Assembly (NCBI RefSeq): GCF_009923995.1
Contig: NZ_RFSK01000016.1
Coordinates: 1 to 64,000, forward strand
Direction: 5' to 3'
Length of the DNA: 64,000 bases
DNA from: Janthinobacterium sp.
GTDB lineage: Bacteria; Pseudomonadota; Gammaproteobacteria; Burkholderiales; Burkholderiaceae_D
Position 1 is the first letter of the stretch. Each line of letters begins with the position of its first letter. Below are positions 1 to 64,000 of the stretch, in pieces. The notes beneath the pieces are model-generated. The model saw only the letters and a list, made by a program, of their open reading frames with translations. It ran no database searches and had not been told where the DNA came from. The position numbers were made by a program, and so were the translations under genes.

Positions 1-1
1 C

Positions 2-706
2 CTGTGCCTGGCGGGCGCGGCCTTCGGCGGCGCCTGGCTGCTGCGCGGCAGTCCTTTCTTGCCGGACTGGAGCGCCGACCTGCATACGGCCACGGCCACG
101 CGGGGCCGCTTTGCGCTGGCCGATGGCAGCGTGCTGACCCTGGACGCCCGCTCCTCGGCCGACACGGATGTCGGCCATGGACACCGGCAAGCCACCTTGC
201 GCCAGGGCCAGCTGCTGGCGCGCGTGGCGGAGGGGCCTGCTCCTTTCTTGCTGCGCAGCAAGCACGGCACGGTGGCGGCGCAGGGCGGCGCGCTGATGCT
301 GCGGCGCGAAGAACGGGGCACCGTGGCGCTGGCCGTGCACGGCGACGTGGAAGTGCGCCCCGCCGGCAACGGCTTGGCGCGCGTGCTGCGCCAGGGCCAG
401 TCGGCGCATTTCGACGGGGAGCGCCTGCGCATGCTGCCGGAGCTGGCGGCAAGCCAGGCGACGGCGTGGGAGCAGGGCATGCTGGTGGCCGTCGACCAGC
501 CGCTGGGCGACCTCGTGGCCGCCTTGCGGCCCTACCGCCGCGGCTACCTCGACATCACGCCGGCCGCCGCCGCGCTGCGCGTGTCCGGCAATTATTCGCT
601 CGACGACAGCGGCGCCACCCTGCTGGCGCTGGCGGAAACCCTGCCGGTCACCTTGCGGCAAGGTCCCGGCGGCTGGTGGTCCGGCATTGATCTGAAACAC
701 AGCTGA
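2..706 (+). CDS. fecR: FecR-family anti-sigma/signal transducer, 5' truncated by window edge
   Basis: This is the C-terminal part of a FecR-type sigma regulator; its start lies left of the window. In-frame coding runs from base 2 and begins with a hydrophobic Gly/Ala/Leu stretch that is the end of the single inner-membrane helix. The periplasmic FecR domain follows (ALADGSVLTLDARSSA is a typical FecR strand) and a C-terminal receptor-signalling region ends at the TGA. FecR proteins relay the state of an outer-membrane receptor to an ECF sigma factor. The receptor gene begins 93 bases downstream on the same strand, as in fecIRA-type modules; the cognate fecI is presumably just outside the window. 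Family identification is firm; the ligand is unknown. Confidence 0.88.
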   Translation: MCLAGAAFGGAWLLRGSPFLPDWSADLHTATATRGRFALADGSVLTLDARSSADTDVGHGHRQATLRQGQLLARVAEGPAPFLLRSKHGTVAAQGGALMLRREERGTVALAVHGDVEVRPAGNGLARVLRQGQSAHFDGERLRMLPELAASQATAWEQGMLVAVDQPLGDLVAALRPYRRGYLDITPAAAALRVSGNYSLDDSGATLLALAETLPVTLRQGPGGWWSGIDLKHS

Positions 707-799
707 TTTATTTTGCGCCGGCACTGTCACTTTTGGCGCGCCGCGGCTCATACCTGGTGTAGCACCACTTTTCCTTCACCACCAAGATAGAGTCCCAGC

Positions 800-3169
800 A
801 TGCCACCATTGTCGATGCGCCAGATTCCCCTGGCTGTACTGTTCCTTTCCTGCGCCGCGCCCGCCGTCCTGGCGCAGACGCCCTCCGTGCAAACCGCGCC
901 TGCCACCATGCGCTACGACGTGCCCGTTCAGCCGTTGAACGCGAGCCTGATTGCGATTGCCAGCCGTGGCGGCGTGCGCATATCCATCGATGCGGAACTG
1001 GCGCGCGGCGTCAGCGCCGCCCCCGTACAGGGCGATTTCACGGCGGAACAGGCGCTGCGCCGCGCCTTGCAGGGCACGCAGCTGGCCTTGCTGAAGACGG
1101 ACAGCGGCGTGTATACCGTGCAACGCGCAGTGCAGGCGGCTTCCCCGCCCGAGGCCACCATGCCGGAAGTGCTGATCACCACCAATTACCTGGGCCAGGT
1201 GACGGAAGACACGGGGTCCTACACGACGGGCGCCGTCAGCACGGCCAACCGCCTGGTGCTGTCGCCGCGCGAAACGCCGCATGCGATCAGCGTCGTCACG
1301 CGCCAGCAGATGGACGATTTCGGCCTGGTGCAGCTGAGCGAAGTGCTGAACCATACGCCGGGCGTGTACGTGCAGCACATCGACAGCGAACGCACGATCT
1401 ATTATGCGCGCGGCTTTTCGCTCGACAATTTCAGCTATGACAGCTTGCCGTGGACGCGCGACGCGTCCCTGAACCTGGGCGAATCGCTGGCCAATATGGA
1501 CCTGTACGACCGGGTCGAAGTGCTGAAGGGCGCGAACGCGCTGATGAGCGGCGCCGGCACGCCGGGCGCCACCGTCAACCTGATCCGCAAGAAACCCACG
1601 CGCGAACTGCGCGCGCTGGCCGACCTGTCGGCGGGATCGTGGAGCAATTACCGCGGCATGGTCGACGTGGGCGGCCCCTTGAACGACAGCGGCAGCGTGC
1701 GCGCGCGCGCCGTGGCTTCGTACCAGGACAAGCACTCGTTCGTCGACCGCTACCAGCGTCGTTCGGAACTCGCGTACGGCACCGTGGAAGCGGATCTGTC
1801 GCCGCGCACCCTGCTGACCGTGGGCGCCGACTACCAGCACACGGTGCCGCGCAACAGCGACTGGGGCGGCGCGCCCCTGTTCGACGCGGACGGCAAGCGT
1901 TTCACCATGCCCCGTTCGTTCAACGGCGCGCCCACCTGGAGCACGCAGCAGACGGAAGCCAAGTCCGTCTTCGCCTCGCTCGAGCACAGTTTCGACAACG
2001 GCTGGCTGGCCAATCTGCGCCTGATCCACCAGGCCAACGCCCTGTACGCGCCCGTCGCCTACCTCGACAGCTTCCCGAAGGCCGATGGCAGCGGCACCGC
2101 CGTCACGGCGCGCCAGTACAACAGCGACGCCACCAGCAATGGCCTGGACGTGTATGCGAAAGGGCCGTTCACCTTGCTGGGCCGCACGCATGAACTGGTG
2201 GTGGGCGCGAACGCCTACCGCAAGCAGTCGGACGACGTCTTCAGCCCGTATTCCTTCATCACGGTCGATAATATCTATACCTACCGGGGCGAGGTGCCGG
2301 AGCCGCAGTGGGTGCTGGACACGGCGCGCGAAGTCATCCGCCAGAAGGCCGTGTATGCGACGGGCCGCTTCTCGCTGCCGCAAGGCGTGCACGTGATCCT
2401 CGGCGGGCGTCTGTCCTCGTACGAGAACCCCACGGCCGACATCGACGAATCGTCGATCTTCACGCCGTACGCGGGCCTGACGTGGGATTTCGCGCCCGAC
2501 CTGACGGCGTTTGCCAGCTACAGCGACATCTTCAGCCCGCAAAACTGCCGTGACGTGAACAACCGGACGCTGGACCCCGTGCTGGGCAAGAATATCGAGG
2601 CGGGCGTGAAGGGCGTGTTCCTGAACGGCCGCCTGAATGCCAGCGCGGCCGCCTTCGAGGTGCGTCAGGATAACTATGCCGAATCGGTCGACGAGGTCAA
2701 CAGGGTGACGGGCATGGATGCCTACCGCGCCATCGACGGCGTGCGCTCGCGCGGCGTGGAGCTGGAAGTGTCGGGCCAGCTGATGCCGGGCTGGCAGCTG
2801 CAGGCCGGCTACACGCACAAGGTGGCGCGCGACGCCAGCGGCAAGGTCAATACCCTGGCGCCGGAAGACCAGCTGAGCCTGTACAGCACGTGGCAGCCCA
2901 TGCCGCGCCTGATGGTGGGCGCCGGCGCCCGCTGGCAATCGCGCACCTGGCAGCAAACCCGGGCCGTGCGCGGCGGCCTGACCACCGTGCACCAGGGTTC
3001 CTACGCCGTGGTCGACGCCATGGCGCGCTACCAGATCTCCGACCGCCTGGCCTTGTCCCTCAACTTCAACAACCTGACGGACCGCAGCTATTACGGCATC
3101 AGCACGGGCCGCCGCGTCAGCTACGGCGACCCGCGCAATGCGATGCTGAGTTTGAACTACCGCTACTGA
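800..3169 (+). CDS. TonB-dependent siderophore receptor with STN signalling domain
   Basis: This 789-residue outer-membrane receptor imports a ferric siderophore with TonB energy. A signal peptide of about 25 residues ends at VLAQ. An STN domain follows (about 35-105, VQPLNASLIAIASRGGVRIS), the part that contacts FecR in transducing receptors. Next come a plug domain (about 135-260, with RETPHAISVVTRQQMDDF and RVEVLKGANALMSG) and a beta-barrel ending in an aromatic-rich C-terminus (LSLNYRY), as outer-membrane porins and receptors do. The plug signature matches the FhuE/FoxA/FpvA group. It follows a fecR gene, so it is likely a signalling receptor under its own ECF sigma. An internal ATG at 815 is an alternative start; neither has a strong ribosome-binding site. 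Specificity is not determinable from sequence. Confidence 0.9.
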   Translation: MPPLSMRQIPLAVLFLSCAAPAVLAQTPSVQTAPATMRYDVPVQPLNASLIAIASRGGVRISIDAELARGVSAAPVQGDFTAEQALRRALQGTQLALLKTDSGVYTVQRAVQAASPPEATMPEVLITTNYLGQVTEDTGSYTTGAVSTANRLVLSPRETPHAISVVTRQQMDDFGLVQLSEVLNHTPGVYVQHIDSERTIYYARGFSLDNFSYDSLPWTRDASLNLGESLANMDLYDRVEVLKGANALMSGAGTPGATVNLIRKKPTRELRALADLSAGSWSNYRGMVDVGGPLNDSGSVRARAVASYQDKHSFVDRYQRRSELAYGTVEADLSPRTLLTVGADYQHTVPRNSDWGGAPLFDADGKRFTMPRSFNGAPTWSTQQTEAKSVFASLEHSFDNGWLANLRLIHQANALYAPVAYLDSFPKADGSGTAVTARQYNSDATSNGLDVYAKGPFTLLGRTHELVVGANAYRKQSDDVFSPYSFITVDNIYTYRGEVPEPQWVLDTAREVIRQKAVYATGRFSLPQGVHVILGGRLSSYENPTADIDESSIFTPYAGLTWDFAPDLTAFASYSDIFSPQNCRDVNNRTLDPVLGKNIEAGVKGVFLNGRLNASAAAFEVRQDNYAESVDEVNRVTGMDAYRAIDGVRSRGVELEVSGQLMPGWQLQAGYTHKVARDASGKVNTLAPEDQLSLYSTWQPMPRLMVGAGARWQSRTWQQTRAVRGGLTTVHQGSYAVVDAMARYQISDRLALSLNFNNLTDRSYYGISTGRRVSYGDPRNAMLSLNYRY

Positions 3170-3185
3170 TTGATCCTGATGTCGC

Positions 3186-3214
3186 GCAAACCGGGCGCTG
3201 GACACCCGGTTTGC
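3186..3214. terminator. Bidirectional hairpin between convergent receptor genes
   Basis: Arms GCAAACCGGG (3186-3195) and CCCGGTTTGC (3205-3214) pair perfectly over 10 bp with a 9-nt loop. The hairpin sits midway in the 52-base gap between two convergent receptor genes, so it probably ends transcripts from both sides. There is no long T-run, so a partly Rho-assisted mode is possible. Confidence 0.7.
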
Positions 3215-3221
3215 ATGGCCG

Positions 3222-5618
3222 TCAGAAGCGGTACGTCAAGGTTCCCCGCACGCTGCGCGGCATGCCGTACGTGCCTTGTGCGTAGGTATTGATGTTGATG
3301 TACTTCCTGTCCAGCGCGTTTTCCACGTTGAACTGGGCCAGCAGCTGGCGCGACAGCTGCCAGGTGGCCATCAGGCTCACCGTGGCGTAGGCTGGCTGCG
3401 TCACGCGCTCCGTGCCGCGCGGGCCTTCGCCGTCATAATAGAACTTGCTTTGCCAGTTGACGCCGCCGCCCACGGTGATGTCCTGGCGCGCTTTCCACGT
3501 GGTGAACAGGCGCGCCGTCGAGCGGGGCGACAGGGTGTTGATGTCCTGCTGCTCGCGGTCTTTGGCGCGGAAGTGGCTGGCGCTGGCCGTCACGTTCCAG
3601 CCCGGCGCCAGGCGGCCCGACAGTTCCCCCTCGATGCCGCGGCTGGTGGCGCCGCGCGCCGCATAGTACGCTTGCGTGGTGGTGCCGGGAATGTTGTGGG
3701 CGCCGTCCGGCTGGGCCAGCTTGTCCTGCTGGATCGAGAAGATGCCGACGGCGCCGTTCAATTGTCCGCCTGGCAACTCACCTTTCAAGCCGATTTCCAT
3801 GCTTTTCCCCGTCAGCGGGTCCAGCCAGGCGCCCGTGCGGTCCTGGTTTTCCTGCGGGCGGAAGATGTCCGTGTAACTGGCATACGCCGAATACGTGTCG
3901 TTTAGGTCCACCACCACGCCCGCGTAGGGTACGAACTTGCTCTTGGCAAAGGTGAAGCGGGCGCTGCCGTCATAGCCGATGCGGTCCTTGTCCCAGCGGC
4001 TCAGGCGCCCGCCGAGTATCAGCTTGGTGCTGTCGGCCAGGTTCAGGCGCGCCGCGCCGTAGGCGCCATATTGCTTGGTCGTGTATCGTTCCGACAGCAC
4101 GGGTTCGCCCCAGGCCGGCTGCGGGTAGCTGCCATCCCAGGCGAGGAAGTTGCCGATCGGTTCAGGGTCGAGCGCTTCCTTGACCTTGAATTCGGCGTGC
4201 TGCACCGTGTAGCTGGCGCCGACGATGACTTCATGCTGGCGTCCGCCCAGGCTGAACGGTCCCGAGATTTTCATATCCGCGCTGCTCTGGTCGCGCGCGC
4301 CGATGTAGCGGTTCGGGTAGCCCAGCATGCCCAGGCCCGTGACCTTGTCCGGCCATTCGGCCAGGAACACCAGCGGCGTGTCTTCCGTGTGCCGGCTGTA
4401 CATGGCTTGCGCCTGCGCCTTCCAGCCCTGGCCCAGCGCGTGTTCCACGGTGGCGTGCACGTTGGTCTGCTGCGTGGCCCAGGCGGCCCAGCGGGGCGCC
4501 GTCGTGACGGAACGGTCGAAATCCGTGCGCGTGCCGTCGCTGTACCACAGGGGGAAGCCGCCCCAGTTGCTGCCTTTCGGGTCGTTCTTCTGGTAGCTGG
4601 CGCCCAGCGTGGCCACGGTGCCGGGCGCCAGGTCCGCCTCGACGGTGGCGTAGACGAGCTGGCGCTGGTTCGCATAGCCATTGGTAAACGACTTGCGGTC
4701 CTGCCAGGCGCCCGCCACGCGGCCGCGCACGGAGCCGTCCTCGTTCAGCGGGGCGGCCAGGTCGGCCGTGCCCCGGTAGTCGCTCCACGAGCCCGCCGCC
4801 AGCGACAGCTGGCCCTCGAATTGTCTGGCGCTGGCCCGCTTGCGCACCAGGTTGATCGAGGCGGACGGGTAGCCTGCGCCCGTCAGCAAGCCCGTGGCGC
4901 CCCGCGTCACTTCCACCCTGTCGTAGAGCAGCGAATCCATTTCCGATTCGCCGCCCGAATACTGCACCTTGTAGGTGGTGGGCACGCCGTCGTACTGGAA
5001 ATTGTCGACGTCGAAGCCGCGCGCGGAAAACGTGCTGCGTTCCGTGTCGAACTGGTTGACGGCGATGCCGGGCGTGTTGCGCAGCACGTCGCGCACCGTC
5101 AGCAAGTCCTGGTCGTCCATGCGCTGGCGCGTGATGACGCTGACCGATTGCGGCGTCTCGCGCAGGGCCAGCAGCAGGCCCGTGGCGCTGGCCGTGGCCG
5201 GCGTCGTGTACGAGCCCGTGCCGTCCGTGGCGGGGCTGCGCTCCGCCGTGGCGCGCACGGCGATGCCGGGCAGGGTGGCCGCGTCGGCGGCGGACGGCAG
5301 CTTGCGCACGGCGTAGTGGCCGCCGCCCTGGTCGATGGCGACGAGGCCGCTGCCATCGAGCAGGCGGGCAAAGCCGTCGGCCACCTGGTAGCTGCCGTTC
5401 AAGCCGCGGCTGTGCAAGTTCGCGTACAGGCTGGCGGCGCCGGAAATGCTGACGCCCGCCTCGGCTGCAAACGCGGACAGGGCCGTGCTGAGGGGGCCGG
5501 GCGCCACCTGGTAGTGGCGCGCGGGCGCTTCCTGGTGCTGCTGGGCGAATGCGGGCGCGGCCAGGGCCAGGCTGCCCAGCAGGGCCAGGGTCATGCGGGT
5601 GTTGCGGTAATGCTTCAT
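3222..5618 (-). CDS. TonB-dependent siderophore receptor with STN domain (FhuE/FoxA-like)
   Basis: This 798-residue ferric-siderophore receptor has a signal peptide (LALLGSLALAAPAFAQQ), an STN domain (about 40-110), a plug with RETPQSVSVITRQRMDDQDL and RVEVTRGATGLLTGAG, and a barrel ending LTYRF. The start at 5618 is chosen because GAAGGGA lies 8 bases upstream and a signal peptide follows at once; open frame further upstream is antisense to fecR and not coding. An in-frame ATG at 5639 is possible but lacks that spacing. It is the last gene of a fecI-fecR-receptor module and overall resembles the receptor at 41030. The STN domain implies it both transports and signals through the adjacent FecR. 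The likely substrate is a hydroxamate-type siderophore, by similarity only. Confidence 0.9.
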   Translation of the reverse strand: MKHYRNTRMTLALLGSLALAAPAFAQQHQEAPARHYQVAPGPLSTALSAFAAEAGVSISGAASLYANLHSRGLNGSYQVADGFARLLDGSGLVAIDQGGGHYAVRKLPSAADAATLPGIAVRATAERSPATDGTGSYTTPATASATGLLLALRETPQSVSVITRQRMDDQDLLTVRDVLRNTPGIAVNQFDTERSTFSARGFDVDNFQYDGVPTTYKVQYSGGESEMDSLLYDRVEVTRGATGLLTGAGYPSASINLVRKRASARQFEGQLSLAAGSWSDYRGTADLAAPLNEDGSVRGRVAGAWQDRKSFTNGYANQRQLVYATVEADLAPGTVATLGASYQKNDPKGSNWGGFPLWYSDGTRTDFDRSVTTAPRWAAWATQQTNVHATVEHALGQGWKAQAQAMYSRHTEDTPLVFLAEWPDKVTGLGMLGYPNRYIGARDQSSADMKISGPFSLGGRQHEVIVGASYTVQHAEFKVKEALDPEPIGNFLAWDGSYPQPAWGEPVLSERYTTKQYGAYGAARLNLADSTKLILGGRLSRWDKDRIGYDGSARFTFAKSKFVPYAGVVVDLNDTYSAYASYTDIFRPQENQDRTGAWLDPLTGKSMEIGLKGELPGGQLNGAVGIFSIQQDKLAQPDGAHNIPGTTTQAYYAARGATSRGIEGELSGRLAPGWNVTASASHFRAKDREQQDINTLSPRSTARLFTTWKARQDITVGGGVNWQSKFYYDGEGPRGTERVTQPAYATVSLMATWQLSRQLLAQFNVENALDRKYININTYAQGTYGMPRSVRGTLTYRF

Positions 5619-5701
5619 TGCGTGTTTCCCTTCGTTCATGTGTTGGTCCTGTGTGGATTGACGGGGCACATGCGGGAAAGGGACATTCTTTTCAGAAATT
5701 C

Positions 5702-6670
5702 TTATGCCGCTTCGACGGCAATCCACCAGCGGCTGTGGCGCCGCACGCGGATGGGCAGCGACGCTTGCAGCAGGTCCAGCAGCGCATCCGTGTCGCGCAG
5801 CTGGTACACGCCCGACACGCCCAGCCGCGCGACGGCCGGATCGCAGCGCACGACGCCGTGGCGGTAGCGGGCCAGCTGCGCCAGCACGTCGGCCAGCGGC
5901 GTGGCGTCCGCGTACAGCAAGCCCTTGAGCCAGGCCGCTGCGTGCGGCGCCAGCGGCTGCGGCGCGCCGGTGCCCGTGCCGTCGAAGCTGGCCTGCCAGC
6001 CCGCCTGCAGGATGACGGGGTGGCCGTCGGCGGGCCGCACTTCCACGGCGCCCTGCGCCACGGCCACGTGGGTGCGCGCGTCCAGCAAGCTGTCCTCCTG
6101 GCGCACCGTGAAGCGCGTGCCGAGGGCGCGGATGCTGCCATTGCTGGTGCGCACGACGAAGGGGCGCTGGCGCGCATCGGGGCGGGTCGCCACGTGGATC
6201 TCGCCGGCGCGCAGCCGGACCAGGCGCAGCGCGTCGCTGAAAACGATATCGGCGGCGCTGGCCGTGTTCAGGCTGAGTTCGCTGCCATCGGCCAGGGCGA
6301 GGTGGCGGATTTCGCCCCTTGCCGTGCGCACGTCGGCCGTCCACTCCTGCCACGGTGCCGCCCTCAGCATGGCCCAGCCGGCCGGCCCGGCGACGATCAG
6401 CAGGGCCAGGGACTTCAGCATGGCGCGGCGCTGGGCGCCGGCCGGACGGTCCAGTACGGGCATGGACAGGCTCGTGGCCAGCGGCGGGGGCAGCATGCCG
6501 AAGCTGCGGCAGACGTGCTCGGCGCGCTGCCACGCCGTTTCATGGTGCGGGTGGGCGGCGCGCCAGCGGGCCAGCGCCTGCCGCGCGGCATCGTCGAGTT
6601 CGCCGCCTTGCAGGCGCACCATCCAGCGTGCCGCTTCGCGCGCGGCGCGCGCATCGATGGCCGCGTTCAT
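5702..6670 (-). CDS. fecR: FecR-family anti-sigma/signal transducer
   Basis: This 322-residue inner-membrane regulator has an N-terminal cytoplasmic DUF4880-like region (AARWMVRLQGGELDDAARQA) that binds the sigma factor. One membrane helix follows near residues 85-102 (MLKSLALLIVAGPAGWAML), then the periplasmic FecR domain (RHLALADGSELSLNTASAAD) and a C-terminal region that senses the STN domain of the receptor. Its ATG overlaps the stop codon of the upstream sigma gene (ATGA at 6667-6670), so the two are translationally coupled and made in matched amounts. The receptor gene follows 83 bases downstream. Its expected role is to hold the ECF sigma inactive, or activate it, until the receptor is loaded. 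Confidence 0.92.
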   Translation of the reverse strand: MNAAIDARAAREAARWMVRLQGGELDDAARQALARWRAAHPHHETAWQRAEHVCRSFGMLPPPLATSLSMPVLDRPAGAQRRAMLKSLALLIVAGPAGWAMLRAAPWQEWTADVRTARGEIRHLALADGSELSLNTASAADIVFSDALRLVRLRAGEIHVATRPDARQRPFVVRTSNGSIRALGTRFTVRQEDSLLDARTHVAVAQGAVEVRPADGHPVILQAGWQASFDGTGTGAPQPLAPHAAAWLKGLLYADATPLADVLAQLARYRHGVVRCDPAVARLGVSGVYQLRDTDALLDLLQASLPIRVRRHSRWWIAVEAA

Positions 6671-7227
6671 GCCGCCAGCAGTATGCATTGCGTCAGCGCC
6701 TGCACCATGTAGCGTTTCACCGTGCGCTCGCTGATGCTCAGGCGCGCGGCGATGGCGGCATAGCCCAGGCCTTCCAGCTGCGACAGCAGAAAGGCCGTGC
6801 GCACCTTCGCGCCCAGGCCGTCGAGCATGGCGTCGATGCGGTGCAGGGTTTCCAGGATCAGCAGGCGTTCCTCCGCCGACGGCGCGCTGGGCGGGGGCAG
6901 CTGTGCCATGGCGGCCAGCCACGCCTGCTCCAGCGACTGGCGCCGGTAATGGTCGATCAGCAGGCGCCGCGCCACGGTCGTCAGGTAGGCGCGCGGCTCG
7001 CGCAGGGTGAAGCGCCGTTCCTCCGGCGCGGCCAGCAGCTTGACGAAGGTATCCTGCGCCAGGTCGGCCGCGTGGTCCGTGCACGACAGCTTGCCGCGCA
7101 GCCAGCGCAGCAGCCACGGGTGGTGTTCGCCATACAGCTGGCTCATGGAAAACGGGCCTTCGGGCTCGGCGGCGGGGGCTAGGGCAAACGTCACGGCACA
7201 CTCCAGGTTGGCGCTGAAGTCCTCCAT
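6667..7227 (-). CDS. fecI: ECF RNA polymerase sigma factor, FecI family
   Basis: This 186-residue FecI-like sigma factor has region 2 around QLYGEHHPWLLRWLRGKL...AADLAQDTFVKLL and region 4 around LLSQLEGLGYAAIAARLSISERTVKRYMVQAL. It should direct RNA polymerase to the receptor promoter of its own module. The farther start at 7227 is reported, but the family usually begins just before the SQLYGEHH motif, so the ATG at 7146 (159 residues) may be the true start. The gene overlaps fecR by 4 bases. A Fur box lies 35-53 bases upstream, which predicts repression by iron-loaded Fur. Confidence 0.9.
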   Translation of the reverse strand: MEDFSANLECAVTFALAPAAEPEGPFSMSQLYGEHHPWLLRWLRGKLSCTDHAADLAQDTFVKLLAAPEERRFTLREPRAYLTTVARRLLIDHYRRQSLEQAWLAAMAQLPPPSAPSAEERLLILETLHRIDAMLDGLGAKVRTAFLLSQLEGLGYAAIAARLSISERTVKRYMVQALTQCILLAA

Positions 7228-7261
7228 GCCGCTGGGAGAGGGCGCGTGCAGGTCCTTCTTA

Positions 7262-7280
7262 AATGCGAATGGTTCTCATT
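7262..7280 (-). promoter_or_regulatory. Fur box upstream of fecI
   Basis: The 19-mer aatgcgaatggttctcatt (reverse strand AATGAGAACCATTCGCATT) is a good match to the GATAATGATAATCATTATC Fur consensus. It lies in the promoter region of the - strand fecI gene. Occupancy by Fur-Fe(II) would silence the fecI-fecR pair in iron-replete cells. Confidence 0.75.
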
Positions 7281-7328
7281 TTACATGGGCATGCCTGAAT
7301 GTCAATGTGCCGGCGGCCCCGGCTGGTC

Positions 7329-8519
7329 TCAGCTTCCCTGGCGCCGCTGGGCGTAGCTGCGGCAATGTTCCAGGTAGCCCGTCTCGTGGCTGGCGATGAG
7401 CTGCAGCACGCTGTTCCACAGCCAGGGCGGAATCGGGTTGCCATCGTGGCGGTCCGTCTGCAGTTCCTTGATCCAGTGCATGCCCGTGGACCAGTCCATC
7501 TGCCGCGCGTGCGCGCAGCCGACGACGTAGGCCAGGTAGCTGGCCGTGCTGGCCGCGTCTTCCACGCTCAGTTCGTCGATTTCCAGCTTCAGGTCTTGCG
7601 GCAGCAGTTCGCGCAAGAAGATGCCGCGCCCCAGGAAGCGCTGCGGCATGGTGCGTTCGCCCAGGGCGGGCGACAGGTGGCGCGCGCCGGCCACCACGCG
7701 CTTGGCGTTGTCGCGCGGCATGCTGGCATGCGCATAGCGCACGGAGGTCGCTTGCACGGCTTCCTTGATATCGATCAGGCAGTATTCGCCGTCGCCCAGT
7801 CCCAGCAGCACGGCATAGCGCAGCAGGCCCAGCGAACTGCAGCCCTTGACCCAGTAGGCCGCGTCGATGACTTCCAGTTTCACCTTCTTGCTGCGCGACT
7901 TCAGGCGCGTCACGAGGGCGCGCAGGTCGGACGAGGCGCACAGGGCGGCGATGGCTTTCTTTTCTTCCCTGGAAATGGGCCAGAAGTTGCGCCCCATGGG
8001 AATGATGGGCCGGGTTTCCAGGAAGCGCTCCTCGGCCAGCTCCTTCCACGAGCGCTGCACGGCGCCGCGCAAGGCCGAGCGCACGACGGCGGGGCGGGGC
8101 AGGGCCAGCTGCAATTCGCCGGGCAGGAAGGCAAAGGCATAGCCGTCGAGCAAGTGACGCAGCATGCTGGCCGTCACCACGCCGGGCAGGGACGAGCCGC
8201 GCGCGGCCGTCGCCAGGGACAGGGCCAGGCGCACCAGGTCGTGCGCGGGATTGCCGATCACGCTCTGGTCGAAGTCGCGGATCTGCATTTCCACGCTGCC
8301 GTCGGCACCGGCCAGCGGACCCAGGTTGCCCACGTGGCAGTCGCCGCAGATCCAGATGGGCGGGCCTTCGGGCAGGCTGTGGCCCGGCTGCGCCTGCAGC
8401 CAGTCATAGTATTGCGCCGTATTGCCGCGCACATAGGCATGGGGCGAGCGGGCCATTTTTTCATCGCGGCGGTCCAGCAGCAGCTGGCGGCGTTGATCGG
8501 GGGCGGGCAGTCTGGGCAA
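7329..8519 (-). CDS. DUF2252 domain protein
   Basis: This 396-residue protein is a full-length DUF2252 family member, with early RSPHAYVRGNTAQYYDWL and then IWICGDCHVGNLGPL and FDQSVIGNPAHDLVRLALSL. The GDxHxxN and D-F/D-x-S patterns resemble phosphotransferase (APH/HipA-like) loops, so a kinase-like fold is often suspected; no function is established. No signal peptide or membrane segment is seen, so it should be cytosolic. The start is TTG at 8519 with AAAGGA about 9 bases upstream; the next in-frame ATG (8456) would remove 21 residues before the conserved motif. It is read away from the divergent corA gene and separated from fecI by the Fur-box region, so it is probably a single-gene unit. 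Confidence 0.85.
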   Translation of the reverse strand: MPRLPAPDQRRQLLLDRRDEKMARSPHAYVRGNTAQYYDWLQAQPGHSLPEGPPIWICGDCHVGNLGPLAGADGSVEMQIRDFDQSVIGNPAHDLVRLALSLATAARGSSLPGVVTASMLRHLLDGYAFAFLPGELQLALPRPAVVRSALRGAVQRSWKELAEERFLETRPIIPMGRNFWPISREEKKAIAALCASSDLRALVTRLKSRSKKVKLEVIDAAYWVKGCSSLGLLRYAVLLGLGDGEYCLIDIKEAVQATSVRYAHASMPRDNAKRVVAGARHLSPALGERTMPQRFLGRGIFLRELLPQDLKLEIDELSVEDAASTASYLAYVVGCAHARQMDWSTGMHWIKELQTDRHDGNPIPPWLWNSVLQLIASHETGYLEHCRSYAQRRQGS

Positions 8520-8646
8520 GGTGCGGTCCTTTTGCTAAGTTTCCTCCATACTATGCCTGTATGCATTATTTTGCCGTGCAATGCTTAACAGAGCGACAAC
8601 TTCGTCTGGAATAAGCTGTCACTATTATTTATTTTTGGAAATCAAC

Positions 8647-9633
8647 ATGGATTTGAGCCAGCACGCCGCCGTCGTCAATTGCGAAGCCTACCGCGATGGC
8701 CGCAAGATCGCCCACTTCGACATCGACAAGGTGGGCGACTTCCTCGACGACCCCGCCTGCTTCGTGTGGATCGGCCTGGCCGGCCCGGACACGGCCGCCA
8801 TGCAGGCGCTGCAGTCGGCCTTCGGCCTGCACGAGCTGGCCGTCGAGGATGCGGAAGGGGCGCACGAGCGGCCCAAGCTGGAGGAATACGGCGACACCCT
8901 GTTCATGGTGCTGCACACGGCCAGCCTGGACGGCGACGCCATCGTCTACGGCGAAACCCACGTCTTTCTCGGCTGCCGCTTCATCATCACCGTGCGCCAT
9001 GGCCCCTCGGCCGGCTATGCGAAGTTGCGCGAGCGCAAGGAAAGCGTGCCGGACAAGCTGGCCAGCGGCCCCGGCTACGTGCTGTATTCCATCATCGACT
9101 TCATCGTCGACCAGTACCAGCCCTGCATCGACCACTTGCAGGCCAAATTCCAGCAATATGAAACGCAGCTGTTCAAGCCCAGCCTGTCCGAAGACAAGCT
9201 GCAGGATTTCTACCAGCTCAAGACGGAGCTGCTCAAGCTGGACGCGGCCGTCAACCCGCTGCATGAAATCTGCACCCAGCTGATCCGTTTCCATGGCGAT
9301 ATCGTGCCCAAGGAAAACCGCATCTATTACCGCGACATCCTCGACCACGTGAAGCGCGTCACGCACACGGCGGGGCAGATGCGCGAAATGGTCAATTCCG
9401 CCATGCAGGTGGCGCTGGGGCAGATCTCGATCCGCCAGAATGAAGTGGTCAAGCGCCTGGCCGGCTGGGGCGCCATCCTGGCCGTGCCCACCATGGTCTT
9501 CAGCCTGTACGGCATGAATTTCGAATTCATGCCGGAGCTGAAGTGGCGCGGCAGTTATCCGGCCGTCATCGCCGGCATCTTCGTCGGCTGCTACCTGCTG
9601 CACCGGCGCCTGAAGCGCGACGGCTGGCTGTAG
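8647..9633 (+). CDS. corA: CorA-family divalent metal ion transporter
   Basis: This 328-residue inner-membrane channel is for Mg2+, or possibly Co2+/Ni2+/Zn2+. It has the CorA layout: a large cytosolic alpha/beta domain (FVWIGLAGPD..., LEEYGDTLFMVLHTA), a long helical stalk (about 140-270), and two C-terminal membrane helices. The first helix ends in the selectivity signature YGMNF (near residue 292), and the last residues are basic (HRRLKRDGWL). The start at 8647 is chosen because GGAAAT sits about 7 bases upstream and the protein begins as relatives do; an upstream in-frame ATG at 8581 would add 22 atypical residues. It stands alone, divergent from the DUF2252 gene. Confidence 0.9.
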   Translation: MDLSQHAAVVNCEAYRDGRKIAHFDIDKVGDFLDDPACFVWIGLAGPDTAAMQALQSAFGLHELAVEDAEGAHERPKLEEYGDTLFMVLHTASLDGDAIVYGETHVFLGCRFIITVRHGPSAGYAKLRERKESVPDKLASGPGYVLYSIIDFIVDQYQPCIDHLQAKFQQYETQLFKPSLSEDKLQDFYQLKTELLKLDAAVNPLHEICTQLIRFHGDIVPKENRIYYRDILDHVKRVTHTAGQMREMVNSAMQVALGQISIRQNEVVKRLAGWGAILAVPTMVFSLYGMNFEFMPELKWRGSYPAVIAGIFVGCYLLHRRLKRDGWL

Positions 9634-9732
9634 GGCGGCACGCAAATATTGGAGAGTTTTGCCGCCCGATTTGCTGCTACGATGAAGTTGTCCCAGTGAA
9701 GGCGGTCGATGGCAACGCGTTGAAACCTCCTT

Positions 9733-9838
9733 GGCGTGGGCGCCGTGCCCGGCTGCCGCTGCGACCCCAGAGCGTGCGGCCAGGGTACAGGGCGCGTCCG
9801 ACGCCACAAGGCTCCTGCGAACCAGGAGCCTTTTTTTT
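9733..9838 (+). ncRNA. Candidate structured RNA (or long 3' UTR) ending in a terminator
   Basis: The 207 bases between corA and the next gene have no credible ORF but strong folding signals. 9733-9737 (GGCGT) pairs with 9801-9805 (ACGCC), 9745-9750 (GTGCCC) with 9783-9788 (GGGTAC), and 9755-9759 (GCCGC) with 9776-9780 (GCGGC), giving one long imperfect hairpin. A separate terminator hairpin with eight T follows. This could be a small RNA or the corA 3' UTR. I do not see the hallmarks of SRP RNA, tmRNA, RNase P RNA or 6S RNA, and no clear promoter could be fixed. Confidence 0.3.
9810..9838 (+). terminator. Rho-independent terminator
   Basis: Arms GGCTCCTG (9810-9817) and CAGGAGCC (9823-9830) form a perfect 8-bp stem with a 5-nt loop, followed by eight T (9831-9838). 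It ends + strand transcription (corA or the candidate RNA). The convergent hydrolase gene stops at 9841, so the same stem may also serve it, though less well on that strand. Confidence 0.88.
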
Positions 9839-9840
9839 GC

Positions 9841-10533
9841 CTATGCCACCGCCGCAGCCGCTTCGAGGATCAGCGCCGCCACTTCCACGGGGCGCGAGGC
9901 CAGCGAGGCATGGCTGGCGTTGAGCGTGATGACTTTTCTTGCCTGCAGGCGGGCCGCCATGCGCTCCTGGTTGACGGGGGAGATCATGCGGTCGGCGCTG
10001 GAAATCTGGTACCAGCTGGGCTTGTGGCGCCAGGCCGGGTCGCTGACGGTGTCGCCGAAGGTACTGGCCAGCGGCGCCTTCTGCACCACGCCCAGCACGG
10101 CTCCTTCCTCCGCATCGAGGTCCTGGCAAAAGCTGTCGTGGTATTGCTCGGGCTTGACCCACAGATAGCCGTCGCTGTCGCCTTCCAGGCTGGCCGCGCC
10201 CAGGGGCGGGTGTTCCTGCGTGATGCTGCCCGCGCTTTCGCCCGTGTCGGGGGCGAAGGCGGCGATGTACACGAGGCCCCGCACATTGGGGGCGTTGCCC
10301 GCCACGCTGATGACGGCGCCGCCGTAGGAGTGTCCTGCCAGCAACACCGGGCCATCGACCTGGGCCACCATCTTGCGCGTGCGCTCGGCATCGTCGGCCA
10401 GCGACGTGAGGGGCAGTTCGACGGCGCGGATGGCCGTGTGGCCCTGGCGCCGCAATTCGATGATGACGCGGCTCCAGTGGGCGGCGCCGCCCCAGAAACC
10501 GTGGACGAGGACGATGGTGGCTTGCTTGCTCAT
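9841..10533 (-). CDS. Alpha/beta hydrolase (esterase-like)
   Basis: This 230-residue cytosolic alpha/beta-fold hydrolase begins MSKQATIVLVHGFWGGAAHW, with the oxyanion-hole HGFWGG. The nucleophile elbow is GHSYGG (Ser near residue 84) and a likely catalytic His is in LNASHASL near the C-terminus. It resembles salicylate-esterase/plant-type RsbQ-like hydrolases of about 230-250 residues; the substrate is unknown. The start at 10533 has an AAGGAG ribosome-binding site 9 bases upstream; upstream open frame is not used. A second alpha/beta hydrolase gene lies 81 bases upstream on the same strand, so the two may be cotranscribed. Confidence 0.85.
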   Translation of the reverse strand: MSKQATIVLVHGFWGGAAHWSRVIIELRRQGHTAIRAVELPLTSLADDAERTRKMVAQVDGPVLLAGHSYGGAVISVAGNAPNVRGLVYIAAFAPDTGESAGSITQEHPPLGAASLEGDSDGYLWVKPEQYHDSFCQDLDAEEGAVLGVVQKAPLASTFGDTVSDPAWRHKPSWYQISSADRMISPVNQERMAARLQARKVITLNASHASLASRPVEVAALILEAAAAVA

Positions 10534-10614
10534 GCGGGTACTCCTTGTGGCGAAGGGAAACGGCAAGGGCCGCGCGGTCACGGGCTGCTGGCTGCGCGGC
10601 GGGAAGCTGCATGC

Positions 10615-11688
10615 TCATTGTAGACCTTCCCAGCGCATGGCCTCGATGGCGTTCACCACGGCCGTTTCGTGTTCGATGAAGAAATCGCTGTGAAAGCCGT
10701 TGCGGATGAGCAGATGGGTACAGCCGGGCAGGGCGGCGGCCAGAAGGTCGCCATCGGCCAGGCGCAGCGGCCGGAAAGCGTCGAAAAACGCCGTGCCGGC
10801 GGCCAGGACCGCCGGGTCGCTCTGCGGCGACAGCCATGGCAGCAGGTTGCGCAAGGTGCCGGGATCGACGGTGATGACCAGCGCCGGCGCGCGCACGCGG
10901 CGGTAGTCGGGCGAAAAATTGTGCGCGGCCAGGTCCATGGCCCGGGCGATGGCGGGCGCGGTATTGGGCCGCACGGCGCCGCCGGGCAGCACTTCCAGGC
11001 TGTCGCGCCAGTTCGCCTCCAGCGCCGGCCACCATCGCTTGTTGACCCGCCGGGCATAGGCGATCGAGGCCTCCATCGACGCCAGATCGGCCGGCCCGGG
11101 CGGGGGCGCCTCGAAGGGCAGGGGTTCCGACTCGCCGTCATCGCCGCCGCTGGCCAGGTAGTCGAAGGTCGTGTCCAGGTACACGAGTCCCCGCACGCGC
11201 CGCGGGTGGCTGCCGGCGAACAGGGTCAGCTCGTTGCCGGCGACGGAGTGGCCGCCCAGGATGACGCGCCGGACGCGCAGGGCGTCGAGCACGGCCAGCA
11301 GGTCGGCCACCAGGGTGGCGGGCGCGTACGTGCCATCGCTGGCGGCATCGGCCGGCAGGGGCTTGCCGGAAGAGCCGTAGCCGCGCCGCGTAATGGCCAG
11401 CACGCGGTGGCGGCGCGCCAGCGCGGGCGCCAGGCTGTCGAAGCCATAGGCGTTGCCGCCCAGGCCGGCCAGCAGCACGATCACGTCGGCGTCGCCGCCG
11501 CTGCCCGGCGCCGCGGACCAGTCGCGCACGTGCAGGCTGACGCCGGGGGCGACGCCGATCTGCCGGTCCGTGACGCTGGCGCTGCGCGGCCCGCCGCCGC
11601 AGGCGGACAGCGCGGCCAGGGCCGTGATACCCAGCAGCACCTGCCTGCGGGCGTGGCAATGCGGCGCGGGACCGCTGGACTGGTGCAT
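10615..11688 (-). CDS. Exported alpha/beta hydrolase, predicted lipoprotein
   Basis: This 357-residue alpha/beta hydrolase carries an N-terminal export signal with a paired Arg (ARRQVLLGITALAALSAC). The LSAC lipobox puts the lipid-modified Cys near residue 30. The fold is shown by VIVLLAGLGGNAYGFDSL, the nucleophile elbow GGHSVAG, YLDTTFDYL and a late His in RNGFHSDFF. It probably acts on a small ester or amide at the membrane; no substrate can be named. The start at 11688 is supported by GAGGAG 9 bases upstream. It is divergent from the DauR-type regulator at 11820. Confidence 0.8.
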   Translation of the reverse strand: MHQSSGPAPHCHARRQVLLGITALAALSACGGGPRSASVTDRQIGVAPGVSLHVRDWSAAPGSGGDADVIVLLAGLGGNAYGFDSLAPALARRHRVLAITRRGYGSSGKPLPADAASDGTYAPATLVADLLAVLDALRVRRVILGGHSVAGNELTLFAGSHPRRVRGLVYLDTTFDYLASGGDDGESEPLPFEAPPPGPADLASMEASIAYARRVNKRWWPALEANWRDSLEVLPGGAVRPNTAPAIARAMDLAAHNFSPDYRRVRAPALVITVDPGTLRNLLPWLSPQSDPAVLAAGTAFFDAFRPLRLADGDLLAAALPGCTHLLIRNGFHSDFFIEHETAVVNAIEAMRWEGLQ

Positions 11689-11819
11689 GGCGTGCTCCTC
11701 ATGGGGTAGGTGACAGCAGCCAGTATCGGCAGCGCGCATGAAGCGCGGCTGAGCGGGGCATGAAGATCGCCTGAAGAAAAGACTTTGACATATTTTCCAG
11801 AAGTGGATAATCTGTCTGC

Positions 11820-12473
11820 ATGAAAACACACGATGCCCCTCCCGCTGCCGCGCGCAACGCCGAACACGTCCTGCTGCTCGAGCAGCTCAAGCAGGTGGCC
11901 GACGGCCTGGCGCGCACCTTCGCGCCCTTCTGCGAAGTGGTGCTGCACGACCTGCTGGCGCCCGAACACGCCGTGCTGGCCATCCATAACAACCTGTCGG
12001 GGCGGGCCGTGGGCCAGCCGGCGACGGAACTGGGCCTGGCGCGCATCCTCGACCCGGATTTCGCCCAGGTCGTGGCGAACTACCCCAACAAGTTTGCCGA
12101 TGGCCGGCAAGCCAAGAGCACCTCCATCGGCATCAAGGATGGCGAAGGCAAGTACGTCGCGGCCCTGTGCCTGAACGTGGACCTGACCCTGTTCCAGGGT
12201 TTTCAGACGGCCATGAACCAGTTCGTGGCCGTCGATGCGGGCGCCGCGCCGCGCGAATCGCTGGACCCGGCCGGCGCCGACGCCATCCGCGCCCGCATCG
12301 ACCAGTTCGCGGCGCGCCTGGCCGCGTCGCCGCGCACCCTGAAAGCGCCGGCGCGCCGCGCCTTGCTGCAGGAACTGCGCGCGGCCGGCCTGCTCGACGT
12401 GCGCCGCGCCATGGAAATCATCGCCGAGCACCTTGGCGTGTCGCGCGCCGCCGTCTACACCTACGCGAGGTAG
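11820..12473 (+). CDS. YheO/DauR-type transcriptional regulator
   Basis: This 217-residue regulator has a YheO PAS-like sensor domain (about 20-130, LARTFAPFCEVVLHDLLAPEH...KYVAALCLNVDLTLF) and a C-terminal helix-turn-helix (about 170-217, RRAMEIIAEHLGVSRAAVYTYAR). Relatives include DauR, which controls D-arginine catabolism genes in Pseudomonas. The gene starts a three-gene + strand cluster: the stop codon is 4 bases before the imine reductase/cyclodeaminase ATG, and a PLP lyase follows. It probably controls this operon and may sense an amino acid or imino acid. Confidence 0.85.
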   Translation: MKTHDAPPAAARNAEHVLLLEQLKQVADGLARTFAPFCEVVLHDLLAPEHAVLAIHNNLSGRAVGQPATELGLARILDPDFAQVVANYPNKFADGRQAKSTSIGIKDGEGKYVAALCLNVDLTLFQGFQTAMNQFVAVDAGAAPRESLDPAGADAIRARIDQFAARLAASPRTLKAPARRALLQELRAAGLLDVRRAMEIIAEHLGVSRAAVYTYAR

Positions 12474-12477
12474 GCAC

Positions 12478-13470
12478 ATGGACACTTCTACCGGCATCGA
12501 CCCGTCGGCGGCGCGCCTGCTGCTGCTCGACGCGGCCGCCGTCGCCGCCCACCTGCAGGAGGACGCCGTGCTGGCCGCCGTGCACGAAGCCTTCGTGCTG
12601 CACAGCCGCCAGCAGGGCCGCGTGTTCCCCGTCATCCGCGAAGCGCTGGCGACGGGCGGCGTGTTCGGCATCAAGGCGGGCGACGTGCCGGCCGAGAATC
12701 TGCTGGGCTTCAAGGCGGCCGGCTTCTGGCCCGCCAACCGCGCCGCGGGCGGCGAGCCGCACCAGGCCACCATCATGCTGCTCGACCCGGCCACGGGACG
12801 GCCCGTGTGCATCATCGACGGCAATGCCATCACCACGGCGCGCACGGGCGCGGCCGGCGCGCTGGGGCTGCAGCGGCTGGCGCGGCCCGACAGCGCCAGC
12901 CTGTGCGTGTTCGGCACGGGCGTGCAGGCCACGGCGCAGACCGGGTATGCGCTGCGCGTGCTGCCGCACCTGCGCCAGCTGCGCTATGTCAGCTCGACCG
13001 GCCAGCCGCATGCCCGCTTCGAGGCGGCCTTTGCCGGCCGCATCGCCATCGCCCATGCGCCCGACGCCGATGCGGCCGTCGCCGCCAGCGACGTGGTGAT
13101 CACGGCCACGCCGGGCCGCGGCCCCCTGTTCAGCGCCGCCGCCGTGCGGCCCGGTACGCACGTCAGCGCCATCGGCGCGGACACGCGCGGCAAGCGCGAG
13201 CTGCCCGAGGGCTTGCTGGCGCGGGCGCGCCTGGTGGTCGACGACGTGGCGCAGGCGCGCAGCATCGGCGAGGCGCAATGGGCGCCGGAGATCCCGTGCC
13301 AGACCCTGGGCGACCTGCTCGACGGGCGCGCCACCTTGGCGCGGGCCGCCGCCGACGTCACGGTGCTGGACCTGACGGGACTGGCCCTGCAAGACCTGAC
13401 CGTGGCGCGCCTGGTGTACCGGCAGGCGCTGGCCGCCGGCAGCGGCACCGACATTTCCTGGCCGTGGTAG
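12478..13470 (+). CDS. Ornithine cyclodeaminase/mu-crystallin family protein (imine or iminosuccinate reductase candidate)
   Basis: This 330-residue NAD(P)-dependent enzyme is of the ornithine cyclodeaminase/mu-crystallin family. The Rossmann core is LCVFGTGVQATAQ (about 142-154); upstream are GVFGIKAGDVPAENLLGFKAAGF and ITTARTGAAGALGL, and later GTHVSAIGADTRGKREL. The family includes ornithine cyclodeaminase, L-arginine dehydrogenase DauB, ketimine reductases and iminosuccinate reductase (BhcD). Because the next gene is a hydroxyaspartate dehydratase homologue that would make iminosuccinate, reduction of iminosuccinate to aspartate is an attractive role. A DauB-like role fits the regulator type. 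The start at 12478 follows the regulator stop by 4 bases. Confidence 0.85.
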   Translation: MDTSTGIDPSAARLLLLDAAAVAAHLQEDAVLAAVHEAFVLHSRQQGRVFPVIREALATGGVFGIKAGDVPAENLLGFKAAGFWPANRAAGGEPHQATIMLLDPATGRPVCIIDGNAITTARTGAAGALGLQRLARPDSASLCVFGTGVQATAQTGYALRVLPHLRQLRYVSSTGQPHARFEAAFAGRIAIAHAPDADAAVAASDVVITATPGRGPLFSAAAVRPGTHVSAIGADTRGKRELPEGLLARARLVVDDVAQARSIGEAQWAPEIPCQTLGDLLDGRATLARAAADVTVLDLTGLALQDLTVARLVYRQALAAGSGTDISWPW

Positions 13471-13501
13471 GGCCGTTCCTCACTTTTGAAAGGCACGCAG
13501 C

Positions 13502-14473
13502 ATGCAGAACCTGACACTTCCCACCTACGCCGACGTCGTGGCGGCCGCCGGCCGCATCGCGGGCCACGCCCACAGGACGCCCGTCATCACCTCGCGCACC
13601 GTCGACGCGGAATTTGGCGCCCAGGTCTTCTTCAAGTGCGAGAACCTGCAGCGCATGGGCGCCTTCAAGTTCCGCGGCGCCTACAACGCGCTGTCGCAGT
13701 TCGACGCGCGGCAGCGGCAGGCGGGCGTGGTGGCTTTCTCGTCGGGCAACCACGCCCAGGCTATCGCGCTGTCGGCGCGGCTGCTGGACATCCCCGCCAC
13801 CATCATCATGCCGCAGGATGCGCCGGCCGCCAAAATCGCCGCCACGCGGGGCTATGGCGGCAACGTGGTGCTGTACGACCGCTACACGCAGGACCGCGAG
13901 CAGATCGGCCGCGAACTGGCCGAGCAGCGGGGCATGACCCTGATTCCGCCCTACGACCATGCGCACGTGATCGCCGGCCAGGGCACGGCCGCCAGGGAAC
14001 TCTTCGAGGAAGTGGGAGCGCTGGACGCCTTCTTCGTGTGCCTGGGCGGCGGCGGCCTGCTGGCCGGCTCGGCCCTGGCCACGCGCGCGCTGTCGCCCGA
14101 TTGCAAGCTGTACGGCGTGGAGCCGGAGGCCGGCAACGATGGCCAGCAGTCGTTCCGCTCGGGGCAGATCGTGCACATCGACACCCCCAGGACCATCGCC
14201 GACGGCGCGCAGACGCAGCACCTGGGCAGCCTGACGTTCCCCATCATCCGCCGCGACGTGGACGACGTGCTGACGGTCAGCGACGCCCAGCTCGTCGAGC
14301 GCATGGCCTTTGCCGCCTCGCGCATGAAGCTGGTGATCGAGCCGACGGGCTGCCTGGGCTTTGCCGCCGCCCTGCAGATGAAGGAGCAGCTGCGCGGCAA
14401 GCGCGTGGGCATCTTGATCAGCGGCGGCAACGTGGACATGCCGCGCTTTTGCGAGCTGCTGGGCGGCGCCTGA
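13502..14473 (+). CDS. PLP-dependent threo-3-hydroxyaspartate ammonia-lyase/threonine dehydratase family
   Basis: This 323-residue fold-type II PLP enzyme has its PLP-binding Lys at residue 56 in GAFKFRGAYNAL. Substrate-loop SSGNHAQAIALSA and the phosphate-cradle GGGGLLAG follow, with ISGGNVD near the C-terminus. The short single-domain form without an ACT domain matches threo-3-hydroxyaspartate dehydratase and serine racemase rather than biosynthetic threonine deaminase. Expected chemistry is beta-hydroxyaspartate to iminosuccinate or oxaloacetate plus ammonia. It lies 31 bases behind the imine reductase gene with GAAAGG upstream, in one operon. A generic L-threonine/serine dehydratase cannot be excluded. 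Confidence 0.85.
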   Translation: MQNLTLPTYADVVAAAGRIAGHAHRTPVITSRTVDAEFGAQVFFKCENLQRMGAFKFRGAYNALSQFDARQRQAGVVAFSSGNHAQAIALSARLLDIPATIIMPQDAPAAKIAATRGYGGNVVLYDRYTQDREQIGRELAEQRGMTLIPPYDHAHVIAGQGTAARELFEEVGALDAFFVCLGGGGLLAGSALATRALSPDCKLYGVEPEAGNDGQQSFRSGQIVHIDTPRTIADGAQTQHLGSLTFPIIRRDVDDVLTVSDAQLVERMAFAASRMKLVIEPTGCLGFAAALQMKEQLRGKRVGILISGGNVDMPRFCELLGGA

Positions 14474-14483
14474 GGCGCCGCCG

Positions 14484-15329
14484 TCAGTGCGACACGAGCA
14501 CGGGCAAGGTCATCTCCTGCAGCACCGTGCGCGTGACGCCGCCCAGCAGCGTTTCGCGCAGGCGCATGTGGCCGTAGCAGCCCATCACCAGCAGGTCGCA
14601 TTGCCGCTGGGCCGCCATGGCCAGCAAGGCCTGTCCCACATCCTGGCCCGGCGGCGTGTCGTGCTGCAGCACGTCGACATTGACGCCGTGGCGGGCCAGG
14701 TACAGGGCCAGGTCGGCGCCCGGCTGTTCGCCGTGCGCGGCCGGCTGCAGGTGCGAATTGACGACGGCCAGCGTCACTTGCCCGGCGCGGCGCAGCAGGG
14801 GCAGGGCGTCCGTGATGGCGCGCAGCGCTTCGGCGCTGCCGTTCCAGGCCAGCAGGGGATGCCGGGCCAGGCTGTCCGGCGCCGCGGACGGCACATGCGG
14901 CACCATCAGCACGGGACGGCCGCAGTGGAGCATCAGGTATTCGGCCGTGCCGGCGATGACGCGCGAAGGCGTGTCCTGCGCATCCGTCTGGCCCAGGATC
15001 AGCAGGTCGCAATAGCGCGCCTGCAGCAGCAGCGCGCCCTGCGCGTCGTCGTCGACGAAGCGCGTCTCGTAGGTGGCCAGGCCCTCTTCGCGGGCGATGC
15101 GCTCGAAGGCATGCAGGGCATCGCTGGCCTGGCCGCGCAGCGCCTGCATTTGCGCCGGCGCAAACTGCAGCGCGTTGACGCCGCCGCCATAGGCGTAGCG
15201 CGAGATGCCGCTCATGGCCGAACCGATCAGGTGCGCCCCTTCGGCGATGGCCAGGCGCACGGCCAGGCGGATGCGCTGCGCGCAGTGGCGTGAATTGTCC
15301 ACGTGGACCAGCAGGGTAGTGTAGGGCAT
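14484..15329 (-). CDS. Tandem universal stress protein (UspA fold)
   Basis: This 281-residue cytosolic protein has two Usp domains: residues 1-145 (YTTLLVHVDNSRHCAQRIRL) and about 150-281 (HPLLAWNGSAEALRAITDAL). The second ends with VMGCYGHMRLRETLLGGVTRTVL, the nucleotide-binding G2xG9G-like pattern of ATP-binding Usp members. It has an AGGAG ribosome-binding site. It lies 30 bases downstream of a PHA synthase gene on the same strand and is likely cotranscribed; Usp-PHA pairs are known in stress and redox regulons. Convergent with the lyase gene, only 10 bases apart. Confidence 0.88.
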   Translation of the reverse strand: MPYTTLLVHVDNSRHCAQRIRLAVRLAIAEGAHLIGSAMSGISRYAYGGGVNALQFAPAQMQALRGQASDALHAFERIAREEGLATYETRFVDDDAQGALLLQARYCDLLILGQTDAQDTPSRVIAGTAEYLMLHCGRPVLMVPHVPSAAPDSLARHPLLAWNGSAEALRAITDALPLLRRAGQVTLAVVNSHLQPAAHGEQPGADLALYLARHGVNVDVLQHDTPPGQDVGQALLAMAAQRQCDLLVMGCYGHMRLRETLLGGVTRTVLQEMTLPVLVSH

Positions 15330-15359
15330 GGCGTTCTCCTCGGTTGTCGGTATCGGTGG

Positions 15360-17150
15360 TCAGGGCTGCAGCACGTAGGTGCCGGGGGCGTCGCCCAGGT
15401 CGGGCCCCATGGCCGGCGGCGGCGCCTGCGCGCCGGAGCGCGCCGCCAGCCAGGCTTGCCAGGCGGGCCACCACGACCCCTCGTGGCGCGGCACGTCGCG
15501 CTGCCAGCTGTCCGCGTCGATGTAGGCCTCGTCGTGGCGGTGCGTGGCCAGCTGGTAGCTGCGGCGCGCCTGGCCCGGCGGCGAGACGACGCCCGCATTG
15601 TGGCCGCCCGAGGTGAGCAAAAAGGTGACGTCGGTATCGGTGAGCAGCTGCAGCTTGTAGACGGAGCGCCACGGCGCCACGTGGTCCGTCACGGTGCCGA
15701 CGGCGAAGATGGGTGCGTGGATGTCGGGCAGGGCGATGTGGCGGCCCGCCGTGCGGTAGCGGCCTTCGGCCAGGTCGTTGTGCAGGAACAGCCGGCGCAG
15801 GTATTCCGAGTGCATGCGGCAGGGCATGCGCGTGGCGTCTGCGTTCCAGGCCATCAGGTCGCTGTCCTGCTCGTCGAGTCCCAGCAGGTAGTGGCGCAGC
15901 CGGCGCGACCAGACCAGGTCGTTCGAGCGCAGCAGCTGGAAGGCGCCCGCCATCTGCTTCGTGTCGAGGTAGCCCTGCTTCCACATGGCCGCTTCCAGGA
16001 AGCTGACCTGGCTGTCGTCGATGAACAGCGACAGTTCGCCCGGTTCCTTGAAGTCCACCTGCGAGGCCAGCATGGTGAGACTGGCCAGGCGCGCGTCGGC
16101 ATCGCGCGCCATGCTGGCGGCGGCGATGGCCAGCAGGGTGCCGCCCAGGCAGTAGCCGGCCGCGTGCACCTGCGGCGCGCCCGTGATGCGGACAACGGCG
16201 TCGAGCGCATCCATCACGCCCAGCTGGCGGTAGTCTTCCAGCGACAGCTCGCGGTCTTCTTCCAGCGGGTTTTTCCAGGAAATCATGAACACCGTGTGCC
16301 CCTGGGCCACCAGGTAGCGCACGAGCGAATTGTGCGGCGACAGGTCGAGGATGTAGAACTTCATGATCCAGGCGGGCACGAACAGCACGGGCGTGGCATG
16401 CACGCTGGCGGTGGTTGGCGCGTACTGGAGCAATTCGATCAGGTCATTGCGGTAGACCACCTTGCCCGGCGTGACGGCCACGTTGCCTCCCACGGCATGG
16501 GTGCGCTGCCCGGGCGCATGCGCTCCCATGGCGGCGCGCTGCCAGTCCTCGGCCAAGTGGGCCATGCCGCGCGCCAGGTTGGCGCCGCCGCTTGCCAAGG
16601 TGGCTTGCTGCACCACGGGATTGGTCAGCATGAAGTTCGATGGCGCCAGCATGTCCAGCCACTGGCGCACGGTGAAGGTGACGACGTCCTCGTGGTGCGG
16701 CGAGACGCCGCGCACGCCCGTGGTGGCGCGGTGCCACCACTGCTGCTGCAGCAGGAAGCCCTGGTAGACGAGGTTGTACGGCCAGCGCTGCCAGGCGGGG
16801 TCGTCGAAGCGCCGGTCCTGCGGCAGCGGGGCGATGCAGGGCGCCGCGCCGCCGCCGGACAGTGCCGACTGCACAGCATACTGCTGCCAGCGGCCGATCT
16901 TCTTCCACGCTTCCTGCAGCAGGGTTTGCTGTTTCGACGGCGCCAGCGCCAGGTGGCTGAGCCAGTCGGCATAGGCATTGCCCAGCGCGGCGGGAGAAAT
17001 GCCGCCCGTGAACTTGCCCAGCCAGGCGTTCAGCAGCAGGTCCAGGGTGGCGCCTTCGGGCGCGCTTTCGGGATAGTCGGGCGGGGGCGCGCCTTGCCAG
17101 GCGCTGCCCTGGCGTTCATGTTCCGTTGTTGCCTGCTGCGTCTTGCTCAT
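15360..17150 (-). CDS. phaC: Poly(3-hydroxyalkanoate) synthase
   Basis: This 596-residue PhaC polymerises 3-hydroxyacyl-CoA into PHA granules. The N-terminal PhaC_N region (about 90-260, FTVRQWLDMLAPSNFMLTNP) precedes an alpha/beta-hydrolase core with FVPAWIMKFYILDLSPHNSL and the lipase-like box GYCLGG, whose Cys334 is the nucleophile. Asp in GTVTDHVAPW and His in SGGHNAGVV complete the triad. Length fits class I synthases. The start at 17150 has AGGAG about 9 bases upstream. No phaA, phaB, phaP or phaR lies nearby, so this may be a second, stand-alone synthase linked to the downstream Usp gene. Confidence 0.92.
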   Translation of the reverse strand: MSKTQQATTEHERQGSAWQGAPPPDYPESAPEGATLDLLLNAWLGKFTGGISPAALGNAYADWLSHLALAPSKQQTLLQEAWKKIGRWQQYAVQSALSGGGAAPCIAPLPQDRRFDDPAWQRWPYNLVYQGFLLQQQWWHRATTGVRGVSPHHEDVVTFTVRQWLDMLAPSNFMLTNPVVQQATLASGGANLARGMAHLAEDWQRAAMGAHAPGQRTHAVGGNVAVTPGKVVYRNDLIELLQYAPTTASVHATPVLFVPAWIMKFYILDLSPHNSLVRYLVAQGHTVFMISWKNPLEEDRELSLEDYRQLGVMDALDAVVRITGAPQVHAAGYCLGGTLLAIAAASMARDADARLASLTMLASQVDFKEPGELSLFIDDSQVSFLEAAMWKQGYLDTKQMAGAFQLLRSNDLVWSRRLRHYLLGLDEQDSDLMAWNADATRMPCRMHSEYLRRLFLHNDLAEGRYRTAGRHIALPDIHAPIFAVGTVTDHVAPWRSVYKLQLLTDTDVTFLLTSGGHNAGVVSPPGQARRSYQLATHRHDEAYIDADSWQRDVPRHEGSWWPAWQAWLAARSGAQAPPPAMGPDLGDAPGTYVLQP

Positions 17151-17233
17151 GTGGGGCTCCTGCTATTTTTTTACAGGATAGCAAGAGCTTGTTCAAAAAA
17201 TTATGATCTACATCAAGTTTGGCCGGATGGCTT

Positions 17234-17270
17234 GCGCCGGCACCGCCCTGTCTGCAGGCGGTGCCGGCGC
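17234..17270 (-). terminator. Strong hairpin after the amino-acid permease gene
   Basis: Arms GCGCCGGCACCGCC (17234-17247) and GGCGGTGCCGGCGC (17257-17270) pair perfectly over 14 bp with a 9-nt loop, starting 9 bases past the permease stop. No T-run follows on the - strand, so termination would be factor-assisted, or the stem may protect the 3' end. Confidence 0.5.
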
Positions 17271-17278
17271 CGTGGCGC

Positions 17279-18676
17279 TTATGTCTGCGGATGCAGCAGC
17301 GAGCGCCGGCGCGCATAGCCGAAGTAGATGACGAGGCCGATCACCAGCCAGATGGAAAATGCCACCCAGGTGACCCAGCTGAGAAAGCTCATCAGACCCA
17401 CGCACAGGATCACGGCCAGCGCCGGCACGAAGGGCACGCCGGGGCAGCGGAAGGCGCGCGGCAGGTCGGGACGGCGCTTGCGCAGCACCACCACGGCGAC
17501 GGAGACCATGGTGAAGGCGGCCAGGGTGCCGATGTTGATCAGCTCGGCGAGGATATTGAGCGGGATCACGGCGGCGATCAGGCCGAACACGATGCCCACC
17601 AGCCAGGTGGCGAAGAACGGTGTGTGGAAGCGCGGGTGCACGGTCGACAGGCGCTTGGGCAGCAGGCCGTCGCGCGACATGGCGAAGATGATGCGCGTCT
17701 GGCCAAACGCCATCACGAGGATCACGGTGGTCATGCCGAGGATGGCGCCCAGGTCGACGAAGCCGGCGATCCACTTTTCGCCCGCATATTGCAGGGCCAG
17801 CGAGACGGGATGGTCGACGCCGAGGAACTTCTGATAGGGCACGATGCCCGTCATGATGGCCGACACCACCACGTACAGCACGGCGCACACGGCCAGCGAG
17901 CCGATGATGCCGATCGGCAAGTCGCGCGACGGCTTCTTGACTTCCTCGGCGGCCGAGGTGACGGCGTCGAAGCCGATGAAGGCGAAGAAGACGAGGGCGG
18001 CGGCGCTCAGCATGCCGTGATAGCCGAAGGGCATGTAGGGCTGCCAGTTGGCCGGCTGCACGTGGCGCGCGCCGAAGATGATGAACAGCAGCACCACGCC
18101 CACCTTGATGGCGACCATGACGTTGTTCAGGCGCGCCGATTCGCGCACGCCCCAGCCCAGCATGGCCGTCAGGGCCAGCATGATGACGAGGGCCGGCAGG
18201 TTGATGAAGGTGGTCACGCCGGGCAGGGCGCCCGGGGCGGCGGTGAGCGCGACGGGCAGGGTGATGCCAAAGCCCGACAGCAGCGACTGGAAATAGCCGG
18301 ACCAGCCGACGGAGACGGCGGCCGCGGCCAGGCCATACTCGAGCAGCAAGTCCCAGCCTATCATCCAGGCGGCCAGCTCGCCCAGCGTCGCATAGCTGTA
18401 GGTGTAGATGGAGCCGGCCACCGGCACGGTGGAGGCGAATTCCGCATAGCACAGGGCGGCGAAGCAGCAGGCGACGGCCGCCACGACGAAGGACAGCGAC
18501 AGGGCGGGGCCGGCCGTCAGCGCGCCCGTGCCGGTGAGCACGAAAATGCCCGTGCCGACGATGGCGCCGATGCCCATGAGGACAAGGTCGAAGGGCCCCA
18601 GCACCTTGGCCAATCCTCCCGGCTTCTTGCTGTGGGCAATCATGTCATCCAAATTCTTGGTTCTAAATAAGCTCAC
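17279..18676 (-). CDS. APC-family amino acid permease
   Basis: This 465-residue inner-membrane permease is of the APC superfamily, cationic amino acid transporter type. It shows about 12 membrane helices. TM1 carries the signature GIGAIVGTGIFVLTG, the substrate-binding unwound helix of the family, and FFAFIGFDAVTSAAEEVKKPSRDLP is a second family hallmark. The start is GTG at 18676 with AGGAG 8 bases upstream. It is a single-gene unit followed by a strong hairpin. Substrate cannot be named from sequence; homologues are annotated for basic or branched amino acids. Confidence 0.9.
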   Translation of the reverse strand: MSLFRTKNLDDMIAHSKKPGGLAKVLGPFDLVLMGIGAIVGTGIFVLTGTGALTAGPALSLSFVVAAVACCFAALCYAEFASTVPVAGSIYTYSYATLGELAAWMIGWDLLLEYGLAAAAVSVGWSGYFQSLLSGFGITLPVALTAAPGALPGVTTFINLPALVIMLALTAMLGWGVRESARLNNVMVAIKVGVVLLFIIFGARHVQPANWQPYMPFGYHGMLSAAALVFFAFIGFDAVTSAAEEVKKPSRDLPIGIIGSLAVCAVLYVVVSAIMTGIVPYQKFLGVDHPVSLALQYAGEKWIAGFVDLGAILGMTTVILVMAFGQTRIIFAMSRDGLLPKRLSTVHPRFHTPFFATWLVGIVFGLIAAVIPLNILAELINIGTLAAFTMVSVAVVVLRKRRPDLPRAFRCPGVPFVPALAVILCVGLMSFLSWVTWVAFSIWLVIGLVIYFGYARRRSLLHPQT

Positions 18677-18823
18677 TGTCTCTCCTGTGTGTTTTTGTCA
18701 TGGCGCCATTGCCGCCTCGTGGGTAGCACGACGCAGCCAGATTCTAGCCCAGGCGGCCGCCATTCCAGAAGGAAAACCGTACGGTGCCGTGCGCGCCAGC
18801 GACGGGGGCACGGCGGTCCGCCC

Positions 18824-18855
18824 AAAAAAAAGCCCCGGGATGATGGACCGGGGCT
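18824..18855 (-). terminator. Rho-independent terminator of the aga operon
   Basis: On the - strand AGCCCCGG (18855-18848) pairs with CCGGGGCT (18838-18831) around a 9-nt loop and is followed by a run of eight T. It lies 43 bases beyond the stop of the sugar porter gene and closes the six-gene - strand operon. Confidence 0.92.
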
Positions 18856-18898
18856 GTAAAGGAGACTGCTTTAATCGAGTAAATAGTTGCCTGTTTGA

Positions 18899-20692
18899 CT
18901 ATTTCGCAAAATGGGCTTCGATTTCCTCCAGGGTCTTGCCCTTCGTCTCCGGCAGCAGGAAGGCGGCAGCCAGGAAGTACAGCACGGTGCAGCCGGCGCC
19001 GAAGAAGAACAGGGTCGAATAGCCGTGCAAGCCCACGGTGGGTAGGAAGATGGCGGCGATCACCGTCGAGACGAACTGGTTGACCAGCAGGGCGATGCTC
19101 ATGCCGTTCGAACGGATGCGCGTGGGCATCAGCTCGGACAGGGCCAGCCACACGCACACGCCGGGACCGACGGCAAAGCTGGAAACGAAGACGCAGATGG
19201 CAATGGCCACCAGCCAGCCATGCGTGGACGAGGGCACGGGACCGAGGCTGGCCTTCTCGATGCGCAGCGGCGCCTCGCGCCCGGCGGCCGGGTCGGCGAA
19301 CGGGTTCAGGTGCAGCTTGCGGAAGAACACGCCGATCACGCTGTCGGCCTGCACGGCGTCTTCGCGGGCGATCGTCACCTGGCGCAGCACCGGGTCGTCG
19401 CTGCGCAGGCTCTTCACGTTGGTGAACGGGCCGTAGGCGTAGGCGATGGTCAGCTGCTGTGGCGTGCCGTCGGCGGCCGCGCCCAGGGCCGCCAGGGTGG
19501 CCGCATCGAGGTGCACGGTCAGGCCGTCGGCCTGCACCTGCGCCGCGATGGCGGGGCGCACGTCGGCCAGGTGCGCTTCGGCGCCGCGGAACAGCAGGCC
19601 GGCCGCCAGCAGCGAGACGACGATGCCGCCCGTGCCCAGCATCAGCAGGAACTTGCGGCCCTTGCGGTCCACCAGCAGCACGGCCACCACCGTCATCACG
19701 GCGTTCAGCACTTTCAGCAGCACGTCGGCCATGTTGGCGGAAGCGCCCGACAGGCCCGCCTGGTTCAGGATATTGACGACATAGGCGAGGATGGAATTGA
19801 TGCCCGTCGCCTGCGTGCAGGCGAGGATCAAACAGGCCAGCAGGAAGGGCAGCACGTAGCGGCGGCTCAGCAGCGGGTCCTTGGCCTTGGCCGTACCGCT
19901 CGTCTTGGCCGCATTTTCGGGGGTATCGAGCATTTCGCGCAGTTCCAGGTCCGCTTCGGCGGGCAGGCGCGTGCGCAGCAGCGACTGGCGCGCCTGCTCG
20001 ATGCGGCCGCGGCGGGCCAGCCAGCGGGGCGATTCGGCCAGCAGCAGGCTGCCGATGGTAAACACGAGGCCCGGCGTCAGGCAGACCCAGAAGATGCTGC
20101 GCCAGGCGTGGTCCTTGGCGGCGAAGATAGCGGCGATGCGGCCCGCTTCCGGCAAGGCTTGCGCCGCCTGCGTGGCCGTTTCCACCGTCTGCGCCTGCAG
20201 CAGGCCGATCAGGGCGGCGGCCACCAGGCCGATGGTCAGCAGCAGCTGGAACAGGGCCGCGCCCCGGCCACGCTGCTGCGCGGGCAGGCATTCGGCCAGG
20301 TACAGGGGCACGACGACGCCGATCAAGCCGCCGCTGATGCCTTGCAGCAGGCGGCCCAGCAGCAGGGGCAGGTAGCCGTCGGCCAGGGCGATCAGCGGGA
20401 TGCTGGCGCTGAACAGGGCGCCGGCCAGGAACATCACCCAGCGCCGGCCCAGCAGGTCGGACAGGGCGCCGGCGAACAGCGACGAGAGGACCGAGCCCAG
20501 CAGCACGGCGGCGACGATAAAGCTCAGCTGCTGGGCCGTCAGTTTCCAGGCCACGGAGGCCGTCGATTCCAGGTAGGGCAGGGCGCCGGCGATGATGCCG
20601 ATGTCTATGCCGTAGAGCAATCCCCCCATGCCGGCAATAAATAGCAGGTAGCGCATGGCCCACACGGGGGCCTTGTGTGACGTGTCGTGCAT
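18899..20692 (-). CDS. MFS sugar porter with enlarged periplasmic loop, AgaP/NagP-like role
   Basis: This 597-residue transporter of the MFS sugar-porter family should import GalNAc or a related amino sugar. Family marks are DLLGRRW (79-85), AESPRWLARRGR (219-230), the second-half VDRKGRK (341-347) and PETKGKTLEEIE at the C-terminus. About 120 residues (369-490) are inserted between TM9 and TM10, making it about 25% longer than usual members; the loop should be periplasmic. The start at 20692 has CGGAG upstream. It is the last gene of the operon, 38 bases behind the deacetylase, which suggests it feeds the pathway. It is not homologous to PTS components; substrate is inferred from context. 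Confidence 0.85.
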   Translation of the reverse strand: MHDTSHKAPVWAMRYLLFIAGMGGLLYGIDIGIIAGALPYLESTASVAWKLTAQQLSFIVAAVLLGSVLSSLFAGALSDLLGRRWVMFLAGALFSASIPLIALADGYLPLLLGRLLQGISGGLIGVVVPLYLAECLPAQQRGRGAALFQLLLTIGLVAAALIGLLQAQTVETATQAAQALPEAGRIAAIFAAKDHAWRSIFWVCLTPGLVFTIGSLLLAESPRWLARRGRIEQARQSLLRTRLPAEADLELREMLDTPENAAKTSGTAKAKDPLLSRRYVLPFLLACLILACTQATGINSILAYVVNILNQAGLSGASANMADVLLKVLNAVMTVVAVLLVDRKGRKFLLMLGTGGIVVSLLAAGLLFRGAEAHLADVRPAIAAQVQADGLTVHLDAATLAALGAAADGTPQQLTIAYAYGPFTNVKSLRSDDPVLRQVTIAREDAVQADSVIGVFFRKLHLNPFADPAAGREAPLRIEKASLGPVPSSTHGWLVAIAICVFVSSFAVGPGVCVWLALSELMPTRIRSNGMSIALLVNQFVSTVIAAIFLPTVGLHGYSTLFFFGAGCTVLYFLAAAFLLPETKGKTLEEIEAHFAK

Positions 20693-20730
20693 GAAAACTC
20701 CGGGACGGGGTTGAGGTGAGGTGAAGTGGT

Positions 20731-21825
20731 CTAGCGGGTGGAAAGATCGATGGCCGTGCCTTCGACGAAGACGGACACTGGCTGCAGTGCCGAATCGAGG
20801 ACGACGATGTCGGCCCAGGCGCCCGGTGCCAGGCGGCCCCGTTCGGATTCGCCCAGGTAGTCGGCGGGGTACAGCGAGAGGCGGTTCGAGGCGTCGGCCA
20901 GGTCCAGGCCCAGCTCGACGAAATTGCGCAGGGCCTGGTCCATGGTCAGCACGCTGCCGGCCAGCGAGCCCGTGGCCAGGCGTACGCAGCCCAGGCATTT
21001 GTAGACGCGCTGCGTGCCCAGGCCGTATTCGCCGTCCGGCATGCCGGTGGCCGAGGTGGCGTCCGTCACGCCGTACAGGCGGGGGATGGCGCGCAGGGCC
21101 GCGCGCAGGGCGCCCTTGGCCACGTGCTGCAGGTCGGGGATGATTTCCGCGTACTCGGCGTGCGCCAGCGCGGCGCCCACCATGCCCGGGTCGTAGTGGG
21201 TCATGCCCGTCATGCCGTTGTACAGGTGGGTAAAGCCGGAGACGCCGGCCTTGAGTGCCGCCACGCCGTCGTCGAACGTGCCGGCGCTGTGGCCGATCTG
21301 CACGCGGATGCCCATCGCCGCCAGCTGCGGGATCAGTTCCAGGTGGCCGGGGATTTCCGGCGCCATGGTCAGCACCTTGATGGGGGCGATGGCGTGGAAG
21401 CGCTGCACCAGCGCCAGGCTGGCCTGCACCACGTCGGGCGGCTGCGCGCCCAGGCGGTGCAGATTCAGAAACGGGCCTTCCAGGTGCACGCCCAGCATGC
21501 GCGCGCCGTTGGCGGGGCGCCCGGCGATGACGCCGGCCAGGCCTTGCAGGGCGCGCAGGATCGACGGCTCCTTCGCCGTCAGGGTGGTGCCCAGCAGGGC
21601 CGTGGTGCCGTGACGCGCATGCACCTGCGCCACGGTGGCGCCCGCGTTGCCGCCTTCCATGATGTCGACGCCGGCCGCGCCATGCACGTGCAGGTCGATG
21701 AAGCCGGGCAGGATGGTCAGCGCGCTGTCGGCGGCAGGGTCTTCTTGTATCTGGACGATACGCTGGTCAAAGGTGATGGTGCCCGTGATCCAGCCAGATG
21801 GGGTAAGGATTCTGCCGCTCAGCAT
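20731..21825 (-). CDS. N-acetyl-hexosamine-6-phosphate deacetylase (AgaA/NagA family)
   Basis: This 364-residue amidohydrolase removes acetate from GalNAc-6-P or GlcNAc-6-P. The metal site shows HVH (His46, His48) in FIDLHVHGAAG, Glu116 in GVHLEGPFLN, and His residues in IGHSAGTFDD and GFTHLYNGM. The catalytic Asp is in GVTDATSATGMPDG. Length is close to NagA (about 380). It sits 3 bases downstream of the DeoR-type regulator gene. AgaS and AgaZ in the operon favour a GalNAc-6-P role over GlcNAc-6-P, but the sequence alone does not separate the two. Confidence 0.9.
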   Translation of the reverse strand: MLSGRILTPSGWITGTITFDQRIVQIQEDPAADSALTILPGFIDLHVHGAAGVDIMEGGNAGATVAQVHARHGTTALLGTTLTAKEPSILRALQGLAGVIAGRPANGARMLGVHLEGPFLNLHRLGAQPPDVVQASLALVQRFHAIAPIKVLTMAPEIPGHLELIPQLAAMGIRVQIGHSAGTFDDGVAALKAGVSGFTHLYNGMTGMTHYDPGMVGAALAHAEYAEIIPDLQHVAKGALRAALRAIPRLYGVTDATSATGMPDGEYGLGTQRVYKCLGCVRLATGSLAGSVLTMDQALRNFVELGLDLADASNRLSLYPADYLGESERGRLAPGAWADIVVLDSALQPVSVFVEGTAIDLSTR

Positions 21826-21828
21826 GTA

Positions 21829-22596
21829 TTATTCCGCTATAAAAAGTTCGATGCCCAGCTTGTGCAGCCCTTCGCGGTACTCCTGGCTGATGCTGGCATC
21901 GGTGATGACGGTATCGACGCGGTCCAGCTGCACGATGCGGTGCAGGCTGACGCGGCCGAACTTCGAGGCGTCCGTGAGGACGATGATTTTCTTCGCCCGT
22001 TCCACCATCTTGTGGTTCAGGCTCGCTTCCGCTTCGTGGTGGGTGGTCACGCCGAACTGCAGGTCGAAGCCGTCCACGCCCAGGAACAGCTTGTCGAAGC
22101 TGTAGGCTTGCAAACAGGTCTCGGCCTGGCTGCCCTGGATGGACAGCGACTGCTTGCGCAGCAGGCCGCCCGTGAGGATCAGGTCCACGCCCGGCGCGTC
22201 GGCCAGTTCCCACGCGATGTTCAGGCCATTCGTCGCCACCGTCACGCCCGTGGCGTCGCGCAGATGGCGCGCCAGCGAGATGGTGGTGGTGCCCGAGTCG
22301 ATGATGATGTTGTCGCCCGGTTCCACCAGCCGCGCCGCATAGGCGCCGATGCGCTCCTTCTGCTCGTGGTTGATGGCATCCTTCTGGCGTATCGTGTGCT
22401 CGGGCGGCGGCGTGCGCGTCAGGGTCGCGCCGCCGTGGCTGCGCGTGGCCATGCCCTGCGCTTCCAGCGCATTCAAGTCGCTGCGGATGGTGACCGCGGA
22501 CACGCCGAGTTTTTCCACCAGATCGGTCACTTGCACCGAGCCCTGCTGGGCAAGCATTTGGAGGATGGATTCACGGCGTTGGCTGGTATTTCGCAT
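21829..22596 (-). CDS. agaR: DeoR-family transcriptional regulator, AgaR-like
   Basis: This 255-residue DeoR/GlpR-type repressor has an N-terminal winged HTH (QRRESILQMLAQQGSVQVTDLVEKLGVSAVTIRSDLNALEAQG). Its C-terminal phosphosugar-sensor domain follows (GDNIIIDSGTTTISLARHL, ATNGLNIAWELADAPGVDLILTGG, FLGVDGFDLQFGVTTHHEAEA, IIVLTDASKFG). AgaR proteins repress GalNAc genes and respond to a pathway sugar phosphate. The gene lies inside the operon it should control. CGAAAG-type repeats near all three promoters of the locus resemble the CTTTCGTTT elements of AgaR sites in enterobacteria, which supports the name. Confidence 0.88.
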   Translation of the reverse strand: MRNTSQRRESILQMLAQQGSVQVTDLVEKLGVSAVTIRSDLNALEAQGMATRSHGGATLTRTPPPEHTIRQKDAINHEQKERIGAYAARLVEPGDNIIIDSGTTTISLARHLRDATGVTVATNGLNIAWELADAPGVDLILTGGLLRKQSLSIQGSQAETCLQAYSFDKLFLGVDGFDLQFGVTTHHEAEASLNHKMVERAKKIIVLTDASKFGRVSLHRIVQLDRVDTVITDASISQEYREGLHKLGIELFIAE

Positions 22597-22631
22597 GGTG
22601 GCGGGCTCGGTAAAAAGTGAAAATACCGAGC

Positions 22632-23975
22632 TTAACAGATTGCCGCTTCGGCAATGGCGGGGACTGCCGCATTGCGGTTGCAGGCACGCGCATATTGCGC
22701 CAGCAGGCTGCCGATCTTGTGCTCGATCAAGGCCGGCGCCTTGGCTGCCAGGCTGCCCTGCACGACGGCCAGGTACTGTTCCGGCAAGTGCTGGCTCAGG
22801 AGCGGTAGGGGAATGTCCACGCTCTCCAGATTGGCCAGCAGCCTGGCGACGGCAGCCGCCACTTCCAGCTCGCCCCAGTAGTAGCGGCAACGGTCGCTCA
22901 AGCCGTAGCGGCGCATCAATCGCTGCTCTTCCGGCGTGCCCAGGTAATGCTTGATCCAGTTCTTCGGCTTGGCCACCATGACGTCGTCGAGCACCTGCAT
23001 CAGCTGCGAGGTGGCGGGCGCCGGCAGCAGTTCTTCCTCGATCTGGCACAGGGCGAACAGCGCTTCGCGCAGGGCGAAGGTGGCGGCCGGGCCCACTTTC
23101 AGGATGGCGAAATGGTCGCGCACCATGGCGTGCAGGGCGGACTCGCGCTGGTAGTCGGTGGAATGGGCTTCGAACACGAGGCCGGGCTGCTCGGCGACAA
23201 AGGCCGACAGCTCGGCGGCGGCATCGGCGTCGTAATGCTGGATGCTGCGCTGGTCGAAATCGACGCCCGGCTGCACCACCATGGCGATGACGCGGCGCCA
23301 GGCGCCATGCAGGCCGTTGTCGAGGAAGGCGCGGCAATGCACGTCGAGCGTGCGGCGCGCCGCCTGCGGGCTGGTGACGGCGCCGGCCTGCGCCAGCGAC
23401 GCTTCGCCGCCCGGAATCGGCACTTCCGTGCCGATCACGTAGACGGGCGGGGCGAAGCCGGCGGCGGCGGCGGCCTGCTCGGCCACCTTGCACAGGCGCG
23501 CCGAGCGGGCCGCCACGGTTTCATCGTCCAGCTGCAAGGGATCATCAACGCAGCGCATGCTGCAATCGAGGTGAATCTTGTGGAAGCCGGCCGACGCATA
23601 CGCGGCGATCAGGGTCTCGGCGTGGTCCATGGCGGTGGCCGCGTCCAGGTGCTGCCAGGCGTTCGGACCGAGGTGGTCGCCGCCCAGCACCAGGCGGGCG
23701 GCAGGGAAACCCTCTTCCCGCGCCATTGCCAGCATGGCGTCGCGGAAGGCGGCTGGCGTCATGCCCGTGTAGCCGCCGAACTGGTCGACCTGGTTCGACG
23801 TCGCCTCGACCAGCAGCACCGTGTCGTAGTCCAGCGCCACGCGCATGGCGGCGCGCAGCACGCTCGGGTGGCTGCAGCAGACGGCGTACAGGCCCACGCG
23901 CTCGCCGCGGCGGTGCGCCTTGATCACTTGCTGGATGGGCGAAAGCGTAAAGGTCGGGGTTTCCACTGGATTCAT
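22632..23975 (-). CDS. agaZ: AgaZ/GatZ/KbaZ-family protein (tagatose pathway)
   Basis: This 447-residue protein is of the D-tagatose-1,6-bisphosphate aldolase GatZ/KbaZ family: SPIQQVIKAHRRGERVGLYAVCCSHP, LLVEATSNQVDQFGGYTGM, LGGDHLGPNAWQ, GFHKIHLDCSM, VIGTEVPIPGGE and FEAHSTDYQ. GatZ was described as a non-catalytic aldolase subunit; later work on GalNAc pathways proposed a tagatose-6-P kinase role for AgaZ. No class II catalytic partner (AgaY/KbaY/GatY) is in the window, so the aldolase must be elsewhere. It lies between the ROK kinase (5-base gap) and agaR genes and is the main reason to read the operon as GalNAc rather than GlcNAc catabolism. Confidence 0.88.
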   Translation of the reverse strand: MNPVETPTFTLSPIQQVIKAHRRGERVGLYAVCCSHPSVLRAAMRVALDYDTVLLVEATSNQVDQFGGYTGMTPAAFRDAMLAMAREEGFPAARLVLGGDHLGPNAWQHLDAATAMDHAETLIAAYASAGFHKIHLDCSMRCVDDPLQLDDETVAARSARLCKVAEQAAAAAGFAPPVYVIGTEVPIPGGEASLAQAGAVTSPQAARRTLDVHCRAFLDNGLHGAWRRVIAMVVQPGVDFDQRSIQHYDADAAAELSAFVAEQPGLVFEAHSTDYQRESALHAMVRDHFAILKVGPAATFALREALFALCQIEEELLPAPATSQLMQVLDDVMVAKPKNWIKHYLGTPEEQRLMRRYGLSDRCRYYWGELEVAAAVARLLANLESVDIPLPLLSQHLPEQYLAVVQGSLAAKAPALIEHKIGSLLAQYARACNRNAAVPAIAEAAIC

Positions 23976-23980
23976 CGTTC

Positions 23981-24928
23981 TCAAGCCTTTGTATGTTGTC
24001 GTATCAATAGGGCCGCGCCGCGCGCGCCGCCGGCGTCGCCAAAGCGGGGCGGCAGGATGGGCGGCACGTGCACGCCGGGGAACAAATGGCGTTTCACGGC
24101 GGCCGGCAGCCTGTCGTACAGGTGCGGCAGCTTGGACAGGCCGCCGCCGAGCACGATGACGTGCGGGTCGTAGGCCAGCACCAGGCCGGCCAGCGCGTGG
24201 CCGAGCAGGTCGAGGTGCACGGCCACCGTGCGTTCGGCCACGGCGTCGCCCATGTTGGCGCGGGCGACGATGGCCAATGGTTCGGCGCCATCGCCGCCGA
24301 AATGCGCATGCAGCTTGCGCATGGCGGGGCCGGAGACATAGCGTTCCAGGCAGCCCGCCTTGCCGCAGGGGCAGGCATATTCCGCCAGGCCGTGCTGCGC
24401 CAGCAGGGTGGCGGGCAGGCTCCAGTGGCCCCACTCGCCGGCCACGCCATTGAAGCCGCGCAGCAGCTGGCCGCCCACGCAATAGCCGCCGCCGGCGCCC
24501 GTGCCGAGGATGGCGCCGAACATGCTGGCCGCATGGTCGGCCGCGCCGCCCTGCGCTTCCGACAGGGCGAAGCACTGGCAGTCGTTGCCGATGGCGACGG
24601 GGCGCTGCAAGGCCTGCTGCAGCGTCTGCGCCACGAGGCGGCCGTTCAGGGCCGGCACGTTGGAACTGAGCTGGCGGCCGCTGGCGCTGTCGATCACGCC
24701 GGGCAGGCCGATGCCGACGGGCGCCGCCATGCCGAGCGCGGCGTCGCCGCGCGCCACCAGGCCGGTGATGGCTTGCACGAAGGCGGCAAAATCGTCGCCC
24801 GGCGTGGCGACGCGCTCGCGGAAGACTTCCTCCAGCGCGCCATCGCGGTCGGCAAACGCCACCAGCTCCATCTTGCTGCCGCCGATGTCGATGCCGTGAA
24901 AGCCTGGCAGTTGATTAGAATTGGTCAT
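23981..24928 (-). CDS. ROK-family amino sugar kinase (AgaK/NagK-like)
   Basis: This ROK kinase of about 315 residues should phosphorylate GalNAc (or GlcNAc) at C6 with ATP. The N-terminal phosphate loop is GIDIGGSKMELV. NDCQCFALSEA and ILGTGAGGGYCVGG are ROK signatures, GVAGEWGHWSL holds the first zinc ligand, and CPCGKAGCLERYVSG is the zinc-binding ROK signature. A C-terminal VIVLGGGLSKL motif closes the fold. The start is either ATG 24928 or 24934; both lie inside the 3' end of agaS, so the genes overlap and are probably coupled. AgaK of Shewanella is a characterised kinase in comparable non-PTS loci. Confidence 0.87.
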   Translation of the reverse strand: MTNSNQLPGFHGIDIGGSKMELVAFADRDGALEEVFRERVATPGDDFAAFVQAITGLVARGDAALGMAAPVGIGLPGVIDSASGRQLSSNVPALNGRLVAQTLQQALQRPVAIGNDCQCFALSEAQGGAADHAASMFGAILGTGAGGGYCVGGQLLRGFNGVAGEWGHWSLPATLLAQHGLAEYACPCGKAGCLERYVSGPAMRKLHAHFGGDGAEPLAIVARANMGDAVAERTVAVHLDLLGHALAGLVLAYDPHVIVLGGGLSKLPHLYDRLPAAVKRHLFPGVHVPPILPPRFGDAGGARGAALLIRQHTKA

Positions 24929-26063
24929 GGCCATAGATGGTGACGCCCTGCACGACACGGTTGACGATGCCGCCGGCGAATGGATTGTCGGGGCGCAGTT
25001 GCAGCAGCGCGGACTGGTGCAGCGCAAATTGCTGCGCCATCAGCAGCCATAAAGGCGCCAGCCAGGCGTCGGGCCAGGCCGGCGCGTCGGCCGCCAGGTT
25101 GGCAGACAAGTCGCCGCCGATGCCCACCGTCAGGCAGCGCTGCGCCACGCTGTCGCGCTGCAGTTCCTGCAGTAAATCGTCTTCGTACTGGCGCGCCAGC
25201 GGCTTGCTGCTGCGCAGCAGGATCACCAGCGACTCCGTCGTGACGGCCGATTTCGGGCCGTGGCGGAAGCCCAGCGGCGTATTTGCCATGGCCATCACGC
25301 GCCCGCCCGTCAATTCCAGGATTTTCAGGGCAGCTTCCTTGGCCAGCGCCTCCAGCGGGCCGCTGCCCAGGTAGACGACGCGCTGCACGGGGGTTGATCC
25401 CAGGTCCGCCACGGGGGCCGACCAGTCGCGCAAGGCCTGTTCGCCCAGCTGCGCCAGGGTGCCCAGGCGGGCGAGGTCCGAGTCCTTGCCCAGCACGGCC
25501 AGCGCCGCCAGCAGCATGCTGGTAAAGCTGCTGGTCATGGCGAAGCCGCGGTCGCAGCTACCGGCCGGCATCAGCAGGTTATAGGTGTTGCTGTCGTTGG
25601 CGCCCTGGCGCGCCAGCTTGCCGTCCGCATTGCAGGTGATGTTCAAAAAGCGCGCGCCGGGCACGACCTGGCGCAGCAGTTCCACGGCGGCCAGGCTTTC
25701 CGGGCTGTCGCCGCTGCGGGCAAACGAGACGAGCAGGGTGGGCGCCTCCGCTTCCAGATACAGCTCATGGTGGGTCAGCAGGGTGGTGGTGGCGAGGGCG
25801 CGGATCTGCGCGGGCCAGGCTGCATTCAGGGTATCGGCGACGATTTCGCCGACATAGGCCGAACTGCCGGCGCCCGTCAGGATGACGCGCTGCGCCGGGT
25901 TGGACAGGGCCTCGCCCAGGAAGGCGGCCAGGGCGGCCTGCTCGTCGCGCAAAATGGCGGCCAGCGCGCGCCAGATGGCGGGCTGGTGGGCGATTTCCTC
26001 GGCCGTGTACAGGCCGCCGATGTCGCGCCAGGATTGTGTGTCACGCTGCAGAAGGGTAGTCAT
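24915..26063 (-). CDS. agaS: SIS-domain sugar isomerase/deaminase AgaS
   Basis: This 382-residue AgaS-family protein converts galactosamine-6-P to tagatose-6-P and ammonia. Two SIS domains are visible: about 40-190 (RVILTGAGSSAYVGEIVADTL, LLVSFARSGDSPESLAAVELL) and about 215-370 (VVYLGSGPLEALAKEAALKILELTGGRVMAMANTPLGFRHGPKS). The RHGPKS stretch is the family's catalytic-site region. It is the first gene of the - strand operon, with a clear sigma-70 promoter and a tandem repeat upstream. The alternative reading, a GlcN-6-P deaminase (NagB-II), is chemically close and not excluded. Confidence 0.9.
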   Translation of the reverse strand: MTTLLQRDTQSWRDIGGLYTAEEIAHQPAIWRALAAILRDEQAALAAFLGEALSNPAQRVILTGAGSSAYVGEIVADTLNAAWPAQIRALATTTLLTHHELYLEAEAPTLLVSFARSGDSPESLAAVELLRQVVPGARFLNITCNADGKLARQGANDSNTYNLLMPAGSCDRGFAMTSSFTSMLLAALAVLGKDSDLARLGTLAQLGEQALRDWSAPVADLGSTPVQRVVYLGSGPLEALAKEAALKILELTGGRVMAMANTPLGFRHGPKSAVTTESLVILLRSSKPLARQYEDDLLQELQRDSVAQRCLTVGIGGDLSANLAADAPAWPDAWLAPLWLLMAQQFALHQSALLQLRPDNPFAGGIVNRVVQGVTIYGHDQF

Positions 26064-26093
26064 GTGAGGTCAGTAAAGTGTTTGTTGTGAGAA

Positions 26094-26146
26094 AGCATAA
26101 ATACTAAATTTCGAAAAGTCAAATACGAAAGTAAAACGAAAGTAAA
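26094..26146 (-). promoter_or_regulatory. agaS operon promoter with tandem AgaR-type operator
   Basis: On the - strand a -35 TTGACT (26122-26117) and a -10 TATGCT (26099-26094) are separated by exactly 17 bases, 31 bases from the agaS ATG. Immediately upstream lie two perfect tandem copies of the 11-mer ACGAAAGTAAA (26125-26135 and 26136-26146 on the + strand), i.e. CTTTCGT repeats on the operon strand. This matches the style of AgaR operators. Confidence 0.7.
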
Positions 26147-26254
26147 TTGTTGCGTGACTTGCGAAATAATGTCGTTTTATGGGCGCTGAAGTGTGCTGCA
26201 GTGCCGCATAAGTGCCATGTGGAACCCGCTGTCGCTGCGGTCTGTCGCTGAAAT

Positions 26255-26394
26255 GCCACGATAACGAAAGTATTTTTTGTGACATTTTGGTGAAACGTAA
26301 GATAAATGCGCCAATTTTGGGCATTTTATTAATTAATTAGCGTCAAAACTTTCTTTTGATTGACGATATTTATTTTTCTTCTTAAAGTATTTCC
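26255..26394 (+). promoter_or_regulatory. GH31 gene promoter module, copy A
   Basis: A sigma-70 promoter TTGACG (26360-26365), 17-base spacer, TAAAGT (26383-26388) lies 35 bases before the GH31 start. CGAAAG-type elements sit at 26264-26274 (ACGAAAGTATT) and near 26292-26307 (GAAACGTAAGATAAAT), and a CTTTCTTTT element at 26349 touches the -35. The whole 140-base block aligns without gaps to 33067-33206; the promoter-proximal 46 bases match at 41. The 359-base gap 26064-26422 holds this module and the divergent agaS promoter and no gene. Confidence 0.72.
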
Positions 26395-26422
26395 ATCACT
26401 TTGATTTCCTGAAAGCCGACAG

Positions 26423-29400
26423 ATGAAACCTCTCCCGCTTCCCCGCCACGTCCTTGCCGCCTGCGTCCTCGCGGCCCTTGCCACCCTGTCCGCGCCTGGG
26501 CTGCAGGCCGCGCCTATCGGCAATCTGCAGGCCTTCTCCGCCGTGCATGCTGCCGACGTGGCCAAGGGCGAGGGCCTGGGCTGGGACTTGCGCAGCGACA
26601 CGGGCGTGCAACTGCGCATCAGCCTGCCGCAGGTGGACGTGCTGCGCATCCAGGCCGGCGGCAAGGGCGGCTTGACGGGGCCGGGCGACAAGGCCGCCCC
26701 CATCGTCGTGGGCCAGCCGGCCGCGCAAGTGGCTTACCAGATCCATGAACAGCCTGACCATATCGTCATCAGCACGGCCGCCCTGAGCCTGCGCATTGAC
26801 CGCAAGCCCCTGCGCTTCACGCTGTTGCGCGCCGGCGACGCCGTGCCCCTGTGGCGCGAGGTGCAGCCCCTGTCGCTCGACGACAAGCAGGGCGTGCAGG
26901 TGCTGTCCAGCCTGCCGGGCGAGCGCTACTTCGGCGGCGGCCAGCAGAATGGCCGCTTTGAATTCAAGGGCAAGCAGGTGCCCGTGTCGTATTCGGGCGG
27001 CTGGGAAGAGGGCGACCGGCCGAATCCCGCGCCATTCCTGATGAGTTCACGGGGCTGGGGCGTGCTGCGCAATACCTGGTCCGACGGCAACTATGACTTG
27101 CGCGACGCGGAGCAGATCTCGCTGCAGCACGCGGAAGGCCGCTTCGATGCCTACTTCTTCGTCGGCAAGGACTTGCGCGACGTCGTGGCCCGCTACACGG
27201 ACTTGACGGGCCGCGCGCGCATGCTGCCCCGCTGGGCGCTGGAATTCGGCGACGCCGATTGCTACAACGATGGCGACAACGTGAAAAAGCCCGGCTCCGT
27301 GCCGAAGGGCTGGACCGACGGCCCCACGGGCAAGACGCCGGACGTGGTGGAAACGGTGGCGCGCCAGTACCGCGAACACGATATGCCGGGCGGCTGGATC
27401 CTGCCCAACGACGGCTACGGCTGCGGCTACACGAACTTGCCGGAAACGGTGAAGGGCCTGGCCGGCTATGGCTTCCGCACGGGCCTGTGGACGGAAAACG
27501 GCGTCGACAAGATCGCCTGGGAGGTGGGCCAGGCGGGCAGCCGCGTGCAAAAGCTGGACGTGGCATGGACGGGCAAGGGCTACCAGTTCGCCATGGATGC
27601 GAACAAGTCGGCGTATGACGGCATCCTGAACAACTCCGACAGCCGGCCATTTTTGTGGACTGTGATGGGCTGGGCCGGCATCCAGCGCTACGCCGTGGCG
27701 TGGACGGGCGACCAGAGCGCCAGCTGGGACTACATCCGCTGGCACATCCCGACCCTGATCGGCTCGGGCCTGTCCGGCCAGGCGTATGCGTCCGGCGACG
27801 TGGACGCCATCTTCGGCGGCAGCCCGGAAACCTATCTGCGCGACCTGCAGTGGAAAAGCTTCACGCCCGTGCTGATGGGCATGTCCGGCTGGGCCGCGGC
27901 CGAGCGCAAGCATCCATGGTGGTTCGATGCGCCATACCGCGACATCAACCGCCGCTATTTAAAACTCAAGATGCGCCTCACGCCATATATGTATACCCTC
28001 GTGCGCGAAGCGGAGCAATCGGGCGCGCCGCTGGTGCGGGGCCTGATGTGGGATTATCCGCAGGACCCGGCCGCCTACACGGAAGCGTATAAATACCAGT
28101 TCCTGCTGGGCCGCGACGTGCTGGTGGCGCCCGTCTACCGCAGCCAGGCCGTCAGCGGCGGCTGGCGCAAGGGCATCCATCTGCCGCAGGGCATCTGGTA
28201 CGATTATTGGGATGGCCGCCAGGCCACGGCGGACGCGAAAGGGCGCGACCTGGACCTGCAGGTCACGCTCGACAAGCTGCCCGTGTTCGTGCGCGCCGGC
28301 GCCATCCTGCCCATGTATCCGGAAATGCTGTATGACGGCCAGAAGCCGAAGGACCGGCTGACCCTCGATGTCTACCCGCACGGTGACTCCGAGTACACCT
28401 TGTATGAAGACGACGGCAACACGCGCCAGTACCAGGGCGGCGCCTTCAGCCAGCAAGTCATCCGCATGCGCCAGGAGGGCGGCGACGTGCGCGTGGAGAT
28501 CGGCGCCGTCGATGGCACCTACCAGGGCCAGGAAGCGCGGCGCGGCTATGCGCTGCGCATGCTGGCGGGCCAGCGTCCGGAGGCCGTCAAGGCGGGCGAG
28601 CGCGTGATCGCCGCGTCCGGCGACCGCGCCGCCTACGACCAGGCGGCAGAGGGCTGGTTCTTCGATGGCGCGGACAGGCAAGGCACCTTGCACGTGAAGG
28701 TGGCGGCGCAGGATATCCGCCAGCCCCTGGCCTTGCAGGTGGCCGGCGCGCTGGCCGTGGCGAGAGTCGACGCCGACTTCCCGGCCGCCCCCGTGCCTGG
28801 CCGCGCCTTGCCGGCCGACGCCATGCAGGTGGTGGGACGTCCTTTCGAGGAGAGCGGCTATCCGCTGGAAAACGCCTTCGATGGCAAGCCGGAGACGTGG
28901 TTCCGCACCGTGCGCAGCCCGTCCGTGAAAAGCGGGCCGCACGAATGGGTGATCGGCTTCACGGAACGGCGCCTGGTGGACGGCATCGAACTGGCGCCGC
29001 GCAACGATCAGCACTGGAAGCATGGCCAGGTGCGCGACTATGAAATCTACATTGGCGACAACAACGGCGAGTGGGGCGCGCCGCTGGTGCGCGGCACCCT
29101 GAAGCTGCAGGAAGGCACGCAGACCATCAATTTCCCTGCGACGGCCGGGCGCCTGCTGCGCTTCCGCGTCATGAGCACGCAAAATCCGGAAGGCGACGGC
29201 GCGGCATCCACCGACCCTATGGTGACGGCGGCGCAGGCCGGACCCGTGGCGCGCGCCTACGACGCGGCGCTGGCCGCCGACGTGGCGCCCGTGACCCTGT
29301 CCGAATTCCGCGTGCTCGAGCACCGTGTCGCCGAAGGCGCCGAAGTGCAGCGCTACCTGTCGGACCTGGCGCTGCCGAAGAATATTGCGAAGGACCGGCC

Positions 29401-29773
29401 GGCCGGCAAGGCGGCCGAGATGCGCATGAACGGGCTGTGGTTCCGCAAGGGCCTCGGCGTGGGACCGGCCAGCCGCATCGACTTGCAGCTGGCGGGCAAC
29501 TGGAATCTGCTGCGCGCCGACCTGGGCGTGGACGACAGCTGCCGCAGCGCGGGCGGCCTGCAATTCCAGGTATGGAGCGGTGAGCGTCTGCTGTACGACA
29601 GCGGCCTGGTCACGGCTCCCGGGGTGGTCAAGCCCGAAATCGACGTGCGCGGCCTGAGCCAGCTCAGTTTGCGCACCCTGGGCGCGCGCGGCGCCCGGCC
29701 GGCCCAGGTGTGCGGCAACTGGGCCAATGCCGTACTCACCGGCACGGAAGGCGCGACCGTCAAGCCGCGCTAA
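26423..29773 (+). CDS. Secreted GH31 glycosidase, probable alpha-N-acetylgalactosaminidase
   Basis: This 1116-residue exported enzyme has a signal peptide (about 1-30), an N-terminal beta-sandwich, a GH31 barrel (about 265-545), a sheet domain, an F5/8 type C (CBM32-like) domain (about 805-925, YPLENAFDGKPETWF) and an NPCBM-like domain (about 985-1105). In the barrel, Asp379 in VQKLDVAW is placed as nucleophile and Asp430 in AWTGDQSASW as acid/base, a 51-residue spacing close to that of characterised GH31 alpha-N-acetylgalactosaminidases; the WTENGVD stretch and an altered nucleophile loop also set it apart from alpha-glucosidases. It should release terminal alpha-GalNAc from glycans in the periplasm or outside. 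It is divergent from the aga operon and shares operator-like repeats with it. Confidence 0.83.
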   Translation: MKPLPLPRHVLAACVLAALATLSAPGLQAAPIGNLQAFSAVHAADVAKGEGLGWDLRSDTGVQLRISLPQVDVLRIQAGGKGGLTGPGDKAAPIVVGQPAAQVAYQIHEQPDHIVISTAALSLRIDRKPLRFTLLRAGDAVPLWREVQPLSLDDKQGVQVLSSLPGERYFGGGQQNGRFEFKGKQVPVSYSGGWEEGDRPNPAPFLMSSRGWGVLRNTWSDGNYDLRDAEQISLQHAEGRFDAYFFVGKDLRDVVARYTDLTGRARMLPRWALEFGDADCYNDGDNVKKPGSVPKGWTDGPTGKTPDVVETVARQYREHDMPGGWILPNDGYGCGYTNLPETVKGLAGYGFRTGLWTENGVDKIAWEVGQAGSRVQKLDVAWTGKGYQFAMDANKSAYDGILNNSDSRPFLWTVMGWAGIQRYAVAWTGDQSASWDYIRWHIPTLIGSGLSGQAYASGDVDAIFGGSPETYLRDLQWKSFTPVLMGMSGWAAAERKHPWWFDAPYRDINRRYLKLKMRLTPYMYTLVREAEQSGAPLVRGLMWDYPQDPAAYTEAYKYQFLLGRDVLVAPVYRSQAVSGGWRKGIHLPQGIWYDYWDGRQATADAKGRDLDLQVTLDKLPVFVRAGAILPMYPEMLYDGQKPKDRLTLDVYPHGDSEYTLYEDDGNTRQYQGGAFSQQVIRMRQEGGDVRVEIGAVDGTYQGQEARRGYALRMLAGQRPEAVKAGERVIAASGDRAAYDQAAEGWFFDGADRQGTLHVKVAAQDIRQPLALQVAGALAVARVDADFPAAPVPGRALPADAMQVVGRPFEESGYPLENAFDGKPETWFRTVRSPSVKSGPHEWVIGFTERRLVDGIELAPRNDQHWKHGQVRDYEIYIGDNNGEWGAPLVRGTLKLQEGTQTINFPATAGRLLRFRVMSTQNPEGDGAASTDPMVTAAQAGPVARAYDAALAADVAPVTLSEFRVLEHRVAEGAEVQRYLSDLALPKNIAKDRPAGKAAEMRMNGLWFRKGLGVGPASRIDLQLAGNWNLLRADLGVDDSCRSAGGLQFQVWSGERLLYDSGLVTAPGVVKPEIDVRGLSQLSLRTLGARGARPAQVCGNWANAVLTGTEGATVKPR

Positions 29774-29799
29774 CCGCAATCACTTCATTTCACCAAAAC

Positions 29800-29828
29800 G
29801 AGCCCCTCTTCGGACCGGGGATGGGCTC
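29800..29828 (+). terminator. Weak intercistronic hairpin
   Basis: GAGCCC (29800-29805) pairs with GGGCTC (29823-29828), with inner CCTC/GGGG pairing possible. A short TT follows only. It lies between the GH31 and receptor genes and may attenuate or process a common transcript rather than end it. Confidence 0.35.
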
Positions 29829-29872
29829 TTGCAACCTTACGAAAACAAATCACTTATAAAAGGGAGTCGGGA

Positions 29873-32857
29873 ATGCACTTGAAAAAACTGATGGCCGCCA
29901 TGGTGGCGGTAGGATTGGCATCGACAGCGCTGGCGTCAACCGCCTTGGCAGCCGAGGAGCAGGATGACAAGGCGAAGAAGGACGAGAAGATGGCGCGCGT
30001 CGAAGTGACGGGTTCCAGCCTGAAGCGCATCAACGCGGAAACGGCGTCGCCCGTACAGGTGATCAACGCCAAGCAGATCGAGAACATGGGCGCGCTCACC
30101 CTGCTGCAGGTGCTCGACAACCTGCCTGCCGCCCGTCCGGCGCAGCAGGACTTCCGCTCGATGTTCACGGGCTCCGATGGCGGCTCGCAGGCGAACTTGC
30201 GCGGCATGGGGGCGCAGGGCACCCTGGTGCTGCTCAATGGCCGCCGCCTGTCCTTCTATGGCGCGCCGGCCGGCTTCCAGACCATGTTCGTCAACATCGA
30301 CGCGATTCCCGCCGCCGCCATCGAGCGCATGGAAATCCTCACGGACGGCGCCTCCGCCGTGTATGGCTCCGATGCCGTGGCCGGCGTCATCAACGTGATC
30401 ACGAAAAAATCGTATCAAGGCCTGGAAGCGCGCGCCAACGGGGAATTTTCGCCCAGCGTGAAAGCCTATGGCGAGCGCCAGGCCAGCCTGCTGTATGGCG
30501 TGGGCGACCTGGCCAGCGATGGCTACAACGTCTACGGCTCCGTCAACGTCTACCAGCGCGACCGCATCGCGCTGGCCGACACCTGGCAGAAACGCCCCTC
30601 GTATTTTTATGTTAACAACCCCAATTTCATCCCGAACATGCGCGTGGGCGTGGGCAGCGAGCCGGGCGTGATGAACCCCGGCACCTTCTTCGTCTTCGAC
30701 AAGGCCAACAACAATGCCCGCACCCAGCGCGCCGCGCCCGGCTGCAATACCAGCATCACGGAAGCGTCGGGCACGCGCTGCGTGTGGAATGCGCTGCCCA
30801 ACCAGCTCGACACGGGCCCCACCTCGGAGCGCGCCACGGCCTACCTGAGCGGCCGCCTGAAACTGGGCGGCGACATGGAAGCGTTCGCGGAAGGGGCCTA
30901 CACGCACATCAAGATGCGCGGCGAGAACGGCCCGTCCAGCTTCAATAGCGGCAGCACGAACAACTGGTTCGCGCGCAACACGGGCAATACCCTGAACACC
31001 TTCGCCACGCCTTTCCTGAGCCCCAACAATGTCTACCTGAAAGGCAAGCTCGATGCCGACATGGTGGCCAAGATGGGCGGCGCGGCGGGCCTGAATTACC
31101 TGCTGCAGGATGCGACGGGCCACTTCGGGCAGAAAAATATCGATGAAAACTACCGCGCCCTCGCGGGCCTGCGCGGCAGCATCGGCGGCGGCTGGGATTT
31201 TGAGACGGCGCTCAGCGTCGCGGGCAGCCATTCGACCCTGTTCCAGACGGCGAACATCAACATCAAGGGTTTCGAGCAGGCGTTCGGCCCGTTCACCAAG
31301 GACCCCGTCAGCGGCCGCACGTATATCTCGGACAATCCCGCCTACAAGTTCGGCGAAATCAGCGAGGCCAACGCGGCGCTGCTGCGCGCCGCCTACCCGA
31401 CGTTTGCCATCGAATCGTGGACCAAGCTGATGACGTGGGACGCGAAGCTGGAAGGCACCCTGTTCAAGCTGGGCGACCGCGAAGTGCGCGCCGCCGTGGG
31501 CACGAACGTGATGCGCGAGAGCTTCCTCACGCCCGGCAACGCGGATGCGGCCAATGGCCTGATCACGCAGCAGGGCGGTTCCTGGTTCGACGGCCGGCGC
31601 ACCATCGCCGCCGTGTTCGGCGAAGTGGTGGTGCCGCTTTCCGACACCCTGGAAGTCAACGCGGCCGCGCGCCTGGACAAGTATCCGCATTTCGCCGCCA
31701 ATCTGGCGCCCAAGCTGGGCGTGATCTGGCGCGCGCGCCCCGACCTGATGTTGCGCGGGACGTACTCGGAAGGCTTCCGCGCGCCCAACCTGGCCGAATC
31801 GGGTTCGGGCGGCGTCTTTGCGCAGGTGGGCGGCATCCGCGACACGGTGCGCTGCGACGAGACGAACGCCATGGCGCGCGCGCTGTTGAAATCGAAGGTG
31901 GCGACGGATGCGGACCTGGGCAAGAGCCTGCTGAACTCGAACTGCTCGACGACGGTGGGCGGACTGACGCCGCCGAACCCGAACCTGCGCCCGGAAAAGG
32001 CCAAGATTTCCACCGTGGGCCTGGTGCTGCAGCCGGCCAAGGACGTGAGCATCTCCGTCGACTACTGGTTCATCAACCGCCGCGACGAAATCGTGCGCCA
32101 GGACTTCAACGAGCTGTTTACGGAACTGGTGGACAAGTACGGCCCGACCCTGGCCGGCGCATCGAACGCCATCCGCAACGAGCTGACGGATACGGACCGC
32201 GCCAACATGGCGGCGGTGGCGGCCATGTGCGCCAATCCCGCCAACGCGGGCGTGTGTTCCGGCGGCGTGCCGGGCTACTCGGTGGGCAACCTGGGCGGCT
32301 TGATCAATTCGTACTCGAACCGGGGCCGCACCCTGATGGACGGGGTGGACATCGACGCGCGCACGCGCTTTGCGCTGGGCGAGTGGGGCAAGCTGAGCAC
32401 GGGCATCGCCGCCACCATCCGCAAGCGCGACACCCACGACAGCGAAGACGGCAGTGACATCAAGGGCAACACCGTCGGCTACTACGATTCGCCGCGCTAC
32501 CGCGCCACCGTGAACGCGGACTGGAGCTACCGCAACTTCGTCAGCAGTGTCTTCATCAACTACTCGGGCAAGACGCGCTGGGCGTATGGTCCCTGGGACA
32601 AGGACAACACGCCTGAAAACTGCACCGCCGCCTCGGTTTCCCTGCCGGCCGGCCAGTGCAAGGGCGCGCCGTCGTACACGACCGTCAACCTGGCCTTCAG
32701 CTGGAAGCCGGTCAAGAACCTGGATGTGGGCCTGAATGTGAAAAACGCCTTCAACAAGCAGCCGTACTACGATCCGAACGGCTGGGAAGGCTACAACCAT
32801 AGCCAGGACCTGTTCGGCCGCCAGTTTGCCCTGTCGGCCAGCTACAAGTTCTTTTGA
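29873..32857 (+). CDS. Large TonB-dependent receptor, carbohydrate-uptake type
   Basis: This 994-residue outer-membrane receptor has a signal peptide (about 1-27), a TonB-box region with ARVEVTGSSLKR, a plug domain (about 50-175: SPVQVINAKQIENMGALTLLQVLDNLPA, GTLVLLNGRRL, IERMEILTDGASAVYGSDAVAGVINVITKK) and a barrel ending SASYKFF. It lacks an STN domain. The IEVTGSRI/LNGRR-type plug is typical of receptors for oligosaccharides and other non-iron ligands. An AAAGGGAG ribosome-binding site is present. It follows the GH31 gene by 99 bases, probably in the same transcript, so uptake of GalNAc-containing glycans (an Omp-Aga role) is inferred. Confidence 0.88.
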   Translation: MHLKKLMAAMVAVGLASTALASTALAAEEQDDKAKKDEKMARVEVTGSSLKRINAETASPVQVINAKQIENMGALTLLQVLDNLPAARPAQQDFRSMFTGSDGGSQANLRGMGAQGTLVLLNGRRLSFYGAPAGFQTMFVNIDAIPAAAIERMEILTDGASAVYGSDAVAGVINVITKKSYQGLEARANGEFSPSVKAYGERQASLLYGVGDLASDGYNVYGSVNVYQRDRIALADTWQKRPSYFYVNNPNFIPNMRVGVGSEPGVMNPGTFFVFDKANNNARTQRAAPGCNTSITEASGTRCVWNALPNQLDTGPTSERATAYLSGRLKLGGDMEAFAEGAYTHIKMRGENGPSSFNSGSTNNWFARNTGNTLNTFATPFLSPNNVYLKGKLDADMVAKMGGAAGLNYLLQDATGHFGQKNIDENYRALAGLRGSIGGGWDFETALSVAGSHSTLFQTANINIKGFEQAFGPFTKDPVSGRTYISDNPAYKFGEISEANAALLRAAYPTFAIESWTKLMTWDAKLEGTLFKLGDREVRAAVGTNVMRESFLTPGNADAANGLITQQGGSWFDGRRTIAAVFGEVVVPLSDTLEVNAAARLDKYPHFAANLAPKLGVIWRARPDLMLRGTYSEGFRAPNLAESGSGGVFAQVGGIRDTVRCDETNAMARALLKSKVATDADLGKSLLNSNCSTTVGGLTPPNPNLRPEKAKISTVGLVLQPAKDVSISVDYWFINRRDEIVRQDFNELFTELVDKYGPTLAGASNAIRNELTDTDRANMAAVAAMCANPANAGVCSGGVPGYSVGNLGGLINSYSNRGRTLMDGVDIDARTRFALGEWGKLSTGIAATIRKRDTHDSEDGSDIKGNTVGYYDSPRYRATVNADWSYRNFVSSVFINYSGKTRWAYGPWDKDNTPENCTAASVSLPAGQCKGAPSYTTVNLAFSWKPVKNLDVGLNVKNAFNKQPYYDPNGWEGYNHSQDLFGRQFALSASYKFF

Positions 32858-32964
32858 CGCGTGACCTGTCCCGGCCCGTCAGCCGCCATGGTGGCGGGGC
32901 GGGATAGTGCCATGAAAAGAAAAAGACAACATCCTGAAATACGCAATACGAAAGATAAACGTAA

Positions 32965-33001
32965 GCGAAAGGCGATCGCCATGTCGTCTTTCGCGATTTT
33001 T
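32965..33001 (+). terminator. Terminator after the first glycan receptor
   Basis: GCGAAAG (32965-32971) pairs with CTTTCGC (32988-32994), enclosing a GCGATCGC palindrome; a T-rich tract follows (32997-33001). It lies 108 bases past the receptor stop. The 503-base gap 32858-33360 contains this hairpin, another ACGAAAGATAAACG operator-like element overlapping its 5' side (32948-32961), and promoter copy B; no gene is seen. Confidence 0.6.
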
Positions 33002-33066
33002 CTTCCCAATTCCTGCGCGGATTCGCCTCCGCCCACCACTTCTCCGCATGCGCATGTATCCCTCAC

Positions 33067-33206
33067 GCCACGATAGCGAAAGTTATGTGTAGCTCATTCA
33101 AGCGAAACGAAAGATAAATTGCCTTTATTCGCTGAATTCAGCGATAAATTGCCGTTATAACTTTCTTTTTATTGACGATGCTTATTTTTCTTTTTAAAGT
33201 ATTCCC
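33067..33206 (+). promoter_or_regulatory. Receptor-GH109 operon promoter module, copy B
   Basis: TTGACG (33172-33177), 17-base spacer, TAAAGT (33195-33200) forms a sigma-70 promoter. Upstream are GCGAAAGTTAT (33076-33086), GCGAAACGAAAGATAAA (33102-33118) and CTTTCTTTTT touching the -35. Every element is at the same distance from the promoter as in copy A (offset 6812 bases throughout). The leader to the receptor ATG is about 150 bases, much longer than for copy A. Confidence 0.72.
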
Positions 33207-33360
33207 AAGAAACGAAAATTGGCCGAGACGGACCGATTTTCCGGAAGGTGCGGCTGCCCGGCCCTGCCTTCCGGCGAAGACCATAAAAATGGCGCCCCCC
33301 ACAGCTTCGCCCTGGAGCGGGAAGGGCGCTGATAACCCTCGATATAGACGGAGAGACACC

Positions 33361-36300
33361 ATGCATAGCACCCGACTCAAATTGCGCGACATCAGCCGCG
33401 CCGCCGCGATCGTCATCGCGCTGGCCGCCGGCGTGCCAGGCCAGGCCTGGGCACAATCGAATGCCACCAGTACCATCTTCGGCGAAGTGAGCGCGCCGGC
33501 CGGCGCCACCGTGGTACTGCAAAACCTGGCGACGGGCGTGCAGCGCACCCTGACGCCCGATGCGTCGGGACGCTATGTGGCCAACTCCATGCCGCCGGGC
33601 CGCTACGCGGTGCGCGTGCTGCGCGCCGGCACGGTCGAGGCGACGCAGGAAGTCGAAGCCCTGATCGGCGCCGGCGCCGAAGCGAACTTCGGCCCGGCCA
33701 GCGCGGCAGGTCCCGTGGGCCAGGAGCAGACCGTCGTCGTAAAGGCTTCGCGCAATCCGATCGACGTGTCGAACACGAACAATGGCGTGATCTTCACGGC
33801 CAAGGAATTGAAGGCACTGCCGGTCGGGAACGACGTGGCGTCCATCGTGCAGCTGACGCCGGGCGTGTCGCGCGGCACCAACAGCGTGTACGGCAATGCG
33901 CCGTCCATCGGCGGTTCGGGCCAGTCGGAAAACGCGTTCTACGTCAACGGCTTCCCCATCACGAACATCCTGACCCAGGTGGGCGCGTCGGAACTGCCGT
34001 TCGGCGCCATCTCGAACATGCAGGTGCTGTCGGGCGGCTACGGCTCGGAATTCGGCCGTTCCACGGGCGGCGTGATCAACATCACCACCAAGAGCGGCGG
34101 CAACAAGGTGGAATTCGGCGGCAAGGTCTCCATCATTCCCCGCTCGCTGAAGGGCGACCCGGAAAACACGTACTATCCGAACACGGGCGCCAATCCCAAG
34201 ACGGATGGCAATCTGCTGTACTGGAACCGCGACAATGGCAGCACCAGCAAGGTCGTGGGCCTGTATGGCAGCGGTCCCCTGATCAAGAACAAGCTGTTCG
34301 CCTTCGTGGCGCTGGAACAGACGCGCACCGATGGCCAGGCCGTGGCGGCGGCCGCCGATGCGGGCACGGCCCTGTCGCGCGGCTGGAGCACCAGCCAGAG
34401 CAAGGTAGACCGCATGATGGCCAAGCTCGATTACAACCTGACGGACGACCATCACTTCGAATACACCAAGCTGTATGACCGCACGCGCACGGACAGCCAG
34501 TCGTATGGCTACAGCTACGACACGCATGCGAGCAACGGCATCCAGTCCGGCAAGGGCGAGAGCACGACCAACTGCTGCGGCTCGTCGGCCGCGCCAGGCG
34601 CGAACATCGACATCTTCAAGTACACGGGCTACCTGACGGATAATCTGACGGTGACGGCAATGATGGGCGAATCGCGCACGTCGCACCGCCGTACGCCGAA
34701 TGGCTACGACCCGCTGCTGGCGCAGACGTCGTCGAATGCCTCCACCCAGGTGCCAGGTTTGAGTTACGCCAATCCGCAAACGGTGACGGGCACGCTGATC
34801 GACCCGTCGTCGGAAGACCGCCAGAAAGCCAAGCGCCTGGACCTGGAATACAAGCTGGGCAAGCACTCGCTGCGCGGCGGCATCGACCGCATCGACGTGG
34901 AATCGAAGGTGGGCCTGAGCCTGGCCGGCGGCTACCGCTGGAGCTACCAGAAGGCGGCAGACCCGAACCGGGCCATCAACGGCGCGTTTGAAACGCCGGC
35001 GCAGGGCGGCGGCTACGGCGCGCAGGGCTACTACGTCAGCAAGGACCTGAACGCCAACTTGGCGCGCCCCACCAGCGTGCAATCGGCGCAGTACATCCAG
35101 GACCACTACCAGGTCACGGAACGCGTGCTGCTGGACCTGGGCCTGCGCCGCGAACAGTTCACCAATTACAGCACCGATGGCGTGGCCTTCATTTCGCAGC
35201 GCAACATGATCGCCCCGCGCGTGGGCGCCACCTGGGATTACCTGGGCGACGGCACGCTGAAATTCTTCGCCAACGGCGGCCGCTACCACTTGCCTGTGCC
35301 GTCGAATTTGTCGAGCAACATGGCCAGTCCCTTCCTGGCCACGAGCGAAATGTTCACCTACACGGGCGTCGATCCGGTGACGGGCGCGCCGACGGGCCTG
35401 CACGCCATCAGCAAGCCGTATTCGGCCAACAACGCGTATGGCCAGAGCCGCGATGCGCGAGAGGTGACGGCCATCGGCCTGAAACCCCTGTCGCAGGACG
35501 AATTCTCGCTGGGCTTCGAGCGCGCCCTGAGCAAGAAGCTGGTGGTGGGCGCCAGCGTCCTGTACCGCAAGCTGAACGACACCAACGACGACGTCTGCGA
35601 CGAGCGTCCGCTGCAGGCCTGGGCCACGCGCAACAGCGTCGACACCAGCAACTGGGGCGGCTTCCAGTGCGCCATCATCAACCCGGGCCGCGACAACAGC
35701 CTGATGGTGGACTTCGACGATGGCAAGGGCCTGCGCCGCGTGGATATTTCGGCGGCCGAGTGGGGCAACCCGCTGCCGTCGCGCACCTACCGCGCCCTGA
35801 ACCTCTTCGTCGAGCACCCGTACACGAATGGCTGGTACGGCAAGCTGACCTACACCCTGTCCGGCCTGAAGGGCAATATGGAAGGCCAGACGGACAGCAT
35901 CGGCGGCGGCGACGTGGGCCTGACGGTCAGCGACGACCACAAGGAGCTGATGTACAACGCCTATGGCTACCTGCCGGGCGACCACCGCCACGCCTTCAAG
36001 GCCTACGGCTTCATGCAGGTGCTGCCGGACGTGACGGTGGGCGCGAACATGTCGCTGATCTCGGGCGCGCCGCGCAACTGCATCGGTGCGCTGCCCGATG
36101 ACCTGAAGTTCGAGAACGACTATGGCGATTCCTACTTTTATTGCAATGGCAAGCCGGCGCCGCGCGGCAGTCAGGGCCGCCTGCCATGGCAAGCCCAGCT
36201 GGACATGAATGTGGCCTATACTCCCAGCGCCATCAAGGGCCTGAGCCTGAAGGTGGACGTGTTCAATGTGTTCAACAGCCAGACGGTGACCCGCTATAAC

Positions 36301-36402
36301 GAAACGCGCGAAGACCACGGCGCCATCGCCCGCAACTACCTGCAGGTGGCTGGCCGCACGGCACCGCGTTCCGTGCGCTTCACGGCTGAATACACCTATT
36401 AA
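33361..36402 (+). CDS. TonB-dependent receptor with N-terminal carboxypeptidase-regulatory-like domain (Oar-type)
   Basis: This 1013-residue outer-membrane receptor has a signal peptide ending QAWAQ and an N-terminal beta-sandwich of the carboxypeptidase-regulatory type (about 38-110, STIFGEVSAPAGATVVLQNLATG...DASGRYVANSMPPGRYAVRV). The plug follows (NGVIFTAKELKALPVGNDVASIVQLTPGVS, SGGYGSEFGRSTGGVINITTKSGG) and a large barrel ending TAEYTY. This architecture is found in Oar-like and SusC-like receptors for large ligands. The start at 33361 follows GGAGAG; upstream open frame is only the promoter region. The next gene is a GH109 enzyme 64 bases on, so its ligand is probably an N-acetylgalactosamine glycan. 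Confidence 0.87.
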   Translation: MHSTRLKLRDISRAAAIVIALAAGVPGQAWAQSNATSTIFGEVSAPAGATVVLQNLATGVQRTLTPDASGRYVANSMPPGRYAVRVLRAGTVEATQEVEALIGAGAEANFGPASAAGPVGQEQTVVVKASRNPIDVSNTNNGVIFTAKELKALPVGNDVASIVQLTPGVSRGTNSVYGNAPSIGGSGQSENAFYVNGFPITNILTQVGASELPFGAISNMQVLSGGYGSEFGRSTGGVINITTKSGGNKVEFGGKVSIIPRSLKGDPENTYYPNTGANPKTDGNLLYWNRDNGSTSKVVGLYGSGPLIKNKLFAFVALEQTRTDGQAVAAAADAGTALSRGWSTSQSKVDRMMAKLDYNLTDDHHFEYTKLYDRTRTDSQSYGYSYDTHASNGIQSGKGESTTNCCGSSAAPGANIDIFKYTGYLTDNLTVTAMMGESRTSHRRTPNGYDPLLAQTSSNASTQVPGLSYANPQTVTGTLIDPSSEDRQKAKRLDLEYKLGKHSLRGGIDRIDVESKVGLSLAGGYRWSYQKAADPNRAINGAFETPAQGGGYGAQGYYVSKDLNANLARPTSVQSAQYIQDHYQVTERVLLDLGLRREQFTNYSTDGVAFISQRNMIAPRVGATWDYLGDGTLKFFANGGRYHLPVPSNLSSNMASPFLATSEMFTYTGVDPVTGAPTGLHAISKPYSANNAYGQSRDAREVTAIGLKPLSQDEFSLGFERALSKKLVVGASVLYRKLNDTNDDVCDERPLQAWATRNSVDTSNWGGFQCAIINPGRDNSLMVDFDDGKGLRRVDISAAEWGNPLPSRTYRALNLFVEHPYTNGWYGKLTYTLSGLKGNMEGQTDSIGGGDVGLTVSDDHKELMYNAYGYLPGDHRHAFKAYGFMQVLPDVTVGANMSLISGAPRNCIGALPDDLKFENDYGDSYFYCNGKPAPRGSQGRLPWQAQLDMNVAYTPSAIKGLSLKVDVFNVFNSQTVTRYNETREDHGAIARNYLQVAGRTAPRSVRFTAEYTY

Positions 36403-36466
36403 CCGCATGCCGGCCTGCCTTGCGGCGGGCCGGCCCATGATTACCAACGGAAGTGAGAAGAGACCA

Positions 36467-37858
36467 ATGACGACACAATTCAATCGCCGCAATTTCCTGT
36501 CCGCCAGCGCCGCGCTGGCCGGTGGCGCCATGGCCGGCAGCGCACTGCTGCCTGGCGGCGCCGTCGCCGCCCCGGCCGCCGGCCGCGACAAGGTCCGCCT
36601 GGGCGTGATCGGCACGGGCATGCGCGGGCAGGTGCTGCTGGCCGAACTGGTGCGCCGCGATGACGTGGAAGTGGTGGCGCTGTGCGATATCGAACCGATC
36701 ATGCTCAAGCACGCGCTGGGCCAGGTGGAAAAGGCCGGCAAGCCCCGTCCGCGCACGTATGGCGAAGACCGCGATCAGAAAGCCTACAAGCGCATGCTGG
36801 ACGCGGGCGGCCTCGATGGCGTGATCATCGCCACGCCGTGGGAATTCCACGCGCCGATGGCGATCGCCGCCATGCAGGCAAAGGTCGCCGTCGGCTGCGA
36901 AGTGGTGGCCGGCATCACCCTGCAAGACCACTGGGACGTCCTGAATACCCAGCTGAAAACGGGCACGCCGTACATGTTGCTGGAAAACGTATGCTACCGT
37001 CGCGACGTGATGGCGGCGCTGCAGATGGTGCGCGCCGGCCTGTTCGGCGAACTGGTGCACCTGCAAGGCGGCTACCAGCACGATTTGCGCGCCGTCAAAT
37101 TCAACAGCGGCAATCCGGCCAAGCCGTACGGCGGCGGCGTGGAATTCGGCGAAAAGGGCTGGTCGGAAGCCCATTGGCGCACGCAGCATTCGGTCGAACG
37201 CAATGGCGAGCTGTATCCGAGCCACGGCATCGGCCCGTGCGCCATGTACACCAACATCAACCGCGGCAACCGTTTTACGCGCATCAACGCCTTCGCCACC
37301 AAGGCGCGCGGCCTGCACGACTACATCGTCAAGCAACCGGGCGGCGCGCAGCACGCGAACGCCAAGGTCAAGTTCAAGCTGGGCGACGTGGTCACGACCA
37401 CCCTGGCATGCGAAAACGGCGAAACCATCATCCTGCAGCACGACACGAGCCTGCCGCGCCCGTACTCGCTGGGCTTCCGCGTGCAAGGCACGGACGGCCT
37501 GTGGATGGACTTGAATAATGCCATCCATATCGAAGGCGTCAGCAAGCCGCACCAGTGGGATGACTTCAAGGCTTACCAGGACAAGTACGACCATCCCGTG
37601 TGGCGCAAGTATGCGGCGCAGGCCGAGGGCGCGGGCCACGGCGGCATGGACTTCTTCGTCATCCACGCCTTTGTCGAAGCCCTCAAGGCCAACGCGCCGA
37701 TGCCGATCGATATCTATGATGCCGTGACGTGGAGCGCCATCACGCCCCTGTCCGAACAGTCGATCGCCGCCAACTTCCAGACCCTGGACTTCCCCGACTT
37801 CACGGGCGGGCAGTGGAAGTCGCGCAAGCCGATCTTCGCCCTCGACGGCAAGTACTAA
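36467..37858 (+). CDS. GH109 family glycosidase, probable NAD-dependent alpha-N-acetylgalactosaminidase
   Basis: This 463-residue enzyme of the Gfo/Idh/MocA fold matches GH109. A Tat signal (NRRNFLSASAALAGGAMAG) is followed by the NAD-binding motif VIGTGMRG (47-54), IATPWEFHAPMA (121-132), GCEVVAG (143-149), ENVCYRRD, the hallmark YPSHGIGPC (250-258), and GHGGMDFF. GH109 enzymes cleave alpha-GalNAc with a tightly bound NAD+ by oxidation, elimination and re-reduction; Tat export fits folding with the cofactor in the cytosol. The start at 36467 follows a GAGAAGAG stretch. It is cotranscribed with the receptor and ends in a strong terminator. Members with other sugar specificities exist, so GalNAc is likely but not certain. 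Confidence 0.87.
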   Translation: MTTQFNRRNFLSASAALAGGAMAGSALLPGGAVAAPAAGRDKVRLGVIGTGMRGQVLLAELVRRDDVEVVALCDIEPIMLKHALGQVEKAGKPRPRTYGEDRDQKAYKRMLDAGGLDGVIIATPWEFHAPMAIAAMQAKVAVGCEVVAGITLQDHWDVLNTQLKTGTPYMLLENVCYRRDVMAALQMVRAGLFGELVHLQGGYQHDLRAVKFNSGNPAKPYGGGVEFGEKGWSEAHWRTQHSVERNGELYPSHGIGPCAMYTNINRGNRFTRINAFATKARGLHDYIVKQPGGAQHANAKVKFKLGDVVTTTLACENGETIILQHDTSLPRPYSLGFRVQGTDGLWMDLNNAIHIEGVSKPHQWDDFKAYQDKYDHPVWRKYAAQAEGAGHGGMDFFVIHAFVEALKANAPMPIDIYDAVTWSAITPLSEQSIAANFQTLDFPDFTGGQWKSRKPIFALDGKY

Positions 37859-37866
37859 GCCTGCAC

Positions 37867-37903
37867 AACCCGCTACCGCGCCTGCCGCCGTAGCGGGTTT
37901 TTT
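37867..37903 (+). terminator. Rho-independent terminator after GH109 gene
   Basis: AACCCGCTAC (37867-37876) pairs perfectly with GTAGCGGGTT (37890-37899) around a 13-nt loop, and six T end at 37903. This closes the receptor-GH109 operon 9 bases after the stop codon. Confidence 0.93.
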
Positions 37904-37993
37904 CTGTCCCTATCCGTTTTTTCAACCGCGGCGTGCGCCGCAGGACGCTCTGCGCCTGCTGCCCGCCGCAAGCTGTACCTCCAGGAGACGTCG

Positions 37994-39304
37994 ATGAAAC
38001 ACAGAAGTGCAGTACTCTACGCAGTCCTTTCCAGCGCACCGCTGCTGCTGGCCGCTTGCGGCAGCAGCGGTGCCGGCGCCAGCGTGATCAAGGCCGAAAC
38101 GGGCCTGGCACCCGTGGCGGGCACGCCGGCTACCGTGGCCCTGGCAGGCAATGCCTTCATCACCAGCGCCGACGCCAGCGCGCAGGAAGTCATCAATGAC
38201 AATGGCCTGGCCAACTGGACCAGCCCGAACACGGTGACGAGCACGTATTTCCGCGTCGGCGCGGCCGGTCCCGTGACGGTGGCGCTCGACGCCCGGCTGG
38301 CCGGCAGCACCAGCAGCGTGGTGCGCGTGACGGTCGACGGCCAGCCTTTCGACGTGGCCCTGGCGGGCACGGCCAGCAAGACGTATGCCGTGGGCACGGT
38401 CAATGTGGCCGCGCCAGGCTATGTGAAGGTGGACTTGCGCGGTGTGAGCAAGGCGGGCGGCTATTTTGGCGACGTCGCGGCGCTGAAGGTGACGTCGAAC
38501 GCCACGCTCAACTACGCCAGCGATCCGGCCAACTACTACTGGTCGCGGCGCGGCCCGTCCGTGCACATGGGCTACACGGTGCCGGCCAATACCGAGTATT
38601 TTTATAACGAGATGACGATACCCCAGGGGCAGGATGCCATCGGCTCTTACTTCATGGCCAATGGCTTCGGCCAGGGCTACATGGGCATCCAGGTAAAATC
38701 GGCCAGCGAGCGCTGGATCCTGTTCTCCGTGTGGGATGCGGATAATGGCGCCAAGACCACCCTGGTGAGCAAGGGTGCGGGCGTGGTCGACAACGCATTC
38801 GGCGGCGAGGGCACGGGCGGCCAGACCTATCTGTCATACAACTGGGCGGCCGGCACCACCTACCGCTTCATCACGCGCGCGCGGCCGGACGGCAACGGCG
38901 GCAGCGACTATTCCGCCTGGTTCTTCGCGCCCGAGACGGGCAAGTGGCGTTACATCGCCACGTGGAAGCGCCCGGCCATCAGCACGTATCTGACGGGCGT
39001 GCACTCTTTCCTCGAGAACTTCATCGACACCAGGGGCTACACGGAACGCCGCGTGCAGTTCGGCAACCAGTGGGCGCGCAATGTGTCGGGTGCGTGGTCG
39101 GAAGTGACGGCCGGGAGGTTCACGGGCGACGCCACGGCCACCAACGCGCAGCGCATGGACTACGCGGGCGGCGTGGAAAACGGCAGGTTCTACCTGCATA
39201 ACGGCGGCTTCTTCGCCGACTACGTGCAAACCGGCCAGAACTTCACGCGGCCCGCGACGGGGCAGGCGCCTGCCGTCGACGTGGCGGCCTTGCCGCTGCA
39301 GTAA
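37994..39304 (+). CDS. DUF3472 lipoprotein with DUF5077-like N-terminal domain
   Basis: This 436-residue predicted lipoprotein has the lipobox LLAAC with Cys22. The N-terminal region (about 45-165) is a DUF5077-like beta-sandwich (STYFRVGAAGPVTVALDARLAG, YVKVDLRGVSKAGGYFGDVAALKV). The rest (about 175-420) is DUF3472: SVHMGYTVPANTEYFYNEMTIP, GSYFMANGFGQGYMGIQVKS, ILFSVWD, and a repeated aromatic pattern suited to glycan binding. DUF3472 proteins recur in polysaccharide utilisation loci but have no proven activity. It follows the GH109 terminator by 90 bases; a GGAGA site precedes the start. A role in binding or debranching the same glycan is an inference from position. Confidence 0.8.
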   Translation: MKHRSAVLYAVLSSAPLLLAACGSSGAGASVIKAETGLAPVAGTPATVALAGNAFITSADASAQEVINDNGLANWTSPNTVTSTYFRVGAAGPVTVALDARLAGSTSSVVRVTVDGQPFDVALAGTASKTYAVGTVNVAAPGYVKVDLRGVSKAGGYFGDVAALKVTSNATLNYASDPANYYWSRRGPSVHMGYTVPANTEYFYNEMTIPQGQDAIGSYFMANGFGQGYMGIQVKSASERWILFSVWDADNGAKTTLVSKGAGVVDNAFGGEGTGGQTYLSYNWAAGTTYRFITRARPDGNGGSDYSAWFFAPETGKWRYIATWKRPAISTYLTGVHSFLENFIDTRGYTERRVQFGNQWARNVSGAWSEVTAGRFTGDATATNAQRMDYAGGVENGRFYLHNGGFFADYVQTGQNFTRPATGQAPAVDVAALPLQ

Positions 39305-39327
39305 GCGCGGTAGCGCCGTAACGCCCA

Positions 39328-39350
39328 CCCCGCGCCTGCCACGCGCGGGG
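39328..39350 (+). terminator. GC-rich hairpin after the DUF3472 gene
   Basis: CCCCGCGC (39328-39335) and GCGCGGGG (39343-39350) pair perfectly with a 7-nt loop. It lacks a T-run. It lies between the DUF3472 stop and the Fur-controlled sigma gene and probably separates the two units. Confidence 0.5.
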
Positions 39351-39395
39351 CAGGGCTTCCTCGGGATGGTTGCGCGGGACCAGGTCGCCAGTTAG

Positions 39396-39414
39396 AATGC
39401 GAATCATTATTATT
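39396..39414 (+). promoter_or_regulatory. Fur box upstream of second fecI
   Basis: The 19-mer aatgcgaatcattattatt closely matches the Fur consensus and ends 18 bases before the GTG start of the sigma gene. Its left half (aatgcgaat) is identical to the left half of the box at 7262, which guards the other fecI. Confidence 0.8.
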
Positions 39415-39432
39415 TGCGCATGAGGATATCCA

Positions 39433-39945
39433 GTGTCGGCTGCCCAATCCGGCGTTCACCAGGAGGTGGGCAGCCTGTACCACGATCATCACCGCTGGCT
39501 GCAGGGATGGCTGCGGCACAAGCTGGGCAACGCCTTTGACGCGGCCGACGTGGCGCACGACACCTTCATGCGCCTGCTTCACCGGGAAGAGCGCATCGCG
39601 GCGCGCGAGCCGCGTGCCTTTCTGACGACGGTGGCCAAGGGCGTGCTGGGCAATCTGTACCGGCGCCGCGACCTGGAAGCGGCCTACCTGGAAACTCTGG
39701 CCAGCCTGCCGGCGCAATGCGCGCCCGACCCGGAAGCGCAGGCGATCCTGCTCGAAGCGCTGTTCGACATCGACCGCCGCCTCGATGGCCTGGCGCCGCC
39801 CGTGCGCCGCGCCTTTTTGCTGTCGCAACTCGATGGCATGCCGCAGGCGGCCATCGCCGCCGAACTGAATGTCTCGCTGGCCACCGTGCAGCGCTACCTG
39901 GTGAAAGCCATGCACCAGTGCTTTTTCGCCCAGCCTCAGGCATGA
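39433..39945 (+). CDS. fecI: ECF RNA polymerase sigma factor, FecI family
   Basis: This 170-residue FecI-type sigma has region 2 at SLYHDHHRWLQGWLRHKL...AADVAHDTFMRLL and region 4 at LLSQLDGMPQAAIAAELNVSLATVQRYLVKAM. Translation probably starts at GTG 39433, 8 bases after TGAGGA; no in-frame ATG lies near the expected N-terminus. A Fur box immediately upstream predicts iron repression. The stop codon overlaps the fecR start (ATGA). It should drive the receptor at 41030. Confidence 0.92.
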   Translation: MSAAQSGVHQEVGSLYHDHHRWLQGWLRHKLGNAFDAADVAHDTFMRLLHREERIAAREPRAFLTTVAKGVLGNLYRRRDLEAAYLETLASLPAQCAPDPEAQAILLEALFDIDRRLDGLAPPVRRAFLLSQLDGMPQAAIAAELNVSLATVQRYLVKAMHQCFFAQPQA

Positions 39946-40946
39946 GCATGGGCTACGGCGCCGCGCCGGAAGCGGCCAGCCTGCAAGCCGTGGAATGGCT
40001 GGTGCGCCTGCAGGCCGGCGATGGCGCGCCCGAGGTGGAGCAGGCGTGGCGGGCCTGGCGCGACAGCGACCCGGAACATGAACAGGCATGGCAGCATATC
40101 GAAGCTTGCATGGCGCGCATGCGCGGCTTGCCCGCGCCGCTGGCGCACGGCACCCTGGCGCGCAAGCCCTTGCACGCGCAGGCGCATGCGGCGCGGCGCC
40201 AGTCCCTGAAACTCCTGGCGCTGCTGGCTGCGGGCGGCGGTGCCTGGCTGGTGGGCGGCGATGAACAGGCGCGCTTCTGGCTGGCCGATTACCGCACCGG
40301 CACGGGCGAACTGCGCCACATCGTGCTGGACGACGGCACGCGCATTGCGATGAATACCGCGTCCAGCATCGACGTGCGCTTCGAGGCTGGCCAGCGCCTG
40401 CTGACGGTATTGCAGGGCGAGATCATGGTCACGACCGCGCGCGATGCCGCCGGCCGGCCTTTCTTCGTGCAGACAGCCCAAGGGCGCCTGCAGCCCGTGG
40501 GCACGCGCTTTGCCGTGCGCGTGGCCGGCGAACGCACGCAGCTGGGCGTGTTCGAGGGCGCCGTCGATATTCTTCCGAGACAGGCATCCGGGGCGGCGCG
40601 CAGGCTGCAGGCCGGCCAGCAGGCCGGCTTCACGGCGGCAGGCATCGGCCCCGTGCAGGCCTTGCCGGCCGGCGCCGATGCGTGGACGGCCGGCATGCTG
40701 GTGGCGCACGACATGCCGCTGGCCGATTTTGTGCAGGAGCTGGCGCGCTACCGCCATGGGCGCCTGGCGTGCGACCCGGCCATCGCCCACCTGCGCGTGT
40801 CCGGCATCTACCCGCTGGCCGACACGGCACAGGTGCTGGACATGCTCGCGCGCACCTTGCCCGTCGATGTGCGCCAGACCACGCGTTTCTGGGTGACGGT
40901 AACGCCGCACAGGCCAGCCGCCGGGCGCGCCCAGAGTGCCGAATAA
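39942..40946 (+). CDS. fecR: FecR-family anti-sigma/signal transducer
   Basis: This 334-residue FecR has a DUF4880-like cytosolic start (LQAVEWLVRLQAGDGAPEVEQAW), one membrane helix near residue 88 (LKLLALLAAGGGAWLV), a periplasmic FecR domain (RHIVLDDGTRIAMNTASSIDVRF, VQTAQGRLQPVGTRFAVRV) and a C-terminal receptor-contact region. Its ATG overlaps the sigma stop by 4 bases; a second ATG at 39948 is possible. It pairs with the receptor 84 bases downstream. The same gene order and domain plan occur in the module at 3222-7227, so the two are paralogous modules with different receptors. Confidence 0.92.
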   Translation: MSMGYGAAPEAASLQAVEWLVRLQAGDGAPEVEQAWRAWRDSDPEHEQAWQHIEACMARMRGLPAPLAHGTLARKPLHAQAHAARRQSLKLLALLAAGGGAWLVGGDEQARFWLADYRTGTGELRHIVLDDGTRIAMNTASSIDVRFEAGQRLLTVLQGEIMVTTARDAAGRPFFVQTAQGRLQPVGTRFAVRVAGERTQLGVFEGAVDILPRQASGAARRLQAGQQAGFTAAGIGPVQALPAGADAWTAGMLVAHDMPLADFVQELARYRHGRLACDPAIAHLRVSGIYPLADTAQVLDMLARTLPVDVRQTTRFWVTVTPHRPAAGRAQSAE

Positions 40947-41029
40947 ATATTTTCAGAAAAGTGAGGGGTTTGCGGTTTTCGCGTGACAAGCACAGTGAAC
41001 CCTTCATTCACTTTCTGGAAAATCGTCCC

Positions 41030-43492
41030 ATGCCAGCTCAAACCTCCTCTCTTTTCCCCGCCGTTTCCGCCCGCTGCCAGCGCAGCGTGGCCGCCATCGC
41101 CGTCAGCCAGGCCCTGTGGCTGCTGGCCGCCGGCGGCACCTTGGCCGTCGCGCCCGTCGCCATGGCCGCCAACGCCGGCCGCGTGCAGATGGACATACCC
41201 GCCGGTACGCTGGAACAGGTGCTGGTGCGTTTCGGCCAGCAGACGGGCACCATGATCTCCTACCAGGCCGCCACGGTGGCGGGCAAGCGCAGCGCCGGGC
41301 TGGCGGGCAGCTACAGCGTGCCCGAAGCGCTGGGCGCCATCGTCGCCGGTGCGGGCCTGCGCGCCGTGCCGCAGGCGAATGGCGGCTACGTGCTGGAAGC
41401 GGCACCGGCCAGCGCCGGCCAGACCATGCCGGAGATGACCGTGACGGCCGCCGCCGAGGCGAAAGGCACGACGGAAGGCAGCGGCTCGTACACGACGCAG
41501 ACCATGCGCTCGGCCACGCGCCTGGGCCTGTCCGTGCGCGAAACGCCGCAAGCCGTCAGCGTGGTGACGCGCCAGCAGATGGATGACCAGAATTTGCAGA
41601 CGGTGGAAGAGGTGCTGCAAAACGCGGCCGGCGTGGCCATCAACCGCTACGACAGCGACCGCACCTCGTTCTTCGCGCGCGGCTTTTCCATCGCCAGCTA
41701 CCAGTACGACGGCATTCCCACCACCGTCGACAATGCCTACAACGTGGGCGACAGCACCCTGGACATGACGGCCTACGACCGGGTCGAGATCGTGCGCGGC
41801 GCCACGGGCCTGCTGACGGGCGCGGGCGAACCGTCGGCCACCATCAACCTGGTGCGCAAGCGCGCCTCGTCGACGCAATTGGCCGGTGTGGCCGCCCTGA
41901 GCCTGGGCTCCTGGCACAATGCGCGCGCCAGCGCGGACCTATCCGCGCCGTTGACGGCGGACGGCAGGGTGCGCGGACGGGTCGTGGCCAGCTACCAGGA
42001 CGCCGAATCGTATGTAAACCTCTATCACGGCAAGAAGGCCATGGCCTACGCCACCGTGGAAGCGGACCTGGCGCCCGGCAGCGTGCTGATCGCCGGCTAT
42101 GAATACCAGGACAACCGCCCGCGCGGTGGCATGTACGGAGGCTTGCCGCTATGGTACGCGGATGGCGAACGGGCCACGTTTTCCCGTTCCACCACCACGG
42201 CCGCTACCTGGAGCCGCTGGTTCAGCAGCAGCCAGACGGCCTTTTTGCGCCTGGAGCAGGCACTGGGCAGCGGCTGGAACCTGACGGCCATGCTGAATCA
42301 CGGCTGGGGCAACTACTCGGCCGCCGAAACCTTCGCGTATACCTGGCCGGACAAGGCGACGGGGCAGGGCGTGACGGGCAGCCCCGGCTTTTATTCGGGC
42401 ACGCGGCGCCAGGACAGCGTCGATGCCTATGTGCAGGGCCCCGTGCAGCTGCTGGGCCGCACGCACGACCTGGCCTTCGGCGTCTCGGGCAGTAACCAGT
42501 TCGCCAGCAATCCGGGTATCTCGGGCGGCAGCGTCGACTATGGCAATTTTGACCAGTGGCAGGGCGTGGCGCCGGAGCCGGACTGGAACGACCCCGACTT
42601 TTACCGCTGGAAGCTGCTCGACACGGTGCAGCAGCGCGGCATCTATGGCACGGCGCGCTTTTCGCTGGCCGATCCCCTGAAGCTGATCGTCGGCGCGCGC
42701 TACAGCCGCTACAAGGCGGACCATGTCGACGACTGGGGCGGCAGCTATGCGTATGCCAAGCACGCCGTCACGCCGTATGCGGGCCTGGTGTGGGATATCG
42801 ATGCGCAGCATGCGCTGTACACCAGCTACAGCAAGATCTTCAAGCCGCAAGGTACCCAGGACCGCTACGGCCGCTACCTCGATCCCGTGCAGGGCAAGAA
42901 CCTGGAAGCGGGCGTGAAGGGGGAGTATTTCGGCGGCAAGCTCAATGCGGCGCTGGCCGTGTTCCGCATCGCGCAAGATGGCCTGGCGCAGGAAGACACG
43001 GGGCATTTCGTGGGCAATTCCCTGACGCAGGCGTATTACGCGGCCGATGGCACCACCAGCAAGGGCGTGGAACTGGACCTGTCCGGCCAGCTGGCGCAGG
43101 GCTGGAACGTGTCGGCCAGCGTGTCGCACGCGGCGGCGGAAGACAACAAGGGCGCGCGCCTGAACAGCTATGTGCCGCAGACCCTGGCCCGCGTGTTTTC
43201 CACCTGGCAGATGCCTGGCGGCTGGCGCGCCCTGTCCGTGGGCGGCGGCGTGAACTGGCAGAGCGGCGCCTACCGCGACGCCACGGGACCGAAGGGCGTC
43301 GAGCGCGTGGCGCAGGGCGGCTACGCCGTGGCCAGCCTGATGGCGAAATACGCGCTGTCGCGCCAGCTGTCCGTGCAGGCGAATATCAACAACCTGTTCG
43401 ACAAACACTACTACAGCCAGGTCGGCATGTATAACCAGGGATACTGGGGCGCGCCGCGCAATGCCAGCGTCACCCTGCGCTACCTCTTCTGA
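41030..43492 (+). CDS. TonB-dependent siderophore receptor with STN domain (FhuE-like)
   Basis: This 820-residue ferric-siderophore receptor has a long signal region (about 1-45, ending AVAPVAMAA) and an STN domain (about 50-125, VQMDIPAGTLEQVLVRFGQQTG). The plug has RETPQAVSVVTRQQMDDQNLQTVEEVL and RVEIVRGATGLLTGAGEPSATINLVRKR, and the barrel ends SVTLRYLF. Plug and barrel motifs such as GGLPLWYADG resemble the receptor at 3222 (GGFPLWYSDG), which points to an ancient duplication and a similar class of ligand. The start at 41030 follows CTGGAAAA. It closes a fecI-fecR-receptor module and should signal through its STN domain. Confidence 0.9.
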   Translation: MPAQTSSLFPAVSARCQRSVAAIAVSQALWLLAAGGTLAVAPVAMAANAGRVQMDIPAGTLEQVLVRFGQQTGTMISYQAATVAGKRSAGLAGSYSVPEALGAIVAGAGLRAVPQANGGYVLEAAPASAGQTMPEMTVTAAAEAKGTTEGSGSYTTQTMRSATRLGLSVRETPQAVSVVTRQQMDDQNLQTVEEVLQNAAGVAINRYDSDRTSFFARGFSIASYQYDGIPTTVDNAYNVGDSTLDMTAYDRVEIVRGATGLLTGAGEPSATINLVRKRASSTQLAGVAALSLGSWHNARASADLSAPLTADGRVRGRVVASYQDAESYVNLYHGKKAMAYATVEADLAPGSVLIAGYEYQDNRPRGGMYGGLPLWYADGERATFSRSTTTAATWSRWFSSSQTAFLRLEQALGSGWNLTAMLNHGWGNYSAAETFAYTWPDKATGQGVTGSPGFYSGTRRQDSVDAYVQGPVQLLGRTHDLAFGVSGSNQFASNPGISGGSVDYGNFDQWQGVAPEPDWNDPDFYRWKLLDTVQQRGIYGTARFSLADPLKLIVGARYSRYKADHVDDWGGSYAYAKHAVTPYAGLVWDIDAQHALYTSYSKIFKPQGTQDRYGRYLDPVQGKNLEAGVKGEYFGGKLNAALAVFRIAQDGLAQEDTGHFVGNSLTQAYYAADGTTSKGVELDLSGQLAQGWNVSASVSHAAAEDNKGARLNSYVPQTLARVFSTWQMPGGWRALSVGGGVNWQSGAYRDATGPKGVERVAQGGYAVASLMAKYALSRQLSVQANINNLFDKHYYSQVGMYNQGYWGAPRNASVTLRYLF

Positions 43493-43507
43493 TGGTGTGA
43501 TTGCTGC

Positions 43508-43885
43508 TTACAGCGGCCAGGCCTGCTTGGTGACGGCGACGGCCACGATGTAGGCGAAGACCAGCACGGCCAGCGCGAACGCGGCGCCGCGCACGGCCGG
43601 CGTCTTGCCCCGTTTCAGGGCGATGGTGCCCAGCACGATGTAGGCCAGCAGCGCGACCAGCTTGGCGGCCAGCCATGGCGCGTTGCCGGGCGACTGGCCG
43701 CTCCACACGGCCAGGGCGATGGCGCTGGCCAGCAGAGCCGTGTCGACCAGGTGCGGCAGCACTTTTACCCAGCGCTGCTGCAGGGCGGGCGAGGCGCGCA
43801 GCATCCAGGCGCCGCGCAGGAGGAACAGCGCGCCGCTGGCGGCGGCGCAGCCCATGTGGAAGTGCTTGAGGCTCAGATAATCCAT
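43508..43885 (-). CDS. SirB2-family membrane protein
   Basis: This 125-residue integral membrane protein has four predicted helices (around GCAAASGALFLLRGAWML, LLASAIALAVW, LVALLAYIVLGTIAL and AFALAVLVFAYIVAVAV). The opening YLSLKHFHMGCAA is the SirB2 signature. SirB2 proteins are widespread in Proteobacteria and of unknown function despite the old name 'invasion gene regulator'. The start at 43885 matches the family N-terminus. It lies back-to-back with the receptor end (16 bases) and stands alone. Confidence 0.85.
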   Translation of the reverse strand: MDYLSLKHFHMGCAAASGALFLLRGAWMLRASPALQQRWVKVLPHLVDTALLASAIALAVWSGQSPGNAPWLAAKLVALLAYIVLGTIALKRGKTPAVRGAAFALAVLVFAYIVAVAVTKQAWPL

Positions 43886-43972
43886 GTGGTGTTGCCAGGT
43901 GCGTTGATTGACGGTGGCGCCAGCATAGCCGCCTTTGCCGCGCCGCGCCATACGCCTTCGGGAGGACGGCCT

Positions 43973-44419
43973 TCAGCGCAGGAATGTGACGTACACCAGT
44001 TCCGGGTCGCCCTCGTCGAGATGCTCGATGTGCCCGCTGCGCACGAAGCCCGCGCCGGCGAACAGCCGCTGCGCGGCCAGGTTGGACTGGTTCGTCGACG
44101 TGAACAGCTTGGCCGTCCGGCACGCCGTCATGGCGGCGGCCAGGAGCCGCAAGCCCACGCCACGCCGCTGCTGCGCGGGCGAGACGACCACCAGCGAGAC
44201 AAAACCGTAGCCGAAGAAGTCATGCCGCAGCAGCACATAGCCGGCGATCTGCCCGGCGCGCACGGCGACCAGGCATTGCCCCATGCCGACGGCGGCGCGC
44301 ACGGCATCGCCGCGCTCCGGGTGCGATTGCGCATGGGTGTCGCAGGCGAGCATGGCGTCGACATCGCCGGGCTGGGCCTCGCGGGTGATGATTTCGTCTT
44401 CTCCTGTGCTGTTGTCCAT
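43973..44419 (-). CDS. GNAT-family N-acetyltransferase
   Basis: This 148-residue GNAT acetyltransferase has an N-terminal strand (IITREAQPGDVDAML), the core beta-strand GYVLLRHDFFGYGFVSLVVVSP, and the acetyl-CoA pyrophosphate loop QQRRGVGLRLL (consensus Q/RxxGxG/A). The late motif STNQSNLAAQRLFAGAGFVRSG is typical of the family. The acceptor is unknown. It is divergent from the nitrate transporter genes, sharing a 226-base intergenic region. Confidence 0.85.
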   Translation of the reverse strand: MDNSTGEDEIITREAQPGDVDAMLACDTHAQSHPERGDAVRAAVGMGQCLVAVRAGQIAGYVLLRHDFFGYGFVSLVVVSPAQQRRGVGLRLLAAAMTACRTAKLFTSTNQSNLAAQRLFAGAGFVRSGHIEHLDEGDPELVYVTFLR

Positions 44420-44509
44420 GCCGCTCCCTGTTGTGCCTGTGCCGAGTGTGCCAAAAATGCATCCGTTTGTAAAACACCCACCATCCAGGCTAGGTCCGGC
44501 CTCGGCCAG

Positions 44510-44527
44510 CTAGTCACTTTTGCCGAT
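44510..44527 (+). promoter_or_regulatory. Recurrent nitrate-locus motif upstream of narK
   Basis: The 18-mer CTAGTCACTTTTGCCGAT lies 119 bases before the narK start. Near-identical copies (16 of 18) occur upstream of narG (48596-48613, opposite strand) and nnrS (60092-60109), so it is a candidate operator for the local NarL or another respiratory regulator. No clear FNR half-site pair was found nearby. Confidence 0.5.
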
Positions 44528-44645
44528 ACAGCTATCCAGATTGCCTTCCCAGAATCACCCTGTGGCCGATAGTGCCTTGCGCGCCTGCCACGTAAGCTGG
44601 TCGGGACGGCTGGCCAGACGGCCAGTGCATTCATGGAGAAACATC

Positions 44646-45947
44646 GTGGCTACCCTAGATAGCACTAAGAACAACAGTAACAACACGGCAGGTGAAGGGG
44701 GCAGGCGGCGCAAGCAGGCGTCCGTGCTGGTCAGCAGTACCTTCGCCTTCACGATCTGCTTCGCGGTATGGATGATGTTTGCCGTACTGGGCATCCCCAT
44801 CAAGACCAGCCTGGGCTTGACTGAAACGCAATTCGGCCTGCTGGCCGCCATGCCCGTGCTGACGGGTTCCCTCGTGCGCGTGCCGCTGGGCATCTGGACG
44901 GACAAATACGGCGGACGCCGCGTCTTCTTTCTGCTGATGCTGGCCAGCGTCGTGCCCATCTACCTGATCGCCTACGCCACCGCCTACTGGCATTTCCTCT
45001 TGCTGGGCATGTTCGTCGGCCTGGCGGGCGGCTCGTTTTCCGTCGGCACGCCGTACGTGGCGCGCTGGTACGAGAAGGAGCGCCGCGGCCTGGCCATGGG
45101 CATCTTCGGCGCGGGGAATTCCGGTTCCGCGCTGACCAAGTTCGTCGCGCCCGGCATCGTCGCCGCCTTCGGCTGGCAGATGCTGCCCAAGGTCTACGCG
45201 GTGGCCATGCTGGCCACGGCCATCCTCTTCTGGCTGTTTTCGTACACGGACAAATCGCACCTGGCGCCATCGGGCGAAAGTTTTACCGAGCAGATGAAGG
45301 TGCTGAAGGACCCCCGCGTGTGGCGTTACTGCCAGTACTACTCGGTGGTGTTCGGCGGCTACGTGGCGCTGGCCCTGTGGATGACGAAATACTACGTGGC
45401 CGAATACGGCTTCGATTTGAAGCACGCTGCGCTGCTGGCGGCCTGCTTCTCGCTGCCGGGCGGCGTGCTGCGCGCCGTGGGCGGCTGGATCTCGGACAAG
45501 TACGGCGCGGCCAGGGTGACGTGGGCCGTGATGTGGGTGTGCTGGGTGTGCTTCTTCCTGCTGTCGTACCCGCAGACGCAGATGGTGGTGGAAACCGTCA
45601 CGGGGCCGCTGGCTTTCCACATCGGCCTGTCGCCGCTGTGGTTTACCGTGCTGCTCTTCATCGTCGGCATCGCCATGGCAGTGGGCAAGGCCTCCGTCTT
45701 CAAGTTCATCGGCGATGACTTTTCCCACAACATCGGCGCCGTCTCGGGCGTCGTGGGCCTGGCCGGCGGCTTGGGTGGCTTCATCCTGCCCGTGATGTTC
45801 GGCGCCCTGGTGGACCTCACGGGCGTGCGTTCGAGCGCCTTCATGCTCCTGTACGGCACCGTCTGCGTTTCCCTCGTCTGGATGCATTTCTCGTTCAAGC
45901 CGCTGCGCGCGGCGACTATCCCTCAACCTGCAGGAGTATCAACATGA
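44646..45947 (+). CDS. narK: Nitrate/nitrite MFS transporter, NarK1 type
   Basis: This 433-residue inner-membrane transporter is of the nitrate-nitrite porter family, with 12 helices. Motifs are AMPVLTGSLVRVPLGIWTDKYGGRR (nitrate-binding Arg), FVGLAGGSFSVGTPYVARWY (first nitrate signature) and VGLAGGLGGFILPVMFG (second). The start is GTG 44646, with GGAGAAA 8 bases upstream; open frame further left lacks a site. The stop overlaps the next gene's ATG (ATGA), as in narK1-narK2 pairs of Pseudomonas and Paracoccus, where K1 acts as a proton symporter and K2 as a nitrate/nitrite antiporter. Confidence 0.9.
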   Translation: MATLDSTKNNSNNTAGEGGRRRKQASVLVSSTFAFTICFAVWMMFAVLGIPIKTSLGLTETQFGLLAAMPVLTGSLVRVPLGIWTDKYGGRRVFFLLMLASVVPIYLIAYATAYWHFLLLGMFVGLAGGSFSVGTPYVARWYEKERRGLAMGIFGAGNSGSALTKFVAPGIVAAFGWQMLPKVYAVAMLATAILFWLFSYTDKSHLAPSGESFTEQMKVLKDPRVWRYCQYYSVVFGGYVALALWMTKYYVAEYGFDLKHAALLAACFSLPGGVLRAVGGWISDKYGAARVTWAVMWVCWVCFFLLSYPQTQMVVETVTGPLAFHIGLSPLWFTVLLFIVGIAMAVGKASVFKFIGDDFSHNIGAVSGVVGLAGGLGGFILPVMFGALVDLTGVRSSAFMLLYGTVCVSLVWMHFSFKPLRAATIPQPAGVST

Positions 45948-47329
45948 GCCGCTACATGATCAATACGTGGGAGCCTGAGACTCCCAGTTTCTGGCAAACG
46001 ACAGGCAAGGCTACGGCCGCGCGCAATCTGTGGATCTCGATCCCCGCGCTGCTGCTGGCATTCGCCGTGTGGATGGTGTGGAGCGTGGTGGTGGTCAACC
46101 TGCCCAACATCGGTTTCACCTACAGTAACAACCAGCTGTTCTGGCTGACGGCCTTGCCGGGTCTGTCCGGCGCCACCTTGCGCATCTTCTATTCGTTCAT
46201 GGTGCCCATCTTCGGCGGGCGCCGCTGGACGGCCATTTCCACGGGCTCGCTGCTGATTCCCGCCATCGGCATCGGCCTGGCCGTGCAGGACGTGAACACG
46301 GGCTACCCGACCATGCTGATCCTGGCGCTGCTGTGCGGTTTCGGCGGCGGCAATTTCGCCTCGTCGATGGCCAACATCAGCTTTTTCTATCCGAAGGCCA
46401 GCAAGGGCTTCGCGCTGGGCATGAATGCGGGCCTGGGCAACCTGGGCGTGTCGGTGGTGCAGTTCGTCGTGCCGCTGGTGATTACCTTTGCCGTCTTCGG
46501 TGCCTGGGGTGGCGATTCGCTCACCTGGGTGAAAAATGGCGTGAGCAAGGAAATGTGGCTGCAGAACGCGGGCTTCATCTGGGTGCCGTTCATCGCCTTG
46601 AGTACCTTGCTGGCCTGGTTCGGCATGAATGACCTGGCCTCGGCCAAGGCCTCGTTTTCCGAGCAGGCCGTGATCTTCAAGCGCAAGCACAATTGGCTCA
46701 TGTGCTGGCTGTACACGGGCACCTTCGGTTCCTTCATCGGTTATTCGGCCGCATTCCCCCTGCTGATCAAGATCCAGTTCCCCGACGTGAACCCGCTCGA
46801 TTATGCCTTCCTCGGCCCCCTGGTGGGCGCCCTGGCGCGGGTGGCCGGCGGCGTGATTTCCGATAAATTGGGCGGCGCCCGCGTCACGTTATGGTCGTTC
46901 CTGCTGATGATAGGCGCCGTGCTGGGCGTGCTGTACTTCATGCCGCAAAACGGTATCGGCGGCAATTTCAACGGCTTCTTCTGGATGTTCATGCTCCTGT
47001 TCGCGGGCACGGGCGTCGGCAACGCGTCGACCTTCCGCATGATCCCCGTCATCTTCCTGACGGAGCACCAGCGCGCGGCGGCCGGCAAGGGCAAGGCGGC
47101 GCAGGAGCAAGCCATCGTCGACGCCAACAAGGAAGGCGCGGCCGTCCTGGGCTTCACGTCGGCCGTGGCGGCCTACGGCGCCTTCTTCATCCCGAAAAGC
47201 TACGGCACCTCGATCGCCATGACGGGCAGCCCCGACGCGGCCCTGTGGTGCTTCATCGGCTTCTACGTCAGCTGCATCGCGATTACCTGGTGGTGCTATG
47301 CGCGCAAGAACGCGCCCATGCCTTGCTGA
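45944..47329 (+). CDS. narK: Nitrate/nitrite MFS antiporter, NarK2 type
   Basis: This 461-residue second nitrate porter has 12 helices. ALPGLSGATLRIFYSFMVPIFGGRRW carries the conserved substrate Arg, LLCGFGGGNFASSMANISFFYP is the first nitrate signature, and the second half has GALARVAGGVISDKLGGARV. A hydrophilic segment (about 370-395, KGKAAQEQAIVDANKEG) precedes the last helices, a usual NarK2 trait. It overlaps the narK1 stop by 4 bases and is 58 bases ahead of the carbonic anhydrase gene. Expected role: exchange of external nitrate for nitrite from NarGHI. Confidence 0.9.
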   Translation: MSRYMINTWEPETPSFWQTTGKATAARNLWISIPALLLAFAVWMVWSVVVVNLPNIGFTYSNNQLFWLTALPGLSGATLRIFYSFMVPIFGGRRWTAISTGSLLIPAIGIGLAVQDVNTGYPTMLILALLCGFGGGNFASSMANISFFYPKASKGFALGMNAGLGNLGVSVVQFVVPLVITFAVFGAWGGDSLTWVKNGVSKEMWLQNAGFIWVPFIALSTLLAWFGMNDLASAKASFSEQAVIFKRKHNWLMCWLYTGTFGSFIGYSAAFPLLIKIQFPDVNPLDYAFLGPLVGALARVAGGVISDKLGGARVTLWSFLLMIGAVLGVLYFMPQNGIGGNFNGFFWMFMLLFAGTGVGNASTFRMIPVIFLTEHQRAAAGKGKAAQEQAIVDANKEGAAVLGFTSAVAAYGAFFIPKSYGTSIAMTGSPDAALWCFIGFYVSCIAITWWCYARKNAPMPC

Positions 47330-47387
47330 AGCTGGACTGCCCGGCAAGCCATGCTTGCCGGGCGCCGTATGAGTACGAGAGGTAGAA

Positions 47388-48074
47388 ATGGAAGAACTGG
47401 AAAAATTCGTCAACGGCTTCAGCCTGTTTCAGCAGCAGTACTTCAGCGAGCCGCAGACCTTGTACGACAGCCTGCGCGACGGCCAGCGGCCCTCGACCCT
47501 GCTGATCGGCTGCTGCGATTCGCGGGTCGATCCCATGCTGCTGACGGGCAGCGACCCGGGCGACATGTTCGTCGTGCGCAATATCGCCAACCTGGTGCCG
47601 CCGTGCACGCCCGACGCGCCGCCCGGCGTCAGTTCGGCCATCGAGTTCGCCGTCTGCAAGCTCGAAGTGGCCAGGGTCATCGTGCTGGGTCATGCGCGCT
47701 GCGGCGGCATCCGCGCGCTGCTCGAACCGCAGCCGCGCGCGGAAGGCCAGGAAACGGACTTCGTGGGACAGTGGATGCGCATCGCCGAACCCGTGGCGCA
47801 GCGCGTGCGGCGCGAGCTGGCGCACCGTTCGTCGGCAGAGCAGCACCACGCGTGCGAACTGGCCAGCATCCTGCAATCGCTGGACAACCTGCTCACCTAC
47901 CCATGGCTCAAGCGCCGGGTGGAGCAGGGCATGTTGAAATTGCATGGCTGGTATTTCGACATCGACAGCGGCGCCCTGATGGCGTATTCCGCGCGCCAGC
48001 AGCAGTTTTTGCCCCTCGTGTGTCCGATAGAGCGGGCGCGCCATCTGCATGAGCGGCCGTGGCCGAACGTTTGA
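47388..48074 (+). CDS. Beta-class carbonic anhydrase
   Basis: This 228-residue zinc enzyme interconverts CO2 and bicarbonate. Zinc ligands are visible as Cys42 and Asp44 in GCCDSRVDP and His102 and Cys105 in LGHARCGGIRAL; Asp44-Arg46 is the usual dyad that can replace or displace the water ligand. FVVRNIANLVPP is a further family mark. It follows narK2 and precedes the small gene and narG, all within the nitrate block. A link between pH or bicarbonate supply and nitrate respiration is possible but unproven. A hairpin follows. Confidence 0.92.
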   Translation: MEELEKFVNGFSLFQQQYFSEPQTLYDSLRDGQRPSTLLIGCCDSRVDPMLLTGSDPGDMFVVRNIANLVPPCTPDAPPGVSSAIEFAVCKLEVARVIVLGHARCGGIRALLEPQPRAEGQETDFVGQWMRIAEPVAQRVRRELAHRSSAEQHHACELASILQSLDNLLTYPWLKRRVEQGMLKLHGWYFDIDSGALMAYSARQQQFLPLVCPIERARHLHERPWPNV

Positions 48075-48114
48075 ACCCGGAAGTGAGATGCCGGGGCCGG
48101 ACCCTCAGGGGCCG

Positions 48115-48135
48115 CCCCGGGCGGTGCTCCCGGGG
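48115..48135 (+). terminator. GC-rich hairpin after carbonic anhydrase
   Basis: CCCCGGG (48115-48121) and CCCGGGG (48129-48135) pair perfectly around a 7-nt loop. No T-run follows. It lies between convergent genes (ends 48074 and 48155) and probably ends the narK-K2-CA transcript. Confidence 0.5.
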
Positions 48136-48154
48136 TGAAAATGTCATTAACTGC

Positions 48155-48526
48155 TTAGCTAAACCGCAGCAAATCCCCGCTGCGGTCAAACGCCAGCAAT
48201 GTATCGATGCGGCCTTGCTCGATGGCCGTCACCATGGCGCGCAGGGGCGCCTCGCAATCGTGCGGCGCGGGCGGCTGGCCTGCGCGTCCCGCCAGCCCCG
48301 CCACGAAGACCACGTCCCAGTGCGTCTGCATCTGCGTCGATTCCTCCTTCAACGCTTCAAAGCTGTCCAGTTCATCGGGCAGCTTGTCTGCGGACATCAC
48401 GGGCGTGAGCGACTTGCCCTGGCCGCCAGGCTGGGCCTGCGCCTGGGTAAAGGTGAACAGCAGGCGTTGCGGCTGTTCCTGGGCGCGGGCGCTGCGCAGC
48501 AGGCTGGCGTAATCGGTAATGGGCAT
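48155..48526 (-). CDS. Small conserved protein of unknown function in the nar locus
   Basis: This 123-residue soluble protein starts MPITDYASLLRSARAQEQPQRLLFTF and has a core SADKLPDELDSFEALKEES, WDVVFVAGLAGRAGQPP and a C-terminal stretch ending in TLLAFDRSGDLLRFS. The start at 48526 has AGGAGA 7 bases upstream. Similar short proteins occur in other Betaproteobacteria and, as I recall, carry the database name 'ribonucleotide reductase subunit alpha', but nothing of a reductase catalytic domain is present here. It is transcribed against its neighbours, divergent from narG, so it shares the narG regulatory region. Function unknown. Confidence 0.78.
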   Translation of the reverse strand: MPITDYASLLRSARAQEQPQRLLFTFTQAQAQPGGQGKSLTPVMSADKLPDELDSFEALKEESTQMQTHWDVVFVAGLAGRAGQPPAPHDCEAPLRAMVTAIEQGRIDTLLAFDRSGDLLRFS

Positions 48527-48595
48527 GGTTTTCTCCTGGTTGAATGATGGCGGCAGCGATGGTGACAGATATACCGCAGGGCGCGCGCCGCGCCC

Positions 48596-48613
48596 ATAGG
48601 CACAAGTGACTAG
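48596..48613 (-). promoter_or_regulatory. Recurrent nitrate-locus motif upstream of narG
   Basis: The - strand reads CTAGTCACTTGTGCCTAT, 16 of 18 identical to the narK copy. A second CTAGTCAC half lies 10-11 bases further along the same strand (48616-48623). The pair sits between the divergent small gene (48526) and narG (48779) and could control both. Confidence 0.5.
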
Positions 48614-48778
48614 CCGGGTGACTAGCTGCCTATGCATTCCTGGTGCGGGAAACCGACTTCTTGCCAATACCGTGGCGCGGGGCGCCTCGCTAGACTGTTT
48701 GTATCGACGCGAGGGCCATCCGGCCTGCGGCGTTTTAATGACCTGGCGCCGCTGCCTGCGGCGCACTGTGGAGGTAGC

Positions 48779-51700
48779 ATGAGTCACTTTCTGGACCGTC
48801 TGAAATTTTTTAGCAAGCCCGCCGAGCCGTTCTCGAACGGCCACGGCACCGTGGTCGATGAAGACCGCACGTGGGAAAACGCCTACCGTCAGCGCTGGCA
48901 GCACGACAAGATCGTGCGTTCCACGCATGGCGTGAACTGCACCGGCTCCTGCAGCTGGAAGGTGTATGTCAAGAATGGCCTGATCACCTGGGAAACCCAG
49001 CAAACGGACTATCCGCGCACGCGGCCCGACCTGCCCAACCACGAACCGCGCGGCTGCCCCCGTGGCGCCAGCTATTCCTGGTACGTGTATTCGGCCCAGC
49101 GCGTGAAATACCCGATGGTGCGTGGCCGGCTGATGGAAATGTGGCGCGAGGCGCGCAAGACCATGGACCCCGTCACGGCCTGGGACTGGATCAGCCAGGA
49201 CGAGGAACGCTCGAAGCAGTACAAATCCATCCGTGGCCTGGGCGGCTTCGTGCGCGCCAGCTGGGATGAAACGAACGAAATCATCGCCGCCGCGAATGCG
49301 CTGACGATCAAGAAATACGGCCCGGACCGCATCATCGGCTTTTCGCCGATTCCCGCCATGTCCATGGTCAGCTATGCCTCCGGCACGCGCTACCTGTCGC
49401 TGATCGGCGGCGTGGCCCTGAGCTTTTATGACTGGTACTGCGACTTGCCGCCCGCCAGCCCGCAAGTGTGGGGCGAGCAGACGGACGTGCCGGAATCGGC
49501 CGACTGGTACAACTCGACCTATCTGATGGTGTGGGGGTCGAACGTGCCGATGACGCGCACGCCGGACGCCCACTTCTACACGGAAGTGCGCTACAAGGGC
49601 ACGAAAACCGTGGCCATCTCGCCCGACTACGGCGAAATGGTGAAGTTCGGCGACATCTGGCTGGCGCCGAAGCAGGGCACGGATGCCGCGCTGGCGCTGG
49701 CCATGGGCCACGTCATCCTCAAGGAATTCCATGCGGAAGGGCAGAGCGCCTACTTCCGCGACTATGCGCGCCAGTACACGGACTTCCCCATGCTGGTGCT
49801 GCTCAAGGAGCACAACGGCACCCTGGTGCCCGACTACTTCCTGCGCGCTTCGCACCTGGACAACAACCTCGACGAAAGCAACAACCCGGAATGGAAAACC
49901 CTCGTCATCGACGAGAGCACGGGGGCCATCACGGCGCCGGCCGGCTCCATCGGCTTCCGCTGGGGCGAGTCGGGCAAGTGGAACCTGGAGCAGAAGGCGG
50001 GCGGCAGCGGCACGCCCATCGTGCCGATGCTGTCCATGATCAACGACAGCGACGCCGTCACGGAAGTGGGCTTCGCCTACTTCGGCGGCAAGGATGCGGC
50101 CGACATGCTGCTGCGTAAAGTGCCCGTGAAAACCATCCGCCTTGCCGATGGCACGACGGGTATCGTCACCACGGTGTTCGACCTGACCCTGGCCAACTAC
50201 GGCATCGACCGTGGCCTCGGCGGCGCCAATGTCGCCGAAAGCTATGACGACGACGTGCCGTACACGCCCGCGTGGCAGGAAAAGCACACGGGCGTGAAAC
50301 GCGCCGACGTCATCACCGTGGCGCGCCAGTTCGCGCAAAACGCCGACCAGACGCGCGGCAAGAGCATGGTCATCGTGGGCGCCGGCCTGAATCACTGGTA
50401 CCACATGGACATGACGTACCGGGGCATCATCAACATGCTGATGATGTGCGGCTGTATCGGCCAGTCGGGCGGCGGCTGGGCCCATTACGTGGGCCAGGAA
50501 AAGCTGCGCCCGCAGACGGGCTGGACGCCGCTGGCCTTCGCCCAGGACTGGGTACGCCCCATGCGCCAGATGAACGGCACTTCGTTCTTCTATGCGCACA
50601 CGAGCCAGTGGCGCCACGAAAAGCTGGAAACGGGCGACATCGCCTCGCCCTCGGCGGCCGGCACCACGGGCGAGCTGACCCTGCTCGACTACAACGCCAA
50701 GGCCGAGCGCATGGGCTGGCTGCCATCGGCGCCGCAGCTGCAGACCAATCCCATCGACGTGGCGAAGGCCGCCAAGGCAGCGGGGCAGGCGCCGGCCGCG
50801 TATGCGCTGGACCAGATCAAGGCGGGCCAGCTGCAGTTCTCGTGCGACGACCCGGACAACCCGGCCAACTTCCCCCGCAATATGTTCGTCTGGCGCTCGA
50901 ATATCCTGGGCAGCTCGGGCAAGGGCCACGAGTACTTCCTGAAATACCTGCTGGGCACGCAGAATGGCTTGCTCAGCGACGAGGACGACTGCTTCACGCC
51001 GCAGCAGGTGAAGGTGCGCCCGGCCGCCGAAGGCAAGCTCGATCTGCTGGTGGTGCTGGACTTCCGCATGTCGACCACGTGTCTGTACGGTGACGTGGTG
51101 CTGCCGACGGCCACCTGGTATGAAAAGGATGACTTGAACACCTCGGACATGCATCCCTTCATCCATCCGCTGTCGGAAGCCGTGCAGCCCCTGTGGCAAT
51201 CGAAGTCGGACTGGGAAATCTACAAGGGCATCGCCGAGAAATTCTCGGAAATCGGCGGCGCGCTGCTGGGCACCCAGCAAGACATCATCCTGACGCCGCT
51301 GATGCACGACACGCCCGGTGAACTGGGCCAGCCCTTTGATCCCAAGGATTGGCGCGCGGGCGAATGCGAGGCCATTCCCGGCAAGACCATGCCGAACATG
51401 ACGGTGGTCGAGCGCAATTACCGCGACGTCTACAAGAAGTTCACCTCGATCGGCCCGCTGCTGGAAAGCATCGGCAATGGCGGCAAGGGCATTTCCTGGA
51501 AGACGGGGCATGAAGTGGACGTGCTGCGCGGTATCAACCGCACGGTGCTGGAAGAAGGCGTGTCGCAGGGCCAGCCGCGCCTCGATACGGCCATCGATGC
51601 GGCCGAAATGATTTTGTCGCTGGCGCCCGAGACGAATGGCCACGTGGCCGTGAAAGCCTGGGCTGCGCTGTCAAGCATCACTGGGCGCGACCATACGCAT

Positions 51701-52477
51701 CTGGCGCTGCCGCGCGAGCATGACAGCATCCGCTTCCGCGACGTGCAGGCGCAGCCGCGCAAGATCATTTCCTCGCCCACCTGGTCGGGACTGGAAAGCG
51801 AGGAAGTGAGCTACACGGCCGGCTATACCAACGTGCATGAACTGATCCCATGGCGCACCCTGACGGGCCGCCAGCAGTTCTACCAGGATCACCTGTGGAT
51901 GCGCGACTTCGGCGAAGGCCTCTGCGTCTACAAGCCGGCCATCAACACGAAGACGACGGAAGCGCTGCTGGGGACCCGGCCGAACGGCAACAAGGAGCTG
52001 GCGCTGAACTTTTTGACGCCGCACCAGAAGTGGGGTATCCACTCCACGTATTCGGACAACCTGCGCATGCTGACCCTGTCGCGCGGCGGGCCCCACGTGT
52101 GGTTGTCGGAGACGGACGCGAAGGCGGCCGGCATCGTCGACAACGACTGGATCGAGGTCTTCAACGTGAACGGCACCCTGACGGCGCGCGCCATCGTCAG
52201 CCAGCGCATCCCGGCCGGCATGACGATGATGTACCACGCGCAGGAAAAGATCATCAACGTGCCTGGCGCGGAAATGACGGGCAAGCGGGGCGGCATCCAC
52301 AACTCCGTGACGCGCGCCGTGCCCAAGCCGACGCACATGATAGGCGGCTACGCCCAGCTGGCCTACGGCTTCAATTACTACGGCACGGTGGGCTCCAACC
52401 GCGATGAATTCGTATTGGTGCGCAAGATGAACAAGGTCGACTGGCTGGAAGGCCCGTTGCAGGAAGAAGGAGCATAG
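48779..52477 (+). CDS. narG: Respiratory nitrate reductase alpha subunit
   Basis: This 1232-residue molybdenum-bisMGD catalytic subunit of the membrane-bound nitrate reductase reduces nitrate to nitrite at the cytoplasmic face. The FS0 [4Fe-4S] site is seen in STHGVNCTGSCSWKVYVKNG (His50, Cys54, Cys58, later Cys in EPRGCPRG). The Mo-ligating Asp is in ESADWYNSTYLMVWGSN near residue 241. There is no Tat leader. The start at 48779 has GGAGG 5-6 bases upstream. It begins the narGHJI-ppi operon with genes 1-35 bases apart. Length is normal for NarG. Confidence 0.97.
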   Translation: MSHFLDRLKFFSKPAEPFSNGHGTVVDEDRTWENAYRQRWQHDKIVRSTHGVNCTGSCSWKVYVKNGLITWETQQTDYPRTRPDLPNHEPRGCPRGASYSWYVYSAQRVKYPMVRGRLMEMWREARKTMDPVTAWDWISQDEERSKQYKSIRGLGGFVRASWDETNEIIAAANALTIKKYGPDRIIGFSPIPAMSMVSYASGTRYLSLIGGVALSFYDWYCDLPPASPQVWGEQTDVPESADWYNSTYLMVWGSNVPMTRTPDAHFYTEVRYKGTKTVAISPDYGEMVKFGDIWLAPKQGTDAALALAMGHVILKEFHAEGQSAYFRDYARQYTDFPMLVLLKEHNGTLVPDYFLRASHLDNNLDESNNPEWKTLVIDESTGAITAPAGSIGFRWGESGKWNLEQKAGGSGTPIVPMLSMINDSDAVTEVGFAYFGGKDAADMLLRKVPVKTIRLADGTTGIVTTVFDLTLANYGIDRGLGGANVAESYDDDVPYTPAWQEKHTGVKRADVITVARQFAQNADQTRGKSMVIVGAGLNHWYHMDMTYRGIINMLMMCGCIGQSGGGWAHYVGQEKLRPQTGWTPLAFAQDWVRPMRQMNGTSFFYAHTSQWRHEKLETGDIASPSAAGTTGELTLLDYNAKAERMGWLPSAPQLQTNPIDVAKAAKAAGQAPAAYALDQIKAGQLQFSCDDPDNPANFPRNMFVWRSNILGSSGKGHEYFLKYLLGTQNGLLSDEDDCFTPQQVKVRPAAEGKLDLLVVLDFRMSTTCLYGDVVLPTATWYEKDDLNTSDMHPFIHPLSEAVQPLWQSKSDWEIYKGIAEKFSEIGGALLGTQQDIILTPLMHDTPGELGQPFDPKDWRAGECEAIPGKTMPNMTVVERNYRDVYKKFTSIGPLLESIGNGGKGISWKTGHEVDVLRGINRTVLEEGVSQGQPRLDTAIDAAEMILSLAPETNGHVAVKAWAALSSITGRDHTHLALPREHDSIRFRDVQAQPRKIISSPTWSGLESEEVSYTAGYTNVHELIPWRTLTGRQQFYQDHLWMRDFGEGLCVYKPAINTKTTEALLGTRPNGNKELALNFLTPHQKWGIHSTYSDNLRMLTLSRGGPHVWLSETDAKAAGIVDNDWIEVFNVNGTLTARAIVSQRIPAGMTMMYHAQEKIINVPGAEMTGKRGGIHNSVTRAVPKPTHMIGGYAQLAYGFNYYGTVGSNRDEFVLVRKMNKVDWLEGPLQEEGA

Positions 52478-52478
52478 T

Positions 52479-54029
52479 ATGAAAATCAGAGCGCAAATCG
52501 GCATGGTGCTGAACCTGGACAAGTGCATTGGCTGCCACACCTGTTCCGTCACGTGCAAGAACGTGTGGACCAGCCGCGACGGCGTCGAGTACGCGTGGTT
52601 CAACAACGTCGAGACGAAACCGGGCATCGGCTATCCGAAGCAGTGGGAAAACCAGGACAAGTGGAATGGCGGCTGGCGCCGCACGGACGCGGGGAAAATC
52701 GAGCCGCGCCAGGGCAGCCGTCTGAAAATCCTGGCGAACATCTTCGCCAACCCCAACCTGCCCGCCATCGACGAGTACTACGAGCCGTTCACCTACGACT
52801 ACGAGCACCTGCAAAGCGCGCCCCTGTCGCAGACGCCGCCGACGGCCCGCCCGATCTCCGTGCTGACGGGGAAAAAGATGGAGAAGATCGAGTGGGGCCC
52901 GAACTGGGAAGATGACCTGGGCGGCGAATTCGCCCAGCGCAGCAAGGATAAACTGTTCGACAACATGCAGAAGGAGATGTACGGCACCTTCGAGAACACC
53001 TTCATGATGTATTTGCCGCGCCTGTGCGAGCATTGCCTCAATCCGACGTGCGTGGCCTCCTGCCCGTCCGGCTCCGTCTACAAGCGCGAAGACGACGGCA
53101 TCGTGCTGATCGACCAGGACAAGTGCCGCGGCTGGCGCATGTGCATCTCCGGTTGCCCGTACAAGAAGATTTACTACAACTGGTCGTCCGGCAAGGCGGA
53201 GAAGTGCACCTTCTGCTTCCCCCGCATCGAAGCGGGCCAGCCCACCGTGTGCTCGGAAACGTGCGTGGGCCGCATCCGCTATCTGGGCGTGCTGCTGTAC
53301 GACGCCGACAGGATCGAGGCTGCCGCCTCCGTGCCGCAGGAGCAGGACCTGTATCAGGCGCAATTGGGCCTTTTCCTCGACCCGCACGATCCGGCCATCA
53401 TCGCCGAGGCGCGCCGCCAGGGTATCCCCGACCTGTGGCTGGAAGCGGCCGTCAAGTCGCCCGTCTACAAGATGGCCGTCGAGTGGAAGGTGGCGTTCCC
53501 CCTGCATCCCGAATACCGCACCTTGCCCATGGTGTGGTACGTGCCGCCCCTGTCGCCGATCCAGGCGGCCGCCGAATCGGGCAAGCTGGGCGTGAACGGC
53601 ATGCTGCCGGACACGCAAAGCCTGCGCATCCCGGTGCAGTACCTGGCCAACCTGCTGACGGCCGGCGACCAGCCGCCCATCGTCTCGGCCCTGGACCGCA
53701 TGCTGGCCATGCGCGCCTACATGCGCAGCAAGACGGTGGACAAGGTGGAAAACCTGACCGTATTGAAGCAGGTCGGATTGACCAAGGCGCAGGTGGAAGA
53801 CATGTACCACATCATGGCCATTGCCAACTACGAAGACCGCTTCGTCATCCCCAGCAGCCACAAGGAAATGGCGGAGGACAGCTTCAACGAGAAGGGCAGC
53901 TGCGGCTTCAGCTTCGGCAATGGCTGTTCGGACGGGGTCAGCGAGCCTACCTTGTTCGGCAAGAAAAAACACGGTTCGGCCATCTTCATGCAGATGCCGA
54001 AGTCGCGCAAAACGGCGCCAGGCGCTTAA
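52479..54029 (+). CDS. narH: Respiratory nitrate reductase beta subunit
   Basis: This 516-residue iron-sulphur subunit passes electrons from NarI haems to NarG. Four clusters are visible: CIGCHTCSVTCKNVW (Cys16/19/22/26), CEHCLNPTCVASCPSG, CRGWRMCISGCP where Trp replaces one Cys and so builds the [3Fe-4S] cluster, and CTFCFPRIEAGQPTVCSETC. The start lies one base after the narG stop. The C-terminal region matches NarH of Proteobacteria. Confidence 0.97.
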   Translation: MKIRAQIGMVLNLDKCIGCHTCSVTCKNVWTSRDGVEYAWFNNVETKPGIGYPKQWENQDKWNGGWRRTDAGKIEPRQGSRLKILANIFANPNLPAIDEYYEPFTYDYEHLQSAPLSQTPPTARPISVLTGKKMEKIEWGPNWEDDLGGEFAQRSKDKLFDNMQKEMYGTFENTFMMYLPRLCEHCLNPTCVASCPSGSVYKREDDGIVLIDQDKCRGWRMCISGCPYKKIYYNWSSGKAEKCTFCFPRIEAGQPTVCSETCVGRIRYLGVLLYDADRIEAAASVPQEQDLYQAQLGLFLDPHDPAIIAEARRQGIPDLWLEAAVKSPVYKMAVEWKVAFPLHPEYRTLPMVWYVPPLSPIQAAAESGKLGVNGMLPDTQSLRIPVQYLANLLTAGDQPPIVSALDRMLAMRAYMRSKTVDKVENLTVLKQVGLTKAQVEDMYHIMAIANYEDRFVIPSSHKEMAEDSFNEKGSCGFSFGNGCSDGVSEPTLFGKKKHGSAIFMQMPKSRKTAPGA

Positions 54030-54038
54030 GGAGCTCAT

Positions 54039-54707
54039 ATGGAACACGCTATGCATCATTACCAAGTCCTTTCTCGCCTGCTGCTGTACCCGGAGCCCGA
54101 GCTGATCGCCCACCTGCCGCAGCTGGACGCGGCGCTGGCGGCCGTGCCGGAACAGCACGCGCTGCTGCGGCCCTTGCTGGCGCACCTGGAAAGCGGCAGC
54201 CTGATCGACCTGCAGCAGCAGTACGTGGCCACCTTCGACCGCAATCCCTCGCACTCGCTGCATCTGTTCGAGCATATCCACGGCGAATCGCGCGACCGGG
54301 GCCAGGCCATGGTCGACCTGATGGAAGAGTACAAGCGCCACGGCCTGCAGATGGTGGGCGACGACTTGCCCGACTTCGTGCCCCTGTTCCTGGAATTCCT
54401 GGCGCAGCTCGACGAGGCGGTTTCGGCGCCACTGCTGGGCGACGCCGTCCACGTGCTGGCGCACATCGGCCGCAAGCTGACGGCCAACGGCAGCCCGTAC
54501 GCGCCCGTCTTCACCTTGCTCGAACGCCTGAGTCCCGTGGCGGCGGAAACCCTGGCCGAGCCGCCCATCCGCGACATGGACGAGGCGCTGGAAACCTTCG
54601 GTCCCGGTGCGGACGGCGTCGAGCCGCTGCTGCGTCCGGGCCCGGGCCAGGTCGTGGGCGGCGTTCACCCCGTGCATTTTCACCCGCAGCCGCGGCGCGC
54701 CGCCTGA
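54039..54707 (+). CDS. narJ: Nitrate reductase molybdenum cofactor assembly chaperone
   Basis: This 222-residue all-helical chaperone of the NarJ/TorD family starts HYQVLSRLLLYPEPELIAHLPQL and has YVATFDRNPSHSLHLFEHIHGESRDRGQAM, the family core. It holds NarG for Mo-cofactor insertion and haem/FeS maturation of the complex and is not part of the final enzyme. An AAGGAG site precedes the ATG; spacing from narH is 9 bases. Confidence 0.95.
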   Translation: MEHAMHHYQVLSRLLLYPEPELIAHLPQLDAALAAVPEQHALLRPLLAHLESGSLIDLQQQYVATFDRNPSHSLHLFEHIHGESRDRGQAMVDLMEEYKRHGLQMVGDDLPDFVPLFLEFLAQLDEAVSAPLLGDAVHVLAHIGRKLTANGSPYAPVFTLLERLSPVAAETLAEPPIRDMDEALETFGPGADGVEPLLRPGPGQVVGGVHPVHFHPQPRRAA

Positions 54708-54742
54708 GCGGCGCCCGGGGTCCGCATGACGAGGAGTACATC

Positions 54743-55429
54743 ATGAATCACTATCTGCATCAATTCATCTTCGGGATTTACCCGTACATCGCCCTGGCCA
54801 TCTTTTTGCTGGGGAGTCTGATCCGCTTCGACCGCGAGCAGTACACGTGGAAATCCGATTCCAGCCAGCTGCTGCACCGCGGCAGCCTGCGCCTGGGGAA
54901 TATCCTGTTCCACATCGGCATCATCGGCCTGCTGTTCGGCCATGCGGCCGGCCTGCTCACCCCCGTCTGGGTGTGGGATGCCTTGGGCGTGTCGCACAGC
55001 CTGAAGCAGGGCGTGGCCATGGCAGCCGGCGGCGTGATGGGCGGCCTGTGCCTGGCCGGCATCCTGATCCTGCTGGCGCGCCGCTTTTCCAACGAGCGCC
55101 TGCGCGCCGTCACCACGGCGGGCGACAAGCTGGTGATGGTGTGGATCCTCCTGACCCTGCTGCTGGGGCTATCGTCGATCTTCGTGTCCGCCTCGCACAT
55201 GGATGGCCACATGATGGTCTTGCTGATGACCTGGGCGCAGCACATCGTCACCTTCCGTGCCGATGCGGCCAGCTTCATCGTCGACGCGCCGCTGGTGTTC
55301 AAGCTGCACCTGTTCATGGGCATGTCGCTGTTCGTCATCTTCCCGTTCACCCGCCTGGTGCACGTGTGGAGCGGCTTCGGCGCAGTTGCTTATTTAGCCC
55401 GCACCTGGCAGCTGGTGCGCCGCCGTTAA
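54743..55429 (+). CDS. narI: Respiratory nitrate reductase gamma subunit (cytochrome b)
   Basis: This 228-residue dihaem cytochrome b subunit oxidises quinol and anchors NarGH. Five helices are seen. Haem-ligand histidines lie in FHIGIIGLLFGH and in the C-terminal pair (FKLHLFMGMSL, FTRLVHVW). The N-terminal IYPYIALAIFLLGSLIRFDREQYTWKSDSSQ is diagnostic. The start at 54743 has GAGGAG upstream. Confidence 0.96.
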   Translation: MNHYLHQFIFGIYPYIALAIFLLGSLIRFDREQYTWKSDSSQLLHRGSLRLGNILFHIGIIGLLFGHAAGLLTPVWVWDALGVSHSLKQGVAMAAGGVMGGLCLAGILILLARRFSNERLRAVTTAGDKLVMVWILLTLLLGLSSIFVSASHMDGHMMVLLMTWAQHIVTFRADAASFIVDAPLVFKLHLFMGMSLFVIFPFTRLVHVWSGFGAVAYLARTWQLVRRR

Positions 55430-55444
55430 GAAAGGAGTCATATC

Positions 55445-56191
55445 ATGGGAATCTCCGTCAATGGCATCGATATCGACGATGCCGACATCGCCCGCGAACT
55501 GCCGCATCACGACGGTGCCGGCAATCCGCTGAAACAGGCCGTGCATGAACTGGTGCTGCGCCGGCTGCTGCTGGACGAGGCGCAGCGCCTGGGCGTGCAG
55601 GGCGGCAGCGATGACGACCGCATCGAGGCGCTGTTCGCGCAGGAAGTGCGCGTGCCGCCCGCCGACGATGCGGCGTGCCGCACCTTTTATGCGCAGCGCC
55701 CGCAATTGTTCCGTAGCGGCGCGCTCGTCGAGGCGCGCCACATCCTGTTCCAGGTGACGCCGGAAGCGCCCCTGGAGCTGCTGCGGGCCACGGCGCAAGC
55801 CGTGCTCGACGCCCTCAAACTGGCGCCGGAGCGCTTCGGCGAATTGGCGGCGCAGTACTCGAACTGTCCATCCGGCGCCCTGGGGGGCAATCTGGGCCAG
55901 CTGTCGCCGGGCCAGAGCGTGCCCGAATTCGACGCGCTCGTGTTCCGCCTGGAAGCGGGCGCGCTGGCCGGCCATTTGCTGGAAACGCGCTTCGGCTACC
56001 ACATCGTGCAAGTGCTGCGCCGCGTCGAAGACCAGGCCATCGCCTACGAGGCGGTGCAGGCGCAGATCGCCGACCGCCTGGCGCGCGCCGCGTGGCAGCG
56101 GGCCGTGCACCAGTACCTGCACCTGCTGGTGGGGCGGGCCGACATCGCCGGCATCAAGCTGGAAGGCACAGCCAGCCCGCTGGTTCAGTAA
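55445..56191 (+). CDS. Parvulin-type peptidyl-prolyl isomerase
   Basis: This 248-residue PpiC/NifM-like rotamase has an N-terminal helical chaperone part (about 1-95) and a parvulin domain (about 100-200: EARHILFQVTPEAPLELL, FGELAAQYSNCPSGALGGNLGQLSPGQSVPEFDALVF, ETRFGYHIVQVL). No signal peptide is seen, so it should act in the cytosol. Parvulins at the end of nar operons are common in Beta- and Gammaproteobacteria and are thought to help NarG or NarH fold. An AAGGAG site precedes the ATG, 15 bases after narI. Confidence 0.9.
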   Translation: MGISVNGIDIDDADIARELPHHDGAGNPLKQAVHELVLRRLLLDEAQRLGVQGGSDDDRIEALFAQEVRVPPADDAACRTFYAQRPQLFRSGALVEARHILFQVTPEAPLELLRATAQAVLDALKLAPERFGELAAQYSNCPSGALGGNLGQLSPGQSVPEFDALVFRLEAGALAGHLLETRFGYHIVQVLRRVEDQAIAYEAVQAQIADRLARAAWQRAVHQYLHLLVGRADIAGIKLEGTASPLVQ

Positions 56192-56232
56192 GTAGAAATG
56201 CGTAGCTAAAAAGGCGTAGTGCGCTAGGCCTT

Positions 56233-56259
56233 CTGGGGCACAGCCAGATCGTGCCCCAG
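56233..56259 (+). terminator. Hairpin between the nar operon and moaA
   Basis: CTGGGGCAC (56233-56241) and GTGCCCCAG (56251-56259) form a perfect 9-bp stem with a 9-nt loop; CCTTTAC follows, a poor T-tract. It ends or attenuates nar transcription ahead of moaA. It does not resemble the Moco riboswitch. Confidence 0.55.
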
Positions 56260-56293
56260 CCTTTACAATCAAGGAAGAAACAGGAGTAGCGTC

Positions 56294-57280
56294 ATGGGTA
56301 GCGTCAAGTTGCAGGACCGTTTTGGCCGTGCCATCGATTATGTGCGGCTGTCCGTCACCGACCGTTGCGACTTGCGTTGCAGTTATTGCATGCCCAAGGG
56401 CTTTCGCGGCTTCGAAGAGCCGAAGGACTGGCTGACGTTCGACGAGATCGAGCGCTTGCTGGGCATTTTCGTTCGCCTCGGCACGCGCCGCGTGCGCCTG
56501 ACGGGCGGCGAGCCTCTGTTGCGGCGCCATCTGCCGGAACTGGCGCAGCGCCTGTCCGCGCTGCCCGGCATGCAGGACCTGTCGCTGTCGACCAATGCCA
56601 CGCAGCTGGGCAAGCACGCCGTGGCCTTGCGCGCGGCGGGCGTGGACCGCATCAATGTCAGCCTCGATTCGCTGGACCGCGCCTGCATGCAGCAGATCAC
56701 GGGACGCGACAGCCTGCAGCCTATTTTGGACGGCCTGATGGCGGGCAAGGCGGCCGGCTTCGACCCGATCAAGATCAATATGGTGGCCATGCGCGGCGTC
56801 AATGACGGCCAGATCGAGGCCATGGCCGCGTTCTGCATCGAGCAGCAGTTCATCCTGCGCCTGATCGAAGCCATGCCCATGGGCAGCACGGGCCGCAATG
56901 CCCGCTACATGCCGCTGGGCCCCGTGCGCGAGCGCCTGGCGGCCCGCTTTGGCCTGGTGCCGCAGGCGGTGGAACTGGGCGGCGGGCCGGCGCGCTATCT
57001 GGCCACGCCGGACGGGCGCGCCAGCATCGGCTTCATCACGCCCATGTCGCAGCATTTCTGCGCCACCTGCAACCGTGTGCGCCTGTCCGTCGATGGTACC
57101 CTGTATTTGTGCCTGGGTCAGGAAGAAAAATTCGCCTTCGGCCCCATGCTGCGCGGCGGGGCCACGGATGCGGAGATCGAGGCGGCGATCCGCACCGCCA
57201 TCGAGCTCAAGCCGCAGCAGCACGATTTCAATACGCAGCCGGACAAGATCGTGCGGTTCATGGCGCAGACCGGTGGCTAG
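56294..57280 (+). CDS. moaA: GTP 3',8-cyclase (molybdenum cofactor biosynthesis)
   Basis: This 328-residue radical-SAM enzyme does the first step of molybdopterin synthesis. The N-terminal cluster motif is CDLRCSYCMPKGF. RLTGGEPLLRRHLPEL is the SAM-binding GGEP region, the C-terminal cluster is CATCNRVRLSVDGTLYLCLG, and the chain ends in the conserved Gly-Gly tail. It follows the nar operon, so cofactor supply is tied to the enzyme that needs it. An AGGAG site precedes the ATG. No other moa/moe genes are in the window. Confidence 0.96.
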   Translation: MGSVKLQDRFGRAIDYVRLSVTDRCDLRCSYCMPKGFRGFEEPKDWLTFDEIERLLGIFVRLGTRRVRLTGGEPLLRRHLPELAQRLSALPGMQDLSLSTNATQLGKHAVALRAAGVDRINVSLDSLDRACMQQITGRDSLQPILDGLMAGKAAGFDPIKINMVAMRGVNDGQIEAMAAFCIEQQFILRLIEAMPMGSTGRNARYMPLGPVRERLAARFGLVPQAVELGGGPARYLATPDGRASIGFITPMSQHFCATCNRVRLSVDGTLYLCLGQEEKFAFGPMLRGGATDAEIEAAIRTAIELKPQQHDFNTQPDKIVRFMAQTGG

Positions 57281-57334
57281 GATGGACGCCTGGCCAAACC
57301 TACTACGCGTCGCGCTTTGCGGCCGGCGATGCTC

Positions 57335-57352
57335 ACCGTACTGGAGTACGGT
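57335..57352. repeat. Perfect palindrome, possible dispersed intergenic repeat
   Basis: ACCGTACTGGAGTACGGT has 8-bp perfect arms around GG. It sits in the 162-base gap between moaA and narX, inside a stretch (about 57301-57420) that looks like a repetitive extragenic element rather than a promoter. The same gap must hold any separate narX promoter; none is clear. Confidence 0.4.
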
Positions 57353-57442
57353 TGCGCTTCTCGGCCACAAATCACTGCCGCTCGCTACGGTTTTGCCAGG
57401 TGTCGCGGCACCTGGGGTGTGCTTGTTACAGCAAAAGGAACT

Positions 57443-59344
57443 ATGAAATTCAAGGCGATGTTTTCCTCCTGGCAGAAGCTGTCGACCAAGATCGTCGGCG
57501 CGCTGCTGCTCATGCTGGTGCTGGCCCTGAGCGCCATCGGCTGCACCCTGTTCCTCTCGTGGCAGCTGGAAGGCAGTTCGGCGGCCATCAACGAGACGGG
57601 CCGGCTGCGCATGCAGACCTACCGCTTGACACTGCTGCTCGCCAGCGATGCCCGCGATCAGGCGCAGCAGCAGGTGCTGCTGATCGACGAAACCCTGGCC
57701 AAGATCGCCCACGGCGACCCACAGCGGCCCCTGTTCCTGCCGCCCAGCGGCGCCATCAAATCCGAATTCGAGCGTATCGGCCAGGCCTGGCGCGCTTCCC
57801 TGCGCCCGGCCGCGCTGGCCGCCGATACGCCCGCGCGGGCGCGCCAGTTCGGGCATGACGCCGATACCTTCGTGGGCCAGGTGGACCAGCTGGTGCGCCT
57901 GATCGAGCAGGACAGCGAGCAGCGCACCTTCTGGCTGCGCGCTTCGCAGCTGGTCTTGGTGGGCATGGCCGTCGTCGGCACGGTCAGCATGATTTATCTC
58001 ATGTTCATGCTCATCATCGAACCCGTCACGCGGCTGCGCCTGGGCATGCAGCGCATGAAGGAGCGCGATTTCAGCGTGCGCCTGGCAGTGGAAAGCAACG
58101 ACGAATTCGGCCAGCTGGCCAGCGGCTTCAACCAGATGGCCGACCGCCTGCAGGCGCTGTACGGCAACCTGGAGGAGGGCGTGCGCAGCAAGACCGCCAC
58201 CCTGGAATACCGCAACCGCGAACTGGCGCTGCTGTACGAAAGCGCCGCCTTCCTGCAGCGCCCGCAGCCGCTGGAAGACATCTGCGGCGGCTTCATGCAG
58301 CGCATCGTCGAGTATTTCGCGGCCGACGGCTCCACCGTGCGCGTGCTCGATGCGGAACGGGGCAACCTGCACATGGTGGTGCATACGGGCCTGTCCGAGG
58401 AACTGGTGGCGTCCGAGCACTGCCTGAAGGTGGGCGACTGCCTGTGCGGCACGGCCGTCGAGATGAAGGTGGCGAAGGTGCACGACATGCGCCGCATCGA
58501 CAGGGCGCACGAGCTGCGCTGCCACCGCGAAGGTTTTGCGACGGTCTCCGTGTTCCAGATCCACGCGCACGAACAGCACCTGGGCTTTTTCAACCTGCAT
58601 TTCCGCCTGGCCCGCGTGTTTTCCGCGCGCGAGCTGGCCTTGCTGGAAACCCTGGGCCAGCTGCTGGGCATCGCGCTGGAAAACCTGCGCCTGGCCGCGC
58701 GCGAACGGGAAATGGCCGTCTCCGAAGAGCGCAACCTGGTGGCGCAGGGCCTGCACGACAGCATCGCGCAAAGCCTCAATTTCCTCAACCTGCAGGTGCA
58801 GATGCTGGACGACTCCGTGCGCAACGCCCGTTTCGAGGAAGTGGCTGGCATCGTGCCGGCTCTGCACGCGGGCGTGAAGGAAAGCTACGAAGACGTGCGC
58901 GAGCTGCTGGCGAACTTCCGCAGCCGCCTGATGGAGGACGACCTGATCGGCTCCCTGCGCGCGGCGCTCGATAAATTCCGCCGCCAGACGGGCATCGACG
59001 CCGAGCTGCTGGCCGACGTGGATGGCGCGCCATTCCCCCGCGAGCAGCAATTGCAGCTACTATTCATCGTACAGGAAGCGCTGTCGAACATCCGCAAGCA
59101 CGCCCAGGCGAGCCACGTCGAGGTGCGCCTGGCCGATGACCAGGACTTTACCCTGACGATCAGCGACAATGGCGTCGGCTTCGAGGCCGCTGCCGTGCTG
59201 GAAAAAGGCGACAGCCATGTCGGCATCCACATCATGCGCGAACGCGCGCAGCGCATCGAGGCCACGTTCGACGTGCATGCCTGCCCCGGCGGCGGCACGA
59301 CGGTCGAACTGCATCTGTCGCGCGAGCAGCGGCGCGCCGCCTAA
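57443..59344 (+). CDS. narX: Nitrate/nitrite sensor histidine kinase
   Basis: This 633-residue membrane kinase has TM1 (about 17-40) followed by the nitrate-binding P-box, ETGRLRMQTYR (51-61), a periplasmic helical bundle, TM2 (about 175-200), HAMP (about 200-250), a GAF-like region (about 275-420) with three Cys near EHCLKVGDCLCGTAVE, then HisKA_3 with the phospho-His438 in GLHDSIAQ and HATPase (VQEALSNIRKHAQ, ISDNGVGF). Nitrate binding should start transfer to NarL encoded next. The start at 57443 has AAAGGA 5 bases upstream. Confidence 0.93.
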   Translation: MKFKAMFSSWQKLSTKIVGALLLMLVLALSAIGCTLFLSWQLEGSSAAINETGRLRMQTYRLTLLLASDARDQAQQQVLLIDETLAKIAHGDPQRPLFLPPSGAIKSEFERIGQAWRASLRPAALAADTPARARQFGHDADTFVGQVDQLVRLIEQDSEQRTFWLRASQLVLVGMAVVGTVSMIYLMFMLIIEPVTRLRLGMQRMKERDFSVRLAVESNDEFGQLASGFNQMADRLQALYGNLEEGVRSKTATLEYRNRELALLYESAAFLQRPQPLEDICGGFMQRIVEYFAADGSTVRVLDAERGNLHMVVHTGLSEELVASEHCLKVGDCLCGTAVEMKVAKVHDMRRIDRAHELRCHREGFATVSVFQIHAHEQHLGFFNLHFRLARVFSARELALLETLGQLLGIALENLRLAAREREMAVSEERNLVAQGLHDSIAQSLNFLNLQVQMLDDSVRNARFEEVAGIVPALHAGVKESYEDVRELLANFRSRLMEDDLIGSLRAALDKFRRQTGIDAELLADVDGAPFPREQQLQLLFIVQEALSNIRKHAQASHVEVRLADDQDFTLTISDNGVGFEAAAVLEKGDSHVGIHIMRERAQRIEATFDVHACPGGGTTVELHLSREQRRAA

Positions 59345-59369
59345 GCCACTATCTGAAAGTACAAAAAAA

Positions 59370-60032
59370 ATGGAGACTCCCGATAAACCGATCACTGTCA
59401 TGCTGGTGGACGACCATGCGCTGTTCCGCAGCGGCATACGCTCGCTGCTGCAGCGCCACACGGAGTTTTCCGTCGTGGGCGAGGCCGCCGATGGCGTGGA
59501 AGGCATCAAGCGCGCCATCCAGCTGCAGCCCGACGTGGTGCTGCTGGACCTGAACATGGCCGGCATGTCCGGCGTGGAAGCGCTGCAGCTGATGCAGCAC
59601 GATTGCCCCGACACGGCCATCGTCATGCTGACGGTGTCGGAAGATGCCGAGGACCTGGCCACGGCCCTGCGCGCGGGCGCCTGCGGCTATTTGATCAAGA
59701 ATATCGATGCCGACTACCTGGTGCGCGCCATCCGCCGCGCGGCCGCCGGCGAGGTCGTCATCGCCGAAGCCATGACGGGCAAGCTGGTGGCCCAGCTGCA
59801 GGCGGGCACGCGGCGCGAGGAACCCGTGTCGGAACTGGACAAGCTCACGCCGCGCGAAAAGGAGATCATCGACTGCCTGTCGCGCGGCGAGAGCAACAAG
59901 GGCATCGCGCGCACCCTGGACCTGGCGGAAAGCACGGTCAAGATCCACGTGCAGAACGTGCTGAAGAAACTCAACCTGAACAGCCGCGTGCAGGCCGCCG
60001 TCTATGCGGTGGAGCACCGCCAGGGCAAGTAG
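59370..60032 (+). CDS. narL: Nitrate/nitrite response regulator
   Basis: This 220-residue NarL/FixJ regulator has a receiver domain (about 8-125) with the acidic pair DD (14-15), phospho-acceptor Asp60 in VVLLDLNM and Lys110. A LuxR-type HTH follows (about 153-212, LTPREKEIIDCLSRGESNKGIARTLDLAESTVKIHVQNVLKKL). The gene follows narX by 25 bases; only an A-rich tract precedes the ATG, so translation may depend on coupling to narX. It is expected to control narK, narG and nnrS. Confidence 0.93.
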   Translation: METPDKPITVMLVDDHALFRSGIRSLLQRHTEFSVVGEAADGVEGIKRAIQLQPDVVLLDLNMAGMSGVEALQLMQHDCPDTAIVMLTVSEDAEDLATALRAGACGYLIKNIDADYLVRAIRRAAAGEVVIAEAMTGKLVAQLQAGTRREEPVSELDKLTPREKEIIDCLSRGESNKGIARTLDLAESTVKIHVQNVLKKLNLNSRVQAAVYAVEHRQGK

Positions 60033-60042
60033 CCGAGTAGTC

Positions 60043-60069
60043 GGGGTCTGACCCGCCGGGTCAGACCCC
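60043..60069. terminator. Long perfect hairpin after narL (terminator or REP-like repeat)
   Basis: GGGGTCTGACCC (60043-60054) and GGGTCAGACCCC (60058-60069) form a perfect 12-bp stem with a 3-nt loop, 11 bases after the narL stop. There is no T-run. The GTCTGACCC palindrome style is familiar from dispersed repeats in Burkholderiales genomes, so it may be a repeat that also ends transcription. Confidence 0.5.
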
Positions 60070-60070
60070 A

Positions 60071-60109
60071 TGGTCACTTGTCGCTATCCCCCTAGTCCTT
60101 TTTGCCGAT
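60071..60109 (+). promoter_or_regulatory. Recurrent nitrate-locus motif upstream of nnrS, two copies
   Basis: CTAGTCCTTTTTGCCGAT (60092-60109) matches the narK copy at 16 of 18 positions. A second, weaker copy (TGGTCACTTGTCGCTAT, 60071-60087) lies 21-22 bases upstream, about two helical turns. Further down an AT-rich dyad ATATTGAATAT (60136-60146) lies close to the nnrS start. Confidence 0.5.
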
Positions 60110-60166
60110 GGCTGTCCTTGCGCCTTTAAAGTAGTATATTGAATATATCTTTAGCGCGAGTCCGTC

Positions 60167-61378
60167 ATGGCCATCACCCCGATCAGCGAATCATCGTCTT
60201 CTCCCGCCGCAGCGGGAGCCGCGCCCTGGCATGCCCGCCACCCCGTCTGGCAGCTGGGTTTCCGCCCGTTCTACCTGCTGGCGGCCGTGTTTGCGGCCGT
60301 CAGCATTCCCCTGTGGCTGGCCAGCTACCTGGGCTGGATGCGGGGCGGCCTGCAACTGGGGCTGGGCTGGCACATGCATGAAATGGTCTTCGGCTTCGCC
60401 CTGGCCGTCGTCGTGGGTTTCCTGTACACGGCGGGGCGCAACTGGACGGGCTTGGCCACGCCGCACGGCGCGCCGCTGATGGCGCTGGCGGGACTGTGGC
60501 TGGCCGGGCGCGTGGCCATGGCGTGCTTTCCCGGCGTGGCGGCGGCACTGGTCGACTGGCTGTTCCTGCCGCTGGCCACGTACCCCCTGTATCGCGTGCT
60601 GCGCCGTTCGGGCAATACGCGCAACCTGTTCCTCGTCGGCCTGCTGGCACTGCTGGCGCTGGCCAATGGCCTGTATCACGCGGCCGCGCTGGGCTGGCTG
60701 GCGCTGGCGCTGTCCGTCCCCGTGCAGGCGGCCATCTTCATCATCGTGCTGATCGAGTCCGTGATCGGCGCGCGCGTCATTCCCATGTTCACCCGCAACG
60801 GGGCGCCCGGCAGCACGCCCGTGGCCAGTCCGAAACGGGCGCTGGCGGGCGTGGCGTGCATGGCGGCGGCGGCCATCGCCTGGCTGGCGGGCGCGCCTGC
60901 GCTGGTGACGGCGCCGCTGGCCTTCTGCGCTGCCGGCGTCTCGCTGGCCAACTTGCTGGCCTGGCAGCCGCAGCGCACCTTGCGCGTGCCGCTGCTGTGG
61001 ATACTGCACCTGTCGTACGCGTGGATAGGCATCGGCTTTGCGTTGCTGGCGGTCGCCAGCCTGGGCTGGCTGCCGGCCAGCGCCGCCCTGCACGCGCTGA
61101 CGGTGGGCTCGATGGCGGGCCTGATCATCGGCATGATGACGCGCACCACCCTGGGCCACACGGGGCGTCCCCTCAAGGCGGGCAGGGCGGAAGCGGTGAT
61201 GTACTGGCTGATACAGCTGGGTGCGCTGGCGCGCCTGCTGGCCGCGGCGGGACCCGCGTCGCTGTACGTGCCCGCGCTGCTGGCGGCGGGGCTGTGCTGG
61301 TCGCTGGCGTTTGCCCTGTTTGCGCTGGCGTATGCGCCGTATCTGTGGCGCGCCAGGGTAGACGGGCGCGCGGGATGA
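60167..61378 (+). CDS. nnrS: NnrS-family haem/copper membrane protein
   Basis: This 403-residue integral membrane protein of the NnrS family has about 12 helices. Conserved marks are HPVWQLGFRPFYLLAAVFA, GWHMHEMVFGFALAVVVGFLYTAGRNWTG (His pair, likely haem or copper ligands), IESVIGARVIPMFTRNG and MARTTLGHTGR-like MTRTTLGHTGRPL. NnrS eases nitric oxide stress during nitrate respiration and denitrification. It lies behind narXL with its own motif-bearing upstream region, so nitrate control is likely. Confidence 0.9.
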   Translation: MAITPISESSSSPAAAGAAPWHARHPVWQLGFRPFYLLAAVFAAVSIPLWLASYLGWMRGGLQLGLGWHMHEMVFGFALAVVVGFLYTAGRNWTGLATPHGAPLMALAGLWLAGRVAMACFPGVAAALVDWLFLPLATYPLYRVLRRSGNTRNLFLVGLLALLALANGLYHAAALGWLALALSVPVQAAIFIIVLIESVIGARVIPMFTRNGAPGSTPVASPKRALAGVACMAAAAIAWLAGAPALVTAPLAFCAAGVSLANLLAWQPQRTLRVPLLWILHLSYAWIGIGFALLAVASLGWLPASAALHALTVGSMAGLIIGMMTRTTLGHTGRPLKAGRAEAVMYWLIQLGALARLLAAAGPASLYVPALLAAGLCWSLAFALFALAYAPYLWRARVDGRAG

Positions 61379-61384
61379 AGAAGG

Positions 61385-61525
61385 TCAGGAAGGGCGCCAG
61401 GCCAGCAGTTTCTTGATGTCCGGTGCCCAGTAGGACAGCGATTCGCCGACGACGAAGATCAGCATGCCTAGCATCAAGGCTCTCAACAGCAGGTCGCGCC
61501 ACCAGATCATCATGGATTCCTTCAT
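61385..61525 (-). CDS. Small single-helix membrane protein (46 aa)
   Basis: A 46-codon ORF on the - strand encodes MKESMMIWWRDLLLRALMLG followed by MLIFVVGESLSYWAP and the basic tail DIKKLLAWRPS. It has one clear membrane helix (about 12-28) with Trp at both interfaces. It ends 6 bases from the convergent nnrS stop. ATG 61525 is the first start; ATG 61513 has AAGGA 4 bases upstream and may be the real one. It is too organised to be noise, but I do not recognise a family. Its place beside nnrS and the nar genes suggests a respiratory accessory role. Confidence 0.55.
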   Translation of the reverse strand: MKESMMIWWRDLLLRALMLGMLIFVVGESLSYWAPDIKKLLAWRPS

Positions 61526-61592
61526 ATAATTACGAGAATTATAACACTTGCATTTGAGAATTAATTTTTAATTGATCAACACCTGGCACCGT

Positions 61593-61973
61593 TCAAGCTT
61601 GCGCATCGTGGTATTCGGCCATGCCGCGCCGCACTTCCGCCTCCACCTGCGCCAGCAGCCGCACCGTCTCGTCGAGCCAGTCCGGCGCGGGGCGCTCCTG
61701 CTGGCGCGCCAGCGCTTCGAGCGCGACGAGGCGGCTGACGAGCGCGGTCGCGCCCAGCAGCGCCACGCTGCCGCGCAAGCCGTGGCTGCTGTGCACGATG
61801 GCTTGCGGCGTGCCGCTGCGCACGGCTTGCTCCAGCCGCGCGAGCATGTCCGGTGCCGTGTCGAGATAGGTCTGGCACAGCGCGCGGAACAGGGGCAGGT
61901 CATGGCAGGCGGCGTGCAGCAGCAGGGCCGGGTCGATGTGGCGGTAGGGCGCGGGGGACAAGGCCGGCAGCAT
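61593..61973 (-). CDS. HPt-domain phosphotransfer protein
   Basis: This 126-residue free-standing HPt protein is a helical bundle with LFRALCQTYLDTAPDMLARLEQAV and the phospho-site HSSHGLRGSVALLGA, where His64 is the expected phospho-acceptor. It is 12 bases downstream of a receiver-domain gene in the same direction, so it is the likely phosphate donor or acceptor of that protein. No histidine kinase is encoded in the cluster; a hybrid kinase elsewhere is needed. Confidence 0.85.
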   Translation of the reverse strand: MLPALSPAPYRHIDPALLLHAACHDLPLFRALCQTYLDTAPDMLARLEQAVRSGTPQAIVHSSHGLRGSVALLGATALVSRLVALEALARQQERPAPDWLDETVRLLAQVEAEVRRGMAEYHDAQA

Positions 61974-61985
61974 GGCAGCCCCGCT

Positions 61986-62618
61986 TCAGGCGCTGGCGCC
62001 GCGGCGCGCATGGGCGGCGCAGCAGGCGCGCAGGTAGCCGCGCAATTCGTCGTAATTGACGGGCTTGGCAAAGAACACCACGCCCTCCGGCACGCCGCCC
62101 CGGTCTTCCAGCGCCTGCGGCGGCAGACTCGACAGCATGGCGATGTGCATGTCCGCCAGCAGCGGGTCGTCGAGGATGGTGCGTATCACTTCGTAGCCGT
62201 CGATGCCATCCATCATGATGTCGCTCAATAGAATGTCGGGTTGGTCGCGGGCGATTTCCATCAGCGCCTGATAGCCGTTCTCGCAGAAGCGCAGGCGCGC
62301 CGGCAAGCCCCAGGAGGCGATCTGCTGCTGATACAGGGCCCGTTCCATGGGATTATCCTCGATCACGAGGATGGAGGCCAGGGCATCGGCGCCGGATGCC
62401 TTGCCCGGGCGTGGCGCGCGCGTATCGCGCATATCCTGACTATGTTGTGTGTAGCCGCTCTTGTAGGCATGCACGGCCGCCACGGGGATGCGCCGGTGGC
62501 CGCCCCGGGTTTTCCACGCCTCGATGACGCCCGCTTCCACCAGCTGCTGCACGGACGTGACGGAAATGCCGAGGATTTCGGCAGCTTGTTGCGTGGTGCA
62601 GACGTCGGCAGCTTGCAT
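61986..62618 (-). CDS. Response regulator fused to an excisionase/MerR-type HTH
   Basis: This 210-residue protein has an N-terminal excisionase-family winged HTH (about 7-55: TTQQAAEILGISVTSVQQLVEAGVIEAWKTRGGHRRI, with the RGGHRRI wing) and a C-terminal receiver (about 82-200: ILVIEDNPMERALY, Asp133 in ILLSDIMMDG, Lys185 in VFFAKPVN). This order, DNA-binding part first, is the reverse of OmpR/NarL proteins. It is probably a transcription regulator switched by phosphorylation from the adjacent HPt protein. Confidence 0.88.
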   Translation of the reverse strand: MQAADVCTTQQAAEILGISVTSVQQLVEAGVIEAWKTRGGHRRIPVAAVHAYKSGYTQHSQDMRDTRAPRPGKASGADALASILVIEDNPMERALYQQQIASWGLPARLRFCENGYQALMEIARDQPDILLSDIMMDGIDGYEVIRTILDDPLLADMHIAMLSSLPPQALEDRGGVPEGVVFFAKPVNYDELRGYLRACCAAHARRGASA

Positions 62619-62701
62619 GGCGGACCAGTAGTGGTGGGGATGGGGTCATCATACGCAGGCGCTGCGTGGAAATCAAATTTACCAATTCCCACGAATTGCC
62701 G

Positions 62702-63340
62702 TCAGCGCTGGCCGGCCGTGTCGCGCCGCCGGTCTTCATAGCGCTGCGGCTGCTGCAGCCGGGTTACCGCACTCGACAGTTCTTCCAGCGCCACCAGCAA
62801 GTCCGCATGCAGGCGCCGCTGCGCCTCGATGTCATTGTTGAAGCTGGCATGCACGGCCGCGCCGGACAGGTGCTTGAGCTGCACCAGCCCCAGGGCCGCG
62901 CTGGCATCGAAGATTTCCTGCTCCAGCACGCGGGCCGGCGCCGTGCGGGCGTAGCGCAAGGCGTGGGCGATGCCGGCCAGGCGGTCGCGCGTCTCGGCCA
63001 CGAACAGGGCCAGGATCTCGCCTTGCACCAGCCGGTCCTCGCCGAACAGGGCATCGAGGCGGGCCTGCTGGAAGGGCGGCGCACGCCGTTCCGCAGGGGC
63101 CGGCGCGGCTGCGCTGGCGTCCATCGTCGCCGGGCTGCCGTGCGCCGCCTGCAGCAGGGCGGGCAGCCCGCCGGGCGCCCGCGTGGCCGGCGGCATGCCG
63201 CCGCCGTCATGCCGCCGGCGCGGATGGCGCCACAGCAGCGCGGCGAGCAACAGCAGCAGGCCGCCCAATGCCAGCCCTGGCCGTATCAGGGTCATGCCGT
63301 CGCAGCGGGCCAGCAGATAAGTGTAGATGAAGGTGCTCAT
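62702..63340 (-). CDS. Membrane-anchored HPt-like protein lacking the phospho-histidine
   Basis: This 212-residue protein has one N-terminal helix (about 18-37, LIRPGLALGGLLLLLAALLW), a basic then Pro/Ala-rich linker (40-90) and a C-terminal helical bundle (about 95-195). The bundle aligns with HPt domains: LFVAETRDRLAGIAHALRYA, then QEIFDASAALG in place of HxLKGxAxxLG, with Gln141 where the phospho-His should be. It may bind receiver domains without phosphotransfer. The ATG at 63340 overlaps the stop of a 16-codon leader ORF; a TTG at 63355 is another possible start. It is upstream of the receiver gene on the same strand. Confidence 0.65.
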   Translation of the reverse strand: MSTFIYTYLLARCDGMTLIRPGLALGGLLLLLAALLWRHPRRRHDGGGMPPATRAPGGLPALLQAAHGSPATMDASAAAPAPAERRAPPFQQARLDALFGEDRLVQGEILALFVAETRDRLAGIAHALRYARTAPARVLEQEIFDASAALGLVQLKHLSGAAVHASFNNDIEAQRRLHADLLVALEELSSAVTRLQQPQRYEDRRRDTAGQR

Positions 63341-63387
63341 GGCAGTGGCTGCCAAAGGCGGGCGCAGCGGAAGGTGGCGTGCGGCAT
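63337..63387 (-). CDS. 16-codon leader ORF coupled to the HPt-like gene
   Basis: ATG at 63387 has CAGGAG 7-8 bases upstream, the best ribosome-binding site of the cluster, and encodes MPHATFRCARLWQPLP. Its TGA overlaps the ATG of the HPt-like gene (ATGA), which itself has no ribosome-binding site. This is the layout of translational coupling through a leader peptide. Coding status rests on this layout alone. Confidence 0.5.
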   Translation of the reverse strand: MPHATFRCARLWQPLP

Positions 63388-63691
63388 GGTGAAACTCCTG
63401 TCGAAGACGTCGTGCTGCGCTTGCCGGCAGCGAATTAAACGTTTTTCACAAAAATCACGATTAACTCATTTTAGAGCAATATTCATTTAATTTGAGAAAT
63501 TTATTTTTCCTCACGCTCAACGGGGCCGGCGTCCCCTGCGGGAGCCGATGTGGAGAAAAGCAACACCGCGCAAATAATGCGTTCTGGCGTGTGCCACGCT
63601 TTGTTAATTAGTGAAAAAATGTAATTGCCTTGATTGCCCGCAATACGGTGCGCAGCTGCGTACCGCCGACTTACACCTGTAAAGGAGCATC
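63388..63691. other. AT-rich divergent intergenic region
   Basis: This 304-base region separates the - strand phosphorelay genes from the PQQ dehydrogenase gene. It is clearly richer in A+T than the flanks (for example around 63430-63510 and 63600-63630) and must hold both promoters. No -35/-10 pair with good spacing, operator palindrome or RNA gene could be fixed. Confidence 0.6.
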
Positions 63692-64000
63692 ATGAGTGCC
63701 TCTCCCCGGCCTGGACCCTTGCTCATCATCACCGCAGTCATCTTCCTCCTGCTAGGCCTCGCGCTTGCCGGCGGCGGCGCCTGGCTCGTCAGCCTCGGCG
63801 GCTCCTGGTATTACGTCGTGGCCGGTATCGGCATGATAGTTGCCGGTGCGCTCGTGTGGAAAGGCCGGCGCAGCGCGCAGGCTTTCCTGGCGCTGTTGCT
63901 GTTCGCCACCCTGATCTGGTCCGTCATCGAAGTGAAGTTCGACTGGTGGCAATTGCTGCCGCGTCTCGATATCTGGTTTGCCGCCGCCGTCTGGCTGCTG
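63692..64000 (+). CDS. Membrane-bound PQQ-dependent dehydrogenase (glucose/quinate type), 3' truncated by window edge
   Basis: The first 103 residues of a quinoprotein dehydrogenase are present. They form the N-terminal membrane anchor of about four to five helices: LLIITAVIFLLLGLALAGGGAW, WYYVVAGIGMIVAGALVWKG, AFLALLLFATLIWSVIEVKFDWWQLLPRLD and the start of the next. WSxxEVxxxWWxLxPR is typical of Gcd and quinate/shikimate dehydrogenases, which oxidise sugars or cyclitols in the periplasm and reduce ubiquinone. AAAGGAG lies 6 bases before the ATG. The catalytic propeller is outside the window, so substrate cannot be named. Confidence 0.85.
   Translation, partial: MSASPRPGPLLIITAVIFLLLGLALAGGGAWLVSLGGSWYYVVAGIGMIVAGALVWKGRRSAQAFLALLLFATLIWSVIEVKFDWWQLLPRLDIWFAAAVWLL

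Follow-up and report, generated by a model that had tools for sequence, protein, structure and literature searches.

How a bacterium could harvest alpha-linked N-acetylgalactosamine (GalNAc) through a set of genes that contains no tagatose-bisphosphate aldolase is the question raised by positions 18899-39304 of the window, the window being the whole 64,000-nucleotide stretch of Janthinobacterium sp. DNA that was analyzed. The locus is likely to serve the harvesting of GalNAc from O-glycosylated proteins (mucin-type, Tn-like) or from similar alpha-GalNAc glycans, with a branch in which AgaZ would act as an epimerase.

Gene Content and Organization of the Locus

All eleven genes named in a preliminary description of this DNA were present, with the order and strands that it had given. 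Six of them form one operon on the minus strand, which includes an agaS-like gene (24915..26063), a ROK sugar kinase (23981..24934), agaZ of the GatZ/KbaZ family (22632..23975), agaR encoding a DeoR-family repressor (21829..22596), a NagA-type N-acetylhexosamine-6-phosphate deacetylase with an AgaA-like role (20731..21825) and an MFS sugar porter, the candidate GalNAc permease (18899..20692). The other five lie divergently on the plus strand, namely a GH31 alpha-GalNAcase-like enzyme with a Sec-type signal and F5/8 and NPCBM domains in Pfam (26423..29773), TonB-dependent receptor 1 with Plug and beta-barrel domains (29873..32857), TonB-dependent receptor 2 with a carboxypeptidase-regulatory-like domain (33361..36402, from the start chosen here), a GH109 alpha-GalNAcase-like enzyme with a twin-arginine-like signal (36407..37858) and a DUF5077-DUF3472 protein with a lipoprotein-like start (37994..39304). 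A SusC/SusD-type locus, as in the PULs of Bacteroidetes, was rejected, the SusC model scoring 35.5 bits against a cut-off of 368.25 and no SusD domain being found among the scanned proteins.

Distribution in Related Bacteria

The loci of the best 80 agaZ relatives were used as the synteny sample. The aga genes that are present were collinear and on one strand in 80/80 loci, all six were found in 72, and GH31 was divergent from them in 73, so that the search for the same gene set that had been suggested earlier returned a recurrent arrangement and chance clustering was rejected. The individual genes were observed at different frequencies, with agaR in 80 loci, the ROK kinase in 79, agaS in 78, the deacetylase in 75, the MFS porter in 74, TonB receptor 1 in 60 and TonB receptor 2 in 16, while DUF3472 was seen in 14/80, many flanks stopping before its position. 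The locus is spread over Oxalobacteraceae, Roseateles-type bacteria and Xanthomonadaceae; the gene set is thus not special to Oxalobacteraceae, being found again in Stenotrophomonas, Lysobacter, Luteimonas, Pseudoxanthomonas, Roseateles and Pelomonas. Nine GH31 homologues with 57-62% identity showed no aga genes within the retrieved stretch, two of these distant loci (L060 and L063) having been scanned for neighbors, and the site and synteny counts leave out all nine.

Glycosidases and the DUF5077-DUF3472 Protein

The best solved relative of the GH31 enzyme is an alpha-GalNAcase (6m76/7f7q/7f7r), with 365 bits versus 189 for the next protein, and the residue altered in 7f7q and 7f7r aligns with D379 of the window enzyme. 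The catalytic aspartates D379 and D430, placed by what we take to be the GH31 acid/base motif, are kept in 90/90 sequences, at least 11 of which are duplicates, some entries being the same gene under two handles. The GH109 enzyme combines a GFO_IDH_MocA domain (NAD-binding fold) with the C-terminal domain PF21252 (281 bits), and it matches the alpha-GalNAcase 2ixa with 493.7 bits over residues 61-483, retaining a GAGHGG stretch (GGHGG-type loop) whose histidine is found in 16/16 relatives with a letter at that position, the other 40/56 being incomplete or gapped. With alpha-GalNAcases as the nearest solved relatives of both enzymes (6m76 and 2ixa), alpha-GalNAc stands, as had been supposed, as their likely target.

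Bacteroides thetaiotaomicron offers a comparable system, in which BT4240-4250 and BT3169 likewise bring together GH109 and GH31 alpha-GalNAcases with complementary reach, and in which BT4240-4250 shares with the window a mucin peptidase (predicted in the window), an MFS porter and a GalNAc kinase (also predicted in the window); it differs, in the account of PMC11992087, in its SusC/SusD import, in having an M60-like peptidase where the window has DUF3472, and in the placement of its GH31 (BT3169) outside the PUL BT4240-4250.

The DUF5077-DUF3472 protein is predicted to be an O-glycopeptidase resembling di-glutamate mucinases. Its DUF3472 matched the mucinase HC7 of Bacillus cereus K8 with a Z of 16.3 over 184 residues at about 20% identity, a match that covers only the DUF3472 domain, and the structure model of the protein is weak (mean pLDDT 59.3). 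HC7 (PDB 8pmu, 8pn3, 8pn5) is described as a di-glutamate mucinase efficient on Tn and T mucins only (PMC13003899), and its Glu200 Ala mutant was crystallised with glycopeptide. The two proteins share the DUF3472 domain, the Glu200 equivalent and the GGEGTG motif, whereas the window protein has an N-terminal DUF5077 and a lipoprotein-like start and HC7 has CBM5 (PMC13003899). In the profile alignment, HC7 Glu200 corresponds to E341 of the window protein, and E272, in the GGEGTG motif, aligns with HC7 E131. Both glutamates were found in 14/14 aligned DUF3472 sequences including that of the window, the alignment holding 14 of 18 sequences (17 loci and the window) after four incomplete ones were omitted, with L053 and L113 being the same gene. 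The earlier guess at mucin-like substrates is strengthened, since DUF3472 resembles the DUF3472 domain of HC7, and such substrates would be a plausible target.

Co-occurrence of DUF3472 with GH31 was assessed in 25 genomes classed by a close GH31, two genomes classed partly by their DUF3472 gene being excluded as circular. Strong DUF3472 matches (>280 bits) were observed in 22/25 of these genomes versus 6/220 others; this limit was picked after the scores had been seen, and therefore the family's own cut-off was applied as well, giving 22/25 versus 13/220.

It is possible, if somewhat doubtful, that the GalNAc comes from a bacterial surface or biofilm polysaccharide instead of animal mucin and that DUF3472 is a sugar-binding protein or a glycosidase. 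Points in its favor are host genera found mostly in soil and water, the likeness of the DUF5077 half to carbohydrate-binding modules (families 35, 36 and 6), the title of the structure 4qhw, which goes no further than 'putative two-domain sugar hydrolase', and lectin staining reported for a GalNAc-containing matrix in a soil consortium (PMC11985002). That the DUF3472 half retains both GGEGTG and the glutamate of HC7 speaks for the mucin-type substrate instead, and so does a Bacteroides GH31 alpha-GalNAcase that is reported as active on mucin and inactive on blood-group A (PMC11992087). This polysaccharide alternative is about substrate, and it shares ground with the harvesting system favored here.

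AgaZ and the Aldolase Question

The agaZ product passes TIGR02810 (600 bits, cut-off 568.8), and its nearest solved relative is GatZ (2fiq). Seven active-site residues have been proposed for the GatZ/KbaZ family, for which tagatose-6-phosphate/fructose-6-phosphate epimerase activity is published (PMC11907403), and the window protein shares with these 4-epimerases the family and all seven residues, differing in that its gene belongs to a GalNAc operon that has no partner aldolase. These residues (C20, E44, D87, H88, E171, H257 and K279 in the numbering of E. coli GatZ, checked on 2fiq) are invariant in 81/81 AgaZ sequences, and AgaZ is best read from them as a predicted tagatose-6-phosphate/fructose-6-phosphate 4-epimerase.

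The survey of aldolases covered class II and, among class I types, LacD alone. None of the 80 loci matched the class II aldolase of the window genome (E 1e-5), and five of 32 agaZ genome entries, including two complete chromosomes of S. maltophilia (Stenotrophomonas), were without any class II aldolase. The remaining 27 carry at least one, among them G551, where the enzyme is of a type that stays below every NCBIfam cut-off and could act on tagatose bisphosphate. In the window genome the only class II aldolase, situated between pyk and purC, is a fructose-bisphosphate aldolase by TIGR01521 (over cut-off) and scores 217 against the cut-off of 443.6 of the tagatose-type TIGR01858; it might process tagatose phosphates at a low rate. 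A LacD or LacC branch was also looked for and not found, LacD being absent in 23/23 and no 1-PFK/LacC-type kinase passing its cut-off in the window genome. As no catalytic tagatose-bisphosphate aldolase subunit (KbaY/AgaY) was recognized in the loci, in the window genome or in those five entries, the locus is filed as an aga-like variant and not as a classical aga member.

The conversion to tagatose-phosphate at which the preliminary description had stopped would be a dead end here, with no tagatose-bisphosphate aldolase in the locus. For the same reason the pathway, which had been called complete, has its genes present and is complete only if agaZ encodes the epimerase. The route probably bypasses tagatose bisphosphate, and the most likely course, as far as sequence can tell, would be GalNAc to GalNAc-6-phosphate, GalN-6-phosphate, tagatose-6-phosphate and fructose-6-phosphate.

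It is unlikely that the classical tagatose route operates instead, with AgaZ as a mere helper or a tagatose-6-phosphate kinase and with a PFK-family enzyme and the housekeeping fructose-bisphosphate aldolase doing the rest. That route could draw on the one PFK-family protein of the window genome, which belongs to the diphosphate-dependent subfamily, together with its class II aldolase, and most agaZ genome entries (27/32) would offer an aldolase as well; a 2025 review also keeps kinase and aldolase in its pathway drawing and repeats a kinase proposal for AgaZ (PMC12118421). It is opposed by the nature and place of the window's lone class II aldolase, by the 5/32 entries that have no such enzyme for AgaZ to help and the 0/80 loci that encode one, and by the epimerase active-site residues that AgaZ carries. 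No paper was found under the name tagatose-6-phosphate 4-epimerase, and among the titles and abstract openings inspected none linked the epimerase with GalNAc.

Other Genes of the aga-Like Pathway

The matches to NCBIfam models bear out a non-PTS aga-like pathway. AgaR passes its model NF040755 (330.1 bits, cut-off 260) and the porter passes TIGR00879 (249.3, cut-off 237.8; Sugar_tr 285 bits), while the kinase, AgaS and the deacetylase each fall below their own cut-offs. AgaS, the predicted GalN-6-phosphate deaminase/isomerase, reaches 400.1 bits against 529.2 with TIGR02815, yet this is its best model (E 8.6e-120), and its nearest solved relative is 3c3j. For the ROK kinase, a predicted GalNAc kinase (agaK), the closest model is the GlcNAc kinase NF009835 (261 bits, cut-off 380) and the nearest solved relative the GlcNAc kinase 7p7i; for the deacetylase, TIGR00221 gives 219.8 bits, just below its cut-off of 225.65, and the best solved relative is NagA (2vhl). 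A GlcNAc or mixed hexosamine locus, in which these two enzymes, closest as they are to NagK and NagA, would act on GlcNAc and the glycosidases on another alpha-linked target, is very improbable given that agaS, agaZ and AgaR are of the galactosamine type, that alpha-GalNAcases are the best matches of both GH31 and GH109, and that the gene set is collinear among relatives.

Leyn et al. in 2012 reportedly described a non-PTS aga pathway in Shewanella in which AgaR acts with CTTTC-type sites. The gene list in PMC2996990 has in common with the window a permease, a GalNAc kinase, a deacetylase, AgaS and an outer-membrane receptor. Compared with the Shewanella system as listed there, the locus is without a tagatose-bisphosphate aldolase and would add two alpha-GalNAcase-like enzymes and DUF3472.

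Promoters and Predicted AgaR-Type Sites

The divergent promoter region between agaS and GH31 (26064..26422) contains CGAAAG at 26126, 26137 and 26265; TTTCGAAAAGTCAAATACGAAAG overlaps the agaS -35 and CTTTC, which we presume to be the AgaR motif, adjoins the GH31 -35, so that predicted AgaR-type sites precede both divergent units as had been expected. The receptor 2 promoter region (32858..33360) contains five CGAAAG sites (32949, 32966, 32988, 33077 and 33108), two of which double as arms of a terminator-like stem at 32965-32994, and a promoter-like TTGACG-17-TAAAGT at 33172-33200. CGAAAG was found in 71/71 agaS-GH31 intergenic regions, with a total of 330 where shuffled sequences gave 33 on average and 51 at most, and the composite site that covers the agaS -35 in 64/71, its pattern having been defined after five of the sequences were inspected. 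The tight pair CGAAAGTnnnnCGAAAG is not enriched genome-wide, as it gave 1 genome match versus 15 for the reversed control pattern. Sigma-70-like promoter matches in the region numbered 4 versus 2.5 (sd 1.6) in shuffles, and terminator-like matches 7 versus 13.2, thus not above shuffles.

Control of the whole set by one regulator, as first described, agrees with the predicted sites at the agaS, GH31 and receptor 2 promoters, but the window gives it no sequence support at DUF3472: no AgaR-type site was found upstream of that gene, and it is preceded by a terminator-like feature in the gap after GH109 (37868..37905, plus strand), whose 9-bp stem, read by eye, and T-run lie at 37868-37898.

Proposed Mechanism of GalNAc Harvesting

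From the gene families we infer the following substrates, transport directions, enzymatic steps and induction. The DUF3472 lipoprotein, at the surface or in the periplasm, would trim O-glycopeptides, which could be imported via the two TonB receptors, and GH31 (Sec) and GH109 (Tat, NAD-dependent) would release alpha-GalNAc in the periplasm. The MFS porter would bring GalNAc into the cell, where the ROK kinase would form GalNAc-6-phosphate, the NagA-type enzyme GalN-6-phosphate and AgaS tagatose-6-phosphate. AgaZ would then epimerise tagatose-6-phosphate directly to fructose-6-phosphate, and therefore neither a tagatose-6-phosphate kinase nor a tagatose-bisphosphate aldolase would be needed. 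AgaR may repress the agaS, GH31 and receptor 2 promoters via CGAAAG/CTTTC until GalNAc or its phosphate is present.

If this is true, two things would be new, the peptidase role of this branch of DUF3472 and the shortened course of GalNAc catabolism, and the latter would be a testable correction to the GalNAc pathway as drawn. A genome whose annotation names a 'non-catalytic aldolase subunit' can be without any catalytic subunit of that class, which an epimerase would explain. More tentatively, environmental Proteobacteria may have a dedicated way of feeding on O-glycoproteins that combines a DUF3472 O-glycopeptidase, two unrelated alpha-GalNAcases and an aldolase-free AgaZ branch; this would point to mucin-type glycoprotein feeding among soil, water and opportunistic bacteria, and the enzymes that are candidates for cleaving O-glycopeptides and removing alpha-GalNAc could be useful in glycan analysis.

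Genes for FecI, FecR and a siderophore receptor follow downstream, after 39305, and were not counted with the locus on account of their gene families, which are those of an iron system. Among the related loci, where most retrieved stretches stop before that position, a FecR match adjoins one (L046).

Gene content of the locus

The locus at 18899–39304 had been read in the preliminary description as a complete alpha-GalNAc harvesting locus, and its gene list was confirmed by ORFs and family scans: leftwards from 26063 on the minus strand lie agaS, a ROK kinase, agaZ, agaR, a NagA-type deacetylase and an MFS sugar porter, and from 26423 on the plus strand GH31, two TonB receptors (receptor 1, 29873–32857; receptor 2, 33361–36402), GH109 and DUF5077-DUF3472. 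The family scan also placed F5/8 and NPCBM domains in the GH31 and a carboxypeptidase-regulatory-like domain in receptor 2. AgaR, agaZ and the sugar porter passed their NCBIfam cut-offs, while agaS (400 vs 529), the kinase (261 vs 380) and the deacetylase (219.8 vs 225.65) scored below theirs. The GalNAc reading was right in outline, and the locus would work like the classical aga pathway. It is no plain member, because the aldolase and the AgaS model cut-off were both tested: in contrast to the classical pathway, no tagatose-bisphosphate aldolase was found in the locus, and its AgaS falls under the cut-off. Further interest lies in two sequence predictions, a probable aldolase-free branch via AgaZ and a mucinase-like DUF3472 protein.

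Distribution and synteny

The gene set recurs in relatives. The agaZ scan covered the best 80 of at least 541 relatives with 10 kb flanks, several shortened by contig ends; agaR and agaZ were present in 80 of these loci, agaK in 79, agaS in 78, the deacetylase in 75 and the MFS porter in 74, all six in 72, and the aga genes present were collinear on one strand in 80/80. Within the same flanks of these best 80, GH31 was found in 73 loci, divergent in all 73, receptor 1 in 60, GH109 in 42, receptor 2 in 16 and DUF3472 in 14. Their hosts were Janthinobacterium, Duganella, Massilia, Rugamonas and Pseudoduganella; Roseateles, Pelomonas and Paucibacter; and Stenotrophomonas, Lysobacter, Luteimonas, Pseudoxanthomonas and a few others. 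Five of the best 80 loci (L121, L122, L124, L154 and L155) yielded neither a deacetylase nor a porter of this type downstream of agaR, and the gene scanned next in L121 was uvrC, in the opposite orientation.

Among 245 genomes of the bacterial family, 34 contained a GH31 match, 25 of them close (at least 74 %, the window's own counted). All six aga genes accompanied the GH31 in 17/17 fetched close loci (17 of 25 fetched), and aga genes occurred in 0/9 fetched loci of the remaining homologues (57–62 %). The window locus is a conserved variant and no isolated curiosity. The wider class sample was sparse, with agaZ matched in 7 of 370 genomes, two of them weakly. Eleven family genomes without a GH31 match (G188, G166, G089, G222, G040, G121, G133, G210, G126, G214 and G111) carry a higher-scoring PF08013 gene (618–647 bits), which perhaps serves a tagatose or galactitol route.

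AgaZ and the aldolase step

The pathway as currently drawn, according to excerpts of PMC12118421, needs both a kinase for tagatose-6-P and an aldolase for tagatose bisphosphate, and AgaZ is again proposed there as the kinase. In the window genome, whose listed completeness is 100 %, the single class II aldolase lies between pyk and purC and is of the fructose-bisphosphate type (TIGR01521, 589.8 vs cut-off 496.35; tagatose-type TIGR01858, 216.9 vs 443.55). The sole PFK-family protein of this genome belongs to the diphosphate-dependent subfamily; 1-PFK/LacC-type kinases gave eight weak matches and none over the cut-off, and agaZ is the only PF08013 protein. A search with this genome's class II aldolase (E 1e-5) found no such enzyme in the 80 agaZ loci (best 80 of at least 541). 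Across 32 agaZ genome entries, 26 had one class II aldolase, five had none, among them S. maltophilia SJTL3 and D457, whose chromosomes are complete, and one, an 82 %-complete assembly (G108), had two, the second being a fructose-bisphosphate aldolase. Among these 27 entries, the scores compared were those of the window's relatives, about 305–324 bits, and genome G551 stood apart at 239 bits, its enzyme passing no NCBIfam cut-off. Entries G614 and G123 are probably one genome counted twice, because their coordinates are identical. LacD was absent (23/23).

According to parts of PMC11907403, E. coli GatZ and KbaZ convert fructose-6-P to tagatose-6-P, with an active site proposed from models; the seven named residues are invariant in 81/81 agaZ proteins (the best 80 of at least 541 loci and the window). 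Read most simply, AgaZ would close the pathway at fructose-6-P by itself, in a probable aldolase-free branch. The pathway may otherwise run via class I fructose-bisphosphate aldolases; the aldolase searches took in class II and LacD enzymes. A genuine aldolase partner is possible in the G551 enzyme; agaZ in that genome (L182) is partial, at a contig end.

GH31 and GH109 glycosidases

The best solved match of the GH31 was the alpha-GalNAcase 6m76/7f7q/7f7r (365 bits, residues 140–725; next solved protein, 189 bits), and D379 aligned with a column reading D, N and A across the three entries. D379 and the WTGD aspartate D430 were conserved in 90/90 GH31 sequences of aga-type loci, at least 11 of which are the same gene under two handles, and in 8/9 distant homologues, the ninth having a gap. 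This second group (L057–L065, 57–62 % identity) has the same catalytic motifs and no adjoining aga genes; two of its loci were scanned for neighbours, which included recA in L063 and a thiolase and an Na/H exchanger in L060. The GH31 is in two pieces in G190 (one contig) and G146 (two contigs), which may reflect a frameshift or assembly break.

The alignment of the GH109 with 2ixa starts at GH109 residue 61 and runs through to the C-terminus (493.7 bits). The N-termini of GH31, GH109 and the DUF3472 protein suggest a Sec signal, a twin-arginine signal and a lipoprotein box, respectively; a twin-arginine-like motif occurred in 47/56 related GH109 sequences, duplicates among them. In B. theta one GH31 and one GH109 share the work, the former acting on mucin only, the latter on A antigen and Tn antigen as well (excerpts of PMC11992087).

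The DUF3472 protein

The solved protein nearest to DUF5077-DUF3472 was 4qhw (E 6e-95, 39 % identity, Z 20.9, rmsd 19.4 across two domains), titled a putative sugar hydrolase and nothing more. The second was HC7 (8pn3, 8pn5, 8pmu), matching the DUF3472 domain only (Z 16.3, 184 residues, rmsd 3.0, from a weak window model of mean pLDDT 59.3) and by profile search (E 1.5e-9). In the printed alignments, E341 stands opposite HC7 residue 200 (by count), which differs between the wild type and Glu200Ala entries, and E272, in a GGEGTG motif, opposite E131; both were conserved in 14/14 aligned sequences (the window's among them, two being the same gene). HC7, from Bacillus cereus K8, is described in portions of PMC13003899 as a di-glutamate mucinase for which Tn and T mucins are the only efficiently cleaved substrates. 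From this alignment, conservation and description, the window protein is predicted with moderate confidence to be an O-glycopeptidase.

In the 245 family genomes, strong DUF3472 (over 280 bits) occurred in 22/25 genomes with a close GH31 vs 6/220 others (p 6.5e-23), in 7/10 vs 6/216 with the window's genus removed (p 3.5e-8), and, at the family's own cut-off, DUF3472 in 22/25 vs 13/220 (p 2.3e-19), all p-values being optimistic because the genomes are related. Three of the six strong exceptions have a distant GH31 (G069, G176, G227), and in two (G199, G219) a PF08013 gene lies some 7 kb away from DUF3472.

Candidate regulatory sites

AgaR is reportedly associated with a CTTTC motif (Leyn 2012). 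CGAAAG was present in 71/71 agaS-GH31 intergenic regions, with 330 copies in total (100 shuffles averaged 33 and reached 51 at most), and a composite site of about TTTCGAAA(A/T)GTCAAA..GAAAG in 64/71. The AGTCAA of this site, reverse-complemented, gives the agaS promoter -35 TTGACT listed by the promoter scan. Two intergenic regions totalling 862 bases hold eight of the window's 22 CGAAAG copies (binomial 2.9e-10 under even spread, base composition ignored). The second such region, upstream of receptor 2, holds five copies, two of them also arms of a terminator-like stem (32965–32994). TTGACG-17-TAAAGT with ACTTTC just upstream is common to the GH31 and receptor-2 promoters. Receptor 1, 99 bases downstream of GH31, is without a site of its own, as is DUF3472, which is preceded by a terminator-like stem. 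The scan overall did not exceed chance (4 promoter-like matches vs 2.5, 7 terminator-like vs 13.2), and the weight of the site evidence therefore lies on conservation.

Neighbouring genes

Directly after the locus, 39385–43492 encodes a FecI-type sigma factor (39433–39942), FecR and a FauA/FhuE-like siderophore receptor. These genes probably form an iron system of their own, and upstream of them is a stretch, GAATGCGAATCATTATTATTTGC, that resembles a Fur box. At 44520–54029, two MFS genes, which may encode nitrate transporters, precede nitrate reductase alpha and beta subunits.
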